Positions 1 through 64,000 of a DNA stretch of 64,000 bases are shown in pieces. A model generated the notes under the pieces. That model had not been told where the DNA came from, ran no database searches, and worked only from the letters and a program-made list of their open reading frames with translations. This DNA comes from Bedellia somnulentella. Its lineage: Eukaryota > Arthropoda > Insecta > Lepidoptera > Bedelliidae. The position numbers and the translations under genes are program-made. The stretch is from the NCBI GenBank assembly GCA_963576735.1, contig OY755198.1, forward strand, positions 9,410,535 to 9,474,534, given 5' to 3'. The first letter of the stretch is position 1; each line of letters opens with the position of its first letter.

Positions 1-70
1 AATTTAAAATCATTTTATTAAGACGATGGAAACATAGGTATATTGGAAAAAGTGTTTAGAATATGTTTAT

Positions 71-320
71 GCTGTGTAGTGTCGGCTTAGAATAGCACTA
101 CCCCATGTCTTCCGGTGGGTGTACGTAAGAGGTGACTAACGGTATTGGGGCTTTTTAGGGATTTTTGGGCGATGCGGTTTGAGACCCATCACCAACAACC
201 TTTATTTTACCATCTTTTCCCCACTTAACTTTCCAAAAGTGGCTTAGTAATTTCTAATTCCAAAGCTCTGGCTACCCCTTCTAGGGATTTATAGCCGTGA
301 GTATGTGTATTTATGTATGT
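71..320 (+). mobile_element. SINE-A copy, full length
   Basis: Begins GCTGTGTAGTGTCGG and ends in a short TATG-type tail. SINE-A is the commonest repeat here: 5' GCTGTGTAG, a GGTTGGAGACCC block near position 115, and a 3' end ATAGCCGTGAGTATATG followed by (TATG)n. It carries no open reading frame. Confidence 0.85.
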
Positions 321-482
321 TTTAACAATAATTAATTTAGTTTTTAGTCTTGTTACCTTTATTTCCATTGTTTTTTTTTTAATTTAAATTGCATTGTTTA
401 CTTTATGGTTTAGTAAATTTATATTGTAAATAAAATAAAAATAAAATAAATATGGTCTCTATAAACACACAACTTACAAAAG

Positions 483-646
483 TGACTAAGGTATATCTAA
501 TTCTAAGTCTCAGGCTGCCCCGTTAAGGGAATTTATAGCTTTATGTATGTATACGTATGTATGTATTATAACATATACTTACGGCTATGAATCCCTTGAA
601 GGGGTAGCCAGAGCTAGGGAATTAGAAATTCCTCAGCCACTTTTGA
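483..646. mobile_element. Two SINE-A 3' pieces, tail to tail
   Basis: A + strand 3' fragment (483-563) and a - strand 3' fragment (572-646) meet at their TATG tails, suggesting insertion of one into the tail of the other. 647-889 holds nothing I can identify. Confidence 0.6.
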
Positions 647-889
647 CCTCCTATCACGGTAGTATTTATGGCACCTATTTAAAACTGGTGATCACATTCT
701 AAAATGTTAGATTAATAATGAGGAATTTCAAACAAAAGGTGTTTAATAAAATCTTAGCAGATAAAAGAAATGGTTTTGCTTTAATTACTTTGTATCATTA
801 AGATAAGGTCAGGAATTCTATTTAACGACTTTCAGTTCAATTAAATCTACTTATACTATTTTTTATTATTCTTTTTTAAATTACATTGA

Positions 890-1230
890 CAACCGTGATA
901 GTCCATTGGGTAGAACACTCGGTTATCGTGCAAACGACTAGTGTTCAAATCCTGGGTCGGGCCTACACCAATTTGTATCCTACACCAATCTAAAGACATA
1001 TGTGTGGTTAATTTATCATGGTTGTTAACGGTGAGGGAAAACATCGTGAGGAAACCCACATGGCTGAGTTGTATTTAGTCATGTGACAGTGTATTCGTAC
1101 AAAACGGCGATAGGCCTGCCCCCTAGCACGTGAGTACACTGTCCATGCAAAACGTGGGTTCAGATGTATTGGTACCTCTGCCAACCCCTTCGGGGATAAA
1201 CGGCGTGAACGTTTATGTTATGTTATGTTT
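890..1230 (+). mobile_element. SINE-C copy (tRNA-derived SINE)
   Basis: Has a tRNA-like head with an A-box-like GTGATAGTCCATTGGG and a B-box-like GTTCAAATCC. It then carries the GTGAGGGAAAACATCGTGAGG core and a TTATG-repeat tail. Similar T-rich/TTGAC sequence lies on both sides, compatible with a diverged target duplication. Confidence 0.85.
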
Positions 1231-1257
1231 TTTAAATTGACCATTGATCCGTTCAAT

Positions 1258-1468
1258 ACCGGCTTAGAATGTCACTACCCCTTTCGGCGCCAGGGTACGG
1301 GGCTTTTTTTAGTGATTTTTTGGGTGATACGGTTGAGAGCCATCACTAATGATACTCCAATTCTACCATCACGTCCTCTGTCGACATCCAAATGTGGCTG
1401 AGGAGTTTCTATCTCTGCAGCTCTGGCTACCCCTTTTTGGGATTTATGGCTGTGAGTGTATGTATGTA
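1258..1468 (+). mobile_element. SINE-A copy, diverged
   Basis: Recognisable from GGCTTAGAATGTCACTACCCC to the GTGAGTGTATGTATG tail, with many substitutions, so an old copy. 1470-1950 holds no gene I can support. Confidence 0.7.
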
Positions 1469-1928
1469 GGATGTTAGGGCACTCCAATGTTCTTACAACA
1501 TCATCCATGTATCTTCAAAATTAATCAACCGATTTTGATGTGGTTGTGGGAATACGTAAGCGCACACTACTGCGGACTCACGCGCACATAGCAGCGTCTC
1601 ACTCATATCCTATATCGCGGAGTGGAAATCTTTTTCGAGTTAAGCATAGCTATACAAATTATAAGTTGGTACACAGCAGGGTGTACTGGCCAGTATATCT
1701 TTGCTGTTTCCACATGGTTTTCAGTAAAAAGTTTTTGCTTTAATTGGAACATAGAAAACTCTTTGTAAAGCAATTTATTCAAATTCCACAGACACTTTTG
1801 AAGTTTGAGTGGTAAAAATATTGTAAAATAAAAGATGGATAGTGATTGGGTGTCCATCGCCTACCAATCACTTTGAGGGTCTGTACCTTAAGTAGCCAGC
1901 CTCGACCTCCGCGGGAAGACACACACAG

Positions 1929-2124
1929 TGCTATCAATCATGTTGCTGAAACATATATACATACATACTCACGGCTATAAATCCCTTGAAGGGGTAGCCA
2001 GAGCTAGGGAATTAGGAAATCCCTTGAAAGCCCCAATTATCACTGTCAGTCGCATCTTACGACACCCGTGGGTAGAAAGGGGTAGTGATATTAAGCATAA
2101 TGCTATTAACCATATTGCTGAAAC
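1929..2124 (-). mobile_element. SINE-A copy with internal deletion and 25 bp flanking duplication
   Basis: The element spans about 1955-2099 and lacks roughly 100 bp of its middle. It is bounded by imperfect 25 bp direct repeats at 1929-1953 and 2100-2124 (TGCTAT..A.CAT.TTGCTGAAAC). Confidence 0.7.
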
Positions 2125-2195
2125 TTGTAGATAATAACCTTCGGTTGAGTTAGAGTCAGCTGAATCTTCTTTATTACCTGAAAATAAACATATAT

Positions 2196-2461
2196 TTTAG
2201 GAAGTTGAGTGGGGAAAAGATGGTAATAATAAATGTTTTTGGTGACGGGACTCCAACCACATCGCCCAAAAATCACCCTAATACCCTAACCTAATACCCT
2301 TAGTCGGCTCTTACGATCACCCATGGGTAGAAATGGGGTTGTGTTATTCTAAGCCGACACTAAACGGCCACTTCAACTTCCAAAAGTGGCTGAGGAATTT
2401 CTGATTCCAAGGCTCTGGCTACCCCGTTAAGGGATTTATAGCCGTGAGTATATGTATGTAA
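2196..2461. mobile_element. SINE-A pieces in opposite orientation
   Basis: A - strand 5' part (2196-2369) abuts a + strand 3' part (2370-2461), an inverted arrangement typical of one copy broken by another. Confidence 0.65.
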
Positions 2462-2580
2462 ACATATATTTTTGTTACTCCAAACTGAATCTTAGCACAT
2501 ACAATTTGGATGCATTCTTTAAAAGGCACATCTTCAGTTTTATCTAAATCTGGTTTAAATTTATGTCCTTTACTAATAGT

Positions 2581-2660
2581 TGTCGGCCTCCGTGGCTGAG
2601 TGGTTAGGTACTAGCTTCTGGGTTCGGAGGTTGCGGATTCAAATTCCGCTGAAACCAACA
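2581..2660 (+). repeat. tRNA-like SINE head
   Basis: GTGGCTGAGTGGTTAG resembles an A box and GGATTCAAATTCC resembles a B box, about 45 bp apart. The acceptor-arm ends do not pair, so this is a tRNA-derived repeat head rather than a working tRNA gene. It is followed by an RTE LINE 3' fragment. Confidence 0.5.
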
Positions 2661-2707
2661 TTTATGTGATGGGCAATAATGATTGTTTGTTTGTCTTGGA
2701 TGTTGCA

Positions 2708-2822
2708 TATCATATAGTATAAATAATGAGGAAGCAAGAGAGGTTTGTCAAGATCGTACTAAGTGGCGATCGATAGTCTCTGCTTACCCCAATGGGAATA
2801 ATGGGCGTGAGTATAAAAATAC
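2708..2822 (+). mobile_element. RTE-type LINE 3' fragment
   Basis: Encodes the end of the LINE protein (EAREVCQDRTKWRSIVSAYP, seen in several other copies) and stops near the GGGCGTGAGTATA 3' end. It is 5'-truncated, as expected for abortive target-primed reverse transcription. Confidence 0.65.
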
Positions 2823-2906
2823 CATATTTTCCCACGAAACCTCCAAAAGTGTTCAAATATCAAATAAAAAGCTATAACTATAACATTTGGCATTAACATA
2901 CTTACA

Positions 2907-2998
2907 TACATACATACATATACTCGCGCCTATGAATCCCTAAAAGGGGAAGACAGAGCTGCTTTTGGAATGTATAGCATTAAGTATATGTATGTATT
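2907..2998 (-). mobile_element. Degenerate SINE-A fragment
   Basis: Weak match to the SINE-A 3' end (TATACTCGCGCCTATGAATCCCT variants). Confidence 0.4.
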
Positions 2999-3359
2999 TA
3001 ACTTATCAGTCTCAAATCACATTAAATAAGGTATTTATTCTGATAACATACATACATATAAATCCCTTAACGGGGTAGTCAGAGCTTTGGAATAAAAAAT
3101 TCCTCAGCCACTTTTGGAAGTTGATTGGGAAAAGATGGTAATAATAAATGTTTTTGGTGACGGGTCTCCGCATCGCTCAAAACCCACTTAAAAAGAACCT
3201 TTACCCTTAGTCGCCTCCTACGATCACCCACTCTGGAAGAAACGGGGTGGTGCTATTCTAAGCGGACACTACACAGCAATAAGAATTTACAGTAAGCATA
3301 TGTATGTATTTAACTTATCAGTCTCAAATCACATTAAATGAGGTATTCAGTCTGATAAC
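2986..3359 (-). mobile_element. SINE-A copy flanked by a 62 bp direct duplication
   Basis: The element itself is about 3048-3279. It is bounded by 62 bp direct repeats at 2986-3047 and 3298-3359 that differ at only about 3 positions. This is far longer than the 8-15 bp duplications seen around other copies. Confidence 0.75.
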
Positions 3360-3445
3360 GATGATAGTTATACGCGATTCGACACACTTTGGTATATATA
3401 CTTATAATTAATAACAGACTACATATCTTGAAAACATAGAGGTCG

Positions 3446-3529
3446 TTATCTTTTAGTATTAAACTGAAATTATACTATAAAAGGCTAAATCAACTAGGAT
3501 ATATCGTCACAGTCCGCTAAGGCTTCAAC
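3446..3529 (+). promoter_or_regulatory. Core promoter and 5' UTR of gene 1
   Basis: TATAAAA lies at 3476-3482, 48 bp before the ATG. A GATA-type site on the opposite strand (TTATCT) lies at 3446-3451. A TCACAGT initiator-like sequence sits at 3507-3513. The start context is TTCAACATG, shared in form with genes 2 and 3. Confidence 0.6.
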
Positions 3530-3560
3530 ATGAGTTTTAGTACAGCCTTTTGCTTATTAG
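3530..3560 (+). CDS. Gene 1 exon 1 (signal peptide start)
   Basis: Ten codons plus one base (MSFSTAFCLL), ending G|GTAAGT. It is too short for routine gene finders. The choice is supported by the upstream TATA box and by the same layout in genes 2 and 3. Confidence 0.75.
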
Positions 3561-6500
3561 GTAAGTTTTAAGGATTTCATTTCACTTTCTTTTATATACT
3601 CACGGCTATAAATCACATAAAGGGTAGCCAGAGCTTTTCAAGCAAGAAACTCCTCAGCTACATTTGGAAGTTGATAGGGGAGAAGATGGTAGAAATACAA
3701 CCGTGATAGCCCAGTGGGTAGAACACTCGGTTATCGTGCAAACGACTAGTGTTCAAATCCTGGGTCGGGCCTACACCAATTTGTCTTTTCTAAAGACATA
3801 TGTGTGGTTAATTTATCATGGTTGTTAACGGTGAGGAAAAACATCGTGAGGAAACCCACATGGCTGAGTTGTACTTAGTCATGTGACAGTGTATTCGTAC
3901 AAAACAGCGATAGGCCTGCCCCCTATCACGTGAGTACACTGTCAATGCAAAACGTGGGTACTCTGAACACCAGGTGACAAAGTCACGTGATCCCTCGGGT
4001 CCCTTCGGGGATATTCGGAGTGAACGTTTTTGTCATGTTTATGTATGATATGGTAGAAATAAAGTATCGTTGGTGATGGAACTCCTACTCCATACCCTTT
4101 AGTTGCCTTCTACGACCCCCTCGGTAGAAATTTTAAGCTTAAATTTTATTGTCGCCTCTCACGATCACCCACGGGTAGAAATGGGGTAGTGTTATTCTAA
4201 GCCGACACTACACGGCAATTTTATTTAATATCTAATTTATCTGATAATCTTGAACCCAGTAAAATTAGCAAGCGACTAAGGGTATAGGGGCTTTTTAAGT
4301 GATTTTTGGGCGATGTGGTTGGAGACCCGTCACCAAATCTTACCATATTACCATCTTTTCCCCACTCAACTTCCCAAAGTGGCTGAGGAATTCCTAATTC
4401 CTTAGCTCTGGCTACCCCGTTAAGGGATTTATAGCCGTGAGTATATGTATCTATGTATTTTCTTGTATCTGCTCACATCCCGAAAACGGGTAGCCAGAGC
4501 TGCATAAAACTTATTGCTTTGCTACTTTCGAAAGTTGAATGGGGAAAGCTGCTAAAATAAATAATGGTTAGTGGTGATGATTTATCACGGTTATTAAAGG
4601 TAAGGGAAAACATCGTGAGGAAACCCACATGGCTGTTGTACTTGTATCTAGGTATCATAACTTATTTTTAATAGTGCTTATGCTGTGTAGTGTCGGCTTA
4701 GAATAGCACTACCCCGTTTCTGTACGTAAGAGGCGACTAAGGGTATTGGGGATTTTTAATGGATTTTTGGGCGATGCGGTTGGAGACCCACCACCAACAA
4801 CCTTTATTTTACCATCTTTTCCCCAATCAACTTTTTAAACGTGGCTGAGTAATTTATAATTCCTTTGCTATGGTTACCCCTTCTAGGGAATTACAGCCGT
4901 GAGTATATGTATGTATGTAAAATACCAATTCGCGATAGAAGACAATTAATTTACTCGAAGATGACTCATTATTTATCTTATAGAAATCAAGATGTGTCTT
5001 TTGTCAATATAATAGTAATCAATCAATGGCTTTTATGTTAAATACAGAATAGGACATAAAAATTCTAGTGGTCGCTTAGCGCGTTCAACGGATGACATTT
5101 TTCGCGAGAAAGAGGAACTTTCGTTCGCTTGAGCTCTAATAACACCTCACCTACACATTATTACAGTAAATTGTCTGTCCTTTAAAGCTTAATGATAGAT
5201 AGATAGATAACTCGTTTATTTATGGTAACATAACACCATACGATGGAAGAAACAATACATAAAGTGAAAAAATATATATTATTTACGTAAAAATTAGTGC
5301 TATGGTAACACAAACTAGGTCCTTACTCAGCGCTTGATATTTCCAAGTGGCAAAATACTGGTTTTCAGTTAAGGCCTACACTGAACTACACAGTCTCCAA
5401 TCATAAACAAATAAACAAAAAATCTGTGTCTGCCATATTTGAAGTAAAATAAAATAAATAAAGGAAAAGACAGAAAACTAAATAAAAACAATAGTGACTC
5501 AAAATTATTCCTTCAGATTGATGGATGAGGGTCAAATCTCCTTCATTCAGAAAGATTTGCTGCACTGATTTTCCAAATTCGAAGGCAGAGTATTGCAGTG
5601 TTTCATATCTCTCGGTTTTGTTCATCCTTGATCCAAAATATGTCTTATAAAAATCTATACATACATAAACTCTATTGACTATTGATCGCCACTTGGTACG
5701 ATCCTGACAAACCTCTCTAGCTTTCTTTACATCCATCAATCTTCATACATGCTCTTTTATTCTTCATACCTCGGACGCCTGCCTGTTTAAGCAAAAATCT
5801 AGAATACCAGCGTTATAACGTCGCTTCTTCGAAACAGTCTGACAATCCTGTTTTATGTAGATATACAATAAAACCGACAAAGACAGAAAACGGGATGTTA
5901 ACACTTAATGTCAATGCATTTATTAAACAACACAAAATTCACAAAAAAATAATTTGAATAAATTTGAATGTATTTGTTTATGAAAACCTCATGTGGGGAT
6001 TATTACTAATAAATAAAGGAAAGAAAAACTCTACTTAAAAGTGTAAAAGAAACAAAGGATAGAAGAATTTCGCGCTGGCAGCCATTGACTCGGTAGCTCA
6101 ATTGGCAGAGCGACGGGGGCGTATACCCGAGGTCGCGGGTTCGATTCCCGCTTGTGTCGAAATTTTTCTTTCCTTTATTTATTCTTTACGTTAATAAAGT
6201 TACATTTCAATAAAAAAATATAAATTCAGTTTACATTTGCGGGTATTTTTGCTTTATGTCTTTGTGTACACCCTTCAAGTTTTACAGGGTGGTTCAATCC
6301 AATCATTTTGCTCTACTTTGAAAATAAACAACTAAATAGTTATCTTCAGATAGTATTATATCAAGATTAAAGTGAGTTTCTTTTGTTTCAGTGTTAGCAA
6401 CATCATCAATAGCTGCTCCTTTATGTTTGCCATGCCCCTCACCTAGTCCCTTGCCATGTCCAGCCCCTTGCCCGGCCCCTTGCCCGTCCCCTTGCCCTGC

Positions 6501-9500
6501 CCCTTGTGGTTGCGGGGGAGGTTGCGGCCCAGTTGTCTTATGCGGTAGTGGTGGCGGCGGAGGTGGATGTGGTGGTGGTTGTGGAGGTTGTAGATGTGGA
6601 GGTGGTTGCGGTGGAGGGTGTGGAGGTGGTTGCGGTGGAGGGTGTGGGGGTGGTTGCGGCGGTGGAGGTTGTAGATGTGGAGGTGGTTGCGGTGGCGGTT
6701 GCGGCGGTGGTTGTGGAGGCGGTTGCGGCGGAGGTTGCGGTGGAGGTTGTGGGGGTGGTTGCGGCGGTGGTTGTGGAGGCTGTGGAGGTGGCGGTTGTGG
6801 AGGTGGATGTGGAGGTTGTGGAGGTGGATGTGGTGGTTGTGGTGGAGGATGCGGCGGTGGAGGTTGTGGAGGTGGATGCGGTGGTGGTTGCGGTGGTGGT
6901 TGTCGTCGTATTATCATATGTGGCGGCGGCGGTGGCGGTTGTGGAGGCGGTTGTGGAGGCGGCTGTGGAGGTGGATGCGGAGGTGGTTGCGGTGGTGGTG
7001 AGTTTTAATAAATAAAAATTTAACTAGATAACATGTCAATTAACAAAAATCTTTATATTACGAAGAAAATAGTTTTTTGGAAAATGAATTTTATTGTCTT
7101 ACTAAGTTCAACACTGACTTTGATAAGGTTATTAAAAAGGCCTTAATACCTGCCAACAAATACAAGTAAATAATTACGGATATAGCACATTGCTCAGGTT
7201 ATCCCAGGTAGCCCCTAGAAATTCATCATGAATTGTGTTTCTTCACAATAGTTGCTTGGAAAAACTTAAATCAGAAGCTCTGATTTCCGCTGTTTAGGTT
7301 TTATAGCTGTTAATATATGAATGAATGTTCATAAATTATATCCCAGACTTAAATACCACCAAAATGATTGCGGTATTATTTATTTCTTCAATTCAGAATT
7401 CTATCAAATACCTACTTAATTTGCAATGGAAATTTTGCAAACGAAACAAAGCAACCGTGATAGTCCAGTGGGTAGAACACTCGGTTATCGTGCAAACGAC
7501 TAGTGTTCAAATCCTGGGTCGGACCTACACCAATTCGTCTTATCTAGAGACATATGTGTGGTTAATTTATCATGGTTGTTAACGGTGAGGGAAAACATCG
7601 TGAGGAAACCCACATGGCTGAGTTGTACTTAGTCATGTGACAGTGTATTCGTACAAAACGGCGATAGGCCTGCCCCCTATCACGTGAGTACACTGTCTTA
7701 GCAAAACGTGGGTACCTTCTCTGGACACTAGATGGCGCTGCCATGTGAGTGCAGAAGTATTGGTACCTCTGCCAACCCCTTCGGGGATAAACGGCGTTAA
7801 CGTTTATGTTTATGTTTACGTTTATGTTATGAATATTTACAAATTATATCCCAGACTTATATACCACCAAAATGATTGCGGTATTATTTATTTCTTCAAT
7901 TCAGAATTCTATCAAATACCTACTTAATTTGCAATTGAAATTTTGCAAACGAAACAAAATTAAATTGCAAACAAAATTTCAGTATTTGTGAAAAATCCTA
8001 ATTTACAATGAAATTATTCTACCACATTCATATTTATGTTCTCGTTATTTTAAAGCTTGTATTTTTATACATGCAAACGCACGGCACACGCATATTTTAA
8101 TTGGTAACGTACAAAATAATCTAGTGTAGTCACACAGCATAATACATTATTGGTATTTTTAACAGGTTGCGGGCGATTAATAGGCTGCGGTGGAGGTTGC
8201 GGTGGAGGCTGCGGTGGAGGCTGCGGTGGAGGCTGCGGAGGTGGATGCGGTGGAGGTTGCGGTGGTGGCTGCGGAGGCTGTGGAGGCTGTGGAGGTGGCT
8301 GCAGTGGTGGTTGTGGAGGAGGCTGCGGTGGAGGTTGTGGCGGTGGAGGTTGTGGCGGTGGATGCGGAGGATGTGGTGGTGGATGCGGAGGTGGGTGCGG
8401 AGGCTGTGGAGGTGGTTGCGGTGGAGTTTGCGGCGGTGGATGTGGAGGCTGTGGCGGTGGTGGTAAGACATTTGGATTTATCAATTCTTAATTAACGACT
8501 TCAAATAAAAAAAATAAAGAAATATATGTTATTCTTCAGATGTGTATACGAATAAAACATAACATAACATAAACGTTCACGCCGAATATCCCCGAAGGGG
8601 TTGGCAGAGGTACTAATACTTCTGAACATCACGTGACTTTGTCACCTGGTGTTCAGAGTACCCACGTTTTGCATGGACAGTGTACTCACGTGATAGGGGG
8701 CAGGCCTATCGCCGTTTTGTACGAATACACTGTCACATGACTAAGTACAACTCAGTCATGTGGGTTTCCTTACGATGTTTTCCCTCACCGTTTACAACCA
8801 TGATAAATTAACCACACATATGTCTATAGAAAAGACAAATTGGTGTAGGCCCGACTCAGGATTTGAACACTAGTCGTTTGCACGATAACCGAGTGTTCTA
8901 CCCACTGGGCTATCACGGTTGAATAAAACATGTGTTCTTTAAACGATTTGATACGAAGCTCTTCTTACTAAATGTTTTAGGAATAATAAAATAAAATAAG
9001 TGAGGATGTTTATTTAGGAGGAAATTACAGTGGTTACTTAAGGTTTTGAAAACTGCAGCGAGGTTGTCGTTATTGTGAAAGTTGCAATATACGCTCTGGG
9101 GTGGGTTTCTATGTTTTTCTACTCAAAAGTATTTAATAATATGTACTTACATACATATACTCACGGCTATATTTCCCTAGAAGGGGTAGCCAGAGCTAAG
9201 GAATTATAAATTCCTCAGCCACTTTTGGAAGTTGAGTGGGGAAAAGATGGTAAAAATAAAGGTTTTTGGTGATGGGTCTCCAACCGCATCGCCCAAAAAT
9301 CCAATAAAATGCCCCAATACCCTTAGTCGCATCTTACGACACCCGTGGGTAGAAAGGGGTAGCGACATTCTAAGCCGGCACTACACGGCAATATGTACTT
9401 AGATAACATGTATTCATATCCAAACATATCCATGCATATATTCGAACATATCCATTATGACTTAATATCACTGAAGACTTACTTTCACATATATTTATTG

Positions 9501-11694
9501 GTAAACTGCTAACGTCAAAAGATGCAAGTCTCTCCACGATGTTTTCCGTCAGGTTATTAATATTCCACAAAAAGACTTGAGGAAATAATAGATGGTTTAA
9601 AATAACTTGTGTTTTAATAGGAAGTGGTGGCTGCGGGGGGGGTTGCGGAGGAGGCTGCGGGGGAGGTTGCGGTGGAGGTAATAACAATTGCATTGGTTGT
9701 CAGATAAAAAAAACAATTATGAGATTTTAAAATTTACTTAAAATAACAATGACAAAGAGAGTTATAAAATCGCTAGCTAGTTCATTATTTTGATTGTTAA
9801 TACCAAAAGCTTTAGGTCGCTTAATAACCAGACAGTGTTACATCGTCTATTGGTAAAATGTCCCAATGATAAATTATATTATTCACAATAGCTATTTACA
9901 TACTATTTAATACCTTATTTTGTACTTGTGCGATTTTTAATTGCACTGCCACGATTCCCCAGATTCATACATATATATTCTCACGCCCTTAAGTTCCATT
10001 GGGATAGGCAGAGACTATCGATCGCCACTTTGTACGATCCTGGCAAACCTCTCTAGCTTCATTCACATCTATTAATCTTTTCATACATGCTCTTTTATTC
10101 TTCTTACTTCGGACACTGTGACACGCTGTGTAGTGTCGGCTTAGAATAACACCATCCCATTTCTTCCGGTGGGTGTACGTAAGAGGCGACTAACGGTATT
10201 GGGGCGGTTGGAAACCCATCACCAACAACCTTTATTCCAGCATCTTTTCCCAACGCAACTTCCAAAAGTGGCTGAGGAATTTCTGATTCCCTAGCTCTGG
10301 CTACCCCTTCAAGGGATTCATAGCCGTGAGTATATGTAGTATATGTATGTATGTACTTCGGACTCCTGCCTTTTTGAGCACATTTTCTGTTTGAACCCCA
10401 GATTCACATTTGTAGTTTTTGCTATAATGTAGATATTGCAAAGCCTATTTTATTTAAATAACCCCTTTAAAGTCCAACTACAACAAGTCAAAATGGAGTA
10501 GTGCTATTTTAAGTAGACATTACACAACAAAATTAAATGGTGTTATATTTAATTGATCAAATTATTTTGTATCAATATGTTTATTAGATTTAGACTATGA
10601 TTATGTTTGATTGGGTCCTTAATATCAATTATTATATCATTAGCCTTAAAAATATTGCTGTGTAGTGTCGGCTCAGAATAACACTACCCCATTTCTACCC
10701 GTGGGTGATCGTAAGAGGCGACTTAGGGTATTAGGGCTTTTCAAGTGATTTTTGGGCGATGTGGTTGGAGACCCGTCACCAAAAACATTTATTATTACCA
10801 TCTTTTCCCCACTCAACTTCCAAAAGTGGCTGAGGAATTTCTCATTCCAAAGCTCTGGCTACCCCGTTTAGGCAATTATAGCCGTGAGTATATGTATGTA
10901 GCCTTAAAAATATGATCTGAAATTTCTTCGATGTATGATTCCGTAGGCCCACCATATTAATATTTGAATTATGTAGATGATATAACAACTTTATTGTGGG
11001 AGCTCTCAGAACAATGTTACATATATTTTGTGTTTCAACAGGTTGCGTACGACTGATTGGCGGAGGCGGTTGCGGTGGTTGTGGAGGCGGTTGCGGTGGA
11101 TGCGGAGGTGGTTGCGGTGGTGGTTGCGGAGGTGGTTGCGGTGGTTGCGGTGGATGCGGAGGTGGTTGCGGTGGTTGCGGCGGTGGTTGTGGAGGAGGCT
11201 GCGGCGGAGGTGGTTGCGGTGGATGCGGAGGTGGTTGCGGCGGTTGCGGCGGTGGTTGTGGAGGAGGTTGCGGCGGAGGTGGTTGCGGTGGATGCGGAAG
11301 TGGTTGCGGTGGTTGCGGCGGTGGTTGTGGAGGAGGTTGCGGCGGTGGTTGTGGAGGAGGTTGCGGCGGAGGTGGTTGCGGTGGATGCGGAGGTGGTTGC
11401 GGCGGTTGCGGCGGTGGTTGCGTTGGTTGTGGAGGAGGTTGCGGCGGAGGTGGTTGCGGTGGATGCGGAGGAGGTTGCGGAGGAGGTTGTGGAGGAGGTT
11501 GCGGAGGTGGTTGCGGAGGTGGTTGCGGTGGTTGCGGAGGTGGCTGCGGAGGTTGCGGAGGTGGTTGCGGAGGTGGCTGCGGAGGTGGCTGTGGAGGTTG
11601 CGGAGGTGGCTGCGGAGGTGGTTGCGGAGGTGGCTGCGGAGGTTGCCGGGTAAGCTGCGGCGGCTGTGGCTGTTCCTGCCCTTGCTTTTGCTAA
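3530..11694 (+). CDS. Gene 1: secreted Cys-Gly-rich structural protein (5 exons)
   Basis: Spliced from 3530-3560, 6392-6997, 8166-8462, 9621-9677 and 11042-11694 (1644 nt, 547 aa). All four introns are GT-AG and phase 1. Residues 1-19 form a signal peptide (MSFSTAFCLL then VLATSSIAA). A Cys-Pro block follows (residues ~20-50, repeated PCPAPC / PCPSPC) and then long CGGG arrays to the end, interrupted by GCGRLIGCGG and GCVRLIGGGG where exons 3 and 5 begin. The C-terminus is CGGCGCSCPCFC. Regular Cys spacing with Gly suggests a disulphide- or dityrosine-free glycine-loop network in an extracellular matrix; no catalytic motif is present. Composition resembles high-cysteine chorion proteins, but the gene is not part of a divergent A/B pair and I see no chorion central domain. 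The gene model is inferred from the sequence alone. Confidence 0.78.
3593..4217 (-). mobile_element. SINE-A copy split by a SINE-C insertion
   Basis: The outer - strand SINE-A occupies 3593-3697 and 4050-4217. It lies in intron 1 of gene 1. Confidence 0.8.
3698..4049 (+). mobile_element. SINE-C copy nested in SINE-A
   Basis: Full-length copy with a 12 bp target duplication ATGGTAGAAATA at 3686-3697 and 4050-4061. Both arms belong to the interrupted SINE-A, which fixes the order of insertion. Confidence 0.88.
4268..4456 (+). mobile_element. SINE-A copy, 5'-truncated
   Basis: Starts inside the element at GCGACTAAGGGTAT and keeps the 3' end and tail. Confidence 0.75.
4469..4650. mobile_element. 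SINE-A fragment (-) followed by SINE-C core fragment (+)
   Basis: 4469-4577 is a diverged - strand SINE-A end. 4579-4650 holds only the SINE-C core around GGGAAAACATCGTGAGGAAA. Confidence 0.6.
4682..4918 (+). mobile_element. SINE-A copy, full length
   Basis: 5' GCTGTGTAGTGTCGG to a short TATG tail. 4920-5190 shows nothing recognisable. Confidence 0.82.
5191..5500 (-). mobile_element. LINE 3' UTR fragment (undisturbed paralogue of the BEL target)
   Basis: Begins on the - strand side with a (TATC)n-type tail (GATAGATAGATAGATAAC as read on +) and contains CAGTTAAGGCCTACACTGAA once. The same sequence at 19022-19221 plus 25646-25740 is split by the BEL element, so this copy serves as an empty-site reference. 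Confidence 0.75.
5659..5785 (-). mobile_element. RTE-type LINE 3' fragment
   Basis: Reverse strand encodes pieces of the KRACMKRLMDV / CQDRTKWRSIV tail found in the longer copy at 26565-27715. Confidence 0.65.
5975..6185 (+). repeat. tRNA-like repeat cassette, copy 1
   Basis: 6087-6158 resembles a tRNA (TAGCTCAATTGGCAGAGC D arm; GCGGGTTCGATTCCCGC T arm), but the acceptor stem has a mismatch and the anticodon loop is one base too long. Flanks AGAATTTCGCGCTGGCAGCC and TTTTTCTTTCCTTTATTTATT recur at 58140-58285, so it is a dispersed repeat. The AACCTCATGTGGGGATTATT lead is shared with 28130, 38045 and 57671. Confidence 0.65.
6392..6997 (+). CDS. Gene 1 exon 2 (signal peptide end, Cys-Pro block, Cys-Gly array)
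   Basis: 606 nt after TTTTGTTTCAG; completes the signal peptide, then LCLPCPSPSPLPCPAPC and CGGG arrays with two RCGGGC variants. I end it at G|GTGAGT (phase 1). Without splicing the frame would stop two codons later (EF stop at 7006), so the exact end depends on that donor being used. Confidence 0.75.
7333..7450 (+). repeat. 118 bp direct duplication, left copy
   Basis: Matches 7841-7958 with only two mismatches and flanks the SINE-C copy between them. This looks like an unusually long target-site duplication. Confidence 0.85.
7451..7840 (+). mobile_element. SINE-C copy between 118 bp duplications
   Basis: Full length, with a variant 3' half (GGACACTAGATGGCGCTGCC) shared with copies at 34233 and 57739, and an irregular TTTATG tail. 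It lies in intron 2 of gene 1. Confidence 0.88.
7841..7958 (+). repeat. 118 bp direct duplication, right copy
   Basis: Partner of 7333-7450. 7959-8165 is the rest of intron 2, with a polypyrimidine-poor but plausible TTTTTAACAG acceptor. Confidence 0.85.
8166..8462 (+). CDS. Gene 1 exon 3 (Cys-Gly array)
   Basis: 297 nt, phase 1 at both ends (TTTTTAACAG acceptor, G|GTAAGA donor). Starts GCGRLIGCGGGC and then is almost pure CGGG / CGGC. Gene 2 exon 4 has the same length, 297 nt. Confidence 0.75.
8561..8920 (-). mobile_element. SINE-C copy, full length
   Basis: Flanked by GAATAAAACAT at 8550-8560 and 8921-8931. It lies in intron 3 of gene 1. Confidence 0.88.
9150..9390 (-). mobile_element. 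SINE-A copy, full length
   Basis: Flanked by ATATGTACTTA at about 9139-9149 and 9391-9401. The 5' end is of the GCCGTGTAGTGCCGGC type. Confidence 0.85.
9621..9677 (+). CDS. Gene 1 exon 4 (57 nt micro-exon)
   Basis: Encodes GSGGCGGGCGGGCGGGCGG between a TTTTAATAG acceptor and a G|GTAATA donor, both phase 1. It adds 19 residues of array and could be skipped without a frameshift. It is too short for the reading frame alone to prove it. Confidence 0.6.
9965..10395 (-). mobile_element. RTE-type LINE 3' fragment split by SINE-A
   Basis: The - strand LINE tail occupies 9965-10114 and resumes at 10354-10395, interrupted by the SINE-A copy. Confidence 0.7.
10115..10353 (+). mobile_element. SINE-A copy inserted in LINE
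   Basis: 10 bp target duplication TACTTCGGAC at 10105-10114 and 10354-10363. Ten extra bases precede the usual GCTGTGTAG start. Confidence 0.86.
10656..10898 (+). mobile_element. SINE-A copy with 15 bp target duplication
   Basis: TAGCCTTAAAAATAT at 10641-10655 and 10899-10913. This is one of the clearest proofs that SINE-A moves by retroposition. Located in intron 4 of gene 1. Confidence 0.9.
11042..11694 (+). CDS. Gene 1 exon 5 (long Cys-Gly array and C-terminus)
   Basis: Starts after GTTTCAACAG and ends in TAA at 11692-11694. Encodes GCVRLIGGGGCGG, about 190 residues of CGGG/CGGC/CGGGG array and a distinct end (RVSCGGCGCSCPCFC). Inside the array a ~69 bp higher-order unit, GGTTGCGGTGGATGCGG..., recurs around 11221, 11290, 11383 and 11461. 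No AATAAA is seen to 12000; TATAAA variants occur. Confidence 0.82.
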
Positions 11695-12102
11695 AATTAT
11701 CTGATAAGTGTAATCATAAACGAAATACGAAGAACGAAGAACCTTAATGATACCTGACAAGATCGAGAATTTATACGTTAGGAAGCTATACAGAAAATCT
11801 GAAAAAAAAGCGTAGAATATTTTTATACTTTTTCTAATTTGTTATAAATAATTATAAATATGTATCTTTTTATATATATGTATTAATTTTTTATATTGTG
11901 ATTTTAATAATATAAATATATATATTAGCTATGATGCTCTTAATATTCTGTTTTATTTACGAACCCTCTCATCCAAAAAAATGGGTATCCCGCTATCAGT
12001 CCCAATGAGGGTAGAAAGATACTACCGATCTCCACTCTGACGTAAGATCTTAGCAAAACATTTACATTCCTTTATTTTTTTCGTTTATGCCATATTAATC
12101 TC

Positions 12103-12463
12103 GACGACGTGATAGCTCAATGGGTAGAACACCGGTTAACGTGCAAGCGACTAGTGTTCAAATCCAGGGTCGGGCCTACACCAATTTGTCTTTTCTAAAG
12201 ACATATGTGTGGTTAATTTATCATGGGTGTTAACGGTGAGGGAAAACATTGTGAGGAAACCCACATGGCTGAGTTGTACTTAGTCATGTGACAGTGTATT
12301 CGTACAAAACGGCGATAGGCCTGCCCCCTATCACGTGAGTACACTGTCCATGCAAAACGTGGGTACTGTGAACACCAGGTGACAAAGTCACGTGATGTTC
12401 AGAAGTATTTGTACCTTTGCCAACCCCCTCGGGGATATTCAGCGTGAACGTTTATGTTTATGT
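12103..12463 (+). mobile_element. SINE-C copy, GACGTGATAGCTC subtype
   Basis: The head differs from other copies (CAATGGGTAGAACACCGGTT). Flanked by TTAATCTC at 12095-12102 and 12464-12471. Confidence 0.85.
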
Positions 12464-13071
12464 TTAATCTCTAAATGGTTATCACAATATCACATATTGT
12501 TAACATGTGAAAAAGAGTTAACAGAGTGGAAAAGGGGATATGCGGTAAATGGAACAATAAATAGTTTAATAATTAATCAGTTGGTTTCCGAATAGCCAGG
12601 AATCAAAAGACAAAAAAAGAAAAAAAAAGTTAAAACTATATTTTTTTTATCGTCATATTTTTTTTAAATTTGCTACCAATCCGTTGCTTCGGAAGATGTA
12701 CGTAAAGAGAAAAAGCAACAAAAAAATTCTTTACATTCACATTTTTTATTTTTTTGATATATTGTTTATACAATTTTGGTTTTAACATATTTTTACTTTA
12801 TAAAAGATTTGAGAGAGAGAGAGAGATTGTCTTTGCGACCAAACCAAACGCTAGCTTGACAAGAATGGTAGTGCATGATGCTCTTCTGTTTCTTAAAAAA
12901 AAAAACGTCAAAAAGTTTATTTTTCAAAATAAAGTTAAATACTAACATTTTTTGAACGTCAAAGTTTTAAATTAATCGTTAATCCGTTGCTTCGGAAGGT
13001 GTTCGTAAAGAGAAGAAGCAACAAAGAAACTCTTTACATTCACATTTTTTCATTTTTTTTTCATTTCATTC
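12464..13071. repeat. Gene-free stretch with an ~80 bp direct repeat
   Basis: CCGTTGCTTCGGAAG followed by GTAAAGAGAA.AAGCAACAAA and CTTTACATTCACATTTTTT occurs near 12678-12755 and again near 12985-13060. The reading frames between them look random. Confidence 0.5.
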
Positions 13072-13640
13072 TACGCTGATGGTATGTATGGCTGTGAATG
13101 TTGGGTGTGGCAGAGGACGCATGAAAACAAAGTGAATATAAAAGACGAGGTCCCTCAGAAAAAATATATGTAAGGTTATGTGACCGATCGAGCAATATTA
13201 TTCGGAAAAAGTGTGGCGGGAAAAATGATATTGTAAAATAGATAGAAAAGGAATGCTAAGATGTTCTGGGCACATAAATAGGATGGATGCAAATAATGTG
13301 TATTGTCGGCTTAGAATATCACTACCCCTTTTCTTCCGGTGGGTGTACGTAAGAGGCGACTAACGGTATTGGGGCTTTTAAGGGATTTTTGGGCGATGCG
13401 GTTTGAGACACATCACCAACAACCTTTACTTTTACCATCTTTTTCCCACTCACATTTCCAAAAGTGGCTGATTAATTTCTAATTCGTTAGCTCTGGCTAC
13501 CCCTTCTAGGGATTTATAGCCGTGAGTATATGTATGTATGTATGCAAATAAATAAGTGACAGAGACACATAAAGCCAACGTGGATAGTATTGTTAGTAGG
13601 GGACAACCTCGGAACACACAATTGGCTAAGAAACTCACCA
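13072..13640 (+). mobile_element. RTE-type LINE fragment split by SINE-A
   Basis: + strand LINE sequence (13072-13296, then 13552-13640) with frame-shifted relics of CEWVW and MFWAH-type motifs. It is interrupted by the SINE-A at 13297-13541. Confidence 0.7.
13297..13541 (+). mobile_element. SINE-A copy inserted in LINE
   Basis: 10 bp target duplication ATGCAAATAA at 13287-13296 and 13542-13551. Confidence 0.88.
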
Positions 13641-13688
13641 TACTTTCCCAGTTTGATCTAGGCAGCGACACTTTTGAATTATTAATTA

Positions 13689-14163
13689 CTAGTGGATCGT
13701 CTCAGCTTCGCACGGTTGTTTTTTTAAATATCTGAGGTTTCTTTCCTCAGTCACTGCTCAAGCATTGTGAAATTCAGCGCAATGTTTTCAATTTATTAAA
13801 TTAATAGCACTCCCTAAACAGTGTAGTTTGGTGATTTTGAATGCGCTTTAATGAACGGTTCAGTATTTCCGTTTAATAGCAAATTTTGGAATAAAACGCT
13901 ATGAAGTATTTATAACAATACTGGCGCCATCTAGTATGTTATATGTAAATTAGTAAAGATTTGGTTTTGGTCACGGGCGCGATGGCTTATTTTATGTATA
14001 AATTCGGTGTTTCTCTACCGATTTCTATGATTCTTTTTATTGAATAGGTAATAATGTTACCTTTTTAAATTAGGGATGAGTGAGAGGTTTACAAACGTAA
14101 GAGTAAACAAATATAATCAGAATGTTCCGAACTGCTAAGCTATCAGGAATTACACGTGTTATT
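13689..14163 (-). mobile_element. Non-autonomous Helitron, truncated
   Basis: Reverse strand ends in ...GATCCACTAGT, a CTAG terminus in a T-flanked target. It matches 43459-43978 closely and then breaks off at 14163, where RTE LINE sequence starts, so the Helitron 5' end is missing. Confidence 0.7.
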
Positions 14164-14460
14164 GTTGAGATGGTTTGGGCACATCGAGAGGATGATAGGA
14201 AATTGGTAAAACGTATATATAGAGCTAATGTGAAAGGTAATGTTAGCAGAGGACGGCAACGGAGGACACACTTCGACCAAATTGAGAGTGTGCTCAAAGA
14301 GGCAGGAGTCCGAAGTATGAAGAATAAAAGAGCATGTATGAAAAGATTGATGGATATAGACGAGGCTAGAGAGGTTTGTCAGGATCGTACAAAGTGGCGA
14401 TCAATATCTCTGCCTACCCCAATGGGACTTAACGGCGTGAGTATATGTAAGTATATATGA
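14164..14460 (+). mobile_element. RTE-type LINE 3' end
   Basis: Open for about 100 codons: MVWAHREDDRKLVKRIYRAN, then RGRQRRTHFDQIESVLKEAG and CQDRTKWRSI before the GGCGTGAGTATATG 3' end. Compared with the 26565-27715 copy it begins at the WFGH motif, so it is heavily 5'-truncated. Confidence 0.75.
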
Positions 14461-14965
14461 AAATCAGACATACAAATTTAAGCTAAGTAACTCTTATGTC
14501 TAGTTACCTTCCTTACCTGATACCTGCGCAGGTGCCCATAGGCTACCAAATTCAAATTCAAATTCAAATCTTTATTGCATAAATCCACAGTATCAATATG
14601 GTGACATTTACAATTTGGACCTTGTGGGCCCCGTCGGGCACTGCAATTAACTTATAAATACAAAACTTATCTAAAAATAAAAAGGAAGAAAGAAAATATA
14701 AATTTTTAAAACAAAAACAACTAATATGTATATGAATTAAAAAATTAGTGGACACAAACTTCAATATTTAATATAATAATCATTTAAGCATTTAATTTTT
14801 AAAACAATAATATTTATACTTTATATCCTCACGTTATCAAAGTTATCATTCAAGTATTCTAGGGTGGTGTAATAGGATCTATCTAATAATAAACTCTTTA
14901 CCTTTTTTATAAATATAGGATAACTACTGACATTTTTTAATTGTTGGGGGAGTTTGTTATATATT

Positions 14966-15475
14966 TTAATTGACATGTTTAATGTTCCTGAAGACCACAA
15001 TTGTGTTCGAGAGGCTGGTAGGTTTAGCCTTGTTTCGGTTTAGTTCTCTTGTCGTATATAGTACAGGATGGTTTCTGACTAGTTTGCAAAGTTCTAATAT
15101 ATACAAAGATGGCAAGGTAAGTATTTTATAATTTTTAAAATGCATTTTACATGAGTCGGTTTTACATATATTTGCAATGATCCTAATTAGTTTTTTCTGT
15201 GCTGTAAATAGTGTACTAGCATCAGAACTATTCCCCCACAGTATCACTCCATAGCTGAGCCATGAGTGCGCATAAGCGTAATAGGTTGCTAGTGCAGTTT
15301 TAGTGTCTGTTGTTTTTTTAATTTCATAAAGTGCGTAAGTAAACTTAGATAATTTTATTCTTATAGTTTGGACATGCGACTTCCAATTAACATGTTTATC
15401 AATTTTAATACCAAGGAGGGAAAATTCGTTCACGGTTTCTATTTTAATATTGTTAAATTCTAGGTCAACTTGCAA
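14966..15475 (-). pseudogene. LINE reverse transcriptase, C-terminal part
   Basis: 169 residues continuing the reverse transcriptase after a frameshift near 15465. Contains LGIKIDKHVNWKSHV and SYGVILWGNSSD, typical of the region after the catalytic core in Jockey/CR1-type elements. Inactive as it stands. Confidence 0.75.
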
Positions 15476-16479
15476 AGGGGTTTTTTGATGGGGATAAATG
15501 CGATTAATTTAGTTTTTAGGTAGTTAATTTCTAAGTTTTGGATTTCTAACCAGTTTTTGGTGGTTTCCATTATGTTGTTTAATTTGGCACTAAGGTTTGT
15601 AGAGTCATAAGCTGTTTTTAGGATGGAAATATCGTCGGCAAATAATACACAATGATCTTTTATTATTTTAGGCAAATCATTTAAATATATCAAAAATAGT
15701 AAACAACCAGCGACGCTACCTTGGGGTATAGAGGCGTTTATTGTTTTTTTTTCTGACTGCACGGTCTCTACATTTCTAGTGTCTGTGTTCCAAAAATCTA
15801 CTTGAACTAGTTGCTTTCTGTTATCTAAATAGGAAGTAAACCATTTATGGGCTTGTCCACGGATTCCTACGCCGTAAAGTTTTCTTAATAGTATTTTGTA
15901 TACAACTTTATCATAGGCTTTTGTAAGATCTAGCAATATACCTATTGCATATTTTTTATCATTTAAGGCTTTCAATACTTCGTTAATAAATTTAAATACG
16001 GCTAGAATGGTCGATCGACCTTTTCTGAAACCGTTTTGTGAATTGTCAAATACCTCGTATTTTTCACAAAATTTGTAAATTCGGCTAACCATTGTTTTTT
16101 CAAAAATTTTCGAGGCTGTAGGCAAAAGAGCTATAGGTCTATAATTACTGGGATCTAATTTATTGCCTCCTTTGTGAGTTGGTTTGACGAACGAAATTTT
16201 TAGAACATCAGGAAAATATCCTTCGTTATACGACTGGTTTATTAAAAGACAAAGGGGTGTGGCAAACTCTTGAGCACAATGTTTGAATAGCTTAGGCGAA
16301 AGTTCATCAAAACCACAGCTGTTTTTATTTTTTAAATTCTGGATAACTTTCAATATTTCGGGCACGTCTACTGGAGTCAAAAACATAGAGTTTTTTGTCG
16401 GGTGGCTCACTGGTAGCCCTGTCGCATTTGGGTTTTTGGGTTTTACCTCCACAAACACACTGGTATTCAAAGCACACAA
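15460..16479 (-). pseudogene. LINE reverse transcriptase, catalytic part
   Basis: 339 residues. In order: YRPIALLPTASKIFEKTM, QNGFRKGRST, GILLDLTKAYDKV (first catalytic Asp), IPQGSVAGCLLFLIYLND, VLFADDIS (catalytic Asp pair, near 15635). The family is known for target-primed reverse transcription. The frame ends just past the core and the rest is one frame over, so a frameshift has broken it. Confidence 0.85.
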
Positions 16480-16563
16480 GATGCTACTGAGGATCTAACA
16501 TTTCATACATACATACATATACTAAAAAAAAAAAGAAAAATTAAAAATTCTTTATTCAGAAAT

Positions 16564-16794
16564 AAATACTCACGGTTATAAATCCCTTAACGGGGTAGCC
16601 AGAGCTTTGGAATGAGAAATTCCTCAGCCACTTTTGGAAGTTGATTGGGGAAAAGATGGTAATAATAAATGTTTCTGGTGACAGGTCTCCCAACCACATC
16701 GCCCAAAAACCACTTAAAAAGCCACTTAGTCGCCTCTTACGATCACCCACGGGTAGAAAGGGGTAGTGTTATTCTAAGCCAACACTACACGGCA
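16564..16794 (-). mobile_element. SINE-A copy
   Basis: Subtype with GATCACCCACGGGTAG near the 5' end. 16800-17085 holds nothing recognisable. Confidence 0.8.
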
Positions 16795-17089
16795 AACATT
16801 TCATCTATTTAAAAATAAGTTATATCTTATCGTTTTGTGATCTTACTCTAAAACATTCGACGAAAAAACATTCATTCGACGTGAATTATGATAGATTTGA
16901 CATTGATTAAATAGGAAAAGAAAATAGGGAAAATATTTAACAATGGTAATAGAAATGTGTTACGGAATTGTGTCACAGCTGTGTCAATCTTACTTCAATA
17001 ACAATATTGTACAAAAAAACACTTCATATGTATTTCCATTCGATACTTTCTTTTATTTACATGCATACGTATACTCACGGTTATAAAAG

Positions 17090-17430
17090 CCAAAGTGGAG
17101 TAGAGTAGTAGTAGATAGAAAAAGGAATGTTGGGATGGTTTGGGCACATAGAGAGGATGGATGACAGTAAATTGGTGAAAGAGACATATAGAGCCAATGT
17201 GGAAGGTAATGTTAGTAGAGGACGACCACGGAGGACACATTTGGATCAAATTTAAAATGTGCTCAAAAAGGCAGGTGTCCGCAGTATGAAGAATAAAAGA
17301 GCATGTATGAAAAGATTGATGGATGTAAACGAAGCCAGAGAGGTTTGCCAGGATCGTACGAAGTGGCGATCGATAGTCTCTGCCTACCCCAATGGGAACT
17401 AACGGCGTGAGAATATGTATGTATGTATGT
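17090..17430 (+). mobile_element. RTE-type LINE 3' end with (TATG)n tail
   Basis: Encodes relics of GMLGWFGHIERMDDSKLVK and the MKRLMDVNEAREVCQDRTKW tail, then GGCGTGAGAATATGTATG. The last 20 bases match the SINE-A 3' end in form. Confidence 0.75.
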
Positions 17431-17598
17431 GGAGTAGCCAGAGCTTAAGAATTAGAAATTGAAGTTGAGAGGGGAAAAGGATTGTAAAATAAAGGTTTTT
17501 GGTGACGGGTCTCCAACGACAGAGACCAATAATGTTTTTAAATTACCTAATACCCTAAGTCAGCTTTTACAACACCCGCGGGAAACAATGGGTTTGTT
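17431..17598 (-). mobile_element. SINE-A remnant interrupted by a MITE-like repeat
   Basis: GTAGCCAGAGCTTAAGAATTAG through GTCAGCTTTTACAACACCCG. The usual 5' end is cut off by the following repeat. Confidence 0.6.
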
Positions 17599-17599
17599 T

Positions 17600-18130
17600 T
17601 TAGGGTTCCGTACGTCTGAATACAAAAACGGAACCCTTATAGGATCACTCGTGTGTCTGTCCGTCCGTCGCTTACAGTCAATTATCTCCGAATCTATTAG
17701 ACCGATTAAGTTGAAATTTGGTACACATCAATTCCTGTGACCCAAACACAGAGGTGTGACGTGAGCAGGTGAAATCTGTATATGGGGGGTCATTTTTGGA
17801 GGGGAAGGGAAAATTAAAAAAAAACTGCATCGTGTGGCATATCAAATGAAAGGTCTTGTTGAGAAGATCGTCAATGTATTTTTTTGTAATTTTAAAATAA
17901 ATAGTTTCCAAGTTATTCAAGAAAATAGACGAAAATTTACCATTCCCCCCCTTATCTCCGAAACTACTGAACCTAAAATTTAAAAAAAAATACAGAAAAA
18001 ATAGTTTTCTCCTTATAGATTATAGGAAAACCTATAAGAAGTCCATAATATTTTCATGATGAAAAAAACATGATTGGTAACATCGTACGGAACCCTCTTC
18101 ACGCGAGTTCAACTCGCACTTGTCCCCTTT
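17600..18130. mobile_element. MITE-like repeat with inverted GGGTTCCGTAC ends
   Basis: GGGTTCCGTAC at 17603-17613 is inverted as GTACGGAACCC at 18085-18095. This sequence type is widespread in lepidopteran genomes. No transposase is present. Confidence 0.6.
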
Positions 18131-18171
18131 TATACATAACCAACACTTCACAACAGATTTTCCTTAATTTA

Positions 18172-18262
18172 CATACATACATATTCCCACGCTGTTAGTT
18201 CCCATTGGGGTATGCAGAGACTATCCATCGCCACTTTGTACGATCATGGCAAAACTTTCTAG
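18172..18262 (-). mobile_element. RTE-type LINE 3' fragment
   Basis: Short - strand tail, CCCATTGGGGTATGCAGAGAC through CGATCATGGC. Confidence 0.55.
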
Positions 18263-18470
18263 CTTCTATTCTCTATTTGGTACAAATGAATCCTCCGATG
18301 TCGTTCTTTACTAACTTAGATGTGGTATAAAGGTTAGACCGTTAGTTTTGAAATCCTAGCATACCAGGTTTTTATTTAGGAAAACGTATACACTCACAAG
18401 GCAATGTTGAGATAGTTGAGGCACTTAGATAAGTAATATCATGAGAGCATTAAAGTAGAAGACCTATAAT

Positions 18471-18717
18471 ACATACATACATATACTCACGGCTATAAAC
18501 CCCTAGAAGGGGTAGCCAGAGCTAAGGAATTAGAAATTCCTCAGCCACTTTTGGAAGTTGCGTGGGGAAAAGATGGTAAAATAAAGGTTGTTGGTGATGG
18601 GTCTCCAACCGCATCGCCCAAAAATCTCGTAGAAAGCCCCAATACCGTTAGTCGCCTCTTACGTACACCCACCGGAAGAAATGGGGTAGTGCTATTCTTA
18701 GCCGACACTACACAGCA
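18471..18717 (-). mobile_element. SINE-A copy, full length
   Basis: (CATA)n tail on the left, CACTACACAGC at the 5' end on the right. Confidence 0.85.
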
Positions 18718-18887
18718 AAATTAATTGATTAAATAGCCTACCTATAATCACAGCTAAAAATCAGAAAAATAAAGTGGAGTAGACAGAGAATCGGAATCAC
18801 AAATTCCTCAGCCACTTGTGGAAATGAAGGAAAATAAAAATGAAAAAATCAAGGATACTTGGTGTCAGGTACGCGGGTTTCCAGACT

Positions 18888-19026
18888 CATACATACATAC
18901 ATATACTCACGGCTATAAATCTCCATATGGGGTAGCCAGAGCTAAGGAATTAGAAAAGATCATCCCAGAAAACTCAACACAAACGTTCACACCTTATATC
19001 CCCGAAGGGGTTGGCAGAGCTACTAG
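18888..19026 (-). mobile_element. SINE-A 3' fragment and SINE-C 3' fragment
   Basis: 18888-18956 is the end of a SINE-A. 18973-19026 is the end of a SINE-C (AAACGTTCACACC to GGTTGGCAGAGC). Confidence 0.6.
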
Positions 19027-19221
19027 ATAGATAGATAGATAACTCGTTTATTTATGTTAACATAACACCACATACAATATAAAAAACAATACATAAAGTG
19101 AAAAAAAAACAATATTATAGACCTAGAAATTTGTGCTATGGTAACACAAACTAGGTCCTAACTCAGCGCTTGATATTGCCAAGTGGCAAAACACTGGTTT
19201 TCAGTTAAGGCCTACACTGAA
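19022..19221 (-). mobile_element. LINE 3' UTR, distal part, split by BEL element
   Basis: Contains the (TATC)n tail and runs up to CTGAA, then is interrupted by the LTR element. The other part resumes at 25646. Confidence 0.75.
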
Positions 19222-19676
19222 TGTAGCCGCGAGTGACTTATTTAAACTTTAAACACTTACCAGGCACGTGGCTGGCAGGGGTGGCGTTCGAACTCTCGAG
19301 AGTTTATTGATGAATCACAGCGCAGGCTTACACTTTTCACCATAGGTCCATAGATAAATGTGGTTCAGTCCTTTTTCATCACTTTGTTGGGGAAATAGAC
19401 TTGATTCGGAATTTATTTGGTAACTTTTATACGAACGTGTGCATTCACATCGGCGTGTTGAGAAAGAGAGACTAACTTGCGGAAACGGATGTAGTTGTAA
19501 GACGTCAGACGTCAATGTTGCCAGTTTCCCGCATCAACGAGGTAGTGTTAGAGAAAATAAGCCACATGAAATAAATCTATTTCTAACGTGAATTAAAAAG
19601 TATGTAAACTATGTTTTGTTGTCTTGTGCACACCTAATAAAGAAAATTATAAACTAATTTGTTCCAGTACGGAACA
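19222..19676 (-). repeat. BEL element 3' LTR
   Basis: Differs from the other LTR at one base (G at 19322 against A at 25291). Confidence 0.95.
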
Positions 19677-19769
19677 TAAACCCGCTCACCTTAAAAGTAT
19701 ATAACTTTAACAAAATAAAAGAAAATATAACCTAACCTATGACTATGATTTAAATATGTATAAAGTACT

Positions 19770-22700
19770 CTATTCAATAGGTAGCGGACACAGTTTAACC
19801 ACTGGCCGCTTAAAAAATTTGTTATTCATTTTGAGCGTAACCACACGGGTGACGTTGTCAGTCCCGGGATGGATCGCGTGCACGCGAGCCAGCTTCCACT
19901 GCAGCGGCGGCAGGTGGTCGTCGCGTACAATAACAACAGTGCCTTCACTAATAGAAGGGCCTCGGTCTTGAAGCCACTTTTGACTTTGTTGAATTTCGTG
20001 AAGATATTCCCTACTCCATCGCTTCCAGAAATGTTGGACGGATTGCTGAACCCATCGCCAGCGCGTAAGTCTGTTAGGATTAACGTCTACCAAGGAAACG
20101 TCGGGTAGGGCCGTAAGCGGTTCACCTATCAAGAAATGAGAGGGTGTGAGGGGAAGCGGATCTGAAGCTGACGAACTCATCACGGACAGAGGACGCGAAT
20201 TAAGAACCGCTTCGATTTGACACAGAAGTGTGTGCATTTCATCGTACGTTTGGGTACGAGTTCCAAGTACTCTACGTAAGTGGTGCTTAAAACTTTTCAC
20301 CCCAGCTTCAAAAAGACCCCCGAAATGGCTTGCATGGCTTGGTTGGAAATGCCAAGTTATACACTGTTGAAGAGTTTCCTTTTGTAAATTTCTTTGAACT
20401 GAATCATTACCTAAAAAGGCATAAAGCTCTTTCAAGTATTTGTCACAACCCACAAAGTTTGTACCACAGTCGGAAAATATATCGGTACATAATCCACGAC
20501 GGGAAGTGAAACGTCGTAACGCAGCAAGAAAACCTTCAGTGGAAAGCTCGGAAACGATTTCGAGATGAATAGCTTTGACACTCATGCAAACAAATACTGA
20601 AACGTAACATTTTATAACTTTGGCATTACGCACCTTATTGGCGCGAACAAAGAAAGGGCCGGCATAATCTACAGCTGTTTTAATAAATGGTCGCGCGGGC
20701 CGCAGACGAGTAGCGGGGAGAGGTCCCATGCGCGGTTGCACTGGTGTCGGACGCGCGCTGAAGCAACGAACGCAGCGATGTATACGTTGCCGCACGATAT
20801 CGCGACACGAGATTATCCAGTACTTTTGCGAGAGCAGGTACTGAACGGTCTGAGGTCCGGCATGTAGATAACACACATGAGCATCATCTATGATTAGGTT
20901 AGTTAATGTATGTTTCTTTGGTAAAATCATTTGATGTTTACTATCATAAGATAAGAGTGACTTATGAATCCTACCACCGACTCGTAACAAACCGTCACTA
21001 TGAAGAAATGGTGTAATACGCCTTAATGATTGAGAAGGCAAATTCCCTTTTGAAATCTTATTTATATCTTCGGTAAAAACCGATTGTTGCACTAAAAGAA
21101 CGAGTTTTTTCAAGGATTCATTATATTCTGGAACCGTTATATAATCTGAGTGGTGGTTAGTTAAATGTTTGCATTTTTTGTAGAAACGAATTATCCAAGC
21201 GGTGATTCGTACTAATTTACCTAGCGAAGAATAACGCTGTATAATCTCAATATCTGTATTAATCGTCGTAGACGCGTTTGATGAAACAATACGCTTCTCT
21301 TCATTGGTATCAAATTGTTCATTGAAAGACGGCCATGCATGAGAAGGTCGTTGTAACCAAGCTGGGCCGTGATACCACAGGGGATGGGCGCGTAGCGCGT
21401 GGGGCAGTGCACCGCGCGAGGCCACGTCCGCGGGGTTGTCAGCAGAGCGGACATGGCGCCAACGAGATGCGGGCACAACAGACAAGATATCACTGGTGCG
21501 GTTGGAGACGAAGGTCTTCCAAGTATGAGGTGGTTGGTGTAACCAAGCTAGCACGATCGACGCATCAGACCATGCATACACGTTATCCATATCGACCCGA
21601 TTGTCGTAGATTGAAATAACTTTGTCTATTAATTTTGATAATAATAAGGCAGCCATTAATTCAAGGCGGGGTATTGTTAGACGAACCCGTAAAGGGGCCA
21701 CACGAGTTTTAGCTATAACGAGGTAAGTACGAATTTCTCCGTCACTACTTGTTAAGCGAATATAAACACAACCGGCATACGCGGTTTCACTTGCGTCAGC
21801 GAATCCATGCACCTGTACGGTACAAGTATTATCTAAAATGTGACGCGGAAAAGAAATACATTTTATTATCGGTAGCTCTTGAATAAAAAGTCTCCATGAA
21901 TTAATAATATCAATAGGTGGGGTTTCGTCCCAACCAATATTAGCTACCCATAGCAATTGAATTAAATGTTTTGCGTATAAGGTCAGAGGGGACAAAAATC
22001 CTAGCGGATCGTAAATCCTAGCTATTTCAGAAAGGATTGCCCGTTTAGTGTATTTTTCAGAATTGACCTGAACATTAAACTTAAAACAATCAGTTCGCGG
22101 ATCCCAATGTAACCCTAGGACTTTAGTGTGTGTATCCTTCTCGAGATGCGCAACGGAGACGGTTTCCTGCCGCCCACCATGAGGAGATGACGACTCAACC
22201 GCGGCAAGTATCGCCGGCGAGTTGCTGTGCCACTTTCTTAATTCAAACCCAGCCGAGGAGCAAATACCAATAAGCTCACGCTGTAACGCTAGGGCATCGG
22301 ACTCGGAATTGGCCCCCGCGACCACGTCATCTACAAATATAGATTCCAAGAGTACAGGTGCAGCCAACGGGAACCGGTGACTTTCATCATGAGCTAACTG
22401 TTGAATAGTACGCAGAGCGAGGAACGGGGACGAGCTAACTCCGAAGGTGACTGTACGAAGACGAAAATCCTGTACAGGTTCCGCAGGTGAACTCCGCCAG
22501 AGGATACGTTGGTAATCCAGATGATCTTTACACATACCTATATTTCTATACATTTGTTTACAATCTGATGTGAACCCTATGAGATGAATACGAAACTTAA
22601 GAAGGATATCCACAATGTCGGGATGAAGCTTGGGTCCAGTGAGTAGCACTTGATTCAGGGATACTCCGTTGGATGATTTACACCCTGCTTCAAATACTAC

Positions 22701-24524
22701 GCGGGTACGTGTGGTCTCACTGGACTCTTTAACCACGCAGTGGTGCGGAATATAATAGTGTGCGCCCAGGGCGGCATCACTAGTCACGGGCTCCATGTGG
22801 TTTAAATCTAAATATTCTTGGATACACGCGTGGTAGTCACGTTTGAGGGTTGGATTACGTTCGAGCCTATACTCGAGCTTATGAAGCCTCGCGAGGGCTG
22901 TCTGCCGCGACTCGCCGAGGGGCGGAGCATCGGGTTTAAACGGAAGAGAAACGACGTAGCGGCCGGTAATACCATCGCGAGTATGCGTCCTTTGAAAAAG
23001 GGATTCACATAACTCTTCATCAGGAATGTAACTCCGTTTCTCAGGAAGGGACTCCAGCTCCCAGAACCTTTGCAAATTGTCATTGTCGAATGAGCTAAAA
23101 CACACATGGGGTGGAGTCGAAACCACGGGATCTAAGTTTAATTTACCCAATAATAAATAACCGAATACACTGTTTACAGCGATCGGAGAACCAGGCAAAC
23201 CGGAAACGATATTACCTAATAACACATGGGATAGTATATCCGCTCCTAACAACATTTCCACGGGTTGTGGAGTACGAAAATCGGGGTCAGCTAAGGTCAA
23301 ATTGGTTAAATGTGTCCACCCTTTCTGGGGAAGTGGTACGCTCGGCATGTGAGACATCAACTTTGGTAGAATTAAAGCTTCTACTTGAATTATAGGGTTT
23401 TGTTTACCCTTGGGTTTGACTAAACACGAAATTACACCCTTTGGTTTAACTGGTTCGCTATCACCAATACCATATACTGGAATGTTTATTTTCTTACGAT
23501 TTAAACCTAACCTTTGCGCGCACGACTCAGTTATAAAGGAAGCCTGGCTTCCCGAGTCCACAACACACCTAACGGTCGATAGTATAGAAGAGCCAACACA
23601 TACATCGATGAGCGCGGTCGAGAGTAGCACCGTGCTAGTTCGCATAGAAGGAGCATTGGAATTCGAAACGCAATTATTATGAATAGAATTCGACTCGGAC
23701 TGAGTTGGCGGCACTGGGTCTACCTTGGCAGGGGGGAGGGTGATAACAGCGGAGTCACTGACTACCGGCGAGGCTTGATTAGACAAATGAATTAAACTGT
23801 GATGCCTTTTGTGACACGAGCGACACACATAACTCGATTTGCAATTGATAACATTGTGACCTACATTTAAACAATTATAACAAATACTTTTATTTTGAAT
23901 TAAATTGTACCTCGCGTGAGGTGTAAGATTTAAAAACTTCGAACATTTTGTCAACGAATGTTGAGCTTCACAGCATATACAAGTTTGCTTCTTAATTACG
24001 TTGTAACTACGTTGATTTTCGTCTGTTTGACGAGTAGGAAGGCCGACATTGTTTGCAGCTAATGCATTGAATGATCGCTGCTGCGTGATAGTGCGGCTTG
24101 ATAGCGAACTACCCACTTTTGTATTTTGTTGTGAAATGGACTGCCCACCAACGGAAATGTTTATGATTTCGTCAGCGGAAATTTCTTTTTCAAGAAATGT
24201 GATCAATGTGTTTACATCGGGAATAGAAGATGGTTTCACTAGCGATCTTTCAAAACACTTCCTAGTACCAACTGGAATTTTACGTAGTAAAATGTTTAAA
24301 AGTATGAAATTCCATTGGCCCACGGGAAACTGCATAGCTTCAAGTGCCTTAATATTTTCTTGGTAGACGTTAAGTAGCCGACGCAGGCTATGAACCGATT
24401 TATCACTGCAATTTTCGATGTCGAGAATTCGATCGAGATGTTTTGACGCGATGACTCGCTTATTTTCATAACGAGAAATTAATATTTCTAAAGCGATGGC
24501 GTAATTATCTTCGGAAATCGGCAA
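19770..24524 (-). CDS. BEL/Pao gag-pol polyprotein, main open part
   Basis: 1584 residues. Domains in order: end of gag; Cys/His zinc knuckles at ~180-245 (CYNCLNVGHNVINC); aspartic protease with VVDSGSQASF near 323; reverse transcriptase at ~600-760 with the Pao-type FVDDVVAGA near 730 in place of YADD; RNase H with FADASETAYAGC near 910; integrase zinc region ~1190-1255 and catalytic core with AVDYAGPFF near 1291, SDCGTNF near 1353 and NSRPLSV near 1443. The polyprotein copies the element RNA to DNA and inserts it. The coordinates start at the first Met after the TAG; upstream codons back to 24581 remain in the same frame. Confidence 0.93.
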   Translation of the reverse strand: MPISEDNYAIALEILISRYENKRVIASKHLDRILDIENCSDKSVHSLRRLLNVYQENIKALEAMQFPVGQWNFILLNILLRKIPVGTRKCFERSLVKPSSIPDVNTLITFLEKEISADEIINISVGGQSISQQNTKVGSSLSSRTITQQRSFNALAANNVGLPTRQTDENQRSYNVIKKQTCICCEAQHSLTKCSKFLNLTPHARYNLIQNKSICYNCLNVGHNVINCKSSYVCRSCHKRHHSLIHLSNQASPVVSDSAVITLPPAKVDPVPPTQSESNSIHNNCVSNSNAPSMRTSTVLLSTALIDVCVGSSILSTVRCVVDSGSQASFITESCAQRLGLNRKKINIPVYGIGDSEPVKPKGVISCLVKPKGKQNPIIQVEALILPKLMSHMPSVPLPQKGWTHLTNLTLADPDFRTPQPVEMLLGADILSHVLLGNIVSGLPGSPIAVNSVFGYLLLGKLNLDPVVSTPPHVCFSSFDNDNLQRFWELESLPEKRSYIPDEELCESLFQRTHTRDGITGRYVVSLPFKPDAPPLGESRQTALARLHKLEYRLERNPTLKRDYHACIQEYLDLNHMEPVTSDAALGAHYYIPHHCVVKESSETTRTRVVFEAGCKSSNGVSLNQVLLTGPKLHPDIVDILLKFRIHLIGFTSDCKQMYRNIGMCKDHLDYQRILWRSSPAEPVQDFRLRTVTFGVSSSPFLALRTIQQLAHDESHRFPLAAPVLLESIFVDDVVAGANSESDALALQRELIGICSSAGFELRKWHSNSPAILAAVESSSPHGGRQETVSVAHLEKDTHTKVLGLHWDPRTDCFKFNVQVNSEKYTKRAILSEIARIYDPLGFLSPLTLYAKHLIQLLWVANIGWDETPPIDIINSWRLFIQELPIIKCISFPRHILDNTCTVQVHGFADASETAYAGCVYIRLTSSDGEIRTYLVIAKTRVAPLRVRLTIPRLELMAALLLSKLIDKVISIYDNRVDMDNVYAWSDASIVLAWLHQPPHTWKTFVSNRTSDILSVVPASRWRHVRSADNPADVASRGALPHALRAHPLWYHGPAWLQRPSHAWPSFNEQFDTNEEKRIVSSNASTTINTDIEIIQRYSSLGKLVRITAWIIRFYKKCKHLTNHHSDYITVPEYNESLKKLVLLVQQSVFTEDINKISKGNLPSQSLRRITPFLHSDGLLRVGGRIHKSLLSYDSKHQMILPKKHTLTNLIIDDAHVCYLHAGPQTVQYLLSQKYWIISCRDIVRQRIHRCVRCFSARPTPVQPRMGPLPATRLRPARPFIKTAVDYAGPFFVRANKVRNAKVIKCYVSVFVCMSVKAIHLEIVSELSTEGFLAALRRFTSRRGLCTDIFSDCGTNFVGCDKYLKELYAFLGNDSVQRNLQKETLQQCITWHFQPSHASHFGGLFEAGVKSFKHHLRRVLGTRTQTYDEMHTLLCQIEAVLNSRPLSVMSSSASDPLPLTPSHFLIGEPLTALPDVSLVDVNPNRLTRWRWVQQSVQHFWKRWSREYLHEIQQSQKWLQDRGPSISEGTVVIVRDDHLPPLQWKLARVHAIHPGTDNVTRVVTLKMNNKFFKRPVVKLCPLPIE

Positions 24525-24581
24525 GGATTTTATAAGATTAAAAGGTTCGTTCTTTACAGTAAGTATTAAGTACCTAAGCTT

Positions 24582-25181
24582 CTAGGCATCCGTGTAGGCA
24601 CTGTTGCTATGCACTAACGAATTAAATAAATCAATGTATGATGGCCAATCCGTAGGATCGCCACTAAACGAGGGCAATGGTAAAGTAGGCAAAGTTTTAC
24701 TGTGATGACACTGCTGAGGAGCCTCAGACGATGAAAGAAAAATACGACTTGAGCGACGGACACGTTCCTCCTTTTGCTTAAGGTCGTTAAGATGAGCTAA
24801 GATGCCATAATACAAATCGTTAAATTCATTCCGAATAGTTATTTGTTCATCTTTATCAAAGCACTTATGTTTAAACAATATTTTTTCTATTTTACACTGG
24901 ACTTTCGTAAACTTTCTCTGATGAGCTGAAATGTCTATAGTTCGCGAACGAAATTGCTGCTCATCGGTAGTTGCAAACTGTAATGTACGCCTAAGTTCTT
25001 CGAGAATCAAGTCCCTTTCGAATATGTCTTGTTCACAAACATGATCGTTCTCGGCCATTTTGCGTAACAAAGATGGCGACTCAAACGATTGAAATGAATT
25101 TGAAATTACTGAGTACGTAGTACTGCACAACACAAGACAACAAAACAAAAGATGAAATCGGATCCGGTTCGATAGGATCAA
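24582..25181 (-). CDS. BEL/Pao gag, N-terminal part, ending at an in-frame TAG
   Basis: 199 residues, probably truly starting at the internal MAENDHVCEQ (near 25060). Contains a helical segment rich in Glu/Lys and a C-terminal LPLPSFSGDPTDWPSYIDLF, the conserved start of the Pao gag core. The TAG at 24582-24584 separates it from the rest of gag-pol in the same frame. It could be one nonsense mutation or a programmed readthrough site; I favour mutation. Confidence 0.85.
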   Translation of the reverse strand: MILSNRIRFHLLFCCLVLCSTTYSVISNSFQSFESPSLLRKMAENDHVCEQDIFERDLILEELRRTLQFATTDEQQFRSRTIDISAHQRKFTKVQCKIEKILFKHKCFDKDEQITIRNEFNDLYYGILAHLNDLKQKEERVRRSSRIFLSSSEAPQQCHHSKTLPTLPLPSFSGDPTDWPSYIDLFNSLVHSNSAYTDA

Positions 25182-25190
25182 AATAATTTA

Positions 25191-25645
25191 TGTAGCCGCG
25201 AGTGACTTATTTAAACTTTAAACACTTACCAGGCACGTGGCTGGCAGGGGTGGCGTTCGAACTCTCGAGAGTTTATTGATGAATCACAGCACAGGCTTAC
25301 ACTTTTCACCATAGGTCCATAGATAAATGTGGTTCAGTCCTTTTTCATCACTTTGTTGGGGAAATAGACTTGATTCGGAATTTATTTGGTAACTTTTATA
25401 CGAACGTGTGCATTCACATCGGCGTGTTGAGAAAGAGAGACTAACTTGCGGAAACGGATGTAGTTGTAAGACGTCAGACGTCAATGTTGCCAGTTTCCCG
25501 CATCAACGAGGTAGTGTTAGAGAAAATAAGCCACATGAAATAAATCTATTTCTAACGTGAATTAAAAAGTATGTAAACTATGTTTTGTTGTCTTGTGCAC
25601 ACCTAATAAAGAAAATTATAAACTAATTTGTTCCAGTACGGAACA
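25191..25645 (-). repeat. BEL element 5' LTR
   Basis: 455 bp, with TATAA-like and AATAAA signals shared with the other LTR. Confidence 0.95.
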
Positions 25646-26525
25646 CTGAACTACACATAATTAAATAATATATAAACAAAAAATCTGTGTCTGCCACATT
25701 TGAAGAAAACAAAATAAAATAAATAGTATAGGAAAATACAGTAAACTAAACAAATTCATTACAAAAAAGAAATCGTTTAAAATTATAATTTATATAATTT
25801 AAAAGATTTTCTTTTCTTTAAACATATTCGCTTATAGTCTTAGAACATTAAATAATTAAAAGAACAAGAAAACAAAAATCAGTATTTACAAATGCTCAAG
25901 TTAAAGGTCACATGAGACAAACAAGCAATACATTTATACATTAATTATTTTTATTATTTACTAGAAGTTTACTTGCATGTGTGAGAAAGTCTTTGAAATA
26001 TTATTTTTTTGTTGATTCAGAAGGAATGATTTGTACTGTTTTTTGAAATTAAATTTAGTTAATATTTCACGCATTGGTTGGTGGAGGAATATCATTCCAA
26101 TACTTAGTTGCATTGTATCGAAAACTTCCAGTAAAAGCTACAGTACGATGATGGATCAGTGATAAAGGTGGGAGCAGGCTACGAACACAATAGAAGCTTC
26201 CAAATGATGAATACTTCAATTTGTTAAAAATATATTCTGGGCATTTGAACTTCATTACATCAAATAATAATGAAGCCATATGCAAGCGCCTACGTGATTC
26301 CATGTTTAGTGTAGAAGAAATAATAATATAATTAAGGTAGAGTGAGATATGACAACGTGGCGGTACACTATGGCAAAATCTGTAGCAAGTATTTTGGATT
26401 CGCTGAATCTGACGTTCTGACGTTGCTAAAAGACGTGGCCCGTACACAACATCCGCATAATTAAGTTTCGATAAAACCACAGCCTCACAAAGAGTAACGC
26501 GTGCATCTACTGTCAGGCTACTCTT
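25646..26525 (-). mobile_element. LINE 3' portion (upstream half of the split copy)
   Basis: Contains the C-terminus of a non-LTR reverse transcriptase and the start of its 3' UTR, which continues past the BEL element at 19221-19022. Confidence 0.75.
26067..26525 (-). pseudogene. LINE reverse transcriptase C-terminal fragment
   Basis: About 150 residues with LTVDARVTLCEAVVLSKLNY, QIQRIQNTCYRFC and RYNATKYWNDIPPPT. This is the conserved C-terminal region of Jockey-like LINEs; the catalytic core is absent. Confidence 0.75.
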
Positions 26526-26582
26526 ATTTTATACAATATTTTTAAACGGTAAAAACATACATACATACATATACTCACGCCA

Positions 26583-27104
26583 TTAGTTCCCATTGGGGTA
26601 GGCAGAGACTATTGATCGCCACTTCGTACGATCCTGACAAACCTCTCTAGCTTCGTTTACATCCATCAATCTTTTCATACATGCTCTTTTATTCTTCATA
26701 CTTCGGACGTTAGCCTTTTTGAGCACACTCTCAATTTGGTCCAAGTGTGTTCTCCGTGGTCGTCTTCTACTAACATAACCATCTACACTAGCTCTATAGA
26801 TCCATTTTACCAATTCTCTATCATCCATCCTCTCTGTATGCCCAAACCATCTCAACATTCCTTTTCCTATCTTTGTTACAATATCATCTTTCACACCACA
26901 CTTTTCACGAATAACACTATTTCTCTCTCGATCACATAATCTAACATTACATTTTTTTCTGAGTGACCTCATCTCTACTGCATTTACTCTGCTCTCATGC
27001 TTCTTCTGCCACACCCAACATTCGCTTCCATACATAAGCGTCGGAACAAGAACAGCATTATGCACAGCCATTCGGGCCTTTTCGGACACCGATTGACTGG
27101 TCAT
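26583..27104 (-). pseudogene. RTE-type LINE protein, C-terminal part
   Basis: 173 residues: LMYGSECWVWQKKHE, MLRWFGHTERMDDRELVKWI and the end ARE-VCQDRTKWRSIVSAYP. The WFGH and WVW motifs are typical of the region after the RTE-clade catalytic core. Confidence 0.8.
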
Positions 27105-27715
27105 TGACTGTCCATTGCTCCATTTACCGCATTACCCTGTTTCACTCTTCCTTCAATGTCTTCATCACATTTTCCATCCCTCGTAAACAAGCTTACCAGA
27201 TGTACAAACTCCTTCACCTGTTCCACATCCTTACCATCAATCGCAATCACGCATTCCTCCTTTTAAAAACCATCGTTTTGGTTTTATCCACATTCACCCT
27301 TATTCCCTTTCTTACAAAAGACTCACATGCAATATTCATCATCTCTTGCTACTCTTCTGCCGATGATGCAAGTAACACTTGATTGTCAGCATACAAGAGG
27401 CATTTAATGATGAATCCATCTATTCTTAGTCCATAAAATCACTTTCACGCAACTCTGTATAACAGACATCCATGAACAAATTGAAGAGCCACGGAGACGC
27501 TACACATCCCTGTCGGACACTCCTAGAGATTCCGAACCAGTCAGTGTTTTCCCCGTTTACTCTTACCCATAACAGAATCCTCAGTGCACGTATAAGTTGA
27601 CTCCCCAAACCGAACTTGGATAACACCTCCCACAAACACTTTCATTACCACCCTATCATCATACGCCTTCTCTAAATCAATGAACTAAGAACTTTTCCTA
27701 CCCGACACCATTAGG
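27105..27715 (-). pseudogene. RTE-type LINE reverse transcriptase core, frame-shifted
   Basis: 27426-27635 encodes FGISRSVRQGCVASPWLFNL (the RQGC..SP.LFN motif). The YADN-like active site and following strands lie in other frames and include stops, so the copy is dead. Confidence 0.75.
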
Positions 27716-27739
27716 TTATAAGTATTATGTTTATTGTGT

Positions 27740-28005
27740 GCTGTGTAGTGTCGGCTTAGAATAGCACTACCCCATTTCTTCCGGTGGGTGTACGTAAAAG
27801 GCGACTAACGGTATCGGGGCTTTTAAGGGTTTTTTGGGCGATGCGGTTGGAGACCGATGGGTGGATGGATGGATTGGAGATGACCAACAACCTTTATTTT
27901 ACCATCTTTTCCCCACTCAACTTTCCAAATGTGGCTGAGGAATTTCGAATTCCTTAGCTCTGGCTACCCCTTCTAGGGATTTATAGCCGTGAGTATATGT
28001 TTATG
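27740..28005 (+). mobile_element. SINE-A copy with small internal insertion
   Basis: After the GGTTGGAGACC block there is a ~30 bp GATGGGTGGATGGATGGATT insertion. The tail is TTTATG-like. Confidence 0.8.
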
Positions 28006-28124
28006 TTTATGTTTACGTATTATGTTTACTATCTAAAAATAACTATCTAACTCCACTCTCGATTCAAACAAAATGTTATTGTGTTCATTGGACACTTGGA
28101 TTGATGAAGCACTTTTTTAATTTA

Positions 28125-28295
28125 ATGTTTTTTGACATGAATTCCTCATGTGGGGATTATTACTCATAAATAAAAGATGTTATTAAAGGAAAGAAAAATT
28201 TCGACACTGGCGGGGTTTGAACCCGCGACCTTCGGGTATACGCCCCCGTCGCTCTTGTCGAAATTTTTCTTTCCTTTAATAACATCTTTTATTTA
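28125..28295. repeat. tRNA-like cassette folded into an inverted repeat, copy 2
   Basis: The 3' two thirds of the tRNA-like unit lies inverted (GGGTTTGAACCCGCGACC, 28209-28226). It is flanked by AGATGTTATTAAAGG...AAATTTCGACA and its inverse, giving arms of ~34 bp at about 28167-28202 and 28256-28291. Confidence 0.65.
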
Positions 28296-28327
28296 AGAGC
28301 ACTTTTTTAGTTTATTAACAAAAAAAT

Positions 28328-28828
28328 AATAGTTTAAAAAACACTAAAAAACACGCTTTTATAAGTGCACTTAAAAGTCAAAAATAAATTACGGGTCGTT
28401 CAAGTTGTCTCTATTTCTGGGCTGAAGTGTAAACTATGTGCTTTTAATTATAATATTTGATTGTAAAAGCGTGGGGCGCTGGAAAAGGAAAGATTTTTTG
28501 TTTACCTTGCTAAGAAATCAAGTTAAGCGATGTTTCGGGAAGCAGGTTACAGAGATCGGCACTCTAACTAGAGTTGCAGCACCACTAGTTGGAGGCTCTA
28601 TATTAAACATTCTGTCAAAAGTACTAGTCAACAGTTTGTTCGTGTATTTGTTTACAAGAAAGTTTTTCCTGCTCCAGCGCCCCACGCTTTTACAATCAAA
28701 TATTATAATTAAAAGCACATAGTTTACACTTCAGCCCAGAAATAGAGACAACTTGAACGACCCGTAATTTATTTTTGACTTTTAAGTGCACTTATAAAAG
28801 CGTGTTTTTTAGTGTTTTTTAAACTATT
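28328..28828. mobile_element. Foldback (long inverted repeat) element, ~500 bp
   Basis: Arms of about 165-175 bp (28328-28503 and 28655-28828) are near-perfect inverse copies around a ~150 bp spacer. Shared landmarks are ACGGGTCGTTCAAGTTGTCT and AAAGCGTGGGGCGCTGG. No transposase frame, so non-autonomous. Confidence 0.8.
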
Positions 28829-28876
28829 AATTTATTTTATGAATTTTAGTCTTTGCTAATGGCATATTTTAAACAT

Positions 28877-29190
28877 TTATTTCAAATAGACGAATGAGCC
28901 CGCATCCTCTCCATCTCCGCCAGTGCGTCTGTATTGCATGTTGCATGGTGTCTTACCTGTCAGCTTAGAACAATCTAACTCTTCAATCTGGAGACCACTA
29001 AGTGATTTTACTCGACTTAGCGCCACATATGCCTGTCCATCCGCAAAAGTACGGGACCCTAAGTACACCACGGCGTGGTCTACCGTACAGCCTTGCATCT
29101 TGTGCACGGTAGATGCCCAACTTAAAATCACTGGGAGCATGCGCCTTTCCACCGTACCGTAGCTAACTAAAGTTTTCGTTTTTTTTGGTC
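28877..29190 (-). pseudogene. Helitron-type Pif1 helicase C-terminus
   Basis: About 100 residues: [20 protein letters not shown] (helicase motif V region) and [20 protein letters not shown] (motif VI region). It ends at a stop at 28877-28879. In Helitrons this domain sits at the end of the Rep-helicase. Only the end survives and no Rep domain is seen nearby. Confidence 0.8.
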
Positions 29191-29487
29191 GCGTTTTTCC
29201 TTTTCTTTTTATAGTCTCCGTTTTCTTTGTGTTGTTGTTTCTTTATGTTTAGTTTTTACCATAGTATTCCCACGAGTATAAGACAATTAAACGGTCAACC
29301 CCCCCAGAGGTCCGAGTAGAGGAGCAAGGCTACTTGCAACAGGGTTTCGCCCTGAGGTGACGCTAGCGACATGACATTTTTAACCACCCTCATGCCATTC
29401 AGCCCTCGGCACGTTTCTCACCTTGGCTTGGGTGGGATCTTTAACAAGCTACTACCCCATTTACACGTCAATATGCATCGTATCGTA
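29191..29487. other. No recognisable gene
   Basis: T-rich, then a GC-richer stretch around 29300-29450 with no long frame. Probably repeat-derived. Confidence 0.4.
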
Positions 29488-29830
29488 GTAGCACCTGTAG
29501 CTCAGTTGGACTGATGTGATCGTATTTACAAGTTAAGCAACGCGAGCTGCGGTCCGTCCACGGATGGGTAACCGCCTAGTGGTATTTATCTCGGGCGCTA
29601 CCGTGCTTCGCAAGGCGCGTAAAGCCGTTGGTGCCGGTTGTTATCGTAAGATAGCAGTCGTCAAGCTTTGTCAGAGACCCAAACGGGCGGCTTGATAACG
29701 TCTAACGGTAAAGTGACCACTAGCTTTACAAACCTCCACCAACCCGGCTGGCCCCCGTGGTGAAGTATGGCTAATACCTTCCTCACGGAAGAGACCCGTG
29801 CCCAGCAGTGGGACGTTGTTCCAGTTCAAA
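29488..29830 (+). repeat. 5S rRNA-like / SINE repeat
   Basis: AAGTTAAGCAACGCGAGC and GGATGGGTAACCGCCT match the internal control region and 3' half of 5S rRNA. They are followed by CTCGGGCGCTACCGTGCTTCG and CCACCAACCCGGCTGGCCC, a known type of lepidopteran repeat body. It is not a complete 5S gene. A piece of the same body lies at 41730-41830. Confidence 0.6.
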
Positions 29831-30310
29831 TCTTCCGGCTCCATCATCAGATCAGTTCGATAGTACCATATTATTGTATTCAGACCTTGAAACCTAATCG
29901 TGGTCAAAGTTCATTACAAGACCTTTCTAACATGTCCAAATACAGCTATAATACGATCATCCATCATTAAGTTCCAGTTAATATCTTCCGGCTCCATCAT
30001 CAGATGAGCTCGACAGTACCATATTATTGTATTCAGACCTTGAAACCTAATCGTGGTCAAGGTTTATTACAAGACCTTTCTAACAAGTCCAAACACGGCT
30101 ATGATACGATATTTCATCATGGAATGCTAGTGCCTATCTTCCGGCTTCATCATCAGACCTTGAAACCTTAACATGATCAACGTTCATTACAAGACCTTTT
30201 TAACAAGTCCAAACACGGCTATGATACGATCATCCATCATGAAGTTCCAGTTCATATCTTCCGGCTCCATCATCAGATCAGCTCGACAGTACCATATTAT
30301 TGTATTGTCA
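29822..30310 (+). repeat. Tandem repeat, ~150 bp unit
   Basis: Units start at about 29822, 29975, 30126 and 30250, each with CTTCCGGCTCCATCATCAGA. The third is shortened and the last is partial. Confidence 0.8.
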
Positions 30311-31331
30311 TCAAAATCACATACAACTGCCAATTTCCATAACGCTATGACCTTTAGAAGATGGTTAAATTAGTTTTCTTAGATTTGATTACAGTTACAT
30401 ACATACAGGTCGACCTAATAAAAGCGTGTTAAAAATAATAAATTATTCACGTTATAAATGTTTATATTGCACAATTAGATTAGTAAAACATTGGCGATAA
30501 ATTAGATAAAAGGCTGATTCATAAAAATAAATATTTTAGTTTTTATGAAAGCATAAACGCAAAATTGTGTCCGAAAGACTCTAACTCTCGCGGTTTGTAG
30601 ACATTATATATAATAATAATCGGGATTAACCAACGAATATTTTTAAAAACCGCTTACATCAATGTTTGCCCGACGTTTTGGCACACCTACTGGTGCCCTG
30701 GTCACGGGCTGACTAATAATCCCGATTATTATCTTTTCTTTATGTATTATTTCTGTAAGCCTCTTTCTTGCCCGGAAGCCTGTGACGCGATGAGTTAAGC
30801 TAGAAATTTGGTTCAGGTATCGTTTTGTACAGTTCGCGGCCGTGGTGTGCACAAAATTCAGACATCTGATGTAACTGGATTAAGTTAATTGTTACAGAAT
30901 TTTTAAGTTTCGATTTTGGCCCGTAGACTTTGCTTGAGTTTCATAAGCGCGCGCAAACTTTAGTCGATCAGTGTGATTGGTCGGAATTTTTTCAAACCGG
31001 CCAATCAGAAAAAAACACTAGAAATTCAAAAGAGCTGCGCTGTGATTGGTCGGAAAATTTCAAAATAAACTCATTTTATTGGACGCGACGTAGTCGCGCC
31101 AGGGTTACCCACTAGTTATATTTAATTACCTCAACCATTATTGGCGCGAACCTACTCGTTTAGGCTCAATATGAACTGTGATGATGAATGATGAACGGTC
31201 TTCAATTTGCTGCGCGAAGATCGTTATCATTACCTGAAACAAAAAAGGGACTTTAAGCTAACTAATGATTTTCAGAAAACTAGTATAAATTAAATTATGC
31301 AAATGAAATTAAATAGAATTAGTGATAACCT
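30311..31331. other. No recognisable gene
   Basis: Frames are short and unconvincing. GTGATTGGTCGGAA occurs twice (near 30972 and 31041) with its inverse CCGGCCAATCA between, a small local inverted/direct repeat set. Confidence 0.5.
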
Positions 31332-31790
31332 TTTATCAGCCACTTTTGGTGAATGGGGAAAATATTGTGAAATAGGATTGGTTGTGATGAGTCTCCAGAT
31401 AACATACATACATACATACATACTTATACTCACGGCTATAAATCCCTAGAAGGGGTAGCCAGAGCGAAGGAACTAGAAGTTCCTAAGCCACTTTTGGAAA
31501 GTTGAGTGGGGAAAAGATGGCAAAATAAAGGTTATTGGTGATGGGTCTCCAACCGCATCGCCCAAAATCCCTTAAAATCCCCAATACCGTTAGTCGCCTC
31601 TTACGTACACCCATCGGAAGAAATGGGGTAGTGTTATTCTAAGCCGACACTACACAGCAAATCCAGATAAATCGCCTAAAAATCTATAAAAAGTTCTTGA
31701 AACCCTAGGTTACCACTTAAGATACCCGATGCATAAAATAGCCAATTTTATTCAAATCCGACATAACACAGTTAAAAAATATTATCGCCT
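31332..31790 (-). mobile_element. Old SINE-A copy containing a younger one
   Basis: The degenerate outer copy lies at 31332-31402 and 31662-31790. The inner copy at 31403-31661 has a 9 bp duplication TCCAGATAA (31394-31402 and 31662-31670). Confidence 0.8.
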
Positions 31791-32040
31791 GTAACATCTA
31801 TACACAAAAGTTAATTGAATGGGAATGTGCAACATACAATTGCTAAGGCGTTCGATTAAGAATTTATTAAATTGTCAATGCAGGAATAATCAGTTAGAGT
31901 TTCAGTTCGTAGTAATTAAACATATTAAGAATACATAAATATACTAATGCTATTAGTTTCGATAGGATAGGATATATAGATCACTCCTTCCAATCGCACT
32001 TCTTTTACTTAGATAAATAATCTAAATGAAAGTTCAAGTT

Positions 32041-32293
32041 GCTGTGTAGTGTCGGCTTAGAATAGCACTACCCCATTTCTTCCGGTGGGTGTACGTAAGA
32101 GGCGACTAACGGTATTGGGGCTTTTAAGGGATTTTTGGGCGATGCGGTTGGACACCCATCACCAACAACCTTTATTTTACCATCTTTTCCCCACTTAACT
32201 TTCCAAAAGTGGCTGAGAAATTTCTAATTCCTTAGCTCTGGCTACCCCATCTAGGGATTTATAGCCGTGAGTATATGTATGTATGTATGTATG
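32041..32293 (+). mobile_element. SINE-A copy, full length
   Basis: Flanked by AGTTCAAG at 32031-32038 and 32295-32302. Confidence 0.87.
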
Positions 32294-32426
32294 AGAGTTC
32301 AAGCTTTTTACTGTCACCCGTTGGAACTGCTTTTGAAGTAATTTCTAAATTTAATGGTCGTTAAAAAGTAGCAAATTATGAAAAGGTCTTAGCGTTATTA
32401 TAAGTATTTATAATACATCTCTATTT

Positions 32427-32756
32427 GCTGTGTAGTGTCGGCTTAGAGTAGCACTACCCGATTCTTCCGGTATATGTACGTAGGAGACGACTAAGGGTAT
32501 TGAGACCAACAACCTTTATTTTTTTATTTCTGATTTCCTAATTTTTATATATATCTACATACATACATACAAACATATACTCACGGCTGTATATCCCTAC
32601 AAGGGGTAGCCAGAGCTGAGGAACTAGAAGTTCCTCGGCCACTTTTGGAAAGTAGAGTGGGGAAAAGATGGTAAAAATAAAGGTTGTTGGTGATGGGTCT
32701 CCAACCGCATCGCCCAAAAATCCCTTAACAGCCCCAATACCGTTAGTCGCCTCTTA
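32427..32756. mobile_element. SINE-A pieces, + then -
   Basis: A 3'-truncated + copy (32427-32530) and a - copy (32556-32756) whose 5' part is replaced by the LINE fragment that follows. Confidence 0.7.
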
Positions 32757-33270
32757 TATATATCTATCTTTTATTATCTACATGTTGCCACTTTTACATT
32801 GCAAACATATAAAAACAATACATCTTATTATAATCCCATTATAAGAATGTGTCGATTATACAATGACATTGACCATGACGTACATAACATGCTAAGAGAT
32901 GGTAGTATATTAGAAAGTGATAAAGTGGTGTCTTACTTTGACATTTTTAATTCGCGGTTTTCAATTTTCCGTACTGGTTACAGGCTTTACAACAGAATTA
33001 AGTCTCAGAATGATATACCCAGCAATGTTTAATTCTATATTATACAAAAATTAACTAGTAAATTTATTGTAATCATTTTTCTGTTTTTCACTTAAGGATA
33101 ATATTAATTGTGTAAAATTTTCCAAAATAATCATAATTATATTGTGTGTATGCTAGGGACATATACCTAGGAATATGATCTAGCCCTATTTTCTATGTTC
33201 ATATTATTATGTTTGTGTAATATTGATTGTATTCTGTTTTATGTTCTTCAATTAAATAAATAAATAAATC
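32757..33270 (+). mobile_element. LINE 3' fragment
   Basis: 32799-33032 encodes a LINE C-terminal signature (NPIIRMCRLYNDIDHDV...DIFNSRFSIFR). A 3' UTR follows, ending in (TAAA)n at 33253-33268. Confidence 0.6.
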
Positions 33271-33274
33271 TAGT

Positions 33275-33382
33275 TGCTGCGTAGTGTCGGCTTAGAATAG
33301 CACTACCCCATTTCTTGCGGTGGGTGTACGTAAAAGGCGACTAACGGTATTGGGGCTTATAAGGGATTTTTGGGCGATGCGG
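33275..33382 (+). mobile_element. SINE-A 5' half
   Basis: GCTGCGTAGTGTCGG to GGGCGATGCGG, then lost. 33383-33610 has no recognisable content. Confidence 0.75.
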
Positions 33383-33610
33383 CAATGCTTTCTTTTATAT
33401 TAATAGAAGATGTGGGAAACAAAAACTTTGGCATTTGTAAAATTGACTTTTGCACTTAAAATACGTTAATTCTATGAAAAATTAAAAACATACAAAACCA
33501 AGTATTTCAAATAACACACAAGCATCTTGCGATTATAGTAAGGCTAATAAGATATGGACTCTTAATTCGGTGTGATTATTCTGCATACGGAGAAGAATTT
33601 TTTAATCAAT

Positions 33611-34050
33611 TCAGACTCAAACGTTCATGCCTTGTATCCGCGAAAGGGTTGGCAGTGGTACTAATACTGCACTCTGAGGGTCTGCACTTTATAGGGTAGG
33701 CACTATGCTGAGCCGTGCCCTTTTTCAGTTTTCTGCAATTCATTTTGTAAATTTTATATGTATGTTCGTTTTGTGTCGCAGTTAATAGAAATAAATGTAT
33801 TTTCATTAATTCATTCATAATACTTCTGTACATCACGTGACATTTTCATCTGACGTTCAGGCTACCCACGTTTGGCTTGGACAGTGTACTCACTGATAGT
33901 GGGCAGGCGTATCGCCGTTTTGTACGAATGCTTTGTCATATGAATAAGTACAACTTAGCCATGTGGGTTTCCTCACAATGTTTTCCCTTAACCTTTAATG
34001 ATAAATTAACCACACATATGAATTTTAGAAAAAAACACATTGGTGTAGCC
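33611..34050 (-). mobile_element. SINE-C copy with a ~155 bp insertion
   Basis: Diverged. The inserted segment (33667-33822) is bounded by TAATAC direct repeats and ends in TTCATTAATTCATTC. Confidence 0.65.
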
Positions 34051-34063
34051 TAGTCGCCGTTAT

Positions 34064-34704
34064 GCCGTGTAGTGACGGCTTAGAATAGCACTACCCCATT
34101 TCTTCCAGTGGGCGTACGTAAGAGGCGACTAACGGTATTGGGGCTTTTAAAGGAATTTTGGGCGATGCGGTTGGAGACCCATTACAAAAAACCTTTATTT
34201 TACCATCTTTTCCCCACTCAATTTCCAAAAGTCAAGCGACATGATAGTCCAGTGGGTAAGAACACCCGCCCGAAAAACAGAAGGGCGTGAGTTCCAATCC
34301 TGGGACGGGCCAACACCAATTTGTCTTTTCTAAAGTCATATGTGTGGTTAATTTATCATGGTTGCTAACGGTGAGGGAAAACATCGTGAGGAAACCCACA
34401 TGGCTGAGTTGTACTTAGTCATGTGACAGTGTATTCGTATAAAACGGCGATAGGCCTGCCCCCTATCACGTGAGTACACTGTCTAAGCAAAACGTGGGTA
34501 CCTTCTCTGGAAACTAGATGGCGCTTGCCATGTGAGTTCAGGAGTATTGGTACCTCTGCCAACCCCTTCGGGGATAAAACGGCGTGAACGTTTATGTTAT
34601 GTTATGTTAATTTCCAAAAGTGGGTGAGGAATTTCTTATTCCTTAGCTCTGGCTTGAAGGGGTCAAGGGATTTATAGCCGTGAGTATATTTATGTTTGTA
34701 TGTG
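34064..34704 (+). mobile_element. SINE-A copy split by SINE-C
   Basis: Outer arms 34064-34232 and 34609-34704. Confidence 0.85.
34233..34608 (+). mobile_element. SINE-C copy, GCGACATGATAGTCC subtype
   Basis: 13 bp target duplication AATTTCCAAAAGT at 34220-34232 and 34609-34621. The anticodon-like region differs from the main subtype (CCCGAAAAACAGAAGGGCG). Confidence 0.9.
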
Positions 34705-34851
34705 TTTAGTTGAGTTATTTACAGCCCTATAACTGAAAAATTTTAGCTCTCTACTCATACAAGACGCAGCCTTTCAAGCTGCGCGCTGTCTGTTAGTGAG
34801 TCAGTCAGTCAGTAACGGAACGAATATTATATACAGAGATTTTTATCAAGC

Positions 34852-35216
34852 AGCCGTGATAGCCCAGTGGGTAGAACACTCGGTTATTGTGCCAACGACT
34901 AGTGTTCAAATCCTGATTTGGGCCTACACCAATTTGTCTTTTCTAAAGACATATGTGTGGTTAATTTATCATGGTTGTTAACGGTGAGGGAAAACATCGT
35001 GAGGTAACCCACATGGCTGAGTTGTACTTAGTCATGTGACTGTGTATTCGTACAAAACGCCGATAGGCCTGCCCCCTATCACGTGAGTACACTGTCCATG
35101 CAAAACGTGGGTACTCTGAACACCAGGTGACAAAGTCACGTGATGTTCAGAAGTATGAGCACCTCTGCCAACCCCTTCGGGGATACTAAGCGTGAACGTT
35201 TATTTTATGTTATGTT
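34852..35216 (+). mobile_element. SINE-C copy, full length
   Basis: Main subtype with a TTATG tail. 35217-35490 is AT-rich with nothing recognised. Confidence 0.85.
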
Positions 35217-35613
35217 ATATGTTATTATATAAGGCTTTAGACACGAACAAGAAGTCGTAATCAAAATTAGAATTTATCAATTGATCATCTTTCACCGTGA
35301 ACCATTTCTAATTACGTTATCATCGTACAAAAATAATAATAATTAAGTTTAAATAATTTAAAACAGTGTTTTTCAATCTGTGGGTTTAAAAATCCTTACT
35401 TGGGGGGTCGCTGACTTAAAAAACAGGCAAGGTTTTAATACTACAGTAAAGACACAACCACGTAGTCTTTTAATAAAATTTTATTAGGTACTAGCAGCCC
35501 GTCCCGGCTTCGCTCGGGCATGAATTATCATTAACATTTTGTTTTTTATTTTATTACATGTATTATTATTTTAATAATTTTTTTTAAAGTTTTAAGCTAT
35601 GTTATATTTTTTT

Positions 35614-36120
35614 GCTGTGTAGTGTCGGCTTAGAATAGCACTACTCCATTTCTTCCGGTGGGTGTACGTAAGAGGCGACTAACGGTTTTGGGGCTTTTGA
35701 GGGATTTTTGGGCGATGCGGTTGGTGACCCATCACCAACAACCTTTATTTCACCATCTTTTCCCCACACAACTTCCAAAAGTACATACATACATATACTC
35801 ACGGCTATAAATCCCTAGAAGGGGTAGCCAGAGCTAAGGAATTAGAAATTCCTCAGCCACTTTTGGAAGTTGTGTGGGGAAAAGATGGTAAAATAAAGGT
35901 TGTTGGTGATGGGTCTCCAACCGCATCGCCCAAAATCCCTTAAAAGCCCCAATACCGTTAATCGCCTCTTACGTACACCCACCGGAAGAAATGGGGTAGT
36001 GCTATTCTAAGCCGACACTACACAGCAGACTTCCAAAAGTGGCTGAGGAATTTCTGATTCCTTAGCTCTGGCTACCCCTTCTAGGGATTTATAGCCGTGA
36101 GTATATGTATGTATGTATGT
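35614..36120. mobile_element. SINE-A (+) with SINE-A (-) nested inside, within the Helitron
   Basis: The inner - copy at 35783-36028 has a 12 bp duplication ACTTCCAAAAGT (35771-35782 and 36029-36040). Confidence 0.9.
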
Positions 36121-36204
36121 TATATTTTTTTGTATTTATATTTAGATATATTTTTTATTTTTTTTATTTTTCATAATGAGTAATTACATCAAAAGCCATT
36201 CAAT

Positions 36205-36540
36205 TTATAGAGTTAGATCTTCCCGGTAAACAATATTTGACGTTGTTGTATTTTGGGGCAGCAAAATAAATTGATGTTCAGGAGCTCCCACCCGCGACAG
36301 GCCAACGTACAGTTGACCGTGAGTAAATCAATTCTTTCGCAGGTCAATCCCTACTAATTTGAAGGTTTGGCCTTGGAACTTATTAATTGTTAAAGCAAAA
36401 GATGTTTTAACCGGAAATTGTAGCCGTTTAAATGGATTTGGCAGATCAGTTGGGATCATCGGTATCCTCGGTATATGAGCTAATTGACCGGCTGCTGGGC
36501 CAGTGATAATAGTCGCTACAATTAAATTTTGCTTTTACTG
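36205..36540 (-). pseudogene. Helitron Pif1 helicase, C-terminal relic
   Basis: About 110 codons: PRIPMIPTDLPNPFKRLQFP, FALTINKFQGQTFKLVGIDL, then one in-frame TGA, then HGQLYVGLSRVGAPEHQFIL (motif VI region). It ends at a stop at 36205-36207. The internal stop makes it non-functional. 36541-37138 is the rest of the Helitron. Confidence 0.85.
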
Positions 36541-37138
36541 TTTGATAAGCAGTCTCCCGTACCCCTTCGTGACGCCTGCAACAACTTACTATGCATAGCT
36601 AATCGAGCGGAGTTTTATCTATTTTTTTAATTCGAGATAACTTTCGAATGGAATGTTCGAATTGAATAATTCAAAAAGTAATATAAGGGTATTGAAGCAG
36701 TCTGAAATAATATATACGTTTTTATAAGGATTTAATAGGAACAAATAAAGAGCCTTTTCTAAAGCAGGATTTTAATTTAAATTTTAAATATTTTTATATA
36801 ATGACGCTTTTTTTTTAGATAATAATGTGTTCTATAAAATTGTAGTACATAATTTTATTCTATTGTCAATAGTTTTCGCAGCGCACGCGATGTTAGGATT
36901 TTTTTTGGTATTTCTTTAACACCTTGGGTTACATTTTTGAAGTTTACGTAAGGATCCCTAATTTTTTTGAAAATGAAATATAGCCTATGTCACTCGGGAA
37001 TAGTGTAGCAATTAAACAGTGAAAGAATTTTTCAAATCCGTCCAGTAGTTTTGAAGCCTATTCAATTCAAACAAACAAACAAACAAAAAATCAAACCTTT
37101 CCTCTTTATAATATTAGTATAGATATAGATTTACTATC

Positions 37139-37383
37139 ATACATACATATACTAACGGCTGTAAAACCCTAGAAGGGGTAGCCAGAGCCAAGGAATTAAA
37201 AATTCCTCATCCACTTTTGGAAATGTGAGTGGGGAAAAGATTGTAAAATAAAGGTTGTTGGTGATGGGTCTCCAACCGCATCGCCCAAAAATTCCTTAAA
37301 AGCCCCAATATCGTTAGTCGCCTCTTACGTACACCCACCGGAAGAAATGGGGTAGTGCTATTCTAAGCCGACACTACACAGCA
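37139..37383 (-). mobile_element. SINE-A copy, full length
   Basis: CATACATACATATACTAACGG to CACTACACAGCA. Confidence 0.85.
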
Positions 37384-37504
37384 ATTAGGTATTTCTTTGT
37401 CTTTTTATGACAAAATAATTTTTCAGCCAGTAATGGGGTCGCAAAATCAAAAAGACTGAAAAACACAGATTCAAAGCACGCAGAAACGACGGCCGTTGGG
37501 GCTT

Positions 37505-37680
37505 GGAGTGGTGATGACGTAGTGTGGGTAGGATACCCCAAGGTGGACCGACTTGGACAAGGTCGCGGGAAGCCGATGGATGAGGGCAGCACAGGACCGG
37601 TCGTTGTGGAGATCTTTGCGGGAGGCCTATGTTCAGCAGTGGATGTCTATTGGCTGATGATAATGAAATTAAATAATACT
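37505..37680 (+). mobile_element. LINE 3' end of a second RTE-type family
   Basis: Encodes SRWMRAAQDRSLWRSLREAY and QQWMSIG, then a stop at GGCTGA and a GATGATAATGA 3' end. This is a different lineage from the (TATG)n-tailed RTE. Confidence 0.7.
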
Positions 37681-37697
37681 GTAATCAGAAAGGATAT

Positions 37698-37862
37698 GAC
37701 GTTCATGCCATATATCGCCGATGGGGTTGACAGAGGTACTAATACTTCATAACATCACGTGACATTGTCACCCGGTGTTCAGAGTAGGTACCGACGACGT
37801 TTTGCTTGGACAGTGTACTCACGTGATAGGGGACAGGCCTATCCTATCACTGTTTTGTACAA
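37698..37862 (-). mobile_element. SINE-C 3' fragment
   Basis: Diverged. Ends in the middle of the element. Confidence 0.65.
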
Positions 37863-37974
37863 TCTAGCCAAAAATATGCAGTTATTTTACAATGTTGTGT
37901 AAATATATGTAATATTTATATGCTAGATTTAAACGTTTTCGTACAAAAAATTACCAAACTATCAATAATAAATA

Positions 37975-38070
37975 ATAAATAAAGGAAAGAAAAAATTCGA
38001 CACAGGCGGGAATCGAATCGAAATCGGATTATATTTTAGTAATAATCCCCACATGAGGTTTTCATGAACA
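37975..38070 (-). repeat. tRNA-like repeat cassette, copy 3 (fragment)
   Basis: AAAGGAAAGAAAAAATTCGACACAGGCGGGAATCGA, then the AATCCCCACATGAGGTTTTC lead. The tRNA-like middle is deleted. Confidence 0.55.
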
Positions 38071-38111
38071 AAAAGATTTATATCAAATTATTAATGTTTA
38101 TTATAAATTTA

Positions 38112-38633
38112 CATAGATACATATACTCACGGCTATAAATTCCAAATAGGGGTAGCCAGAGCTTAAAAACTTGATACTTCTCAACCAAATTCGATAGGGG
38201 ACATATCAACTGATAGGTGACAAGATGGTAGAAATAAAGTATCGTTGGTGATGGGAACCGCATCGCCCAAAAACCACTTAAAAATCCCATACCCTTAGAT
38301 GCCTCTTACGACACCTGTGGGTAAAACCCAGTTTTTACCCACAGTGACATTCTAAGTGCTGTGTAGTGTCGGCTTAGAATAGCACTACCCCATTTCTTCC
38401 GGTGGGTATACGTAAGAGGCGACTAACGGTATTGGGGCCATTAAGGGATTTTTGGGCGATGCGGTTGGAGACCTATCACCAATAACCTTCATTTTTACCA
38501 TCTTTTCCCCACTCTACTTTCCGAAAGTGGCCGAGGAACTTCTAGTTCCTCAGCTCTGGCTACCCCTTGTAGGGATTTACAGCCGTGAGTATATGTATGT
38601 ATGTATGACATTCTAAACCAGCACTACACGGCA
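38112..38633 (-). mobile_element. SINE-A copy containing an inverted SINE-A
   Basis: The inner + copy at 38356-38606 has a 10 bp duplication GACATTCTAA (38346-38355 and 38607-38616). Confidence 0.88.
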
Positions 38634-38975
38634 ATTAGCACGGTATTATAAATTTGATTAAAATAAGTTGTATTTTTTATACTGATTTACTAACTTTTTT
38701 AATCATTGTTATCTAGTTGGCTGTAACAGCCATTGCACGTGTGCAATAATTTAAAACTGAAATGTTTTATTCATTGTGACATTATACATACATACATACA
38801 TATACTCACGGCTATAAATCCCTAGAAGGGGTAGCCAGAGCTAACGAATTAGAAATTCCTCAGCCACTTTTGGAAGTTGCGTGGGGAAAAGATGGTAAAA
38901 TAAAGGTTTTTGGTGATGGGTCTTCAACCGCATCGCCCAAAAATCCCTTAAAAGCCCCAATACCGTTAGTCGCCT

Positions 38976-40292
38976 AGTTAGCTACCAAAACATGTTATAT
39001 CTGTTTTCACAAAACCGAATCGTCCGCCCCGCCCTCTGATCTTGACGCTCTTAAAGTACTTGAGATTGCATGTCCCTTACTCCAATTCAGCAGTGAGACA
39101 GTAGGATGCTCATGCAACGAAATTACTAAGTGCCGCTCGATTAGATACCTCGGCATAGTAATTGATGAGCATCTTAACTTTAAGGAGCATATTAGTATCA
39201 CTTCCGCTCGTTTACGGAAAATTATTTTTGTTATAAGGTCCCTGCGTGAAGTAACGCATGGCAGGATACTACGCACCGTATTTATTTATTTATTTATTTA
39301 TTAGGCATGCACACAGTACAACATCATATTATATTATAATTTACATAAGATGTACACGTTTTATTCAGATGCAGTACCAGAACAGCATGCACAACATTAC
39401 CTATTTAGTTGAACTAATTTACAATACTAAAAAGATATATAAATAATTCATAATAAAGATTAAACAAATTTTATTCAGTGGATATTTGGCTTTATGCCAA
39501 TCTATACTTAATTATTGTATATTGGTTTGGGGTGGATGTGCAACTACAACCATGATTGTCCTAGAGAGGGCCCAGAGAGCTGTGTTGAAGACATTACTAA
39601 GAAAACCTCGAAGATACTCCACTTCAGCATTATATGAAGAAGCTGATTTTCTTAGTGTGCGCAAACTTTTTATTCAGCGAGCTGTTCTAGCTGCAAAACA
39701 AAATATGTGCCAACAGCACCGCAGTGATATGTTTAGCAAACGTTTATTTCAGTTACCGGTACCAGTGACTCGCACTACTTTTGCTCAACGGTTCCCTAGT
39801 TTTTTATCTCCCTTCTTGTTTAATAAACTGGTTAAAGATATTGTCACATTAAAACAATGTGATAAAAGTAAGAGTAAAAAAGAGTTATTTAAAAAATTAA
39901 TGAATATTTCGTACGCTGATACAGAGGCTTTGCTAAAAGTTGTCTCGTAGTTGTCTCTCACACACACATTCATACATACACACTCTTACACACTCACAAA
40001 TATACACCCTCGCACATACACAGTCACACATACATTCATTCTCACATACATATCCAATACACACACACACATACACCTTGGTGGTTTTTTTTAATTTAGT
40101 TAGTTTTATTTTTATTTAAATCAGTTTTTTGTTTCTTTTTTTTTTTCTTTTAATTAAGACTTGTATTATTTGTTGTGTATTTTAAATGTGTTCCCTAGAT
40201 TCATGCGATACAGGCAATGCCTAGTGCGTGAATCATTGTAAATTCCAATGTAATGTGTTTTTCTTTTTAATAAATGTCTTTGTCTTGTCTTT
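38976..40292 (+). mobile_element. LINE (Jockey/CR1-like) 3' part inserted in SINE-A
   Basis: Includes the RT C-terminal region, a CA-rich 3' UTR (39953-40080) and an end at TTTGTCTTGTCTTT. Roughly 185 bp (39285-39470) starting with (TTTA)n is foreign and splits the coding part. Confidence 0.75.
38990..39950 (+). pseudogene. LINE reverse transcriptase C-terminal region, interrupted
   Basis: Left part encodes RYLGIVIDEHLNFKEHI and IIFVIRSLREVTHGRILRTV. The right part (39486-39950) resumes ALCQSILNYCILVWGGC and runs to a stop. The insertion destroys the frame. Confidence 0.75.
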
Positions 40293-40356
40293 GCCTCTTA
40301 CGTACACCCACCGGAAGAAATGGGGTAGTGCTATTCTAAGCCGACACTACACAGCA

Positions 40357-40740
40357 ACTAGTTCAGTGTATGCGAAAAATCCGGCACGTCTAAGCGTCGC
40401 GGATCTCACCGCGCTGTCACGATTCGTGGTGAGAGACTGACGTGCGGTACTGGAGGAGCCCCTCGGATATATTTTTAACTTATGCCTAGCAGAGGCATCG
40501 TACCCCCAACTGTGGAAGTTGACACGTGTGGTCCCAGTTCCGATGGACAAAAATAGTTCAGACGTGAAAGATTATCGTCCGATAGCCGTACTGTTTGCTT
40601 TTGCGAAAGTTTCCGAGTCTGCCATCCAGCAACACATACATCGGGAGGTATTTGTACAGATATCAGATTGTCAGCATGGTTTCAGACCAGGCTGACCAAC
40701 CAGTAATCTTACCAACGAGTAATCTTTCATTCTGAGCTAT
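40357..40740 (+). pseudogene. LINE reverse transcriptase fragment
   Basis: One frame encodes SYPQLWKLTRVVPVPM, DVKDYRPIAVLFAFAKVSES and DCQHGFRPG, the first conserved blocks of a non-LTR reverse transcriptase. It stops right after. Confidence 0.7.
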
Positions 40741-40835
40741 CACGGTTGGTTACTATTATACATATTGGTAATTAACAATTCCTCAGCCACTTGAAAAGCT
40801 AATTGGGAAAAAGATACTAAAATTAAGTATCAGAG

Positions 40836-41346
40836 CTTAGATAAAAATAAAAGAAGAAGATGCGGCAACCTCTGCCCGCGCGTTGTCCTACTAAACTGAG
40901 TACAATGTACTTGGTTTGCTTCAGTCGAGTTTAGTCCGCTACGATACTTCAAGTCGACGAGCTGACATAATCTTTGACATCGAAATTAAAATTTTCATAC
41001 AATTCGCGCTTAAAATGCCTGGCTGTGCCTTTATTCAGTGCACAAATCATTTAAGGCGTAAAAACAAATCACAGGGAATCACGTTTCATGCGTAAATACA
41101 CCAAAAATATATTTACAAGCAAAATATTATTAATTTCGGCCATTTTATCCTTGAAATCTGACATGTTTAAGTGACAGAGACAGACTATACGAGCCCATCG
41201 CTCTATCTTTATCTTTGCGTCATGTCGTGTGTGTTCGTATCAGTTCGTATGGATGTAGTACGGTGTGGTGATAAACCGATAAGGCCCATATTTAGTTGAC
41301 AATTTGTACGCTCACGCCGCATCTTCTTCTTTTATTTTTATCTAAG
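40836..41346 (+). mobile_element. Small P-like DNA transposon with THAP finger start
   Basis: 511 bp, 31 bp inverted ends (CTTAGATAAAAATAAAAGAA...), 8 bp target duplication TATCAGAG (40828-40835 and 41347-41354). 41015-41095 encodes MPGCAFIQCTNHL...GITFHA, which looks like the start of a THAP zinc finger. The THAP domain is the DNA-binding domain of P-element transposases, and 8 bp duplications fit P or hAT elements. Confidence 0.75.
41015..41095 (+). pseudogene. THAP-domain N-terminus
   Basis: 26 codons with the first Cys pair (C4, C9) of a C2CH THAP finger and a GITFH block. It ends at a stop that overlaps a possible GTAAAT splice donor, so it could be the first exon of a transposase whose remainder is deleted. 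Confidence 0.6.
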
Positions 41347-41724
41347 TATCAGAGATGGATTCCAGCCACATCACCCACCTACCACTTTAATGCCTATTTC
41401 TCTGGGGGAAAAAATGGGTTAGGTTATTCTAAGTCAATGCTATACAGGAAATAAATAATGTTTAGACACGAGCTTTCATTGATGTGTATTTTTTGAAAGC
41501 ATTATGTGCAGTTTTATAATACAAACCTCTTTGGCTTCGTTTACATCCATAGTTTTGTAATATAAATTTACAAACTGTAATTCATTAAAAACATCGCGAG
41601 GAAACTTGTAAAGTTGAACTAAGTCTTCATATAGTGTATAATCAAAAGAATAATAGGCCCTTTTCTTAATACCCTTTTGCTACTTCGCTTCGATTTAACC
41701 CAGTCTGGCAGCTTGAATCACCTG

Positions 41725-41830
41725 ACTATCCGAAAATAGAGATGATTCCGTGCTTCGGAGGGCACGTTAAGCCGTCGGTCCCGGCTACTATTACGGTAGT
41801 CGTCGAGATAGTTAATTGGTAAAAGGGATC
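41725..41830 (+). repeat. Fragment of the 5S-like repeat body
   Basis: CGTGCTTCGGAGGGCACGTTAAGCCGTCGGTCCCGG, as in 29600-29640. 41454-41724 shows nothing clear. Confidence 0.5.
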
Positions 41831-41844
41831 TATGTATAAAAGGG

Positions 41845-42104
41845 CGACATTCTAAGCCGTGTAGTGCCGGCTTAGAATGTCGCTACCCCTTTCTACCCAC
41901 GGGTGTCGCAAGAGGCGACTAAGGGTATTGGGGCTTTTTATTAGATTTTTGGGCGATGCGGTTGGAGACCCATCACCAAAAACCTTTATTTTTACCATCT
42001 TTTCCCCACTCAACTTCCAAAAGTGGCTGAGGAATTTATAATTCCTTAGCTCTGGCTACCCCTTCCAGGGAAATATAACCGTGAGTATATGTATGTTTGT
42101 ATGT
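41845..42104 (+). mobile_element. SINE-A copy with 5' snap-back extension
   Basis: 10 bp duplication TATAAAAGGG at 41835-41844 and 42105-42114. The first 15 bases (CGACATTCTAAGCCG) are the inverse of the following CGGCTTAGAATGTCG, an extension not seen in other copies. Confidence 0.85.
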
Positions 42105-42114
42105 ATATAAAAGG

Positions 42115-42305
42115 GATAGAGCTAATGTGGAAGGTAATGTTAGTAGAGGACGGCCACAGTAGGCGTCCAAAATACGAAGAATAAAAGAGCATGTATGAAA
42201 ATACTAATGGAGTAGACGAAGCTAGGGGGTTACCAGGATCGTACGAAGTGGCGATCGATAGTCTCTGCCTACCCCAATGGGAACTAATTGCGTTAGAATA
42301 TGTTA
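42115..42305 (+). mobile_element. RTE-type LINE 3' fragment
   Basis: Internally deleted; ends GGGAACTAATTGCGTTAGAATATG. Confidence 0.65.
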
Positions 42306-42493
42306 TACTATATTTATATTTATGAAATAATACCTCTATCACCTATCCGGGGTTAATCATACAAAACGCAAAATACAGATATTGAATACACATATTAATA
42401 ATAACACAGATTGAACAGTGACGAACTTTTGAATCATATTCGCCGTTGGTTCAAATTTTATGCGCATCTTATCTTTGCAAACTTTAACGATAC

Positions 42494-42736
42494 TACATAC
42501 ATATACTCACGGCCATAACTCCCAAAAAGGGGTAGCCAGAGCTTTAGAGATAGAAGCTTCTCAGCCACATTTGGAAGTTGATAGGGAACAAGATGGTAGA
42601 AATAAAGTATCATTAGTGATGGATTTCCAACTGCATTGCCCATATACCAATTAAAAAGCCCCATACCCTTAATCGCCTCTTACGACACCCATAGGTAGAA
42701 AGGGGTAGTGAAATTCTAAGCCGACACTACACAGCA
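42494..42736 (-). mobile_element. SINE-A copy
   Basis: Diverged subtype with TTGATAGGGAACAAGATGG. Confidence 0.8.
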
Positions 42737-42972
42737 TAGTATTAAAGATAACTTTAATCATACAGAACGGAAAATAACACAGATTGAACCGTAACGAACC
42801 TAAGAACCATTTTTACTTGGTTCACTAATTCTTTACGCATCTTATCTTAGCAAAACTTTAATAATACTATATCAACAAAATACCTTACCTTGCAAATTTT
42901 AATTTGGGACACATTTTTGACTCCGTTAATTAACGGAATATTTGCTTGTACATTTAATTAAAATGGAATATT

Positions 42973-43079
42973 GTGTCTTTTAATCAAGTGTGACTTATCA
43001 TGTCAGATATAGATCATAGTTATAGTATATATAGTGAGGACATCTTCAGATCTGAATACAGAACCTTTCGAGTTCAACC
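42973..43079 (+). promoter_or_regulatory. Core promoter and 5' UTR of gene 2
   Basis: TATATATAG at 43026-43034 and TCAGA initiator-like at 43046. GTGTCTT (42973-42979) and GTGACTTATCA (42990-43000) include a GATA-type TTATCA and recur in the same order upstream of gene 3. The start context is TTCAACCATGG. Confidence 0.6.
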
Positions 43080-43113
43080 ATGGCTCGTTTAAGCAAAGCC
43101 ATTGTTTTTTTAG
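43080..43113 (+). CDS. Gene 2 exon 1 (signal peptide start)
   Basis: Eleven codons plus one base, ending G|GTAAGT. Joining to exon 2 gives a textbook signal peptide, strong support for this tiny exon. Confidence 0.82.
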
Positions 43114-46100
43114 GTAAGTTTTAAGTATTTATTAATACATTTAGGTTACATACATACAATCAAAAATTTACATACATACATACTCACTGCAATAAATCCC
43201 GAAAAGGGTAGCTATACTTGTAGAATATTAAATTCCTCAGTCACTTTTGGAACTTGAGTGGAAAAAGATTTTGAAATTAACGTTGTTGTTGGTCTCCCAC
43301 CGCATCGCCCAAAATCCGCTTCAAAAGTCCTACTACCGTTTGTCGCTTTTTACGAACATCCTCAGGAAGAAATGGGGTAGTGACATTCTAAGCCGGCACA
43401 ACACGGCAAAGTGCAAAAAAATGTAAGGCTACTAATTTCTGCAGAACTTTAGTAATTACTAGTGGATCGTCCCAGCTTCGCACGGGTAGCGTTGTTTTTT
43501 AAATATCTGATTTTTCTTTCTTTAGTCACTGCTCAAGCATTGTGAAATTCAGCGCAATGTTTTCAATTTATTAAATTCATAGCAATCCCTAAACAGTGTA
43601 GTTTGGTGATTTTAAATGCGCTTTAATGAACGGTTCAGTTTTTCCGTTTAATAGCAAATTTTGGAATAAAACGCTATGAAGTATTAATAACAATCTAAAA
43701 AATAAATCATTACGTGTTGTAGGCTGCAATACTGGCGCCATCTAGTATTTTATAAGTAAATTAGTAACGATTCGGTTTTGGTCACGGGCGCGATGGCTTA
43801 TTTTGTGTATAATTTCGGTGTTTCTCTAGCGATTTCTATGATTCTTTTTTATTGAATAGGTAATAATGTTACCTTATTTAAATTAGGGATGAATGAGAGG
43901 TTTACAAACGTAAGTGTAAACAAATACAATCAGAATGTTCCGAACTGCAAAGCTATCAGGAATTACACGTGTTATTGTGAGTCAACCGTAAAAGATAGAC
44001 ACAAACTGTTACGAATTTTTTTAGATAATTTTATGAAGAATATTTCCATCATACATGATTTCTATGTAAGTTTAACCATTAAGGCTGCACACGCGACGGA
44101 AGCTTAAAAAATGGAGTAACTTCTCCCGTTTTCCCAAAATTTTCCAAAATTCCCCTTTACTACTCTGCTGGAAAGTATACAAAAACTTGCCCAGAAGTAT
44201 GGAAAATAATTGTACCAAGTGTCGTTAAAATCCGTAGAGTAGTTTTTGTTTCATACAAACCGACAGACAGACAGACAGACAGACAGACAAAAATTTTACT
44301 GATTGCATTTTTGGCATCAGTATCGATACCTAATCACCACCTGATAGTTGTTGTGAAAATATAATTCATGTACAGAATTGACCTCTCTACAGATTTATTA
44401 TAAGTATAGATTATATTATTCCCTTTCTTTTTATATAAATACTTTGGTTCAAAAGTATATGTAGACGACGTAATAGCTCAATGGGTAGAACACCGGTTAA
44501 CGTGCAAGCGACTACTGTTCAAATCCCGGGTCGGGCCTAAACCAACTTGTGTTTTCTAAAGACATATGTGTGGTTCATTTATCACGGTTGTTAACGGTGA
44601 GGGAAAACATCGTGAGGAAACCCACATGGCTGAGTTGTACTTAGTCATGTGACAGTGTATTCGTACAAAACTGCGATAGGCCTGCCCCCTATCACGTGAG
44701 TACACTATCCATGCAAAACTTGAGTACTCTGAACACCAGGTGACAAAGTCTCGTGATGTTCAGAAGTATTAGAACCTCTGCCAACCCCTTCGGGGATATT
44801 CGGCGTGAACTTTTATGTTATATGTAGGACCTATGACAAAGAAGGATCATATCGTTGTTTTTAGCATTAGTAATATGCCAATAATATGGCCAACATATTT
44901 TTACAGTTACAAATTAATAATTATATATTCTATATCACCACCAATCTATTAGTTATTAAAACATGAAATGCAATTGCAATTTTTGTTTCTTGAAATAATA
45001 TTAGTCATTGTCATTTGGTTATGAATTATTACAAAGATCACCATAAATGCCATGTAGTGCCGGCTTAGAATGTTGCTACCCCTTTCTACCCACGGGTGTC
45101 GTTAGAGGCAACCAAGGGTATTGGGGCCTTTTATTGGATTTTTGGGCGATGCGGTTGGAGACCCGTCACACAACAACCTTTACTTTACCATCTTTACCCC
45201 ACTTAACTTTCCAAAAGTGGCTGAGGAACTTCTAATTCCTTAGCTCTGGCTTCCCCTTCTAGGGATTTATAGCCGTGAGTATATGTATATATGTATATTT
45301 ACAATCACAAATATGTAATTAATTTACCATTTATATTTGACATTATTATAATCTTTAATTCTTTTTTTTTCAGCTCTAATCTCATCGTTAATAGCGGCAC
45401 CCTGTCCCCCACCATGCCCATCCCCTTGTCTACCTCCGTGCCTCTACCCCTGCCCCAGTCCCTGCCCCTGCCCCTGTCCTTGTGCCCCATCATGCCCCAC
45501 TCCTTGCGGCAGCATTACTCGTATTATTTCTTGTAATGGTGGTTGCGGAAGAGGTTGCGGGGGAGGTTGCGGAGGAGGTTGTGGAGGAGGCTGCACTTCT
45601 CCAATTCAATTTGTTTCATGTGATTATGGTGGTGGTTGCGCCGGTGGTTGCAGCTGTGGTGATGGTTGTGGAAGTATGGGTGGTGGAGGTTGCGGCAGTA
45701 GTTGTGACTATGGCTGTGTAAGAAGCTGTAATGCTCCTGTTTGCCTAATGTGTGGTGGTTGCGAAAGTGGTTGCGGTGGAGGCTGTGGTGGCGGGTACCA
45801 AGATTACACCTTTATCCAATCACAAATGGCACCACCCATGCCACAACCATGCCCCCGTCCTTGCCCCTGCGTCTGCCCTTGTCCACAACCATGCCCCTGC
45901 CCCGCACCGCGCCCAGTACCATGCCCCATGCCTTCTTGTATCACGCAAATCCCCTGTCCTACACCCATGCCTCAACCGAGTCCCATGCCCTGCCCTTGTA
46001 TATTGCCACGCCCCTGTCCTGTACCTAGTCCACAACCAAGCCCCATGCCTACCAATTTAATCATGCAAATACCCTGTCCTGCACCTATGCCGCAACCGTG

Positions 46101-49100
46101 CCCCATGCCTTCTCCTTGTATTATGCCATGCCCCTGTCCTGTACCTAGTCCACAATCATGTCCCATGCCCTGCCCTTGTATTATGCCATGCCCCTGCCCT
46201 ACACCTACTCCAGCACCGTGCCCCATGCCCTGCCCTTGTATTATGCCATACCGCTGCCCTGCACCAATGCCGCAACCGTGCTCTATACCGGCTCCTTCAA
46301 TCATGCAAATACCCTGTCCTGCACCAATGCCGCAACCGTGCCCTATACCGGCTCCTTTAATCATGCAAATACCCTGTCCTGCACCCATGCCGCAACCGTG
46401 CCCTATACCGGCTCCTTCAATCATGCAAATACCCTGTCCTGCACCAATGCCGCAACCGTGCCCTATACCGGCTCCTTCAATCATGCAAATACCCTGTCCT
46501 GCACCCATGCCGCAACCGTGCCCTATACCGGCTCCTTCAATCATGCAAATACCCTGTCCTGCACCAATGCCGCAACCGTGCCCTATACTGGCTCCTTCAA
46601 TCATGCAAATACCCTGTCCTGCACCCATGCCGCAACAGAGCCCCATACCCTGCCCTTGTATTATGCCCTGCCCATGTCCTGTTCCGTGTCCACAACCTTC
46701 TGGGGGAGGTTCTATGGAAATGATTTTTGTAAATGAAGGTTGTGGAGGAAACTGTCAAGGAGGTTGTGGAAGAGGCTTTGAAGCGCCTGTCTATTATGAA
46801 CAATGTAATTGCGGAGGATGCTGCAATGGTAAGTTACTTCACAAAATGTTTTTAAATATTATAAACCTTTTTATTCCATCTCTTTTGTTGTTTTAAATGT
46901 CCCACGGCGCCGGTTTAATATCGGCATGACTTATATCAAATATGACCGGGGTTCATAATTATCTTTACATATTTTACTTTTAATATTCAAATGGCATTAG
47001 AAACTGTTTTTGGAATTCTTGAAACATGTGGTGAATTTAAAGATTTTTAAATGTGCGCACTCCTCATTATATTCCCAATATAATCAATTTAGTATTTTTT
47101 TTATCTGTATCAGGAATAAGCGGGTTTTTTATTTCCTGAGGTAATTGACAAAACTGCAAACTTTTAAATGATTTTTTTGGGATAAAGTTCGTCAATACGT
47201 TTAAGGATAACTATTTAACAAAGTTATATAAAATTGCAACCGTGATAGCCCAGTGAGTAGAACTCTCGGTTATCGTGCAAACGACTAGTGTTCAAATCCT
47301 GGGTCGGGCCTACACCAATTTGTCTTTTCTAAAGACATATGTGTGGTTAATTTATCATGGTTGTTAACGGTGAGGGAAAACATCGTGAGGAAACCCACAT
47401 TGCTGAGTTGTACTTAGTCATGTGACAGTGTATTCGTACAAAACGGCGATAGGCCTGCCCCCTATCACGTGAGTACACTGTCCATGCAAAACGTGGGTAC
47501 TCTGAACACCAGGTGACAAAGTCACGTGATGTTCAGAAGTATTAGTACCTCTGCCAACCCCTTTGGGGATATTCGGCGTGAACGTTTATGTTATATAAAA
47601 TTGTTATGGGATGGCAATGGGTAAATTTTACGCAGACAATCGAACGTTACTCGCATAATTGATGGAAGAGTTGTAAAAGATTATGAGTTTCGGATGTCCT
47701 ACTTTTAGCAGAAAATGAATTTATTTATTTTCTAGGTACCTACACAAACAGCATTATAAAAAAACATTCAAAAAAGTGTATAGATTCGGCTCTGTTACAA
47801 TGCCAAAAATAGTGCACACAACATTATTGGTTATTATGTTATCAAATATTATTAAAACCAAAACAACTCTTCAAATGAGGTACAATAGTGATATTTAGAA
47901 ATATTAGTACCTCTGTCATTTCTTTGGGAGTATTACGTTGTTACCTTTTGAGTTTGAGAAAGTAGGGTGAATCGATATATATAAAAGAAAGTGGTGTTAG
48001 TTACACTATTTATAACTCGAGAACGGATATACCGATCTAGCTGAAAATTGTTGAAGAGGTAGCTTAGAACCAGAAAAACGACATAGGATATGCATCATCA
48101 CGCTAAGTTTCGTAAGGGATAAGCAGTAAAAAAAAATTAACACCATCCGTGCGAATCCGGGGCGGACCACTAGTTTTGAATAAATGAAGTTTTAAAGTTC
48201 ATTATCGTTTCAGAAGCGGTCTGTCAATGTCAACCAATTATAGTGCAAGAAAATTGTGATTATCGAGGAGGCTGTTGTGGATGTTGCTGTAATGGTAAGC
48301 TATTTTTTATTTTATACGATAGTTAGGCGTTCTCAACAGTAAGTGTAAAGGTAGACAAGTGACCTTCCGAATTAAACAGATGTAGGGAACGCTAACATTA
48401 CTTGAAAAAGTGTAAAAGAACAAAGGGAAGCAGAATGTCGCAATGTTGTTTGTTGGCCACATCGTGATGTGGGTTGGGCAGATCAGTGATATGAAATCGA
48501 TTCTCGATATGGACAACTTAACGCGCGGCCTGTTCATGAAATTGCTAAGATTATTTGGTCATTACCGGTAGAGGCGCTGAAAACGCTTTGTTTATGTGTG
48601 AAGATGGCGGCCGCTGGCAAAAGTGTTGTTCCTCGAGGTTAAAAAATCTAATAATTCGTTATGAAGCGAGGAAGAAAGTGATAACAAAAGAGTCTTCGAC
48701 AAAAGGGTTCTCGAGTACTATGCCAATTACAAAAATACTAAGCAATATTTTAAAAAACCATAGAGTCCGGCATTGGCAAAAAGCGCATTTCACAGCTCAC
48801 CCCATTTCTGCGATCTGGCCAAGCGGGTATGACAAAATCGTGATACGTTGACGATTTTATGATGTATTCAAATTAAGTTGGCCACATCATGAAATGTGAC
48901 GAATGTGATGTGTTTAAATCTACGATGTGGTCTACGATACTTACGCCATTAGTTCCCATTGGGGTAGGCAGAGACTAGCGATTGCCACTTCGTACGATCC
49001 TGACAAACCTCTCTGGCTTTGTTTACATCCATCAATCTTTTCATACATGCTTTTTTATTTTTCATATTTCGAACGCCTGCCTTTTTGAGCACACTCTCAA

Positions 49101-52100
49101 TTTTGTCCAATTCTAACGCCCAGTTCCTGAATTGAGTATTCCAGCTGAACACAACTTAAGTATCGTTCTGTCGCATTGAAATCTTAACAACTGAATGAGA
49201 CAAAACGATACTAAAGTTGTTCTCTTCTAAAAGTTGTTCTTGAATACTCAATTCAAAAATCGGGCGTTAATAGTTAAATTTCGTTTTCGTATTTTATAAA
49301 ATCAATAAATTGTTACCCTGAACTCTCTTTTTTATACAATTACAAATAAGAAGTGAAAGAGAATAACTACTAAATGAATGAGAATAATACTAAGAGAATT
49401 ACTAAATGATACAAAATATACTACACCCTAAACTTTTTCAAAAACTATTGCGAGCACTTGTTGAGGGTTTGAGTTCGGGGTTGTAAGAGGTACTCAATAC
49501 TCAATAGATGTATTGCGTTCCACAATGCTTTTCTTAGATGGTAAGTATGTAATTATGTTACAGCATTGTGGACCCTGTTGGGCACAGCAATTAGAGGAGA
49601 GGACGAAGTAATTATAATTTATCATTGAGATATTCACTTAGACTATAATAGCATTTATTTATTAGTAGCTCCTTAAGATTTTTTTTAGAAATTAGCGATA
49701 GTGGCTTCCTCTCTTAGAGGTTTTGGCAGTTTACTATAGATATTTATGTGATGATGTTATTCGTGAAAGGTGTGGTGTAAAAGATGATATTGTAAGAAAG
49801 ATAGAAAAAGGAATGTTGAGATGGTTTGGGCACATAGAGAGGATGGATGACAGTAAATTGGTGAAAGAGATATCATGAATGTCAAAACTGGTGTTCGTAT
49901 TATGTAAATAAAAATAACCTGACAGAGTAATGTAAAGTGACTGACTGTCAAACAACGCAAAGACGGCTACTGGTCGTAGAAAGTAAAAAATTACATACAT
50001 ACATACATATACTCACGGCTATAAATCCCTAGAAGGGGTAGCCAGAGCTAAGGAATTAGAAATCCCTCAGCCATTTTTGGACGTTGCGTGGGGAAAAGGT
50101 GGTAAAAATAAAGGTTGTTGGTGATGGGTCTCCAACCGCATCGCCCAATAATCCCTTAAAATGCCCCAATACCGTTAGTCGCCTCTTACGTACACCCACC
50201 GGAAGACATGGGGTAGTGCTATTCTAAGCCGACACTACACAGCTAAAAAAATATCTATTAAAAAATTATTATGCATTATGTAGTTGTACTTAGTCATGTG
50301 ATAGTATATTCGTACAAAAACTTCGATAGGCCTGCCCCCTATCACGTGAGTACATTGTCTAAACAAAACGTTGGTACTTACCAGGCGACAATGTCAAGTG
50401 ATGCTGAGAAGTATAAGTATATCTGTGAACCCCGTCGGGGTTATACGGCATGTTCTGTGCTTAAGAACTGAGAAAACTTTTCTCAAAATCTTCATGGAAA
50501 CGGAAATAAAAGAAATGTAAAGGTATAATAACTGCAACTTCATGCCGTACTTATTTATGCGAAAATGGACGCCATTTGGTTGTTTTCGCGCATTTTGTAA
50601 GATCAACACTGTTATTTTTTGTAAACTGTATCTTTTCCTTGACTTATTTTGTAAAAATATTTACATATTCGTATGAATTTGGCAACAAATAATATTTTTT
50701 TTTCTTCTTCTTCATATTTTTTATATAATTAGTATACGGATTTCGATTGGTGTATTGCCGGCTTAGAATGTCACTACCCCTTTCTTCCCACGGGTGTCGT
50801 AAGAGGTGATTAAGGGTATTGGGGCTTTTTAATGGATTTTTGAGCGATGCGGTTGGAGACCCATCACCTTTATTATATGCCATCCGTTCCCCACTTAACT
50901 TCCAAAAGTGGCTTAGGAATTTCTACGGGTACCCCTTCTAGGGATTTATAGCCGTGAGTATATGAATGAATGAATTTATGATTTCTATATGTCATGGTTG
51001 CTTACAGAACCTGCCTGTCAATGTCAACCAATGATGGTGCAAGAGAGCTGTGATTACGGATTTGGTGGAGGTTGCGGAGGATGCAGTTGCGGAGGTGGAG
51101 GTGGCTGTGTAGTTCCACTTGTGATTTGTTGCTGCTGTGAAAACGGCGGTGGTTGCGCAAGTGGTAGTGGAGGAGGTTGCAGTTGTGGTTGCGGAGGAGG
51201 TTGCATTAGTGGTTGCGGAGGAGGTTGCAGTGGCGGTTGCGCATGTGGTTGCGGAGGAGGTTGCACTGGAGGTTGCGGTTGTGGTTGCGGAGGAGGCTGT
51301 ATTGGTAAGTAATCATTCTTAATATATTTTTACTTTTTAATACAAGAATTTGGTATGCTGACACTACTAGTAGAACAGATTTATTACAAATGTAGATATC
51401 AAGATAGAAATGTAAGGCTATTTTCATCCTAGCAAAAACAAAGATGTTATTTAAGTTATTTTTATAAGAAAGGTGTTTGTATCTATCTATCGTACCCCAC
51501 TGATAAAGTCATAGACATTTTGAAAAGGAAATTTATGATGATGGGCAATGATTTAAACAAAAATGGTTAAACTAATGTTTTAAGTATACAGGAATAAAAA
51601 GAAAAGCTAAAACAAAAAATAAAAATATAAAAATAACAATTCGCATATACATACATACATACATAGATATACTCACGGCTATAAATCCCTAGAAGGGGTA
51701 GTCAGAGCTAAGGAATTAGAAATTCCTCAGTCACTTTTGGAAGTTGCGTGGGGAAAAGATGGTAAAATAAAGGTTGTTGGTGACGGGTCTCCAACCGCAT
51801 CGCCCAAAAATCCCTTAGAAAGCCCCAATACCGTTAGTCACCTCTTACGTACACCCACCGGAAGAAATGGGGTAGTGTTATTCTAAGCCGACACTACACA
51901 GCCCAATATACATTATCTAACAGTCACTTATAAACCCCTAAATCTTAAATGACTCATCAATGAATTTTAACTGTTTCTATTATCTTTTGCAGGATGTTCT
52001 GCACAACCCGTATGCGTACAATTAACCGGCGGTTGCGGCAGTAGTAGCAGCGGTGGTTGCGCATGTGGTTGCAGTGGTGGTTGCGGAGGAGGTTGCAGCG

Positions 52101-52210
52101 GTGGTTGCGGAGGAGGTTGTGGAGGAAGTTGCAGTGGAGGTTGCGGAGGAGGTTGCAGCGGTTGTTGCTGCCCATGCCAAATGATATGTTGCGCCCCACG
52201 TGGCTGTTAA
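43080..52210 (+). CDS. Gene 2: secreted Cys-Pro/Cys-Gly structural protein (5 exons)
   Basis: Spliced from 43080-43113, 45374-46828, 48214-48294, 51008-51304 and 51993-52210 (2085 nt, 694 aa); all introns GT-AG and phase 1. Residues 1-20 are a signal peptide (MARLSKAIVFL then ALISSLIAA). Then a CPxPC block (~21-58), a Cys-Gly region (~59-150), a 20-residue Pro/Cys/Gln repeat domain (~155-445), a linker with MEMIFVNEGCGG, a duplicated EAVCQCQPIIVQENCDY module encoded by exons 3 and 4, further Cys-Gly arrays, and the end CCCPCQMICCAPRGC. No enzyme motif. Probably an extracellular, disulphide-rich structural protein. The gene is about 31 kb downstream of gene 1 and 5 kb upstream of gene 3. Confidence 0.8.
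43170..43408 (-). mobile_element. SINE-A copy, diverged
   Basis: In intron 1 of gene 2. Confidence 0.75.
43459..44410 (-). mobile_element. Non-autonomous Helitron
   Basis: On the - strand starts TCTATACTTATAATAAATCT (44410) and ends CGTGCGAAGCTGGGACGATCCACTAG (43459), with the hairpin before CTAG. 952 bp. Includes a (CAGA)n microsatellite at about 44262-44290. Related copy at 13689. Confidence 0.8.
44464..44825 (+). mobile_element. SINE-C copy, GACGTAATAGCTC subtype
   Basis: Full length, same subtype as 12103. 44826-45048 has nothing recognised. Confidence 0.85.
45049..45298 (+). mobile_element. SINE-A copy
   Basis: GCCATGTAGTGCCGGC subtype; ends 75 bp before exon 2 of gene 2. Confidence 0.83.
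45374..46828 (+). CDS. Gene 2 exon 2 (signal end, Cys-Pro block, 60 bp repeats)
   Basis: 1455 nt after TTTTTTTTTCAG. Encodes ALISSLIAAPCPPPCPSPC, a Cys-Gly region, then about 13 units of a 60 bp repeat (45901-46680; consensus IPCPAPMPQPCPIPAPSIMQ), then GGGSMEMIFVNEGCGGNCQ and EQCNCGGCCN. The donor is G|GTAAGT. Confidence 0.85.
45901..46680 (+). repeat. 60 bp coding tandem repeat in gene 2
   Basis: Units end in CCTGTCCT every 60 bp. The first half is diverged (PCPCIMPCPCP forms). The last six (46321-46680) are almost identical and alternate CACCAATG / CACCCATG, a 120 bp dimer pattern. Confidence 0.9.
47237..47590 (+). mobile_element. SINE-C copy, full length
   Basis: 13 bp perfect target duplication TTATATAAAATTG at 47224-47236 and 47591-47603. 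Confidence 0.92.
47972..48173 (+). mobile_element. Short non-autonomous Helitron
   Basis: Starts TCGATATATATAAAAGAAAG, ends GCGAATCCGGGGCGGACCACTAG, inserted between A and T. 202 bp. It ends 40 bp before gene 2 exon 3. Confidence 0.75.
48214..48294 (+). CDS. Gene 2 exon 3 (CQCQP module, first copy)
   Basis: 81 nt, phase 1 at both ends (TCGTTTCAG, G|GTAAGC). Encodes EAVCQCQPIIVQENCDYRGG and CCGCCCN. Its first 17 residues match the start of exon 4 at 13 positions, so one was copied from the other. Confidence 0.78.
48295..48937. other. Intron 3, first part: no gene recognised
   Basis: A 98-codon frame at 48555-48851 has no recognisable domain. TTGGCCACATC.TGA occurs twice (near 48455 and 48879). 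Confidence 0.4.
48938..49113 (-). mobile_element. RTE-type LINE 3' fragment
   Basis: Encodes AGVRNMKNKKACMKRLMDVN and the CQDRTKWQSLVSAYP end on the - strand. Interrupted by the following MITE. Confidence 0.7.
49114..49269. mobile_element. Palindromic MITE with TA ends
   Basis: TAACGCCC...GGGCGTTA with inner inverted AATTGAGTATTC.AGCTGA and AAGTATCGTT. TA ends suggest Tc1/mariner mobilisation. Same family at 56935-57180. 49270-49740 shows nothing else. Confidence 0.75.
49741..49877 (+). mobile_element. RTE-type LINE internal fragment
   Basis: Relics of IRERCGVKDDIVRKIEKGML and RWFGHIERMDDSKLVKEI. Confidence 0.7.
49993..50243 (-). mobile_element. SINE-A copy, full length
   Basis: (CATA)n tail; TAAAAAA on both sides may be the target duplication. 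Confidence 0.85.
50280..50452 (+). mobile_element. SINE-C 3' half
   Basis: 5'-truncated, diverged. Confidence 0.65.
50749..50975 (+). mobile_element. SINE-A copy next to a splice acceptor
   Basis: Ends only 32 bp before gene 2 exon 4, so it supplies part of the intron end where a branch point would lie. Confidence 0.8.
51008..51304 (+). CDS. Gene 2 exon 4 (CQCQP module, second copy, plus Cys-Gly array)
   Basis: 297 nt, phase 1 at both ends (GCTTACAG, G|GTAAGT). Encodes EPACQCQPMMVQESCDYGFG, VVPLVICCCCENGGG and a Cys-Gly array with CSCGCGGGC and CACGCGGGC variants. Confidence 0.82.
51649..51901 (-). mobile_element. SINE-A copy, full length
   Basis: In intron 4 of gene 2. Confidence 0.85.
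51993..52210 (+). CDS. Gene 2 exon 5 (C-terminus)
   Basis: After ATCTTTTGCAG. Encodes GCSAQPVCVQLTGGCGSSSS, Cys-Gly array and SGCCCPCQMICCAPRGC, then TAA. Confidence 0.82.
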
Positions 52211-52613
52211 AATATCATTGAGAAGCGAAACTTATGCTATAATTGACGAATAAGCTATGCCTTAAGTATAAAAGATGGGGAGTGAATGTTTTTTTATACC
52301 ATTTTTTTTACTGTTACTGAATAATATAAAAAAAAACTGGTTTTTCTTCCCATTTAATTGTGTAGATTTCGTACGACCAGTTTATGCTATAAATATTATT
52401 TTACTTCTACTCTACTGTCATTGATGTTATTTTTTTCTTTGAGCAATATCTGTTAACTAATTATATTTTCTACTAATCACTGTTTGAGTTTTATAGTCTG
52501 TAAATGTATGAAAAAATTTACGCGTTTTTAAGTTTTTATTTTATGTTGGCTATATATATATATATGGTGTTTTCTTGTTTTATATATATGAAATATGTAT
52601 GTTGAATAGTTCA

Positions 52614-52640
52614 TAATTAAATAGTATCATCTCAATGTGT
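52614..52640 (+). terminator. Possible polyadenylation signal of gene 2
   Basis: ATTAAA (about 52616) followed by a T/GT-rich stretch, ~400 bp after the stop. Weak. Confidence 0.35.
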
Positions 52641-52651
52641 TTATTATTTGT

Positions 52652-53238
52652 GCCGTGTAGTGCCGGCTTAGAATGTCACTACCCCTTTGTACCCACGGGT
52701 GTCGTAAGAGGCGACTAAGGGTATCGGACTTTTTAAAGTGGTTTTTGAGAGATGCGACTTGAGACCCATCACCAATGATACTTTATTTCTACCATCTTGT
52801 ATCCTAACAACTTCCAAATGTGGCTGAGGAGTCTCTGGCTCAAAAACTCTGGCATCCCTTGTTTGAGATTTATACATACATACATACATATACTCACGGC
52901 TATAAATCTCTAGAAGGGGTAGCCAGAGCTAAGGAATTCGAAATTCCTCAGCCACGTTTGGAAAATTGAGTGAGGAAAAGATGGTAAAATAAAGGTTGTT
53001 GGTGATGGGGCTCCAACCGCATCGCCCGAAAATCCCTTAAAAGCCCCAATACCGTTAGTCGCCTCTGACGTACACCCACCGGAAGAAATGGGGTAGTGCT
53101 ATTCTAATGCGACACTACACAGCAAATTCTACCATCTTGTATCCTATCAACTTCCGAATGTGGCTGAGGAGTCTCTGGCTCAAAAACTCTGGCATCCCTT
53201 GTTTGGGATTTATGGCCGTGAGGTTATGAATGTATGTA
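52652..53238 (+). mobile_element. SINE-A copy with an 87 bp duplication around a nested SINE-A
   Basis: The outer + copy contains an inner - copy at 52874-53124. 87 bp of the outer copy is present on both sides (52787-52873 and 53127-53213, three mismatches), again a very long target duplication. Confidence 0.8.
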
Positions 53239-53411
53239 TAAATTATGTATGTTTCTCACTTACCTTAGAAATTTAAGTTTTAAAAACCTTTAAAAAATTC
53301 TAAAAAGTATGGTTCCGTAGCTTTTCATAATATTAGGTTAAACTTCAAGTTATTCACGATTTTTCAAGTGTAAATCACTTGGTCTATTCTCATATTATAA
53401 AGTACTTTTAT

Positions 53412-53662
53412 GCTGTGTAGTGTCGGTTTAGAATAGCACTTTCCCTTTTCTTCCGGTGGGTGTATGTAAAAGGCGACTAACGGTTTTGGGGCTTTCAAGG
53501 AATTTTTGGGCGATGCGGTTGGAGACCCATCACCAACAACCTTTATTTTACCATCTTCTCCCCACTAAACTTTCCAAAAGTGGCTGAGGAATTTCTAATT
53601 CCTTAGCTCTGGCCAACCTATCTAGGGATTTATAGCCGTGAGTATATGTATGTATGTATGTA
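53412..53662 (+). mobile_element. SINE-A copy, full length
   Basis: TACTTTT-type sequence on both sides. 53663-53940 has nothing recognised. Confidence 0.85.
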
Positions 53663-53957
53663 TGTACTACTTTTGTATAGCCTCTAGGCTGTCAAATTGA
53701 AGCATTTCTACAGATTTCTCACTTTAAATGTTCAACAAAAACTGTTTTTGGTTATGGTATTGCGGCTGTCTACGAAGATTGAGTTGTTTGCAAAATTGTC
53801 CATATAGTCTATCTTATAACTGATAAGATGAAAGTAGGAAATTTGGTGTAACGGAGCAACTTACTAAAACTTTAAACAGCGTTGATATTATATGCTATCA
53901 CTCCGATTTTTTTTGTGTTGGATCTTGTAAAATTGTTGTATTTTTTTTGAAAATCAT

Positions 53958-54294
53958 AATAACATAACATAAACGTTCACGCCGAATATCCCCGAAGGGG
54001 TTGGCATACTTCTGAACATCATGTGGCTTTGTCACCTGGTGTTCAGAGTACCCACGTTTTGCATGGACAGTGTACTCACGTGATAGGGGGCAGGTCTATC
54101 GCCGTTTTGTATGAATACACGGTCACATGACTAAGTACAACTCAGTTTTCCCTCACGCACCGTTAACAACCGTGATAAATTTACCACACATATGTCTTTA
54201 GAAAAGACAAATTGGTGTAGGCCCGACCCGGGATTTAAACACTAGTCGCTTGCACGTTAACCGGTGTTCTACCCATTGAGCTATCACGTCGTCG
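53958..54294 (-). mobile_element. SINE-C copy
   Basis: GACGTGATAGCTC subtype. TTTTTGAAAATCA lies on both sides. Confidence 0.83.
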
Positions 54295-54306
54295 TTTTTG
54301 AAAATC

Positions 54307-54515
54307 ACTAACGGTGAGGGAAAAAATCGTGAGGAAACCCACATGGCATTGTTGTACTTAGTCATGTGACAGTGCATTCGTACAAAGCGGCGATAGGCCT
54401 GCCCCCTATCACGTGAGTACACTGTCCATGCAAAACGTGGGTACTCTGAACACCAGGTGAGAATGTCACGTGATGTCCAGAAGTATAAGTACCTCTGCCA
54501 ACCCCTTCAGGGATA
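54307..54515 (+). mobile_element. SINE-C 3' half
   Basis: Starts at AACGGTGAGGGAAA. 54516-54925 is AT-rich with no gene recognised. Confidence 0.7.
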
Positions 54516-54925
54516 TACGCACGCAATATCACGCAATTCACACAACAGTCTCGTCTATGATTTATTTATATCTTTATAATATACTTTGCTTTTATTATTT
54601 ATTTATTTTATTATTTGTTATTTTATTATTATTTATTATTATATGATTTGCTTATATTTTATTAATTCCTGTTTATTATGATAATTATATTAGTATTTTG
54701 TTTTGGGTTTATGTATTATGAATGAGACCGTATGTCATTTTATTGTCAGGCGCTAACTGAAAATCAGTGTTGTGAGGTTACACTCACAACAATACGCTGA
54801 GTTAGCAACCCTTTCGTTGCAAGACTTTTTAATTTTTATCTGGATTTACTGTCGTTGTTTATTTTTGTGTTTAAGTGTTGTAAGTTTGTATGCAACGAAT
54901 AAATATTATCAGTTTTTTTCTTTCC

Positions 54926-55080
54926 AATTAGTTCCCATTGGGGTAAACCGAGAATTTGATCACCACTTTTAATAATCTTGGCAAACCTTTCTTGAAGCAA
55001 GGCTTTGTTTACATTCATCAATCTATTCATGCAGGTTCTTTTATTCTTCATACTTCGGATGCCTGACATTTTGTGAACCC
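54926..55080 (-). mobile_element. RTE-type LINE 3' fragment
   Basis: Diverged tail; RSMKNKRTCMNRLMNVNK on the - strand. Confidence 0.65.
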
Positions 55081-55083
55081 TCT

Positions 55084-55330
55084 ACATACATACATACATA
55101 TACTCACGGCTATAAATCCCTAGAAGAGGTAGCCAGAGCTAAGGAATTCGAAATTCCTCAGCCACGTTTGGAAAGTTGAGTGGGGAAAAGATGGTAAAAT
55201 AAAGGTTGTTGGTGATGGGTCTCCAACCGCATCGCCCAAAAATGCCTTAAAACTCTCAATACCGTCGTCTCTTACGTACACCCACCGGAAGAATTGGGGT
55301 AGTGCTATTCTAAGCCGACACTACACAGCA
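55084..55330 (-). mobile_element. SINE-A copy
   Basis: TGAAC.CTCT flanks on both sides suggest a ~12 bp duplication. Confidence 0.83.
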
Positions 55331-55429
55331 ACATACTGAACACTCTCTATATTTGTAAACTAAACTTTCCTTCAATAAGGAAATACATACGGACATAGCG
55401 CATGGATGACATAAACCCTATAGTAATTT

Positions 55430-55771
55430 TCATAACATAAACATAAACGTTCACGCCGAATATCCTCGAAGGGGTTGGCAGAGGTACTAATACTTCTGAA
55501 CATCACGTGACTTTGTCACCTGGCGTTCAGAGCACCCACGTGATAGGGGGCAGGCCCATCGCCGTTTTGTACGAATACACTGTCACATGACTAAGCACAA
55601 CTCAGCCATGTGGGTTTCCTCACGATGTTTTCCCTCACCGTTAACAACCATGATAAATTAACCACACACATGTCTTTAGAAAAGACAAATTGGTGTATGC
55701 CCGACCCGGGATTTGAACACTAGTCGCTTGCACGTTAACCGGTGTTCTACCCATTGAGCTATTACGTCGTT
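55430..55771 (-). mobile_element. SINE-C copy with small deletion
   Basis: GACGTAATAGCTC subtype; about 30 bp missing near CCCACGTGATAGG. 55772-56050 has nothing recognised. Confidence 0.8.
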
Positions 55772-56054
55772 TTACACAACTTTCACTAAGACAAGAAAAT
55801 AATAATGCACAAAACTTAGCTCACATTCACATTGTGTTAAAACCACGGGCTAATACACAGAGTTTAGTAATTAAACGTTTGATAAAATTGATTTGTAAAA
55901 CTCTGCATACTGAATTATTGATAAAATCTTCAAGTGTGTAAAAAAAATTGGTTACCTGTATAAGTCGGTATACGGGCGAAAGTTTTACGTGACAACGACT
56001 TTGAGTGGTAAAATAATTTTAATGTGAATATTCATTCGTGCAGTAGGAAGAAGG

Positions 56055-56057
56055 ATG

Positions 56058-56089
<32 letters not shown>

Positions 56090-56760
56090 CATAAATATAA
56101 CCATTACAGATTTTCATAACCCAATTCAGCTATATTTCACATAAAGACAATATATTTACAACCTAATTTAAAGAACAGAGTACAAACAAAGAAATAAATT
56201 AACCAAATTACACACTAATTAAATTTTACACACCGTAACACAAAAAATATAAAGCTACGCTTGTGAAGTGAGCCAAGGAACAGGAAAATATGTCCGTTTG
56301 TTCGGCAATATGGTTAACTGCAGCTATTGCGCGCGTAAGAGAGCTCTCTCTCAATAGGTTGGTACGCGATGCAGGAACTTCGAGAAGACGACCCAGCCGC
56401 CGCCTAAGCGCACCACTTGGAACGTTCAGCCTAAGTTGGCTCATTATAATGGTGTTCTGTGTAGAACCTCTCAAAATTTTAAATAGATAAATAATTAAAT
56501 TGAGCTCCCTCCTCACACCCAGTTTGGTGTACCCTACCATACCCAATACGAACAATGTAGGGTACATCAAAGGATAGTAAGGGTAGACTCCATACATTTT
56601 AAAATAAAGGAACCGAGTAAATTTATTTTGGATTTTCTCCAACATAAGACAGTATTTTGTTTCATGTGGAGCCCATATGACTGAATTATGTCTGTCTCTC
56701 TCGCTCTTAGGCGGACTAACCATGCCCGAGTGGAAGGGACGCGTGCCTCCTCTCACTCGC
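56055..56760 (-). mobile_element. LINE 3' end with (AAATA)n tail
   Basis: Tail at 56060-56090 as TTTATTTATTTATT on +. Coding relic upstream. Confidence 0.7.
56226..56756 (-). pseudogene. LINE reverse transcriptase C-terminal fragment
   Basis: About 140 credible residues: LEKIQNKFTRFLYFKMYGVY, RRELNLIIYLFKILRG and RTNLLRESSLTRAIAAVN. This pattern is common to the C-terminus of Jockey-like LINE proteins. The N-terminal part of the frame is not convincing. Confidence 0.65.
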
Positions 56761-56934
56761 TCTCATTGTGAGCGCATAACGTGAGTGGAGCGTAACGCAG
56801 TTTCTTGAAGTGTCACCCGGCAAACCAATTTATAAGACAACATTTATCAATAAGGCCGTAAAATAATATAATACTAAAATTTGTTTAAAGTTAATTACTT
56901 GTAATTCTTTCAACAGCAATACTTTAACGCCCGA

Positions 56935-57180
56935 TTTCTGCATTGAGTGTTCCAGCTGAGAACAACTTAAGAATCGTTCTGTCGCATTGAAATCTTGTAA
57001 ACTAACGCCCGATTTCTGAATTGAGTATTCAAGCTGAGAACGACTTAAAGGATCGTTTTGTCTCAATGTGACAGAACGATACTTAAGTTGTTCTCAGCTG
57101 GAATACTCAATCCAGAAATCGAACGTAAATGAGACAAAACGATACTTAAGTCGTTCTCAGCTTGAATACTCAATTCAACT
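56935..57180. mobile_element. Palindromic MITE, two copies interleaved
   Basis: Two left arms (TAACGCCCGATTTCTG at 56935 and ~57004) and two right arms (CAGAAATCGAACGTA at ~57112 and the end near 57178), as if one element inserted in another. Confidence 0.65.
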
Positions 57181-57512
57181 ATGCTTTCCGCAACTCCCGA
57201 AAGCACGCGGTGAGATTTACATATATCAAATTTTTATCTACTTTTCAAAATATAACGTCGAGTAAAAGTGGTTTTAACTGAAAAATATTATGAAAGAAAT
57301 CAAAGCATAACTTCCTTCCGGCAATAGACGATTTGAATTTGCCTATAATTAAAATACTTCCAACTTTCTCCTTATCACACCGTCTCGTCGCATCAAATAT
57401 TATTTCAACAAAATACCACACCTGAAAACTGCTATGTTTAAAACGTTCAAAACTGATAAAACAGCTCATATTTCGGCGAATTTAATTTGATATTTAAAAA
57501 CGAAATAACTGA

Positions 57513-57613
57513 GTGTCTTAAACTGTGACTTGTTATTTTAGAGATAGGATTTTTAATCGTATATATACTGTGGAGCTTTTTGGAGAACGTACAGAGAGCT
57601 GGATAGTTCAACA
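57513..57613 (+). promoter_or_regulatory. Core promoter and 5' UTR of gene 3
   Basis: TATATATA at 57560-57567, AGATAG (GATA-type) at 57542-57547, GTGTCTT (57513-57519) and GTGACTTGTTA (57525-57535) as in gene 2. The start context is TTCAACAATGG. 57181-57512 has no other feature. Confidence 0.6.
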
Positions 57614-57644
57614 ATGGCTACAAGCACAGTTTTCATAGTTTTTG
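57614..57644 (+). CDS. Gene 3 exon 1 (signal peptide start)
   Basis: MATSTVFIVF plus one base, G|GTAAGT donor. Confidence 0.8.
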
Positions 57645-60600
57645 GTAAGTTTTGAATATAATTTGAATCTTTTTGTTCATGAAAACCTCATGCGGATATT
57701 ATTACTAATAAATAAAGTGAAAAGAGTGAAGTGTAAAGAGCGACATGATAGTCCAGTGGGTAGAACACCCGCTCGAAAACAGAAGGGCGTGAGTTCCAAT
57801 CCTGGGTCGGGCCTACACCAATTTGTCTTTTCTAAAGTCATATGTGTGGTTAATTTATCATGGTTGTTAACGGTGAGGGAAAACATCGTGAGGAAACCCA
57901 CATGGCTGAGTCGTACTTAATGATGTGACAGTGTATTCGTACAAAACGGCGATAGGCCTGCCCCCTATCACGTGACTACACTGTCTAAGCAAAACGTGGG
58001 TACCTTCTCTGGACACTAGATGGCACTGCCATGTGAGTTCAGAAGTATTGGTACCACTGCCACCCCTTCGGGGATAAACGGCGTGAACGTTTATGTTATG
58101 TTATGTTAAATAAAGAATAAATAAACACACTAATTAAACGTGTAAAAGAAATAAAGGATAGAAGAATTTCGCGCTGGCAGCCATTGACACGGTAGCTCAA
58201 TTGGCAGAGCGACGGGGGCGTATACCCGAGGTCGCGGGTTCGATTCCCGCCTGTGTCGAGATTTTTCTTTCCTTTATTTATTCTTTATTTATAAGTTTTG
58301 AATATTTTTATATTTGGTAGTTTTTGCTGTGTACCGCGTGTCGTAATAAATATGGAGCTTTTTGAAGTGGTTTTTGGGCGATGCATGCGGTTGGAAACCC
58401 ACCACTAATGATACTTTTTTTCTAACATCTTGTTCTCTATCAACTGCCAAAAGTGAGTGAGGTGTTTTTAGCTCTGAAGCTCTGGCTACCCCTTTCTGGA
58501 ATTTATATGTATGTGTATGTATATATGTATTTTAGCTAGTAAATTACAAAGTGGTGATGAGACTTCGGTTATCTCAATTGTAATAGCAAAGTATGCATAT
58601 TATAAAAATACCTTAAAATCTAAAGAAGATCACGTTCCGTCAGCCCAACTGAGGGGTTTTAGCCTACCCACGAAGGCCAATTATGACAAATACACATAGT
58701 TCACGTAGTAAAATTTTCTCAAACTAAATAATTTGGGGCTTTTAAAGGTTTTTTGGGCGATGTGGTTGGAGACCCATCACCAACAACCTTTATTTTACCA
58801 TCTTTTCCCCACTTATCTTTCCAAATGTAGGTGAGGAATTTCTAATTCCTTAGCACTGGCTACCCTATCTAGAGATTTATAGTCGCGAGTATATGTATGT
58901 ATGTATTTTTATAAATATACTAATATGCAGCGTGTTACCTCATGTCTGTACATGAGGGAGATGAAACATATTTAAAACTTTTTTTATATCCCTCATTACA
59001 GTTTACCATTTAATTCAACTATTCCATAAATATTTTTTTTATTTAAGCCAGCCTAAATTATGTTTATGCATGAAATTATTTCTGTATTATAATTTTAACA
59101 GGGCAACAGGGGCTTGTTAAGTGATTTTTGGGCGATGTGGTTGGAGACCCGTCACCAAAAACATTTATTTATCTCCATCCATCTTTTTCCCAATCAACTT
59201 CCAAAAGTGGCTGAGGAATTTCTCATTCCAACGCTCTGGCTACCCCGTAAGGGATTTGTAGCCGTGAGTATATGTATGTATGTATGTATTTTTTTGACAA
59301 TTCTGCAATAGTCCCTTATATCACTAAATTTTATTCTCGTATTTTAAATTATTCAAAAATTCAATAAAAAATACACAAAATTAGATGGTTGCCAAACATT
59401 GACTGTTGGAAGCCAAATTTGTCTTGCCCTTTAACCATTGATTGTATTTTTTTACAGCCTTAATCTCATCGTCATTATCTGCACCTTGCTCACCACCATG
59501 TTCTCACCCTTGCTCAGTCATCTCACCTTGTCCTGCACCGTGTCTTGGACCTTTAAGCATTCCTGAATGTTATGGGGGCTTTGGTAAGACCTTAACAAGT
59601 AGTGGAGGTGGTTGCGGTGGAGGACATATCAGCGGCGGATGCGGGGGAGATTGCGGTGGGGGACATATCAGTGCCGGATGCGGGGGAGGTTGCGCTGGAG
59701 GACATATCAGTGGCGGATGCCGGGGAGGTTGTGGAGGACTCTTGATCAGTGAGGGTGGAGGTCGCTGGGGGCAAACCTTTGGTCTCGGATCTGGAACTGG
59801 TTATGGATCTGGTGAAGTTGTATTAGCTGATGGTGGCTGTGGAAGTAACTGTGGAGGATGTGATAGATGTTCTAATGTTCCTGTCTCTAATGCACCTTAT
59901 GGAATCGGCGGCGGTTGTAGCGGTGGTGAAACAATTTTAATCAATAGTGGAAATGTGGGAGGCTGTGGAGGAACCTGCGGAGGTGGCTGCGGAGGAGGTT
60001 GTGGCGGAGGTTCCGGTGAAGTCATTTTGGTAAACGATGGAGGAATTGGAAGTTGCGGCGGATCAAGTGGAGGCTTCGTAGCTCCCGTCAACTTTTTAAC
60101 TTATGGAAGCGGTGGTGGTTACGGAAGTAGCTCTGATGGTGTTGTTTTCGTCAATGAGGCTGTAAATGGAGGAGGCTGCGGCGGACAATATGGTGGAGTT
60201 TCTTATACACCTAGTGGTTACGGCTGTGGAGGCTATAATCCTTACTCTTTTATACCTAGTGGATACAGCGGTGGTTGCGGAGGCAATTATGGATATGGAT
60301 GCGGTAGCGGTTCTGGCTCCGGTGAATACATTTTAATGAATGGTGGTGGAAGAAGCTGTGGAAGTAGCCCTGGTGGTGTAGTCTTCGTGACTGAGGGTGG
60401 AAGTGGAGGCAACTATATAAATGGATGGGGAAGTGGTCCTACCGAATACGTCTTAGTAAATGATGGCGGTAACAGAGGCTGTGGAGGTGGTTATGTAGGA
60501 GGATGTAGTGCTCCAGTTCCTTATATACCTTGTGGTTACGGACACAGTTCTGGTGAAATCCTGTTAACAAATGGCATAAACAATGGTGGATATAGTAGTA

Positions 60601-62820
60601 ACTATGTAGCTCCTAGTTTTGTATCTTATGGGAGCGTTGGTGGTGGATGTGGCAGACACGAAAATATAGTTCTATTAGCCAATGATGGCATCGGAGGTGG
60701 CTATGGATGCGGTAATCAAGGAGTCTACACCAATGGATGCGGAGGAAGTTCAGGCGAAGTCTTGTTAATGAATGGTGGTGAAGGATTCAGCCAAAATGCT
60801 TATGGAGGAAGCTGTGGATACCAACCTGGCTGTGAAACAGTTTACGTTACTCAAGATCTAAGCAGAGGCTACGGAGGAGGTTACAGCAGTGGTTGCGGGG
60901 GAGGTTACAGCAGTGGTTGCGGGGGAGGTTCTGGCGAAGTCGTGTTACTTAATGGTGGTGGTGTTGGAAGCAGCCTAAGTGGTTTTGGAGGTTACCATGG
61001 TGGTTGTGGTCCAGTCTTTTTATCTCAGGTTGGAGGCTCAGTTAACTATGGAAGTGGGTGTGGGGGAGGTTCTGGTGAAGTCGTCTTAGTTAACGGTGGA
61101 AGCGATGGCGGTTGCGGCGGTGGATGTGGAAGTCATCGCGGATATGGCTCTGATGGTGGTTTCTTCGTTAATGAGGGTTATGGACGAAGCGGATTTACTG
61201 GTAAGTTCTCAATAGTATGTCATGATCATTTTTCATGACTATTTAGTTATAAATCAACATAGTTTTAAATACTCAATATTGTAAAAGGATCATAACATAC
61301 ATAAACATAAACGTTCACGCCGAATATCCCCGAAGGGGTTGGCAGAGGTACTAATACTTCTGAACATCACGTGACTTTGTCACCTGGTGTTCAGAGTACC
61401 CACGTTTTGCATGGACAGTGTACTCACGTGATAGGGGGCAGGCCTATCGCCGTTTTGTACGAATACACTGTTACATGACTGAGTACAACTCAGCCATTTA
61501 TTTATTTATTATAAAAACACAATAATGCTTAACAGCTATGGCCAACACGCAATTATTGTTAAGAAGTACAAAAAATATATACAAAATATAATTTAACATT
61601 CACAACAAATACTTAATTAAAATTTTACATTTACAATAAATATAATTAAAATTACACAAAATCAAACAAAAATAAAATACAACAAACATTTAAAAATAAA
61701 CAGAATTAAAATTTAAATAAATTGAGATCATATTAAACAATAAAAAATAACATACTTACTTATATCTAGGAACTAAGTACCACTTTACACAACTTAATAA
61801 GAGAAGGTAACGAATTGTGATGTATGTCGGCATGTGGGTTTCCTCACAATGTTTTCCCTCACCGTTCACAACCATGATAAATTAACCACACATATGTCTT
61901 TAGAAAAGACAAATTGGTGTAGGCCCGACCCGGGATTTGAACACTAGTCGCTTGCACGAGAACCGAGTGTTCTACCCACTGAGCTATCACGGCTAAAAGG
62001 ATCACTCATTTTTAATCCCTGCGACTATAAACACGCCAAATATTTTTTGAATATAATGACTAAGGTGACTTGGAAGGAAACTGTCCAGGAATAAATAAAT
62101 CTTACTTCATAGGATCTTGGTTCCTTGGATCTTGGGACTTGAAAATTAATATTCAAACTAGTTCTCAGTTCAATAAATTTTAATATTGCTCACGTTTTTG
62201 TTGCATCGTCAACGGAAAAAGAAAGAGTCATAATAATTCACGTTCTAATAATTCTCGCAACTAAGCAAAAAACTATTCATTAGTGTTTTATGGAAATCCT
62301 ACTAATGGCAAATGTAAATTTACAAATTGGGTTTTGGCTGAAATTTCATTTTGATTTCTCTTCCCTTACAGAAAGTGTCAAAACACCTATATTACTTCAA
62401 ATGATCGGCGGTGGTGGGGTTGGTTATGGCGGTGGTTGCGGAGTTGGTTACGGCGGAGGTTACGGAACTGGTTGCGGCGTTAGTTACGGTGGTGGTTACG
62501 GCGGTGGTTACGGAGGTAGTTACGGAATAGGTTGTGGTGGTTTGGGCGCTGGCTCTGGCGAAACCATCTTAGTTAATAATGCTGATGGAGGCTGTGGGGG
62601 AGGATCTGGTGGTCTTGTCTTCTTAGCTGACGATGGAAGTACCAGCGGTTTTGGAAGTGGTTGCGGAGGAGGTCATATCTGTGGTTGTGGAGGAGGTCAC
62701 AGTGGCGGTTGCGGAGGAGGTTGTGGTGGTGGTTGCGGACAAGGTTGCGGTGACGGTTGCGGTGGAGGTTGTCAGAGCCCCTGCACATGTCACATAATAA
62801 GTAATGTTCCAAGTTGCTGA
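57614..62820 (+). CDS. Gene 3: secreted Gly-rich protein with GEVVLVN repeats (3 exons)
   Basis: Spliced from 57614-57644, 59458-61200 and 62372-62820 (2223 nt, 740 aa); both introns GT-AG and phase 1. Residues 1-19 are a signal peptide (MATSTVFIVF then ALISSSLSA). A CPxPC block follows (PCSPPCSHPC, SPCPAPC). The body is Gly-rich with Cys, Tyr and Ser and repeats a short hydrophobic strand about every 30-50 residues: GEVVLADGG, GETILINSG, GEVILVNDGG, GEYILMNGGG, GEILLTNG, GEVLLMNGGE, GEVVLLNGGG, GEVVLVNGG, GETILVNNA. It ends CQSPCTCHIISNVPSC. Probably a matrix protein with beta-strand stitches between glycine loops; partner of genes 1 and 2. Confidence 0.82.
57671..58285 (+). repeat. tRNA-like repeat cassette, copy 4, split by SINE-C
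   Basis: The lead AACCTCATGCGGATATTATT (57685) and the tRNA-like unit (58186-58258) sit on either side of the SINE-C copy. Here the acceptor stem pairs (GACACGG with CTGTGTC), but the anticodon stem is only 4 bp with an 8-base loop. Confidence 0.6.
57739..58107 (+). mobile_element. SINE-C copy, GCGACATGATAGTCC subtype
   Basis: Full length with TTATG tail, in intron 1 of gene 3. Confidence 0.87.
58326..58530 (+). mobile_element. SINE-A copy, diverged
   Basis: 5' region partly deleted. Confidence 0.65.
58732..59289 (+). mobile_element. Two 5'-truncated SINE-A copies
   Basis: 58732-58905 and 59101-59289, both starting near GGGGCTT. The space between is AT-rich intron. Confidence 0.7.
59458..61200 (+). 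CDS. Gene 3 exon 2 (signal end, CPxPC block, Gly-rich repeats)
   Basis: 1743 nt after TTTTTTTACAG, donor G|GTAAGT. Near its start four HISGGCGG / HISAGCGG units repeat; later, stretches such as CGGGSGEVVL recur. Confidence 0.87.
61287..61995 (-). mobile_element. SINE-C copy split by a ~335 bp insertion
   Basis: Arms 61287-61496 and 61834-61995. The inserted piece begins (TTTA)n and is AT-rich without a frame, resembling the LINE 3' insertion at 39285. Confidence 0.8.
62372..62820 (+). CDS. Gene 3 exon 3 (C-terminus)
   Basis: After CTTCCCTTACAG. Encodes ESVKTPILLQMIGGGG, YGGGCGVGYGGGYG arrays, AGSGETILVNNADGG, GGLVFLADDGS, CGGGH units and the end QSPCTCHIISNVPSC, stop TGA 62818-62820. Confidence 0.85.
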
Positions 62821-62967
62821 TATAATTACATTGATATCAAAGTGATATTGGATAAGGAAAAGGAACATTATAGAGACGAAAAGAATAACGACTAAACTAT
62901 TTTCAAAAGATCTTTGCTGGCTGATTTGTCAAAAGTATTACAATTGATTTAAATACTCGAATATGTA

Positions 62968-64000
62968 TTCATTTATTTATTTTATTCAGGTTACAGGGAC
63001 CCATTGGTTAGTTAAAACACTTATGAAAAACTATATTAGTAACTTATGTCTAGGTTTATTTACAAACTATTTACAAAAAATATTACAAAATACTGTCAGT
63101 GAGTCACCACCGTCAAATGCCATGGGACAGAAGACAGCAGCGACCCACATGACAGTCCAGTCTGCCTGCGATCATGTTCAGGATACTGTTGGTGCTGGCC
63201 CTCACCCTGCACACCAGGGATGCACATCTCTTACGCATCGTGGCAAAAAAGCAGTCGACCCGGGCTTCAGCAAACATACCTGATGCACTACAGTACCGGG
63301 ACAGACCCAACAGCATCTGGAACGCATTGTTGTATTGGACACGGAGAGCGTTGTAGGCTTTTTGCGTATAGTTAGCCCACAGGCGGCAGGTATAGAAAGA
63401 TGTGCAGTAGGCTCGGAATAAAGATATTTTAACTTCCTTAGAGCACCTGGCAAACCTGCGGGCCACCATGTTCGCCCTCACCGACAACGCCCTCCGTTCC
63501 CTATCTATATCGTCATCGTCTTTGAGACCGGGAGTCAACATATGTCCAAGGTATTTAAATTGAAACACTCTTTTGAGTGGGACACCCCCCAGATACACCT
63601 GTGGGATACTACTGGACACCTGTTTTCCCCCGGCCCCAAAGACCATGACTTCGGTCTTTTTCACATTATACAGAAGACCGTGCGTCCTTGCATAGTCTTC
63701 ACATATCGACAACAGCTTTCGCAGCCCGCACACCGAAGCGCTCAGCAGCACCATGTCGTCAGCATAGCTTATATTGTTTACACACACACGGTCTATGTGA
63801 CATCCAATTTTGGTGCTGCTAAGCGCGACGATGAGCTCGTTAACGTAAAGGTTGAAGAGGGTTGGCGAACTCAAACCCCCCTGCCGTACACAACACTCCA
63901 ACCTGTACGGCTCCGATAGTGAACCTGCCCATCTCACAGCGTTGACCTGATTTCCATACCAATATTTAAATATGCTGGTTAATTCCGAGGGAAAATGAAC
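62968..64000 (-). mobile_element. LINE (non-LTR) 3' part, runs off the right edge
   Basis: The 3' end has an AAATAAAT tail at about 62968-62985. The 3' UTR is ~130 bp. Confidence 0.8.
63113..64000 (-). CDS. LINE reverse transcriptase, C-terminal part
   Basis: Open from the window edge to a stop at 63113-63115 (about 295 residues). Motifs: CCVRQGGLSSPTLFNLYVNE (palm region), NISYADDMVLLS (catalytic YADD, near 63755), KTEVMVFG and FKYLGHMLTPG. No stop or frameshift is seen, so this could be part of a live element; the 5' part lies outside. Confidence 0.85.
   Translation of the reverse strand, partial: VHFPSELTSIFKYWYGNQVNAVRWAGSLSEPYRLECCVRQGGLSSPTLFNLYVNELIVALSSTKIGCHIDRVCVNNISYADDMVLLSASVCGLRKLLSICEDYARTHGLLYNVKKTEVMVFGAGGKQVSSSIPQVYLGGVPLKRVFQFKYLGHMLTPGLKDDDDIDRERRALSVRANMVARRFARCSKEVKISLFRAYCTSFYTCRLWANYTQKAYNALRVQYNNAFQMLLGLSRYCSASGMFAEARVDCFFATMRKRCASLVCRVRASTNSILNMIAGRLDCHVGRCCLLSHGI

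What the first reader, a model, noticed from the sequence alone, without database searches (positions are those of the whole stretch)
3530..62820. Undescribed cluster of three secreted Cys/Gly/Pro structural-protein genes
Three + strand genes share a tiny signal-peptide exon, a CPxPC block directly after the signal peptide, Cys-Gly arrays and a Cys-rich end. Splicing of each tiny exon to the next restores a perfect signal peptide (MARLSKAIVFL with ALISSLIAA, for example), which random joining would not do. I know of no named family with this layout; it looks like a disulphide-based extracellular material.
Basis: partly seen in the sequence, partly recalled or inferred. Interest (0 to 1): 0.88.

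Follow-up and report, generated by a model that had tools for sequence, protein, structure and literature searches.

The report
Disulphide-rich moth structural protein gene family
This stretch of a moth or butterfly genome carries genes for secreted, cysteine- and glycine-packed proteins that look built to be cross-linked into a tough outside material, and they do not match the known eggshell (chorion) gene family.

Summary
All 10 introns are GT-AG and phase 1. TATAWA sits exactly 54 nt before each ATG. A scan for TATA box, ATG and a GTAAGT donor 28-39 nt on, over 264 kb and both strands, gives 5 sites; 4 are first exons of this family.

The cluster is incomplete as described. An inverted paralogue of gene 3 lies 8 kb beyond the window (85.8% amino-acid identity, dN/dS 0.43); promoter and exons are its conserved blocks. 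Seven open frames with the same N-terminal layout lie 2.8 Mb away on the same contig, one on contig C21.

Chorion membership was tested and not met: no Chorion_1 domain; 14 of 19 Chorion_1 matches lie on contig C20, none on this contig.

Best reading: a lepidopteran multigene family of secreted Cys/Gly/Pro proteins that cure by disulphides into an extracellular material. Tissue is unknown; eggshell is my first guess. No transcript data were available and no relative in another species was found by weak searches, so novelty is provisional.

The parts
3476..3481 (+). g1 TATA box (TATAAA), -54 from ATG
3530..3560 (+). g1 exon 1 (31 nt), first half of signal peptide
6392..6997 (+). g1 exon 2: rest of signal peptide, Cys/Pro block, CGGG arrays
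8166..8462 (+). g1 exon 3: CGGG array, phase 1-1
9621..9677 (+). g1 exon 4: short CGGG exon, phase 1-1
11042..11694 (+). g1 exon 5: CGGG/CGG arrays, Cys-rich end SCPCFC, stop
43026..43031 (+). g2 TATA box, -54 from ATG
43080..43113 (+). g2 exon 1 (34 nt), first half of signal peptide
45374..46828 (+). g2 exon 2: rest of signal peptide, CPPPCPSPC block, Cys-Gly arrays, 20-residue Pro/Cys repeats (IPCPAPMPQPCPIPAPSIMQ)
48214..48294 (+). g2 exon 3: EAVCQCQPIIVQENCDY module, phase 1-1, resembles the start of exon 4
51008..51304 (+). g2 exon 4: EPACQCQPMMVQESCDY module and Cys-Gly arrays, phase 1-1
51993..52210 (+). g2 exon 5: Cys-Gly array, Cys-rich end CAPRGC, stop
57246..57651 (+). g3 promoter plus exon 1, 94.8% identical to the paralogue g4
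57560..57565 (+). g3 TATA box, -54 from ATG
57614..57644 (+). g3 exon 1 (31 nt), first half of signal peptide
59458..61200 (+). g3 exon 2: rest of signal peptide, CSPPC block, Gly-rich part with repeated GEVVLVNGG islands
62372..62820 (+). g3 exon 3: Gly/Tyr and Cys-Gly arrays, end NVPSC, stop

Best explanation
A lepidopteran multigene family of secreted structural proteins. Shown by sequence in g1-g4: TATA promoter, 31-34 nt first exon splitting the signal peptide, then phase-1 exons coding a Cys/Pro block, Gly linkers with cysteines (about every fourth residue in g1), short hydrophobic islands (VVLVN, PIIVQ, RVVS) and a Cys-dense end whose last residue is Cys. Inferred: the proteins are secreted loosely folded, the islands associate as beta-strand stickers, and the cysteines oxidise between chains after secretion, curing the deposit into an insoluble network. 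g1-type proteins (25% Cys) would be the dense cross-linker, g2 a stiffer Pro-rich spacer, g3/g4 the bulk Gly/Ser/Tyr filler. Phase-1 exons let modules duplicate without breaking frame. Tissue: eggshell (follicle cells) is my first guess at about 0.35, because Lepidoptera harden chorion by disulphides and this genome's Chorion_1 genes are Cys-poor (median 3.4%, n=19); cuticle or scale, and silk, glue or spermatophore glands, share most of the rest.
For: Gene models and phases; first-exon and signal-peptide controls; arrays stay open over 146 TG-codons, all TGC or TGT, although 34% of Gly codons there end in A or G (see caveat). g3/g4 pair: 704 aligned codons, pS 0.149, pN 0.068, dN/dS 0.43, Cys in both at 49 of 62 Cys columns; conserved blocks are promoter+exon 1, exon 2, exon 3. 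Family elsewhere: 7 of 8 matches of an N-terminal query lie on C30:6.469-6.593 Mb with open frames of 464-706 aa, one of them the query's own source; 185 CGGGCGGGC matches in the genome, 0 with the reversed pattern; same layout on C21. Last residue Cys in 6 of 6 family 3' ends read: g1-g4 and two in the distant cluster. Disulphide hardening of moth chorion: PMC3011924 and PMC13409908, passages.
Against: No transcript, peptide or tissue datum was available. The query did not recover g1-g4 at E<=1 (12 candidates scored), so the link between the two clusters rests on shared layout. First exons of the distant copies were not found (none convincing in the 1.6 kb upstream in L048; not sought on C21). 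The TGY test is partly the same thing as an open frame: TGA is excluded by that, and TGG alone would be expected only about three times. No AATAAA within 700 nt of the stop of g1 or g2; in g3 only at 597 nt. Structure prediction of g3 exon 2 was uninformative (mean pLDDT 35.4). No relative found in another species. Disulphide state, cross-linking and tissue are inferred from composition. g3 has only 7.8% Cys, so a purely disulphide role fits it less well.
Confidence: 0.7

Rival explanations
1. They are divergent high-cysteine (Hc) chorion genes of the classical silkmoth superfamily that lost the central domain and moved out of the chorion locus.
For: Hc proteins are also Cys-rich and cross-linking, and chorion genes have a minor first exon (PMC4639761 passages).
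Against: No Chorion_1 match for g1, g2 or g3; 14 of 19 Chorion_1 matches on C20, 5 on C1, C156 and C69, none on C30; no divergent A/B pairing; 3-5 exons and 547-740 aa against two exons, the second 300-500 nt; a phase-1 first exon here against apparent phase 0 in three of the genome's chorion loci (tentative, with contrary readings).
Confidence: 0.07
2. Cuticle, scale or seta proteins of the epidermis, hardened by disulphides, an insect analogue of keratin-associated or gecko cornified beta proteins.
For: Glycine-cysteine-rich proteins are named in gecko seta papers (search listing only); Gly-rich secreted proteins with tiny signal-peptide exons are common in insect cuticle (recalled).
Against: Cuticular proteins are usually Cys-poor (recalled); no Pfam family of any kind was found in g1, g2 or g3.
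Confidence: 0.25
3. Silk-gland, colleterial-gland or accessory-gland secretion (glue, cocoon coat, spermatophore wall).
For: Long, repetitive, secreted, multigene; 20-residue Pro/Cys repeats in g2 are in the style of gland secretions (judgement).
Against: No Pfam family in g1, g2 or g3; literature searches on silk and spermatophore showed no such family by titles and abstract starts (one search showed 25 of 102).
Confidence: 0.25
4. Metal-binding (metallothionein-like) or defence proteins rather than a material.
For: Very high Cys content.
Against: Signal peptide, 547-740 aa length, long Gly spacers, Pro repeats and hydrophobic islands fit a matrix better (inference).
Confidence: 0.04
5. Not genes: GC-rich simple repeats that happen to be open.
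For: Array stretches are open in other frames too; Gly-Cys DNA is a near-simple repeat.
Against: Promoter, splice sites, phases, dN/dS 0.43 and exon-shaped conservation with g4.
Confidence: 0.02

Closest known systems
Silkmoth high-cysteine chorion proteins HcA/HcB (Bombyx mori)
   Same: Secreted, Cys-rich, minor signal-peptide exon, multigene, disulphide cross-linking (PMC4639761 and PMC3011924 passages).
   Different: Hc genes are two-exon, mostly divergent A/B pairs in the chorion locus; these have 3-5 exons, 547-740 aa, a Cys/Pro start block, no Chorion_1 match and lie on a contig without Chorion_1 matches.
Keratin-associated proteins and glycine-cysteine-rich cornified beta proteins (vertebrate hair, gecko setae)
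   Same: Cys-Gly-rich, disulphide material (recalled; gecko papers seen as search listing).
   Different: Those are intracellular (recalled); these have signal peptides. Convergent at most.
Cnidarian minicollagens (recalled)
   Same: Pro/Cys-rich secreted disulphide-cured wall proteins.
   Different: No Gly-X-Y collagen triplets seen here; layout differs.
Insect glycine-rich cuticular proteins (CPG; recalled)
   Same: Gly-rich repeats, short first exon.
   Different: Usually Cys-poor; no Cys/Pro block.

Membership tests
Chorion superfamily (PF01723; A, B, Er, Hc) | Chorion_1 central domain | tested here: not met
   0 Pfam families at E<=10 for g1, g2, g3; the same model does find chorion genes in this genome; HMMER's low-complexity correction is a caveat
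Chorion superfamily (PF01723; A, B, Er, Hc) | lies in the chorion locus | tested here: not met
   19 Chorion_1 matches in the own genome (lower bound): 14 on C20, 2 C1, 2 C156, 1 C69, 0 on C30
Chorion superfamily (PF01723; A, B, Er, Hc) | divergently transcribed A/B pair | tested here: not met
   g1, g2, g3 all +, g4 tail-to-tail with g3; most, not all, Bombyx chorion genes are paired
Chorion superfamily (PF01723; A, B, Er, Hc) | two exons, about 50 nt + 300-500 nt | tested here: not met
   3-5 exons; coding 1,644-2,223 nt against the PMC4639761 passage
Chorion superfamily (PF01723; A, B, Er, Hc) | signal-peptide intron of the same phase | tested here: inconclusive
   Here phase 1. Of 19 chorion loci 5 gave any exon-1 candidate (best two shown per locus): L030 51 nt, L039 48 nt, L046 45 nt, all phase 0 with TATA upstream; against that, L039 also gave a 31-nt phase-1 candidate with TATA, scoring higher; L037 a 31-nt phase-1 one and L029 a 21-nt phase-0 and a 25-nt phase-1 one, all without TATA
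High-cysteine chorion (Hc) | high Cys content | tested here: met
   C 24.7, 19.6, 7.8% in g1, g2, g3; the genome's Chorion_1 genes 0.9-5.3%, n=19
High-cysteine chorion (Hc) | late follicular expression | not testable with these tools
   no expression data
This family (LISSS-AAP-CPxPC start), defined here | phase-1 acceptor inside the signal peptide, then Cys/Pro block, then Cys-Gly arrays | tested here: met
   g1-g4, the C30:6469573 copy and the C21 copy; the other six distant N-termini were seen only as search rows
This family (LISSS-AAP-CPxPC start), defined here | last residue Cys | tested here: met
   6 of 6 3' ends read
Insect glycine-rich cuticular proteins | expression in epidermis, cuticle location | not testable with these tools
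   no expression data

The most novel reading that the evidence does not exclude
An undescribed lepidopteran multigene family (at least 12 members by N-terminus in this genome) that invented, independently of the chorion superfamily and outside its locus, a secreted Cys/Gly/Pro material cured by disulphides, built from phase-1 exon modules.
Probability: 0.45. Interest if true: 0.7.

Novelty: new variant of a known kind. Interest (0 to 1): 0.5.

Why it matters
Lepidopteran eggshell, cuticle and silk are model biomaterials, and disulphide curing is known to me mainly from chorion. A second family with up to 25% cysteine, on a contig without Chorion_1 genes, would be a missing structural component somewhere in the animal and a template for a disulphide-cured material. 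The gene models give exact junctions, so RNA-seq can settle tissue and reality directly. It also shows a kind of gene that pipelines could easily miss: 31-nt first exons and low-complexity exons.

Tried and rejected
Protein search with whole g3: the 7,990 candidates sharing most words were scored, none at E<=1e-3. With g2, residues 460-560: 55 candidates, none at E<=10. Control search with a reverse transcriptase from the window: 681 proteins, 120 listed; named Lepidoptera among the 120 are Chilo, Phthorimaea (name cut short) and Manduca, one named row is a fish, most rows carry no organism. So the collection holds some lepidopteran proteins, but the negatives are weak for low-complexity queries. 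Solved structures: three matches to g2 at E<=1 (best E 0.00028, residues 165-237, the Pro-rich part), taken as chance composition. AlphaFold of g3 exon 2 had low confidence; no fold search was run. Simple-repeat artefact rejected. Canonical chorion rejected. No TCACGT hexamer (recalled as a silkmoth chorion promoter element) in 300 nt upstream of g1, g2, g3; GATA words were listed there but not tested against chance. In g2 the nine aligned 20-residue units vary at 6, 7 and 12 of 20 columns by codon position, a mild third-position excess only. Literature: searches showed no paper on such a family by titles and abstract starts; some searches showed 25 of 37, 25 of 102 and 12 of 219. Only passages of PMC4639761, PMC13409908 and PMC3011924 were read. 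A (CG)n pattern search and g3-type protein searches of the own genome did not complete.
Full report
OBSERVATION. With exons g1 3530-3560, 6392-6997, 8166-8462, 9621-9677, 11042-11694; g2 43080-43113, 45374-46828, 48214-48294, 51008-51304, 51993-52210; g3 57614-57644, 59458-61200, 62372-62820, each reads open to a single stop, giving 547, 694 and 740 aa; 10 of 10 introns are GT-AG and interrupt codons after the first base.

CHANCE. (1) Six-frame composition: 13 merged Cys-rich stretches inside the gene spans, all + strand, none in the remaining 41,047 nt. (2) In five arrays 146 of 146 codons beginning TG are TGC or TGT, although Gly codons in the same arrays end in A or G in 127 of 374. This is mostly a statement that the frame stays open, since TGA is a stop and G-ended Gly codons are rare there (7 of 374); I give it modest weight. 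(3) Of 94 phase-1 ATG..GTRAG mini-exons on the + strand of the window, 39 gave an open joined N-terminus for each gene; joined to g1, the true first exons of the three genes are the three most hydrophobic; joined to g2 the true exon is second behind that of g3, joined to g3 it is first. (4) TATAWA stands exactly 54 nt before the ATG in g1, g2 and g3; 5 of 1,181 + strand ATGs in the window have that, these three included. A scan for TATAWA at -64..-45, ATG and GTAAGT 28-39 nt on gives three sites in the window on both strands together, the three genes, and five in 264 kb, four of them family first exons. (5) The mature N-termini (residues 19-62) score above 1000 of 1000 shuffles in each pair; the signal-peptide parts above 982, 1000 and 992 of 1000.

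A FOURTH GENE AND SELECTION. Fetching 100 kb on either side showed a paralogue of g3 on the minus strand 8 kb beyond the window (window-equivalent exons 76150-76120, 74775-73111, 72538-72111; 707 aa, with a one-base correction told under Tried and rejected). Its two introns are phase 1 too. Against g3: 704 aligned codons, 85.8% amino-acid identity, 39 gap columns, pS 0.149, pN 0.068, dN/dS 0.43; of 62 columns with Cys in either, 49 have it in both. A blastn of the two loci printed 16 rows; three are the colinear blocks 57246-57651 (94.8%), 59431-61212 (87.4%) and 62338-62936 (82.1%), that is, promoter plus exon 1, exon 2, exon 3. The other 13 are, by eye, copies of interspersed repeats or repeats inside exon 2; one of them (58733-59096, 71.3%) lies in intron 1 of both and could be a shared remnant. 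This supports the tiny first exon without transcripts. The promoter block is the best conserved.

FAMILY. In the own genome (549 Mb, 486 contigs) DNA for CGGGCGGGC gives 185 matches against 0 for the reversed pattern; overlapping matches count apart. The 100 listed lie on C21 (3) and on C30 at 6.47-6.55 Mb (97); the list appears sorted by contig, so none seems to lie on C1-C20. An N-terminal query from C30:6469573 finds 8 places: 7 on C30:6.469-6.593 Mb (5 +, 2 -; its own source included) with open frames of 464-706 aa and E from 1.9e-27 to 9.3e-9, and a weak one on C24 (E 0.42). It did not recover g1-g4, so the two clusters are joined by layout: the C30:6469573 copy and a C21 copy show the same acceptor phase, a LISSS/VSSS-AAP start, a Cys/Pro block and arrays. 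Their first exons were not identified. Two further 3' ends from the distant cluster end CCQVVCCKPCCC, so 6 of 6 ends read have Cys as last residue. Counting g1-g4, seven N-termini on distant C30 and one on C21 gives at least 12. A possible further relative, an open frame at window-equivalent 150432-154778 with a PCSPCHTPVVPCAQPC start and a final Cys, lacks the phase-1 layout and a convincing exon 1; I do not count it.

HOST. The genome holds 19 Chorion_1 matches, with 0 in 14 control genomes, and named relatives of a window reverse transcriptase include Chilo, Phthorimaea and Manduca. It is lepidopteran; the species is not identified.

MECHANISM. Shown: secretion signal, cysteines in Gly linkers, hydrophobic islands of a like kind in the members read (PVVLC, PIQFVSC, QPIIVQENC, EVVLVNGG, TRVVSC), Cys-dense ends, tandem repeat expansion and a likely duplicated phase-1 exon start (g2 exons 3 and 4 share 39 of 47 nt). 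Inferred: secretion in reduced or loosely folded form, strand-like association of islands, then intermolecular disulphides. The precedent is moth chorion, whose arm cysteines mostly stay reduced during deposition and oxidise at ovulation (PMC3011924, passages). Tissue is open; I put eggshell at 0.35, cuticle or scale 0.25, gland secretions 0.25.

MEMBERSHIP. It may work like high-cysteine chorion but is not a member by the features tested: no Chorion_1 domain, other contig, no A/B pairs, more and longer exons (against PMC4639761 passages). The intron-phase comparison is inconclusive.

NOVELTY. Protein searches and ten paper searches showed no described family. I recall that annotation pipelines name such low-complexity proteins 'chorion class high-cysteine HCB protein 13-like'; a search for that name found one paper, on Bombyx in traditional medicine (listing only). 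So relatives may exist in databases under a misleading name. I rate it a new variant of a known kind.

Noticed in passing
window-equivalent 150432-154778 (C30:9560966-9565312), + strand, L025/L026: A 1,449-codon open frame with Gly/Ser/Tyr repeats (GGGGSTGYLG), a PCSPCHTPVVPCAQPC start behind a phase-0 acceptor and a Cys/Pro-rich end with last residue Cys; no Pfam family above cut-off in the two end pieces sent; no convincing exon 1 in 9 kb.
   Followed up: partly
C30:6.469-6.593 Mb and C21:2.558-2.565 Mb of the own genome: A larger sister cluster of the same layout, with CCTRVVSCGGGC arrays, and a C21 copy.
   Followed up: partly
C20:0.888-1.234 Mb: Apparent chorion locus of this genome, 14 of 19 Chorion_1 matches; all 19 are Cys-poor (0.9-5.3%), no high-cysteine chorion gene among them.
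   Followed up: partly
57246-57651: Promoter plus exon 1 of g3 is more conserved with g4 (94.8%) than exon 2 (87.4%) or exon 3 (82.1%): strong constraint, or recent conversion.
   Followed up: no
15460-16494 and 63113-64000, minus: Reverse transcriptases (RVT_1), non-LTR type by eye.
   Followed up: yes
19770-25187, minus: 1,603-codon open frame plus an upstream one with a weak DUF1759 match below cut-off; looks like a BEL/Pao retroelement (label recalled).
   Followed up: no
28877-29242, minus: Helicase-like fragment, weak Pfam matches below cut-off; Helitron by eye.
   Followed up: no
58185-58259 and about 6085-6160: tRNA-like stretch called by ARAGORN at 58185 only, with a near copy by eye near 6085.
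   Followed up: no
window-equivalent 141089, + strand: The fifth hit of the TATA/ATG/GTAAGT scan, with no gene assigned.
   Followed up: no
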